Assembly: GCA_013298595.1 (NCBI GenBank)
Contig: JAAFIG010000054.1
Span: forward strand, 1-18,114
Reading direction: 5' to 3'
From: Deinococcales bacterium
GTDB taxonomy: Bacteria; Deinococcota; Deinococci; Deinococcales; JAAFIG01
DNA length: 18,114 nucleotides
The position numbers were made by a program, and so were the translations under genes. A model generated the notes under the pieces. It was given only the letters and a program-made list of their open reading frames with translations. It had not been told where the DNA came from and did no database searches. Below are positions 1 to 18,114 of this stretch, in pieces; within the stretch, counting starts at the first letter, position 1, and each line of letters starts with the position of its first letter.

Positions 1-87
1 GCGTTCTGGTTGTTTTTCTTGTTTGAAGCGTTGTTCCAGTTCTTGGCTACTTTCAGCCCAGTTGATTGGTTTTATTGTTCGGGTCAT
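1..87 (-). CDS. IS630-like transposase, N-terminal fragment (runs off left edge)
   Basis: An open frame on the minus strand starts at an ATG (positions 85-87) and continues to the window edge for 29 codons. The peptide begins MTRTIKPINWAES and continues with a Gln/Glu/Lys-rich helix. From memory this is the usual opening of IS630-family transposases, just before their helix-turn-helix domain, which binds the element ends. The DDE catalytic domain would lie outside the window. The first CTCGAG of the window is only at about position 320, so this stretch lacks the host signature, as expected for an inserted element. It could be intact or a remnant. The family call rests on a short stretch and is moderate at best. 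Confidence 0.5.
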   Translation of the reverse strand, partial: MTRTIKPINWAESSQELEQRFKQEKQPER

Positions 88-301
88 GTGTTTATTATGA
101 CTCACTTTCAAACCGCTTTGGTATTAGACCAATTCCGTTTTAATGTGAGGCGTAAGCCTCGCGTGAAAACCGCGCTTCGCTCCTGTGTACTACCAGTCCA
201 GCCATGGGCGCGACAAGCGCGTGAGAACCCCCGTTTTGGACGGAGTACGTGTAATTTTCGCTGTTTTTTGCGAAATGGAGCGTACATAGTCCAAAATGGT
301 A
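88..301. other. Intergenic stretch with inverted repeats, probably the end of a mobile element
   Basis: This holds no convincing gene. It contains a small hairpin, GAGGC-GTAA-GCCTC (147-160), whose arms resemble the palindromes at 974-1001 and 3338-3353, a GC-rich CGCG/CGCG pair near 209-222, and the long inverted repeat 231-299 listed separately. It lies between the transposase start and the hisIE stop, so it may include the terminal inverted repeat of the element. The matching end is not in the window, so the boundary cannot be placed. Confidence 0.4.
231..299. repeat. Long imperfect inverted repeat beside the hisIE stop codon
   Basis: The outer arms CCGTTTTGGAC (231-241) and GTCCAAAATGG (289-299) pair at 10 of 11 positions. 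An inner stem TTTCGC (256-261)/GCGAAA (270-275) closes an 8-nt loop, and both flanks of the middle carry GTACG-like segments. The right arm ends 3 nt before the hisIE stop codon. On the minus strand it could act as a transcript-end hairpin for hisIE, but no T-tract follows, so a short MITE-like or REP-like element is also possible. Confidence 0.5.
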
Positions 302-952
302 TTACTTCTGATGCCGCCGCTCGAGTTCAGCCGCGACATCCGTTAAGGTTACACCAACTTCAGCCATGACCCACATCGTATGAAACAACAAATCTGAAGC
401 CTCGAGGGTTAACTCGGCTTTATCGCGGTTTTTAGCTGCAATAATCACTTCGCCTGCTTCTTCACCGATTTTTTTCAAGACCCGATCCAAACCCTGAGCA
501 TGGAGTTTAGAAACATAACTGTTTTCCGATGGATTCTGAATTCGATCCAGAATCGTGGCATACACTTCGGATGTAATAAATCCAAAACTTGAGGTACTGG
601 GCACTTCACCTTCGAGGTTATTGTGAAAACACGAATGCTGATTGGGTTGGTGGCACGCATCCCCAGTTTGCTCGACAGTGTACAGCACAGCATCGCCATC
701 GCAATCTAGGGTTACTGCTAAAACCTTTTGGGTATGCCCAGATTCTTTGCCTTTGACCCACAAAGCATTGCGTGACCTCGAGAAATACGTACCACGTTTT
801 GTCTCGAGGGTTTGCTCGAGCGCTTGTCGGTTGGCATATGCCAGCATTAGCACACGCCCAGAACCAGCTTCTTGGGCAATGACAGGTACTAAACCACTCG
901 AGTCGAACGTGATGGATTGAATAGAGAAAGGTGGGAGAATATCGGCTGGCAT
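302..952 (-). CDS. hisIE: Bifunctional phosphoribosyl-AMP cyclohydrolase / phosphoribosyl-ATP pyrophosphatase
   Basis: This enzyme catalyses steps 2 and 3 of histidine synthesis in the cytoplasm: HisE hydrolyses PR-ATP to PR-AMP and HisI opens the adenine ring. The 216-residue protein has the HisI domain first (about residues 8-115), with the metal motif DCDGD (83-87) and zinc cysteines C100 and C108. The HisE domain follows (about 130-216), with the helix KKIGEEAGEV (160-169) and D187/H191. The frame is open to an ATG at 988, but that ATG lies in the middle of a palindromic repeat, so the start at 952 is chosen. It has a GAGG ribosome binding site about 6 nt upstream. The gene follows hisF on the same strand after 91 nt and is probably co-transcribed with it. 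Confidence 0.95.
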   Translation of the reverse strand: MPADILPPFSIQSITFDSSGLVPVIAQEAGSGRVLMLAYANRQALEQTLETKRGTYFSRSRNALWVKGKESGHTQKVLAVTLDCDGDAVLYTVEQTGDACHQPNQHSCFHNNLEGEVPSTSSFGFITSEVYATILDRIQNPSENSYVSKLHAQGLDRVLKKIGEEAGEVIIAAKNRDKAELTLEASDLLFHTMWVMAEVGVTLTDVAAELERRHQK

Positions 953-973
953 ACAAGACCTCGTTGTTCGGTC

Positions 974-1001
974 GTAGGGGCGAGGCATGCCTCGCTCCTA
1001 C
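974..1001. repeat. 28-bp palindromic REP-like element between hisF and hisIE
   Basis: This is a nearly perfect 28-bp palindrome centred between 987 and 988, with only one non-Watson-Crick pair (979/996). Its core is GCGAGGCATGCCTCGC. A related core followed by the same CTACGG-type flank occurs at 3338-3353. It sits in the 91-nt gap of the his operon, so its transcript would fold into a strong hairpin between the two genes. This could stabilise the upstream mRNA or attenuate transcription. Similar palindromes are common dispersed repeats in many bacterial genomes. Confidence 0.75.
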
Positions 1002-1043
1002 GGTTGATTAAAGATTTGTTTTTGTGGTTGGCGAGCCACGGTT

Positions 1044-1805
1044 TTATAGCCTAACGGATACACCTCGAGATGCTAGGTGTTCTTTGACTTGCCTGACTGT
1101 ATAGGTACCAAAATGGAAGACACTGGCTGCCAGCGCAGCATCAGCTCGTCCAATGGTTAGCACTTGCTCAAAATCCTCGAGGGTGCCAGCACCGCCTGAT
1201 GCCACAATGGGAACATCCACTTCGGCTTTGATTGCGGCGCATAACTCGAGATCAAAGCCTTTTTTGGTACCATCACCATCTATGCTGTTAAGAACTATTT
1301 CGCCTGCGCCTAAGGCTTGGGCTTTGGCTGCCCACTCGAGGGCATCCAAACCTGTGGGTTCTCGTCCACCTTTGATATAGGTTTCCCAGCCTTGCCCGTT
1401 GGCACGGCGTTTGACTTGCATACTCAGCACCACGCATTGGCTACCAAAATGATCGGCAGCAGCCCGAATGAGGTCTGGGTTTTTGACTGCCCCTGTATCT
1501 ATGCTGACTTTGTCTGCGCCTGCTAAAGTCAGTTTGCGAAAATCCTCGAGAGTAGTTACGCCACCACCGACAGTTAAGGGCATGAAAATGCTTTCGGCAA
1601 CTCGAGACAGGGTCTCGTAGATCAGTCCGCGTCCATCGGAACTAGCTGTGATGTCGTAGAAGACGAGTTCGTCGGCGAGTTGAGCATCGTAGCGTTTGCA
1701 TAGCTCGAGCGGATCGCCGACATTGCGGACATTTTGGTATTGCACACCTCGAGTGACTTGTCCTTGGTCAATGTCGAGGCAGGGAATGATGCGCTTATAA
1801 ATCAC
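1044..1805 (-). CDS. hisF: Imidazole glycerol phosphate synthase subunit HisF, with Gln at the catalytic Asp130 position
   Basis: HisF is the cyclase half of IGP synthase. With HisH it converts PRFAR and ammonia to IGP and AICAR. The 253-residue protein is a full-length (beta-alpha)8 barrel: CLDID with catalytic D11, phosphate loops TVGGGV (78-83) and ASGGAG, the [10 protein letters not shown] loop and the C-terminal [12 protein letters not shown] segment. The usual motif AIDAKR reads SMQVKR here, so residue 130, the second catalytic Asp in the Thermotoga maritima enzyme, is Gln (codon 1416-1418). The start is GTG at 1803-1805, and upstream purines are weak. No hisH is visible in the window. 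The family is certain; full activity is uncertain because of the substitution. Confidence 0.95.
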
Positions 1806-1915
1806 GCAGCGATTCTAACAGCTTCCTCGAGTGCTTGTTTGAATTGCTTTTTTGGTATATTTATTTTCTAATTTAATAACAGAAACATAAAATCTCAATC
1901 AATTAGAAAATAGAC

Positions 1916-1945
1916 TTGACAAAATATAAAGCTATGGTTTATATT
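1916..1945 (+). promoter_or_regulatory. Sigma70-type promoter for the 58-codon gene
   Basis: A perfect -35 TTGACA (1916-1921) is followed after 18 nt by a -10 TATATT (1940-1945). The surrounding 1860-1945 stretch is strongly AT-rich. Transcription would start about 10-13 nt upstream of the AGGAGG ribosome binding site at 1952-1957. Confidence 0.8.
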
Positions 1946-1964
1946 TATTTCAGGAGGCACCACC

Positions 1965-2141
1965 ATGAATCACTTCGCACAAATGATCGAAATCGGCAAT
2001 CATAACCTCGAGCAACTCCGCACCGAAGCCAGCATCGCCGCTTTACAAACCAAACCAATCTCTTTGCGCCGCCGAATCGCTCGAGTCCTCAAAAGCGTGG
2101 CACAAATCATTGACCACCAACCAACGCTGGCTCGAGTATAA
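1965..2141 (+). CDS. Small basic protein of 58 residues, function unknown
   Basis: The ORF starts at ATG 1965, with a perfect AGGAGG (1952-1957) 7 nt upstream and a strong promoter before it, so expression is very likely. The protein starts MNHFAQMIEIGN. It has a central acidic/neutral helix and a basic segment ISLRRRIARVLKSVAQ (residues 32-47) that would form an amphipathic cationic helix. It has no cysteines, signal peptide or membrane segment. I do not recognise a family. The gene stands alone, transcribed away from hisF and towards the amidase gene, and its stop codon overlaps that gene's terminator. The cationic helix could bind nucleic acid, a membrane or a protein partner; the sequence does not decide this. 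Confidence 0.75.
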   Translation: MNHFAQMIEIGNHNLEQLRTEASIAALQTKPISLRRRIARVLKSVAQIIDHQPTLARV

Positions 2142-2167
2142 AAAAAGGCAACCACAAAGGCTGCCTT
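2139..2167 (-). terminator. Intrinsic terminator of the amidase gene
   Basis: The arms AAGGCAACC (2145-2153) and GGCTGCCTT (2159-2167) pair with one wobble around the loop ACAAA. On the minus strand the hairpin is followed directly by a run of T (complement of 2140-2146). It lies 18 nt after the stop codon of the minus-strand amidase gene. On the plus strand no T-tract follows, so it serves the minus strand only. Confidence 0.85.
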
Positions 2168-2185
2168 GAGAAACCACAAAAACAA

Positions 2186-3307
2186 TTAACTGGTTAGCTT
2201 AGCCCATGTATCAGGTCCAACAATGCCATCGGCAGTTAAACCCTTACTGGTCTGAAAACTTTTTACCATATTCGCTGTACCTGTACCAAAAGCCCCATCC
2301 ACAGTGATGGCATAACCTCGAGCTTTTAACTGACTCTGCACAGCCCGCACTGCATCACCATTCGCACCAGATTGCACGTTTACTACCAAAGATTCCCAAC
2401 TATACCGACCAACAATGCCATCTGCCGTTAAACCCTTGCTGGTCTGAAAACTCTTGACAACATTCTCGGTGCCTGTACCAAAAACACCATCGGCGGTAAC
2501 AGCGTACCCTCGAGATTTCAATAAGTACTGCACAGTACGAACTCTTTCGCCTGTATCAGGTTTTTTAGTGGTCACCCAAACTCGAGAAATCGTGTTACCT
2601 GTACCCAGTTTAGTAGCAACATCACGGCGTAACTGCCCAAGTTTGGCGTACAACATATCCCCAGGGCAATCGGTGGCAATAAAATCCCGATGCCCATAAA
2701 TCCGATCCGAAGCAATACCGTACTGCTGACAAATAAAAGCACAAAATGTCACCAATTGATCGTATTGCGCTTGAGGTGGCAGCGTTGTCATGTAGGTACC
2801 CTCGTTTTCGATACCAATGGCAATATCATTCTGTCCAGGACAATGTGCGCCACTGACCATATTCGCTTGGCTATTTAACGTTTCTAAACTGCGATGCCGC
2901 GCCTCAAGAATAAAACCACCTCGAGAAATCGTAAAATGCTGCCCAGAATCGATCCAACCGTTACTATCCATATGAAAATTCTGGATATTGCGTGCCAACG
3001 TATAAGCTCGAGTTTGCGAGTAATCGGTGGTGTTCTGATCGTTGGTGTGATGCACAATGATCTTATCGGGTTTTGCCCCAGTTAAAACCACAGGGCTACT
3101 CGAGGGGCGGGCATTCCAAGCACTGGTACCAGCAATACTTGGTGCTGCCACGGCTTGTAACTCGAGGGTGGCAGGTACATCAGGCTCGAGGGTAGGTATT
3201 TGGTTGCAGCCTACCAGCACGCCAGCGCCTAAGCCTAGCCCTGCTAGTAAAACCGAACGTCTCGAGACTGGTACTTGATGATTTGCATCGCCGCATAATT
3301 CGCACAT
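2186..3307 (-). CDS. Secreted N-acetylmuramoyl-L-alanine amidase with two peptidoglycan-binding domains
   Basis: This predicted enzyme cleaves the bond between muramic acid and the peptide stem in the cell wall. From ATG 3307 the protein has 373 residues. The N-terminus carries a twin arginine (SRRS, 15-18), a hydrophobic segment and a lipobox-like VLVGC with Cys34, so it is probably a Tat-exported lipoprotein. The Amidase_2/PGRP domain spans about 65-232, with likely zinc ligands in VHH (85-87), H206 in GHRD and C214 in TDCPG. The H206-C214 spacing equals that in T7 lysozyme. Two PG_binding_1 repeats follow (about 254-309 and 315-371). The start at 3307 has AGGAG 6 nt upstream; the longer frame would run into a palindromic repeat. 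The gene follows the other hydrolase gene by 63 nt. Confidence 0.93.
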   Translation of the reverse strand: MCELCGDANHQVPVSRRSVLLAGLGLGAGVLVGCNQIPTLEPDVPATLELQAVAAPSIAGTSAWNARPSSSPVVLTGAKPDKIIVHHTNDQNTTDYSQTRAYTLARNIQNFHMDSNGWIDSGQHFTISRGGFILEARHRSLETLNSQANMVSGAHCPGQNDIAIGIENEGTYMTTLPPQAQYDQLVTFCAFICQQYGIASDRIYGHRDFIATDCPGDMLYAKLGQLRRDVATKLGTGNTISRVWVTTKKPDTGERVRTVQYLLKSRGYAVTADGVFGTGTENVVKSFQTSKGLTADGIVGRYSWESLVVNVQSGANGDAVRAVQSQLKARGYAITVDGAFGTGTANMVKSFQTSKGLTADGIVGPDTWAKLTS

Positions 3308-3324
3308 ATAAGCTCCTGAGCTAC

Positions 3325-3373
3325 TAACCCATAAAGGGCGAGGCACGCCTCGCTGCTACGGGAGTATGGGTTA
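3325..3373. repeat. Palindromic REP-like element inside a larger inverted repeat
   Basis: The core GCGAGGC-AC-GCCTCGC (3338-3353) is closely related to the palindrome at 974-1001, with one base changed at its centre, and is followed by the same type of flank (GCTACGG versus CCTACGG). It is enclosed by a perfect 9-bp inverted repeat, TAACCCATA (3325-3333) and TATGGGTTA (3365-3373). The right arm covers the stop codon of the upstream hydrolase gene. In RNA this would be one long hairpin between the two hydrolase genes. Confidence 0.7.
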
Positions 3374-4294
3374 ATAAAACAAGACATCCCAATGGTTGCC
3401 TTCTTTAGCGTAAATATCGCCTCGGGTATTCTGGTACAAAGGAGCACTATCGCCAGCTCGTAAACCAATGTAGGTAAAACCATTTTGAATGTAATTATTA
3501 AGGCAAGTACTCAAAGCAAAATCGAGTTTATACCCATTGTAATGACTAAAGGTTGTGGTGGCATGACCAACTTCAGTGCCACCAGTAACGGTTAAACTGC
3601 ACCCAGAAGCGCTTTTTAAGGAAATTGCAGCGCGAATACTGGCAGCTCGAATTTGCTCGAGGGCAGTGCAGGTGCTGTTGTTGCGATTAATGCAGTTACC
3701 ACTCGAGGAAACAGGAATACCAGCCGTGGTTAAACGGCTACGGGCGGTAGCATCAGAAAGTTTGACAGCGGCTTTGTTGGTAATTAACGCACTCCATGTA
3801 GACAAAACCACAATGCCATCATCGGTGCTATCTCGAGAACGCTGAAAGTTTTGCACAGCATTTTTGGTGCCATTACCAAAAGCACCATCTATACTCAGGG
3901 TATACCCAAAATCGTTGACCAATTGGTCTTGTACCGCTTTGACTGCATCGCCACTCGAGCCGTTTTGTACGGTTACAATCAGTTTTTCCCATGTATCAGC
4001 ATTGATGATGCCAGTAACTGACAACGCATTGGCACTTTGGAAATTTTGTACTGCTGTTTTTGTACCATTGCCAAATTGCCCATCAGCATTGATATTTTGC
4101 CCTCGAGCACGCAGCAAATACTGAGCTGAGACAACATCTCGACCACTCGAGCCGTTTTGTAAAGTCACCCATGGCAAACCAGAAGCCAACAATTCCAACG
4201 ATGGCGGCAAATTATTATCCGCAACAACTGGAACAGGCGAGTTTGTACATGCACCAAGGACGGCAAGGGCTGTGATCCACAACATGCTTCGCAT
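3371..4294 (-). CDS. Lipoprotein with two peptidoglycan-binding domains and an M15-like peptidase domain
   Basis: The 307-residue protein starts with a short lipoprotein signal (lipobox VLGAC, Cys16). Two PG_binding_1 repeats follow (about 44-104 and 112-172), then a C-terminal domain (about 200-307) with SHYNGYKLD (250-258) and EGNHWD (298-303). This pattern of H251, D258 and H301 matches the zinc site of M15/hedgehog-type DD- or LD-peptidases, so the domain probably cuts peptidoglycan stem peptides outside the membrane. The M15 assignment comes from motif reading, not alignment. Four cysteines in the last domain (201, 209, 232, 264) may form disulfides. The ATG at 4294 has GGAGG 7-8 nt upstream. 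The repeats resemble those of the neighbouring amidase, which suggests duplication of a binding module. Confidence 0.85.
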   Translation of the reverse strand: MRSMLWITALAVLGACTNSPVPVVADNNLPPSLELLASGLPWVTLQNGSSGRDVVSAQYLLRARGQNINADGQFGNGTKTAVQNFQSANALSVTGIINADTWEKLIVTVQNGSSGDAVKAVQDQLVNDFGYTLSIDGAFGNGTKNAVQNFQRSRDSTDDGIVVLSTWSALITNKAAVKLSDATARSRLTTAGIPVSSSGNCINRNNSTCTALEQIRAASIRAAISLKSASGCSLTVTGGTEVGHATTTFSHYNGYKLDFALSTCLNNYIQNGFTYIGLRAGDSAPLYQNTRGDIYAKEGNHWDVLFY

Positions 4295-4554
4295 AAGAAA
4301 ACCTCCGATAAATTTTTCGCTTCACTGCAACCTAACACAAGCAGCAATTGTGCCGCAACGCCCTAAATTGTCATCAAAGGCAGATTGAATTCGTAATTCA
4401 ACGCAGAATTGATGCTTATTTGGATTCCATGCCAATTAGCTCTGGTAAAGGTTCGAGGTTCCAACAGTGATGAGCAGTATTTATGGCTTCAGAACCACTC
4501 GAGAATACTCGTCAATACTGCAAATGACCTATCTGTAAATAACAAAATTTCGAG
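4295..4554. other. Divergent intergenic region with an inverted repeat
   Basis: I see no gene in these 260 bases. They separate the minus-strand M15-like lipoprotein gene from the plus-strand metallopeptidase gene and should contain both promoters. A 17-nt inverted repeat TTGAATTCGTAATTCAA (4385-4401) has 7-bp perfect arms and could be an operator, though AT-rich palindromes of this size can arise by chance. Confidence 0.4.
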
Positions 4555-4560
4555 TATAAT
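4555..4560 (+). promoter_or_regulatory. Perfect -10 box placed for leaderless transcription
   Basis: A consensus TATAAT lies 10 nt before the ATG at 4571. Transcription normally begins about 7 nt after a -10 box, so the mRNA would start at or within a few bases of the start codon. No Shine-Dalgarno sequence is present between them. No good -35 is visible at the expected distance. Leaderless genes of this layout are frequent in Deinococcus. Confidence 0.6.
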
Positions 4561-4570
4561 TCTTCTCAGC

Positions 4571-5224
4571 ATGAAACCAGAATCCACCTCACATACAGCC
4601 ATGACCAAACTCGAGTATTCTTTGGCGATGTTCACTGCCAGCGCCCAAACAGGAAGATACAGCTCACGGGCAGTCAACATTCACGGCAAAACCATAGATT
4701 TAACCGCTGGACTACGCATCGCAGCCGAAGATATTGTGGCACGAATGCCCGAACTCCAACACATAGACCTCGAGAAAGTACACTTCTCGGTGTTTTACTC
4801 CAGACACGCCAAACGTATCCTGACCTTTGCCCGTTGCTACCCACTCCCCAGTGGCACACGCAAACGCGGGCGCTACACCTACCGCCTCGAGCCAGTTATG
4901 ACAGACCATGGCAAAAAAGCCAAATACATTGTCGCATTTGCTTGGGAACGCTTCTGGAATCTTAGCCCACGCGACCGCCTCGAGACACTGGTACACGAGT
5001 TATTTCATATCTCACCAAATTTCGACGGCACTTTGCGGCAATTTGGTGAAAAAGTCCACGGCAAAGGACTCGAATGGTTCGACACCATCGTCTATGCCTT
5101 ATCCGAACTGTACTTACCACACGAACTCGAACTCGAGCACCCAGTCTTATCCTTGAACCTCACACCAGGACTCGAAGTCACCTTCGACAAACTCAAACCA
5201 CCACGTTGGATGCTCGAACCTTAA
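4571..5224 (+). CDS. Putative zinc metallopeptidase of the phage metallopeptidase type
   Basis: The 217-residue protein has a zinc-binding HELFH motif (142-146) followed by [17 protein letters not shown], with H163 as a probable third ligand. This combination is typical of the PhageMetallopep family (SprT-like zincins), whose substrates are not well established. The N-terminal 130 residues show a conserved-looking core with H71, H79 and C89 but no signal peptide, so the protein is cytoplasmic. The frame is open back to 4409, but the start at 4571 is chosen because of the TATAAT 10 nt upstream; ATG 4601 is an alternative. Its stop codon overlaps that of the convergent mgsA in the sequence TTAA. 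The C-terminal part, after about 185, is Leu/Pro-rich and unassigned. Confidence 0.8.
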
Positions 5225-5622
5225 TTCGGCAACGACAAGGTACTCTGTTGCTGCTCGAGCCACAACGCCACAGCCTCGGCAGTGACACGATTTGTGGCAA
5301 GTGGCACATGATGCACATCGCAAATCCGCAACAACGCTGAAACATCTGGTTCGTGCGGTTGTGCGGTCAACGGATCACGATAAAAAAACACTGCTAAAAC
5401 CCGATCCTCCGCTACAGCACCACCAATTTGCTGATCACCACCGAGTGGACCAGACAAAAACCGCATCACCTCGAGACCCGTCGTCTCGGTGATGACCTTT
5501 GCCGTTGTACCCGTACCAATCAAACGAAACCGTGCAAACAAGGCTTTTTGCTCGAGCACAAACCGAGCCAGGTCGTCTTTTTTATCGTCATGAGCGATTA
5601 ACGCAACCAAAGTCCGAGACAT
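5221..5622 (-). CDS. mgsA: Methylglyoxal synthase
   Basis: This enzyme converts dihydroxyacetone phosphate to methylglyoxal and phosphate, a glycolytic bypass that releases phosphate. The 133-residue protein is shorter than the E. coli enzyme (about 150) because it lacks the N-terminal extension. It contains H11, the phosphate loop GTGTT (36-40), [12 protein letters not shown] with catalytic D63, the FFYRDPL strand with D83, and H90 and D93. The frame extends 4 codons upstream to another ATG (5632-5634), but [12 protein letters not shown] fits the family start. No Shine-Dalgarno is obvious. A TATGCT lies 7 nt before the ATG, so leaderless transcription is possible. The gene converges with the metallopeptidase gene, sharing overlapping stop codons. 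Confidence 0.93.
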
Positions 5623-5652
5623 AGCAAAAAGCATAGCAGTTTAGAAATTTTC

Positions 5653-5756
5653 ATGCGGATAAGAAACATCCGCCCCCACCCAGACAATAGCCGCGCAAGG
5701 AAGAAATTCCAAGCAGCAGATAAGCGGCTAAAAATTAATCTGGGTGGGCGTTTTTT
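5653..5756 (+). ncRNA. Structured RNA leader ending in a terminator-like stem, class unknown
   Basis: The stretch can fold into nested stems. Hairpin A is GCGGAT (5655-5660)/ATCCGC (5668-5673). The outer stem is CCCACCCAGA (5675-5684)/TCTGGGTGGG (5739-5748), a perfect 10 bp followed by CG and six T. Inside it lies TAGCCGC (5688-5694)/GCGGCTA (5724-5730), then GC/GC, a symmetric AA/AA loop and GGAA-GAAA-TTCC (5699-5710) capped by a GNRA tetraloop. The outer stem could extend by using CGC at 5671-5673, which also belongs to hairpin A, so the two may compete. It lies 30 nt before the small peptide gene. It could be a regulated terminator, a riboswitch or a small RNA with its own terminator. It matches no class I can name. 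Confidence 0.6.
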
Positions 5757-5785
5757 CATGGCTGCGCCCGAGCTGTGGAGTAAAT

Positions 5786-5917
5786 ATGAAAAAGGTTCTG
5801 GCATGGTTTTTTGTTATTGGTATACTTGGAATTGCAGCAATAGGCACAACTCAATTACTACAACCAACACCGTTGTTGCTGGCAGATGACCCAAAAACTG
5901 GTAGTGGTGGCGGCTAA
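5786..5917 (+). CDS. 43-residue secreted-peptide precursor, candidate signalling peptide
   Basis: The ORF starts at ATG 5786, with GGAG (5777-5780) 5 nt upstream, and ends at TAA 5915-5917. The peptide opens MKKVLAWFFVIGILG, two lysines followed by a hydrophobic segment through about residue 20. A polar tail follows, containing LLLADDPKTG and a Gly-rich end. This is the layout of a Sec-exported pro-peptide. Its stop is 17 nt before the GTG of a TPR regulator. In RRNPP systems (Rgg, NprR, PlcR, Rap) small exported peptides encoded next to TPR receptors act as pheromones after processing and re-import. I infer the same role here. It could also be a small membrane or lipid-associated protein. 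A structured RNA precedes it and may control it. Confidence 0.65.
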   Translation: MKKVLAWFFVIGILGIAAIGTTQLLQPTPLLLADDPKTGSGGG

Positions 5918-5934
5918 ACCATTACAATGCCAAT

Positions 5935-7554
5935 GTGCCTGTATCAGAAACATTTGCTACTTATTTAGAGAGCCTTAGCGCTCTCGAGCAACAACACAAC
6001 TGGCAATGGTTACAACGCACTTACCAATTGGCATTTCTCAAAGCCAAAACGCTGCACCAATACAACCAACTTGGTGCAGCGTTACAACACATACCACTCG
6101 AGCAACTAAGCCAACCAGATTGGCTAGAAACAACCCTGCAAATAGCTTGTTACAGCAGAAATGCTAAATTAATTCTACAAATACATGCCACCTTAAACAA
6201 CAAAAATCAAAAAAAATACACAGCTTATTTTGCTTGGGCATATCATCATCAAAACCAGTACACTGAAGCCCTTAAATTACTCGAGACAAACTTTGATAAT
6301 GTATTTAATGCTGGTTTAGCATGGCGAGCAAAAGCTGAATCCTTAGCCGCTACACAGCAACAAGGTTGGCAAGAAGCTTTTGAAAAAGCCATTCAAAAAT
6401 TGACTGGACGTGCCCTAGGTTTATGCTACATGGAATATGGCAATCAGTGTTTTTTAACAGGACAGCTTGCCAAAGCCCAAACACATTACAATCAAGCCTA
6501 TTCCCAATTACGCCAAGACCGATACTATGCAGCTTGGCTCAAATACAACCTTGGCTTAGTAACACTTGAATTAAGTTTACCCGAAGCCGAACAACACCTG
6601 TACACCGTACAAGATTTAAGTTATCACAAAGAAGCTCGAGACTTTCATGCTCCTGCCTGGAATGGCATTGGTGCAATCAGACGCAGCCAAAGACAATGGA
6701 CTCGAGCAACTTTTGCCTATGAACGCGGCATTGAACATAGCCTAGAACTCACAGACCGATTGGCAGCCTATTGTGGTTTAGCTCATACCTACCGATGCGC
6801 TGGACAACTCAACGCAGCACTACAAACATTGCACGTTGCTATTGATTTAGACCAAAATACCATGCCTGATAAAATTCGTATTTTAATAGCAGCAACTCAC
6901 ATACAACGCAACCAAATAGCCGAAGCTGAAAAAAGTTTAAACAATCTTGAGAACCCTAAACCTCGAGGAGAAAGTGGACTACGCTTACAAATACTCCAAG
7001 CTGAAATGTTGCGCCGCCAAAAAAAGCACAAAGCAGCTATTACTATTCTCAAAAACCTTGACCCTGAACGCTTATGTATTCGAGAAGAACGCAGTTGTTT
7101 CCCTGAACTTTTTGCACTCGCAGACCAACATAATTGGCATGCCAAACCACTACCAAAATCTGCGATATTACACGTTGAAATAAAAGCCTTAGGGGTACTC
7201 GAGGTAAGCGTCAATCAATGCCCTATTCATATCAAACCAACATCAAAAATAGCCGAACTTCTGATATTTCTACTCGAGCATCAAAACCAAGCCAGCACTG
7301 AAAAACTATGCAATGCTTTGTACCCCAAACAAACCAAAACCAGAAGTGCCAGCAAAGCACTCTGGGCACTTTGCAAACAACTACGCGAAGCCCTAGGGTG
7401 GGAAGATAGCCTAATTGCCAAAAGTAAAGCTTATGTGCTCGGAAAAGATAACATTAACTGGGATTACGACGCAGTTAAAACTCGGGACAAGCAACGCCTA
7501 CTTGAAGGTGTGTACAGCAACTGGTTAGAAGATATACGACAAAACACAAATTGA
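5935..7554 (+). CDS. TPR-repeat regulator with C-terminal winged-helix DNA-binding domain
   Basis: The 539-residue cytoplasmic protein consists of helical TPR-like repeats over most of its length (about 30-400), for example YFAWAYHHQNQYTEALKLLE, AKAQTHYNQAYSQLR and AYCGLAHTYRCAGQLNAALQ. It ends with an OmpR/BTAD-type winged-helix domain (about 408-515): ALGVLEVSVN, then SKIAELLIFLLEH, STEKLCNALYPK, a SASKALWALCKQLREALGW helix and SLIAKSKAYVL. It should bind DNA under control of a ligand or partner held by the TPR part. The start is GTG 5935. No ATG in frame fits, the Shine-Dalgarno is weak, and two out-of-frame ATGs (5927, 5933) overlap it, so translation may depend on coupling to the peptide ORF. 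Its target is unknown; the peptide gene and the CRISPR operon 89 nt downstream are candidates. Confidence 0.8.
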   Translation: MPVSETFATYLESLSALEQQHNWQWLQRTYQLAFLKAKTLHQYNQLGAALQHIPLEQLSQPDWLETTLQIACYSRNAKLILQIHATLNNKNQKKYTAYFAWAYHHQNQYTEALKLLETNFDNVFNAGLAWRAKAESLAATQQQGWQEAFEKAIQKLTGRALGLCYMEYGNQCFLTGQLAKAQTHYNQAYSQLRQDRYYAAWLKYNLGLVTLELSLPEAEQHLYTVQDLSYHKEARDFHAPAWNGIGAIRRSQRQWTRATFAYERGIEHSLELTDRLAAYCGLAHTYRCAGQLNAALQTLHVAIDLDQNTMPDKIRILIAATHIQRNQIAEAEKSLNNLENPKPRGESGLRLQILQAEMLRRQKKHKAAITILKNLDPERLCIREERSCFPELFALADQHNWHAKPLPKSAILHVEIKALGVLEVSVNQCPIHIKPTSKIAELLIFLLEHQNQASTEKLCNALYPKQTKTRSASKALWALCKQLREALGWEDSLIAKSKAYVLGKDNINWDYDAVKTRDKQRLLEGVYSNWLEDIRQNTN

Positions 7555-7570
7555 TACAAATACACTCAGA

Positions 7571-7587
7571 TAATCTATTATAGATTA
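7571..7587. promoter_or_regulatory. 17-nt perfect palindrome upstream of the WYL regulator
   Basis: TAATCTATTATAGATTA has 8-bp perfect arms around a central T and is followed by AAAGCTTTATA. It lies in the 89-nt gap before the WYL regulator gene. The AT-rich symmetry suits an operator or promoter element; it is a poor terminator because no GC stem is present. Confidence 0.5.
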
Positions 7588-7609
7588 AAGCTTTATACCA
7601 TTCTCGACA

Positions 7610-7633
7610 GTTACTTGACACCTCTCGAGTAAC
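7610..7633. promoter_or_regulatory. Inverted repeat next to the start of the cas operon, possible WYL operator
   Basis: GTTACT (7610-7615) and AGTAAC (7628-7633) form an inverted repeat spaced by 12 nt; the half-sites extend as TTACTTGA and TCGAGTAA with one mismatch. It contains a TTGACA (7615-7620) and ends 10 nt before the ATG of the WYL regulator. A TAACCT (7630-7635) 8 nt before the ATG could be the -10 box of a leaderless transcript. A protein bound here would block transcription of the whole cas operon. Confidence 0.45.
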
Positions 7634-7643
7634 CTAAAAAATC

Positions 7644-8684
7644 ATGTCTGATTTATCTTGGCGCAAAGTCGAACGGCTCTTTGAACTCGAGGAGTTATTA
7701 CGCCTCAAACCACGCACTGTTACTGAACTTGCCAAACACTTTCACCACGCAGAAATAGCAACAGGCAAACTTAAACCCGAAAGTGCTCAACGCAAATTAC
7801 GCGACGATATCAAATTCTTAATGCAGGAAAAATTTGCTCGAGGCATTGAGATGATTAAAGAAAGACCACCCACTTACGAAATGACCAAGAAACACAAACT
7901 CGATGATCGCCAAGCCCTTGCCATCCAAAGCATTATTCGATTATTTGCACATCACGCACCAACCAACGACGATTTCTACCATCAAATCATCCAAGAACTA
8001 ACCAAAAAACTCCCCGAACACATCCAAGAGATTCTCGAGCGTCGTAACCAACAACAAAAAACCGAGCGACCACAACAACTTGCACGCACCTTACAAAAAG
8101 TCAACGAAGCCTGGGGGCAATGTCGTCAAATTCAATTCCAGTACCTCAAACCAGGAGGAAGTGGAACATGGCGCAACAATACTGTCTCGATATTTTTCTG
8201 CGAAATTAGCCGCACAAACTTAGATCATTACATCATTGGTTACGAACACGAATTTCATAAAGGTATCCGCACTTTTAAGCTTTCGAGAATGAAACAGGCT
8301 GAACTGCTCAAAAATACGTATACCATTCCAGAAGATTTTGACCCTGCTAAATACTTTGGCAACGCGTGGGGAATTATTGGTGATTCTGACGGACACAGCA
8401 TTCCTATTCGACTACGTTTTTCCTCTTCTGTACTCCACAGACTCGACGAAGGCGGTTATCCAAACATGCAAACCATCGAAGACAACCAAACCGATGGCAC
8501 TCGCACTATCGAAATACGTGCAGGCACCAACAAAGATGGCATACCCCTCGAGGTACTGGTCTGGGCACGAAGCTGGGGAGCGAATGTCGAAATCCTCGAG
8601 CCTAAACAATTACGGGAGTTATGGCTCGAGGATGCAAGAGAGATTTTAAAACAGTACGCTAAGGACAGCCATGATTCAATTTGA
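7644..8684 (+). CDS. WYL-domain transcriptional regulator of the cas operon
   Basis: This 346-residue protein has an N-terminal winged helix-turn-helix (about 5-75: TVTELAKHF, then SAQRKLRDDIKFL), a linker helix region, a WYL domain (about 150-225) with HYIIGYEHEFHKGIRTFKLSRM, and a C-terminal WCX segment (about 245-335) with WGANVEILEPKQLRELW. In the eponymous triad the Trp is His195 and the Leu is Ile197; Tyr196 is kept. WYL domains sense ligands, probably nucleotides or nucleic acid, and WYL regulators often accompany CRISPR-Cas loci as repressors or activators. The gene overlaps cas6 by 14 nt, so it is the first gene of the operon and probably autoregulates through the inverted repeats upstream. 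No Shine-Dalgarno precedes the ATG. Confidence 0.88.
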   Translation: MSDLSWRKVERLFELEELLRLKPRTVTELAKHFHHAEIATGKLKPESAQRKLRDDIKFLMQEKFARGIEMIKERPPTYEMTKKHKLDDRQALAIQSIIRLFAHHAPTNDDFYHQIIQELTKKLPEHIQEILERRNQQQKTERPQQLARTLQKVNEAWGQCRQIQFQYLKPGGSGTWRNNTVSIFFCEISRTNLDHYIIGYEHEFHKGIRTFKLSRMKQAELLKNTYTIPEDFDPAKYFGNAWGIIGDSDGHSIPIRLRFSSSVLHRLDEGGYPNMQTIEDNQTDGTRTIEIRAGTNKDGIPLEVLVWARSWGANVEILEPKQLRELWLEDAREILKQYAKDSHDSI

Positions 8685-9621
8685 TTTACCTATCACCGAT
8701 CTTCGTATTACCCTAAAAGCACTCGAGCCAATTCAACTCCCTGCCTTTGCAGGTTCTAAACTCGAGGGTGCATTTGGTCATGCCTTATACGAAATTGCTT
8801 GCACCAGAAAAGACTTAGAAGCCTGCCAACCCTGTCCTTTACGCCAAATTTGTCCATTTGCAACGCTTTATATGCCAAGCCTACCAAGCCATATGAACGT
8901 GGCAAGTTTAGAAAGCCCACCGCGCCCACTGGTATTCCACACCGAATTTCAAAATGAACGCACCATCAAAACAGGCTCGCAGCTCGAGTTTGGCTTACGG
9001 GTACTTGGCAAAGCCAAACAACACTTGCCGTACATCATTGCTGCGATTCAAGAAATGGGCAGAGAAGGCATTGGCAACAACCGAGGCAGATTTGAACTCC
9101 TCGAAGTACAAAGCATTCAACCGTACACACTCGAAACAAAAACCATTACGACCATCAACAACCCTGTGGTACAACTCGAGCCAATTGTTATCAGCCATGA
9201 GGATTTCCCGCAATTACCCAAAAACCAAATCACCTTGCACCTCGAGACTTTCATGCACTTAAAAACCGCAGGGCAAGTGGCGGAACAACTGCAATTCCCG
9301 ATTTTAATACGCTCCTTACAACGCCGATTAAGCAACCTCGAGCAGATTTACGGCGCAGGCAGCAGCGTTGGCGCAAATTTTGCTGAGCTACCACAATTGG
9401 CAAGAGAACTACATATTCTCGAGCAGAACACCGAATTTGTCTCGCAAAGACGCAGTGGGCATGGACGACAACCAGTCATTATGAACGGCTTAATTGGCAG
9501 TGTGACATACAAAGGCGACCTCGAACCATTCGCACAGGTTTTGCGTTACGGCGAGCTGATAGGCGTGGGCAAGTGGGCGCACTTTGGGGCTGGACGCTAC
9601 AGCATTAAGGAGAAGGCATGA
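8671..9621 (+). CDS. cas6: CRISPR pre-crRNA endoribonuclease Cas6
   Basis: Cas6 cuts the repeat transcript to make crRNAs and usually stays bound to the 3' hairpin as part of Cascade. The 316-residue protein fits the RAMP Cas6 family with the Cys-rich N-terminus: LEGAFGHALYEIAC, then CQPCPLRQICPF, giving C44, C52, C55 and C61, a likely zinc site. The C-terminal half ends with the glycine-rich signature RYGELIGVGKWAHFGAGRYS typical of the family. A catalytic His cannot be assigned safely; H33 to H37-type positions near the first helix (GAFGHAL) are candidates. AAGGA lies 5 nt before the ATG. The gene overlaps the WYL gene by 14 nt and cas8 by ATGA. Confidence 0.92.
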   Translation: MIQFDLPITDLRITLKALEPIQLPAFAGSKLEGAFGHALYEIACTRKDLEACQPCPLRQICPFATLYMPSLPSHMNVASLESPPRPLVFHTEFQNERTIKTGSQLEFGLRVLGKAKQHLPYIIAAIQEMGREGIGNNRGRFELLEVQSIQPYTLETKTITTINNPVVQLEPIVISHEDFPQLPKNQITLHLETFMHLKTAGQVAEQLQFPILIRSLQRRLSNLEQIYGAGSSVGANFAELPQLARELHILEQNTEFVSQRRSGHGRQPVIMNGLIGSVTYKGDLEPFAQVLRYGELIGVGKWAHFGAGRYSIKEKA

Positions 9622-11078
9622 CATACACAAGGGATGCACCTGTTGGTTTACGCTGGACTGGACACCCTTTTATAGATATGGGCGTAGCTGGTTTAACGGT
9701 TTTTGCTCAGAAACGCCGCCCTGAAGAAGTGACGGGCGCACATCTCGAGGAATTTGTTACATGGGCAGATAAGTCGTATCACACAAAGGAAATTACGGCT
9801 TGGGTGGCAGTTGCTTTTACACTAAACGGATTTATGAATGTAAGTTTTACTCCCGAGAAAAAACGCGAATCTGTCCATGAAGTGCTAACCAGTTTTCAAA
9901 AACCAGCCGAGTTACCAGATGAACAATGCGCGTATTTTGGAACAAAAGCTCAACAACTGGCTTCTCGAGATTTAGTACCATTATTAACGGGGCGAGAACC
10001 CACAAATTTTGGTGCAGATGGTCAAATTGGACTGGCATTAAGTGGCTTAGCTATCACAACGCTTCAAGGTTTGTCAGTAGCTGCTCCGCTGGTAGGTGGT
10101 CGGATTATGGTGGTTGATACCGACGACCCAAAATTACTGCTTTATTTAGTTAAGCAATGGCAACCAGAGATTCGTAAACGCGCTCAGTTATCCGAAACCA
10201 GTGGTGAAAAAAGTGGTGGTTGGAGTGCGCCTCGCTCGAGGTTAATCGAACAAATTATTAACATTGAACGCGCCCAGCAACACCAATCAAATCCTGATCT
10301 CGAGTACACAGGCAGTGCCACGATTTACCATGCCAGTAACAGCGGTCAGGGTCCGGATATGACCGTGTATAGCCTCGAGATTCCTGCTTTGCAATTTGTC
10401 CGAAAAGCCCAGAATGTGCGTTTTGCTGATGGCTGGCAGCGTTTAACCAGTGCGGCTTGGCAAGAAGCTGGCAAAGACAAAGACCCTGAATATGGCAAGC
10501 GTAACGATGTCTACGAAGCTGTTTTTAGTCTTCCGCTCGAGGCTCACCAATTTATTCGGCGTTTTTTCTTATACCCAGTTCAGGGGCAACTACAAAAACC
10601 AAAAGTTGTTGAAACCAAACGCAGCAAGAAAAAAATCGAGGAAACAACCAGTGTTGCCACTGTGCCACCCGCCCCACTTTGGGATTTGCTCAAGTTATTT
10701 GTTATGGAGGTTTTAGGCATGGATAAAAATCGGATTGAAGCCATTCGCACACTAGCAGACAGGTTAGCAAGTGCGGTACAAGAAGATAATGATCGGCGAT
10801 TATTTCAAAAAATTTATACCACCAGAAAATCTTTTGAGGCTCGGCAATTACTGATCCAAATGGGAATGCGACACTTAAAAAAAGGTCTCGAGCCTGCAGT
10901 GCGATTTGATGAGTACCTCGAGATTTTTGAAGAAGGCGACGAACTTGCCCGAGCCGATTTTGGTTTGGCTTGGGATTTAACGCGAATCAGATTTATCGAA
11001 ACATTATTTGCAACAAAGTGGTTTGACGGTAATCAAGAAGCACTCGAAGAAATTGAAGAAACCCAAGGAGAAAATTAA
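9618..11078 (+). CDS. cas8b1: Type I-B Cascade large subunit Cas8b1 (Cst1-like), zinc motif degenerate
   Basis: The large subunit recognises the PAM and positions Cas3. The 486-residue protein opens with WTGHPFIDMGVAGL (13-26), the typical Cst1 start, and later has SRDLVPLLTG, NFGADGQIGLALSGLAITTLQ and GGRIMVVDTDDPKLLL, which follow the Cst1 pattern. Family members usually carry two CxxC zinc pairs; here only C104 of the first (CAYFG) remains and the second is gone. The last 119 residues are helical and can also be made separately as Cas11 from an internal start at 10719. AAGGAG lies 5 nt before the ATG, which overlaps the cas6 stop (ATGA). The family call is from remembered motif patterns. 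Confidence 0.85.
   Translation: MTYTRDAPVGLRWTGHPFIDMGVAGLTVFAQKRRPEEVTGAHLEEFVTWADKSYHTKEITAWVAVAFTLNGFMNVSFTPEKKRESVHEVLTSFQKPAELPDEQCAYFGTKAQQLASRDLVPLLTGREPTNFGADGQIGLALSGLAITTLQGLSVAAPLVGGRIMVVDTDDPKLLLYLVKQWQPEIRKRAQLSETSGEKSGGWSAPRSRLIEQIINIERAQQHQSNPDLEYTGSATIYHASNSGQGPDMTVYSLEIPALQFVRKAQNVRFADGWQRLTSAAWQEAGKDKDPEYGKRNDVYEAVFSLPLEAHQFIRRFFLYPVQGQLQKPKVVETKRSKKKIEETTSVATVPPAPLWDLLKLFVMEVLGMDKNRIEAIRTLADRLASAVQEDNDRRLFQKIYTTRKSFEARQLLIQMGMRHLKKGLEPAVRFDEYLEIFEEGDELARADFGLAWDLTRIRFIETLFATKWFDGNQEALEEIEETQGEN
10719..11078 (+). CDS. cas11: Probable internally translated Cascade small subunit Cas11
   Basis: Inside cas8b1, in the same frame, ATG 10719 is preceded by a perfect ATGGAGG Shine-Dalgarno (10704-10710) at 8-nt spacing. 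Translation from it gives 119 residues, corresponding to Cas8 residues 368-486. The product is predicted almost entirely helical (MDKNRIEAIRTLADRL, then two more long helices). In several type I-B, I-C and I-D systems the small subunit Cas11 is produced this way from the 3' end of the large-subunit gene, and no separate cas11 gene exists in this operon. The size and fold match Cas11. I see the signal directly; production of the protein is an inference. Confidence 0.75.
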   Translation: MDKNRIEAIRTLADRLASAVQEDNDRRLFQKIYTTRKSFEARQLLIQMGMRHLKKGLEPAVRFDEYLEIFEEGDELARADFGLAWDLTRIRFIETLFATKWFDGNQEALEEIEETQGEN

Positions 11079-11079
11079 C

Positions 11080-12153
11080 ATGGCTTTTATTAACGGAATT
11101 ATTTTGTTAGACGCACCAGCTTCGGCATTGAACAACTCGAACAAAGCCGCCGATGCGGATTACGATAACGAAGTGGGCGTAAAAATGATTAAAACCAAAG
11201 AAGGCGCATTGCCGTATGTTTCGGCGCAATCGTTTCGTTTTTGGTTACGCAGTACCTTAGAACAAAACCCAATTTGGAAAGCCCACACAGCCCCAATTTT
11301 CAGGGATAACAAAATTGCGTACACCGATGCCAACCCGCTTAAATGGTGGGATGATGATTTATTTGGTTATATGCGAGCAGAATCTAAAAAAAACACTGCC
11401 AAAGAAGCCAGAGCTGAAGCTGGTGAACGCAAAGACGAAACCGAAACAAAAACAAGCATCACACGCACCAGTCCATTTCGTATGAGTACCCTGGTGAGTA
11501 TTGCACCAATGAGTTTAACCAAGGATTTTGGCACCATGAGCCGACACGAAGGCGACCCCGTACCACACTCACATCAGTTCTACCGTGCCACCCTCAAAGG
11601 CTTATTCAGTTTAGACTTAAACCGTGCTGGAACGTTTTCATACCGTGACCAAAGCGGCTCGAGAAACCTTGATGAAGTCCGCATTGGCATGGCTAAAGAA
11701 CAAGGTTTAGAACACAATGAACCAAATAAAGAATACCGACTGTCACTCGAGGAACGCAGCAAACGAATCTCGAGTTTACTTAGCGGATTGGCACACCTTG
11801 AAGGCGGAGCTAAACAAGCAATTCATTACACCGATGTCACCCCGGCAATCATTATGGCAGTGGTTCTAAAAGGTGGTAACAACCCACTGCATTACGTAGT
11901 TGTAGCCGATGAAAAAGGCAAACCAGTAGTGCATGTAGAAGCCCTCGAGCAAGCCGTTGCGGTCTGGAAAGATAAGATGCTAGGCAAACTCTATGTGGGT
12001 TGGGTCAAAGGTTTTCATGACCATGAACGCCAAAAACTCGAAGCTGCCTTAACAACTTTGAAGTTTGCATACCAGCTTGACCACCCAAGAGTCATTCTCG
12101 AATCACTTGCCACTGACGTACAAAACCCAGCAAACGCTCATTGGCTGGAGTGA
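11080..12153 (+). CDS. cas7: Cascade backbone subunit Cas7 (Cst2/DevR family)
   Basis: Cas7 polymerises along the crRNA spacer to form the Cascade backbone. The 357-residue protein has the DevR/Cst2 hallmarks: NGIILLDAPASALNN (5-19), a VKMIKTKEGALPYVSAQ strand-loop and SFRFWLRSTL (51-60). The middle holds TKTSITRTSPFRMSTLVSIAPM, resembling the conserved central strand of the family, with a charged insertion before it (KKNTAKEARAEAGERKDETE) that probably forms the flexible thumb. The longer frame begins at 11008, but ATG 11080 has AAGGAG at 9-nt spacing and lies 1 nt after the cas8 stop. Confidence 0.92.
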   Translation: MAFINGIILLDAPASALNNSNKAADADYDNEVGVKMIKTKEGALPYVSAQSFRFWLRSTLEQNPIWKAHTAPIFRDNKIAYTDANPLKWWDDDLFGYMRAESKKNTAKEARAEAGERKDETETKTSITRTSPFRMSTLVSIAPMSLTKDFGTMSRHEGDPVPHSHQFYRATLKGLFSLDLNRAGTFSYRDQSGSRNLDEVRIGMAKEQGLEHNEPNKEYRLSLEERSKRISSLLSGLAHLEGGAKQAIHYTDVTPAIIMAVVLKGGNNPLHYVVVADEKGKPVVHVEALEQAVAVWKDKMLGKLYVGWVKGFHDHERQKLEAALTTLKFAYQLDHPRVILESLATDVQNPANAHWLE

Positions 12154-12158
12154 ATGTC

Positions 12159-12941
12159 ATGCGTGTACTGAAAATTGAACTCGAGGGTTTAACGACTTCG
12201 TTTCGTTACCCGCATTTCTTGGTTGGACGACAACCAAGTTTTCCAATGCCGCCACCCGCCACAATTTACGGTCATATTGCCAGTGTATTGGGTGCGTACC
12301 CAAACCCAGATTCGTTTCGATTTGCTTACACCTTTACGCATAGCGGCAGTGTGGATGATTACGAACACACTTGGCTGATTAAAGTGGATCGCAGTGCCAG
12401 AGGTTGGCAGCACCCAGCTAACATCAGCGCCAATATGAACCCAACATTACGCCAAATTTTCTATGCTCCAAAACTTACGCTTTACCTCGAGACACCGCAT
12501 TTAGACGAGTGGTATCAAGCCTTTCTCGAGCCGCGTTACCCTGTGGCACTCGGGCGCAGCCAAGACTTAGCCAGTTATCAAAACGTACAAATCATTCAAC
12601 TACAGACCAGTGATACAGGCTATTACGACCATACACTCTTGCCGTGGTCGTACCGTCCTCGAGTTCGTGTTGGGCAGGGTATTCTCATGCCTAGAATCAT
12701 CAGTACAGAAAATCGCCGCGATGTCACATGGGCAAGGTTTGTCAGTCTCGAGAATCGGATTTTTCATCCTCGAGCAGGAGAGAAAAGTGTGCCAAGCGAA
12801 GTGATGACAGTCATGGCAAATGCCGAACCTGTGCTGATAGACCCGAGTAGCCCAATGCACCGCGAACGACAACGAATTTTAGTCTGGCATAGCCTAACTG
12901 GTTTAGAAAGCGAAGCTTTAGATAGGAGTGTCAGTGTTTGA
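12159..12941 (+). CDS. cas5: Cascade subunit Cas5
   Basis: Cas5 caps the 5' handle of the crRNA in Cascade. The 260-residue RAMP protein starts MRVLKIELEGLTTSFRYPHF and continues with PSFPMPPPATIYGHIASVLG (27-46), the classical Cas5 segment. ATG 12159 has GGAG at 8-nt spacing and is 5 nt downstream of the cas7 stop. The upstream in-frame ATG at 12141 lies within cas7 and lacks a ribosome binding site. The placement between cas7 and cas3 is standard for type I-B. No catalytic role is expected because a separate Cas6 is present. Confidence 0.93.
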   Translation: MRVLKIELEGLTTSFRYPHFLVGRQPSFPMPPPATIYGHIASVLGAYPNPDSFRFAYTFTHSGSVDDYEHTWLIKVDRSARGWQHPANISANMNPTLRQIFYAPKLTLYLETPHLDEWYQAFLEPRYPVALGRSQDLASYQNVQIIQLQTSDTGYYDHTLLPWSYRPRVRVGQGILMPRIISTENRRDVTWARFVSLENRIFHPRAGEKSVPSEVMTVMANAEPVLIDPSSPMHRERQRILVWHSLTGLESEALDRSVSV

Positions 12942-15279
12942 ACCCCTTGCCAAAAGTGCTTCACACAGCCCAAGTGGTAAACCCGAAACCCTCGAGGAAC
13001 ACACCCACCAAGTGGTCAAACGCCTTATCGGCGTGATGACCCGCACACCCAATTTAACAGCTGTGACACACCAAGAAAACCTTTGGCACATAGCTTTTTG
13101 GGCAGCTGTAATGCACGACTTTGGCAAAGCCGCCACGGGATTTCAAAAGGTACTCAACGGCTCAGGTGAAAAGTACAAACAACGTCATGAGGTTTTATCA
13201 CTTACTTTTCTGCCGTGGATTGCCACAGCAAACGAACAAAAACTAATCGCTCTTGGTGTGATTTCGCACCACCGAGACGCAAGCATTATTGAAAAAATGT
13301 ACGAGGACTCGAGCGGCACAGAGTTACTCAAAGAATTTGAACCACAAGCCATACAGTGGCTCAAACACTGGCTTGAACGAGTGCCAAACACTTGGATAGA
13401 ACTGTACAAACTCGAGGCTTTTGGTGTACAAAAAAAAGCATTTCAAATCAACTTTGAGAACTTTCACGAAGAAGCCTGTCAAGCCCTCGAGCAAGGAATT
13501 TGTTTATACGCCAACATCAACAAAATAGACGAACCCTACCCAGATGAACCAGAATTTGAAACCCTGAAACTCGAGCGACGACTACATTTAATACTGCGCG
13601 GCATCATCACCCAGTCAGACCGCATGGCAAGCGCTGAAGCACCCATCCCAGAAGCTTTACAACTCCCAAGTCTCGAGACCCTAACCCAGCAAATGTCCAC
13701 TCGAGAAAACAAAAGTATTCAGCCACGAGCGCACCAACTTGCCGCCCAACAACTCGGTAACATTATTTTTAGCGCTCCAACAGGCAGTGGAAAAACCGAA
13801 GCTGCACTGGGCTGGGCAGCTGTGCAACAAAGCCAAAACCCACGGCGCTTAATTTACGCCCTGCCTTATCAAGCCAGTTTGAATGCCATGCAAGCACGCT
13901 TAATACGAGATTTACAGCCCAAAGATGGCGTAGCAATATTACACAGCCGAGCCGTACAAGTGTTGTACCGCCAAGGACTCGAACAAGGCGAAGACATTGC
14001 GACCCTGACAAAAAACGTTCGCCGACAACGAGACTTCAATAAATTACACCAACCCGCTATTGCTGTTCTCACACCCTACCAAATGCTTAAAGCTGCTTAC
14101 CGATTATCTGGGTACGAAGGCATTCTGACGATGCTGGCAGGCTCGAGCCTGGTGCTGGACGAAATACACGCTTACCAACCAACTCGTTTAGGAATGTTCC
14201 TAGCCCTCACCGAGACGCTCTACAAAGACTTTGACGTGCGAATCTGCGCCATGACTGCCACCATGCCAAGTTGGTTACGCAGCGAACTCGAGACTCGTTT
14301 AGAAGTCAAAGCCTTACCTGCTGATCAAGATTTATTTCTAGCCTCGAGACGGCACCGCCTAGAGCTACGCGACAAAGCAATCGAAGACCCCGAGATAATT
14401 AAAGAAATCATTGCAACAGTCAATGCTGGAAACAGCATTTTGGTTGCTTGCAACACCGTCAAAAAAGCCCAAGCCATCTGGGAAACCCTCAAAACCCAAT
14501 TACCCAACACCTTACTACTCCACAGCCGCTTCACAGGCAAAGATCGCCTAGAAAAAGAACAACACATCCAACAATTACTCGATGCCAGCACCCAACAACA
14601 AAACGCTATTGCTGTTGTCGCTACACAAGTCATCGAAGTATCACTCGACCTAGACTTTGACCGCATCATCAGCGAACCAGCCCCACTTGAAGCCCTTGTC
14701 CAACGCTTTGGACGAGTCAATAGACGCGGACACAAAGGCGAAAATGGCATTGTCCCAGTAACCGTACTCACCCTGCCTCGAGATGGACAAAAAATCTATG
14801 ATGACAGACTCATCGAACGTGGACTACAACAACTCGAAGCCAATGAAAACATCGAACTAGACGATCTTATCGTCTCAAGCTGGCTAGATAGAATATACAC
14901 CGACGAAGTACTACACGAATTTCAAAGCGAAATGCAAAACAGTGCCAAAGAATTTACGCACAGCGTTATTCACACCCTGAAAGCATTTGAAGCTGACGAA
15001 ATGCTCGAGAAACAATTCGATGCACTATTTGACGGCATACAAGTACTACCCAAATGCCACTATACAGATTTTGAAAACGAAATCATAACCTCGCCCATCG
15101 AAGCTCGGGGTTACATGGTCAACGCACCACGCTGGATACTCGGCGGACTGAAAGAACACGTTATCTGGAACGAAACATACAAACTTTTAGTAGCAGATTT
15201 GGAATACAACAAAGACATTGGAATGCAATGGCGACCACGGACACCAAGCGATGATGCTTGGGGCAAACTCGACGACTAA
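12934..15279 (+). CDS. cas3: CRISPR nuclease-helicase Cas3
   Basis: Cas3 is recruited to the R-loop and degrades the target DNA processively. The 781-residue protein has an N-terminal HD nuclease (about 10-235): EEHTHQVV, MHDFGKA, KQRHEV and SHHRD supply the metal-binding His/Asp residues. The SF2 helicase follows: Walker A SAPTGSGKT (about 281-289), DEIH (about 409-412), MTATMP, VVATQVIEVSLDLDFD and QRFGRVNRRG (about 590-599). All key motifs are intact, so it should be active. Two GTG starts compete. The one at 12934 is chosen because AGGAG (12924-12928) lies 5 nt upstream; GTG 12928 overlaps that site. It overlaps cas5 by 8 nt. An intrinsic terminator follows the gene. Confidence 0.95.
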   Translation: MFEPLAKSASHSPSGKPETLEEHTHQVVKRLIGVMTRTPNLTAVTHQENLWHIAFWAAVMHDFGKAATGFQKVLNGSGEKYKQRHEVLSLTFLPWIATANEQKLIALGVISHHRDASIIEKMYEDSSGTELLKEFEPQAIQWLKHWLERVPNTWIELYKLEAFGVQKKAFQINFENFHEEACQALEQGICLYANINKIDEPYPDEPEFETLKLERRLHLILRGIITQSDRMASAEAPIPEALQLPSLETLTQQMSTRENKSIQPRAHQLAAQQLGNIIFSAPTGSGKTEAALGWAAVQQSQNPRRLIYALPYQASLNAMQARLIRDLQPKDGVAILHSRAVQVLYRQGLEQGEDIATLTKNVRRQRDFNKLHQPAIAVLTPYQMLKAAYRLSGYEGILTMLAGSSLVLDEIHAYQPTRLGMFLALTETLYKDFDVRICAMTATMPSWLRSELETRLEVKALPADQDLFLASRRHRLELRDKAIEDPEIIKEIIATVNAGNSILVACNTVKKAQAIWETLKTQLPNTLLLHSRFTGKDRLEKEQHIQQLLDASTQQQNAIAVVATQVIEVSLDLDFDRIISEPAPLEALVQRFGRVNRRGHKGENGIVPVTVLTLPRDGQKIYDDRLIERGLQQLEANENIELDDLIVSSWLDRIYTDEVLHEFQSEMQNSAKEFTHSVIHTLKAFEADEMLEKQFDALFDGIQVLPKCHYTDFENEIITSPIEARGYMVNAPRWILGGLKEHVIWNETYKLLVADLEYNKDIGMQWRPRTPSDDAWGKLDD

Positions 15280-15321
15280 GGCACTATGGGAAGAAGAACG
15301 TGACCTCCGACGTACTCCCAC

Positions 15322-15349
15322 GACCCCCTCTTTTTTGAGGGGGTCTTTT
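15322..15349 (+). terminator. Intrinsic terminator between cas3 and cas1
   Basis: A perfect 9-bp stem, GACCCCCTC (15322-15330) and GAGGGGGTC (15337-15345), encloses a TTTTTT loop and is followed by TTTTA. It lies in the 85-nt gap after cas3, and the cas1 ribosome binding site begins 6 nt after the T-tract. No promoter fits between terminator and cas1, so cas1-cas2-cas4 must be transcribed by read-through or from a promoter within cas3. Confidence 0.88.
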
Positions 15350-15364
15350 AGAACAAGGAGTTTT

Positions 15365-16372
15365 GTGAATTTAACGATAGATCAACGCGGAACTTTTATT
15401 GGACTGAAATCCGAGCGGCTACAATTCAGACTCGAGGGACAACCATTGCGAGAAATTGCGCTGCGTGACCTCGAGACTTTAACGATTGTCACAACCGCCG
15501 CCAGTATTTCTTGTGATGCGATACGAGCAGCTTCTCAATTTGGCATTCAAATAGATTTGCTGGACTCAAGTGGTGATCCTTACGCGAAAATCTCGAGTCC
15601 TTACTTGGTGGGGACGGTGTCCACGAGACGCGCTCAGATGATGGCTTATTTGAACACCAAAGGTCTCGAGGTGGCAAAACACGCGGTTCGAGCGCGATTG
15701 AAAAATCAGGTGAATTTACTGCGGTACTTTGGCAAGTATCGCCGCGAAGCAGACCCGAGTGCTTACGCGATTATTGAAGAAACACTGCCAGCACTGCATG
15801 AACTCGAGCAGGATTTAGAGGCTGTGCAAGCCAATAATATCGATGAGGCACGGGATTTTATTCTGAGTATCGAAGGACGCGGTGGTATCAATTACTGGCA
15901 CGCAATTAGCGCTTTACTGCCCAAAGACCTCGAGTTTCCAGGACGACTCGGACGCGGTGCAACGGATATTGTCAATACTTGTTTGAATTACGGGTACGGC
16001 ATTCTATACGCCCAAGCCAGTGGCGCACTGAGTACCGCAGGACTCGAGCCTTACGCAGGATTTCTGCACACAGACCGACCAGGCAAACCCAGTTTAGTCC
16101 TCGATTTTGTCGAAGGATTCCGCGCTGCCATAGTGGATCGTGCGATTATCGCCACACTCGGACGGGGCTGGCGACCAGAATTTAAGGATGGAAAACTCGA
16201 GCCAAGCAGCCGCAAACGCATCGCAGAAGTGGTACTGGCTAGATTCGATGCCAGAGACACACACAAAGGCAAACGATTCAGGCTTAAAAGCATCATGGTG
16301 GCACAAGCTCGGACATTAGCGACTTTTCTGCGTGACGAAGGGGAATACCCAGTTTACGTAGCGAGTTGGTAA
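15365..16372 (+). CDS. cas1: CRISPR integrase Cas1
   Basis: Cas1 with Cas2 inserts new spacers at the leader end of the array. The 335-residue protein has the beta-strand N-domain (MNLTIDQRGTFIGLKSERLQ) and the helical catalytic domain with E170 (LSIEGRGG), H235 (AGFLHTDRPG) and D247/E250 (SLVLDFVEGFR), so the metal site is intact. The start is GTG 15365, with AAGGAG (15355-15360) at 4-nt spacing. The longer frame to 15218 would read through the terminator and is rejected. It leads the adaptation module cas1-cas2-cas4. Confidence 0.95.
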   Translation: MNLTIDQRGTFIGLKSERLQFRLEGQPLREIALRDLETLTIVTTAASISCDAIRAASQFGIQIDLLDSSGDPYAKISSPYLVGTVSTRRAQMMAYLNTKGLEVAKHAVRARLKNQVNLLRYFGKYRREADPSAYAIIEETLPALHELEQDLEAVQANNIDEARDFILSIEGRGGINYWHAISALLPKDLEFPGRLGRGATDIVNTCLNYGYGILYAQASGALSTAGLEPYAGFLHTDRPGKPSLVLDFVEGFRAAIVDRAIIATLGRGWRPEFKDGKLEPSSRKRIAEVVLARFDARDTHKGKRFRLKSIMVAQARTLATFLRDEGEYPVYVASW

Positions 16373-16426
16373 GGGTAGAGGAAAGAGAAACGAGGAAAGA
16401 GGAAGGCTTTTTTCTAAAAGGACATT

Positions 16427-16714
16427 ATGCTGATACAGGATTTGAAAAAACCAGGGAAACCAGTTTTGGTTCTTTATGACATCTCGGATGATAAGACACG
16501 TACAAAAATATCGGAGGCTTGTAAGGATTACGGACTAGACCGAATTCAATTCAGTGCGTTCTGCGGACGACTGACCCGCACAGCTCGAGAAGAACTTGAA
16601 ATGCGACTGGGCAAAACAATGGGCAATTATTACGGCGCAGTAACAGTAATTCAACTCGAGCAAAGCAATTTTGATAACTCATGGAGTAAGGAGAACCGTG
16701 ATAAACCCGAATGA
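16427..16714 (+). CDS. cas2: CRISPR adaptation protein Cas2
   Basis: Cas2 forms the dimer that bridges two Cas1 dimers in the integration complex. The 95-residue protein has the ferredoxin-like start KPVLVLYDISDDKTRTK, with D18 at the usual acidic position, then ACKDYGLDRIQFSAFCGRLT and a second beta-alpha-beta half. ATG 16427 has an AAAAGGA ribosome binding site about 5 nt upstream. The 54-nt gap after cas1 is purine-rich and holds nothing else. Its 3' end overlaps cas4 by 17 nt. Confidence 0.93.
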   Translation: MLIQDLKKPGKPVLVLYDISDDKTRTKISEACKDYGLDRIQFSAFCGRLTRTAREELEMRLGKTMGNYYGAVTVIQLEQSNFDNSWSKENRDKPE

Positions 16715-17267
16715 GTTACGCCAATACCATTATTGCCCACGGGTCATATTTTATGAACGATGCACACCCGTTCATCGGCAAGAAACACGACGCATGCAAT
16801 ACGGACGCGAAGCTCATGACACAGAAAATGCACTCGAGAAACAACGCAGTTTGCAACGATACGGATTGCACGAAGGACAACGCGAATTCAATGTGGTCAT
16901 GCACGCACCGAACCTCGAGTTACTAGGCACAGCGGATTTAATTGTCACAGTTGAATCGGAAACATACCCAATCGAATTTAAGGACAGCACACGCCCACCA
17001 GACCTTGGACACGAAATGCAGCTCTGCGCTTATGGCTTGTTGCTCGAGGCAACAAGAAACACAAGCAGTCCACGCGGATACTGGCACAGCACCCGCACAC
17101 GAGAAACATACGCCATCGAATTTGACACTAAACTTCGCAAACGCACCAAAGCCGCGATTGCAGACATGAGTAATTTTATTAAAGCAGAGCGATGCCCTGA
17201 ACCAACACCTCAAGTCGCTAAGTGCTTTGAATGCGAACTACGCAATTTCTGTGCGGATGTTTTTTAA
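16698..17267 (+). CDS. cas4: CRISPR exonuclease Cas4
   Basis: Cas4 trims prespacers and helps select those with a correct PAM. The 189-residue protein has a RecB-type nuclease site: H40 (GREAH), D80 (GTADL), E93-x-K95 (IEFKD) and Q108 (HEMQLCAYG). It also has the four iron-sulfur cysteines: C13 (YHYCPR) and C176, C179, C185 (KCFECELRNFC). The start is GTG 16698 with AAGGAG 4 nt upstream; the ATG at 16671 lies deeper in cas2 and lacks a site. Cas4 as the last gene, after cas2, differs from the more common cas4-cas1-cas2 order of I-B loci. Confidence 0.92.
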   Translation: MINPNELRQYHYCPRVIFYERCTPVHRQETRRMQYGREAHDTENALEKQRSLQRYGLHEGQREFNVVMHAPNLELLGTADLIVTVESETYPIEFKDSTRPPDLGHEMQLCAYGLLLEATRNTSSPRGYWHSTRTRETYAIEFDTKLRKRTKAAIADMSNFIKAERCPEPTPQVAKCFECELRNFCADVF

Positions 17268-17311
17268 GGCTCGAAAATCACTTTGTTCCCCAAAAACTCA
17301 ATAGATTTGCG

Positions 17312-17349
17312 AAACCGTGCCTGACAACAAAAAGGCACGGTTTTTATTT
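17312..17349 (+). terminator. Intrinsic terminator after cas4
   Basis: A perfect 10-bp stem, AAACCGTGCC (17312-17321) and GGCACGGTTT (17334-17343), with a 12-nt loop is followed by a T-rich tract. It ends the cas operon 45 nt after the cas4 stop and isolates the array from operon transcription. Confidence 0.92.
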
Positions 17350-17351
17350 TT

Positions 17352-17547
17352 CTTGAGGGTCTGCTAACACCCTCGAGAGCAAGAAAGCACCTTGTAAGCC
17401 ACCAGAGCCTCCGCAAAAGAAGCCCGAATTAACCCCCCAAAACGATTTGCGAAACCAAAAAAGGAGTACAATAAAACTGCGTCTGGTGCGAGGCGCGTGA
17501 TCCTTGACAGTTGAATAGAAAAACAAGATAATGCCATCTGGAACGTG
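17352..17547 (+). other. CRISPR leader region
   Basis: This is the sequence between the cas4 terminator and the first repeat, which should carry the array promoter and the integration signals read by Cas1-Cas2. A hairpin with GAGGGT (17355-17360) and ACCCTC (17369-17374) starts it. The 13-mer GATTTGCGAAACC at 17444-17456 repeats the one at 17304-17316, both preceded by a CCCC-AAAA stretch. The promoter at 17504-17532 is listed separately. The last bases before the first repeat are GAACGTG. No gene is visible. Confidence 0.8.
17504..17532 (+). promoter_or_regulatory. Promoter of the CRISPR array
   Basis: A perfect -35 TTGACA (17504-17509) is followed after exactly 17 nt by the -10 GATAAT (17527-17532). 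Transcription would start near 17539, about 9 nt before the first repeat, and proceed through the array on the plus strand, giving crRNAs with the repeat end ACTGAAAC as 5' handle. Confidence 0.85.
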
Positions 17548-18114
17548 GCGTTATACACAGCCTCGAGCGATAGAGGACTGAAACAGCTTTTTCGTCTGGT
17601 TGATAATCATCTTGCTTAAAAGCGTTATACACAGCCTCGAGCGATAGAGGACTGAAACGTAGTACTCTCCCTCACGCGTGAAAACGTTACAGCGCGTTAT
17701 ACACAGCCTCGAGCGATAGAGGACTGAAACAACCAGCATCTCACAGGCAAAAAACTAGTCGAGTTACGCGTTATACACAGCCTCGAGCGATAGAGGACTG
17801 AAACCTACTCTGCTTAACGACAATTCCCCAATCAGTTGCTATGCGTTATACACAGCCTCGAGCGATAGAGGACTGAAACATGGTGTGTTTAGAACCGATC
17901 AGGTTTTGAGCCGCGGCGTTATACACAGCCTCGAGCGATAGAGGACTGAAACGCCGCTACGCGCTCGAGGATTTGAGTTCCTTCTCTTTGCGTTATACAC
18001 AGCCTCGAGCGATAGAGGACTGAAACACACTGCTCACCAAGGCACTCGAGGCACTATCTGAGCGTTATACACAGCCTCGAGCGATAGAGGACTGAAACCT
18101 TACAAACTCGGACT
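17548..18114 (+). CRISPR. CRISPR array, at least 8 identical 37-nt repeats, continues past right edge
   Basis: Repeats begin at 17548, 17622, 17694, 17768, 17843, 17916, 17990 and 18062. Each is 37 nt, starts GCGTTATACACAG and ends GAGGACTGAAAC; I see no differences between copies. The seven complete spacers are 37, 35, 37, 38, 36, 37 and 35 nt; an eighth starts at 18099 and is cut by the edge. The repeat has a short stem CCTC/GAGG whose loop can close further by an A-U pair over a GCGA tetraloop. Cas6 cleavage after this stem would leave the 8-nt handle ACTGAAAC, close to the ATTGAAAC common in type I-B. The repeat contains CTCGAG. The leader is on the left, so the newest spacers are at 17585 onwards. 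None of the spacers matches another part of this window by eye. Confidence 0.98.

Follow-up and report, generated by a model that had tools for sequence, protein, structure and literature searches.

The six-base palindrome CTCGAG is a real, strong and ongoing DNA-level signal in an uncultured relative of Deinococcus and Thermus (Deinococcota) and works like HIP1 (GCGATCGC) of cyanobacteria, and we infer that the word is continually written or preserved by something in the cell. To our knowledge, the purpose of HIP1 has been open since 1995; an HIP1-like signal is now found in an unrelated phylum, at about six times the density of HIP1. The preliminary description of the DNA analyzed here had proposed an HIP1-like genomic palindrome, possibly the target of a solitary methyltransferase. 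The palindrome itself is borne out by counts, codon phases, noncoding density, turnover between orthologs and the genomes of relatives, whereas no solitary methyltransferase was found among the Pfam families searched.

Excess of CTCGAG in the window and in the genome

The window, i.e., the whole 18,114-nucleotide stretch that was analyzed, is contig 50 of a Deinococcota genome of 4,582,226 bp in 68 contigs (designated as G000). It contains exactly 118 copies of CTCGAG (Table 1), 8 of them in CRISPR repeats and 110 elsewhere, which agrees with the earlier count of about 118 copies, or about 110 without the repeats. Base composition predicts 3.7 copies and a first-order Markov model 2.5, while a masked second-order model trained on the window predicted 2.36 copies, with a maximum of 9 in 300 runs. 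When the sites are left unmasked, the predictions rise to 42 copies (third order) and 101 copies (fourth order), but only because the words of these models are fragments of CTCGAG. The runner-up among the other 6-bp palindromes has 11 copies in the window, and 30 of the 64 possible 6-bp palindromes do not occur in it at all. By codon phase of the annotated genes, the sites are distributed 65/18/19, and 16 lie outside genes, including 10 in the CRISPR array; they are found on both gene strands. The description of sites in all three phases, on both strands and in noncoding DNA was thus correct.

The excess extends to the whole genome, as had been supposed: G000 carries 27,159 copies, or one per 169 bp, whereas the word read in reverse, GAGCTC, occurs just 15 times. 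In 1.2 Mb of G000, which was also used, together with samples of relatives, for the codon and spacing analyses, CTCGAG exceeded its expected number 29-fold when the expectation was based on composition, 98-fold under a first-order Markov model and 74-fold under a second-order one, both with the sites masked. The HIP1 core, CGATCG, is depleted in this genome to 0.06 of expectation.

Table 1. Features of the window related to CTCGAG
Feature	Position	Strand	Remark
CTCGAG sites (118)	320..18081		Outermost sites start at 320 and 18076; sites lie 152 bp apart on average
Intergenic stretch with four CTCGAG (1826, 2007, 2080, 2131)	1806..2185		Shows non-genic bias
Largest site-free stretch (gap of 741 bp), cas8 end and cas7 start	10923..11657		Within chance range
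CRISPR array, eight identical 37-nt repeats (GCGTTATACACAGCCTCGAGCGATAGAGGACTGAAAC)	17548..18098	+	One CTCGAG per repeat
CTCGAG in sixth spacer	17964..17969
CTCGAG in seventh spacer	18045..18050

Pressure on DNA and its effect on the proteome

The density of CTCGAG is one per 174 bp in coding DNA and likewise one per 174 bp in noncoding DNA, although the latter has a lower GC content. The noncoding observed/expected ratio was 67 and 54 by masked first- and second-order Markov models, respectively, and all three codon phases were enriched (3382/1501/1198 copies). This equality of densities, together with the three-frame enrichment, indicates a pressure on the DNA itself rather than on codon choice. 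Leu-Glu is encoded as CTCGAG in 66% of cases, compared with a context-matched expectation of 3.1%, which corresponds to an odds factor of about 60; the context-matched value replaced a naive codon expectation of 1.4%, by which the odds factor was roughly halved. In the second frame, [APST]-Arg-[VADEG] is encoded as xCT CGA Gxx in 64% of cases (3.8% expected; 44-fold in odds), and in the third, X-Ser-[SR] is encoded as xxC TCG AGx in 38%, again a strong enrichment. The similar enrichment factor within and between genes points to a single pressure on the six bases. The information content of the bases flanking CTCGAG does not exceed about 0.03 bits per position, from which it follows that the word is exactly CTCGAG and not part of a bigger surrounding element. 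Taken together, CTCGAG is very probably a highly iterated palindrome under HIP-like DNA-level pressure.

Two simpler origins were weighed against these data. CTCGAG could be a by-product of codon or dinucleotide preference or of an ancestral high GC content, considering that some high-GC members of the order show a moderate excess of the word and that CTC GAG is a natural context for Leu-Glu. However, noncoding DNA is as dense in sites as coding DNA, the Arg and Ser frames are enriched as well, G000 has a GC content of 45%, and away from the sites CTC accounts for only 8% of Leu codons and GAG for 17% of Glu codons. The noncoding and all-frame results refute this origin, to which we give hardly any credence. 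The preliminary description had named two outcomes that could overturn the finding, and neither was obtained: the genome-wide count is far above expectation, and Markov or codon models do not account for it, with masked ratios of 74–98. The other possibility is a dispersed mobile or REP-like element that bears CTCGAG, as numerous copies throughout the genome might suggest. It is refuted by the flank analysis, in which nothing is conserved beyond six bases; where genes are aligned, individual sites differ by substitutions. This origin has virtually no probability.

The signal reshapes the proteome. The Leu-Glu dipeptide is over-represented 2.36-fold in G000, i.e., about 2.4-fold too frequent, while Glu-Leu stands at 0.99; in the four family genomes the corresponding ranges are 2.1–2.4 and 0.96–1.01. 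Leu-Glu spelled other than CTCGAG reaches only 0.80 of expectation, so the entire Leu-Glu excess is due to the site. The surplus amounts to about three Leu-Glu per gene, or about 11,000 genome-wide by extrapolation. Occupancy of Leu-Glu by CTCGAG is independent of the position within the gene.

Turnover, decay and spacing of the sites

Between orthologs of G000 and G001 (62% amino-acid identity), 43% of the G000 sites were identical and 5% had one mismatch, compared with 11.5% and 24.5%, respectively, of other 6-mers. At conserved Leu-Glu, the joint occupancy by CTCGAG was close to the product of the margins (0.50 vs. 0.44 with G001, 0.43 vs. 0.42 with G002 and 0.51 vs. 0.50 with G003). Such near-independence between lineages indicates that single sites are interchangeable and are lost and re-made in each lineage.

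The one-mismatch words that differ from CTCGAG by a transition (TTCGAG, CCCGAG and CTTGAG) show an approximately 2-fold excess at all three positions, whereas the transversion neighbors, taken together, lie near 0.8–1.2, and words with two mismatches are close to 1. This halo indicates that sites decay through ordinary transitions and that restoration is not immediate. Constant selection at equilibrium on the full word would leave no halo, which argues for selection that varies in time or for partly biased mutation. The excess of CTTGAG is no greater than that of TTCGAG or CCCGAG; the lack of extra decay at the CpG cytosine speaks against 5-methylcytosine at CpG.

In G000, the occupancy of Leu-Glu was 0.41 where another site lay 12–20 bp away and reached 0.78 at a distance of 100–150 bp. 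Short-range avoidance in genes (below approximately 20–30 bp) had the same direction in three relatives, and other 6-mers, inverted or direct, had no short-range deficit. Noncoding DNA, after edge correction, showed no avoidance at 12–30 bp, and we therefore do not interpret the spacing as the footprint of a protein; a cost of mRNA hairpins is the more likely cause of an avoidance that is confined to coding DNA. Control of site density was rejected, as occupancy is flat past approximately 100 bp.

Distribution among relatives

Three further genomes of the family contain 26,619–28,178 CTCGAG each. One genus of the sister family is also rich in the word, with 21,868 copies in 3.5 Mb (G012) and 14,690 in a partial genome of 1.9 Mb. 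Elsewhere in the order the bias is weaker, with a Leu-Glu excess of 1.96 in G008, 1.67 in G075, 1.43 in G059 and 1.28 in G070, and the relative G004 has no CTCGAG bias (Leu-Glu, 1.02). Twelve genomes from other phyla contain 36–851 copies in 1.9–5.8 Mb. A literature search, with most subscription papers and all preprints outside its scope, returned no earlier report of a CTCGAG excess in Deinococcota. The graded strength of the bias, from none in G004 through partial in G008 and others to extreme in family f1, makes gain, loss and cause of the signal comparable, and the order genomes with weaker bias likely include cultivated members, from whose lysate a putative reader could be obtained. The site has practical consequences as well: XhoI would shred such DNA, and for these genomes the bias affects codon analysis as well as binning by composition.

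Methyltransferases and putative cause of the pressure

Family members and relatives (genomes 91–94% complete) were searched for five methyltransferase Pfam families (PF00145, PF01555, PF07669, PF02384 and PF02086), and the matches were compared all against all. Although each family genome has several such enzymes, none from the five families is common to the four family genomes. The best candidate is an HhaI-like m5C enzyme of 376 aa encoded on contig 15 of G000, which is shared with G001 (74% identical, syntenic) and G012 (59%); no ortholog was detected in G002 and G003, whose CTCGAG density is the same. The suggested solitary CTCGAG methyltransferase thus appears unsupported; these sequence comparisons are evidence against a conserved enzyme of this kind, not proof. 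The XhoI endonuclease (PF04555) is absent from families f1 and f2; it was confined to three f4 genomes and, as a broken copy, to G009 of f3. Nor do f1 and f2 encode an ortholog of the methyltransferase that accompanies XhoI elsewhere in the order. With both the endonuclease and its partner missing, CTCGAG in these families is not the target of an XhoI/PaeR7I restriction-modification system.

These results bear on a ratchet that Elhai proposed for cyanobacterial HIPs, in which methylation is coupled to repair: a CTCGAG methyltransferase would mark the site, strand-directed mismatch repair would retain mutations that generate it, and a word of no use to the cell would accumulate. Elhai (2015) found that every cyanobacterium in which a palindrome is highly over-represented encodes a methyltransferase that could modify this palindrome (PMC4390886), and CTCGAG is the target of an orphan methyltransferase in Nocardia (PMC4752239). 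The m5C enzyme common to G000, G001 and G012 also fits a ratchet, and the transition halo suits a non-equilibrium process. On the other hand, G002 and G003 lack an ortholog of that enzyme despite their equal CTCGAG density, no other methyltransferase of the five families is common to the four family genomes, and the CTTGAG level gives no sign of 5-methylcytosine deamination. We regard a ratchet as a possible but rather unlikely cause.

We lean, with limited confidence, towards selection through a reader protein and not towards a biased mutation or repair process. In such a mechanism, CTCGAG sites would arise through point mutation and would be retained because a putative cell protein binds or modifies the word; candidate tasks on the scale of the chromosome are repair, nucleoid structure, segregation and the marking of self DNA. 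The gain per site would be small, given that an odds factor of about 40–60 would correspond to scaled selection of about 4. We thus rank selection through a reader protein as the likeliest cause, and the methylation-coupled repair ratchet next. A more specific proposal, which we make tentatively, is that a Deinococcota protein other than a methyltransferase reads CTCGAG approximately every 170 bp, as part of a previously unknown punctuation system. If true, this would be a chromosome-wide punctuation code under selection so strong that it determines about 11,000 dipeptides in the proteins of the organism.

Comparison with known iterated palindromes and the CRISPR array

CTCGAG shares several features with the HIP class: an excess of an order of magnitude, presence in coding and noncoding DNA and in all frames, spread by substitution and the absence of a conserved flank. 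Like HIP1, it is an exact, GC-rich palindrome found genome-wide, within and between genes. It is not HIP1 itself, whose core is depleted here, and it differs from HIP1 in the word (six bases), in the phylum and in being about six times denser (one per 169 bp); HIP1 occurs about once per 1131 bp in Synechocystis (PMC6604393). Two further differences are the Leu-Glu bias in proteins and the fact that no methyltransferase common to the carriers of CTCGAG was found among the five Pfam families. Alternate HIPs, namely GGCGCC in Calothrix PCC 7103, rCCGGy and GCsGC, replace HIP1 in single genomes (PMC4390886) and resemble CTCGAG as short palindromes in strong excess. However, these are sporadic, in one genome each and with a fitting methyltransferase, whereas CTCGAG spans a family, part of its sister family and, weakly, the order; for Elhai's rule of a fitting methyltransferase, no candidate enzyme shared by all carriers was found here among the five Pfam families. 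The orphan methyltransferase of Nocardia recognizes the same word, but there the motif clusters in the genome, near dnaA (PMC4752239), while here it is spread genome-wide.

The core of HIP1 is present in every repeat of CRISPR1 of Synechocystis (PMC6604393), just as CTCGAG is present in the repeats of the array in the window (Table 1). Protospacers for four spacer cores were sought in viral contigs, and no match was obtained. A search for CTCGAG-dense viral contigs returned mostly GC-rich contigs in which GAGCTC was high as well, and these were discarded.

Site-free stretches and putatively imported DNA

The longest CTCGAG-free stretches of G000 are mostly low in GC and include accessory genes; among the genes located in such stretches are those for an O-antigen ligase, a Prok-E2/ThiF/JAB defense gene and an integrase-core protein. 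These site-poor, low-GC islands look recently imported, and their scarcity of CTCGAG is as expected if imported DNA gains sites slowly. They are also relevant to the proposal that CTCGAG is a DNA uptake sequence, favored in natural transformation so that DNA carrying it spreads. Natural competence occurs among Deinococcus and Thermus relatives, seemingly imported islands lack the word as foreign DNA would, and the uptake sequences of Neisseria and Haemophilus are likewise short words that far exceed their expected number in the genome and spread through substitutions. Known uptake words, however, are longer and asymmetric (about 10–12 bases) and occur about once per kb, whereas the word here is a bare six-base palindrome that has no flank preference and occurs once per 169 bp, and the occupancy of Leu-Glu stops rising past approximately 100 bp. 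An uptake sequence is therefore improbable.

Within the window, two zones next to a transposase and around a structured RNA (positions 1–319 and 5560–5980) had been singled out as having zero sites. Neither is significant, and both are ordinary gaps: at a mean spacing of 152 bp, approximately 7 gaps of 432 bp or longer would be expected, compared with 5 observed, and the gap at 5551–5983 is only the fifth largest in the window.

CTCGAG abundance and XhoI-type enzymes in related genomes

Within genus g10, the three genomes encoding an XhoI endonuclease (G018, G042 and G048) carry 1390–1947 CTCGAG sites, whereas the three lacking it (G010, G014 and G030) carry 3640–4718. This approximate halving relative to congeneric genomes is as expected under restriction avoidance. 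A broken XhoI endonuclease gene was also observed in another relative, G009, whose genome contains 6,704 CTCGAG sites.

Close relatives (61–68%) of the XhoI-associated methyltransferase are encoded in many genomes of genera g16 and g7 (L177–L189) that yielded no XhoI endonuclease. These proteins are candidate solitary CTCGAG methyltransferases, and most of the genomes that encode them lack the CTCGAG excess. In G000, the genome containing the window, we located two probable restriction-modification pairs; on visual inspection, the 275-aa protein of the second pair resembles NotI.

Features identified in the window and in the G000 and G009 genomes
Feature	Location	Description
TPR protein	window 5935–7554	upstream of the type I-B cas operon
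WYL regulator	window 7644–8684	upstream of the type I-B cas operon
Type I-B CRISPR-Cas operon	window 8671–17264	complete; Cas6, Cas8b, Cas7, Cas5, Cas3, Cas1, Cas2, Cas4
Variant CRISPR repeat, further copies	G000:C23:126993–127326; G000:C20:66839	
Probable restriction-modification pair	L044:402–2826 (G000:C11)	uncharacterised 307-aa protein, then Eco57I-type methyltransferase
Probable restriction-modification pair	L071:1399–3245 (G000:C34)	PF01555 methyltransferase, then 275-aa protein
Broken XhoI endonuclease gene	G009:C1:1095688–1096226 (L092)	stops or frameshift

CTCGAG in CRISPR spacers and viral contigs

CTCGAG is present in two (window 17953–18061) of the array's seven complete spacers, against about 0.05 expected from ordinary DNA, indicating that the bias is shared by the invaders, or by the chromosome if the spacers are self-targeting. 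The four spacers tried had no protospacers in viral contigs. Three IMG/VR contigs (L311, L364 and L326) display a 12- to 14-fold CTCGAG excess and contain no GAGCTC, the reversed word; they possibly represent viruses infecting hosts with the CTCGAG bias. Among the additional repeat copies elsewhere in G000, one variant lacks the site through a single transition to CTCAAG.

Other sequence features

For the putative structured RNA named in the preliminary description (window 5560–5980), no match to an Rfam family reached the gathering threshold.

Apart from CTCGAG, almost every 6-bp palindrome is avoided in all four genomes of the family (genome samples L009–L028 and L094–L133, plus relatives); GAGCTC, GGGCCC, AGGCCT and TTCGAA, for example, are near zero in G000. 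The observed/expected ratio of GGCC is 0.01–0.02 in G000, G001 and G003, and 0.37 in G002.
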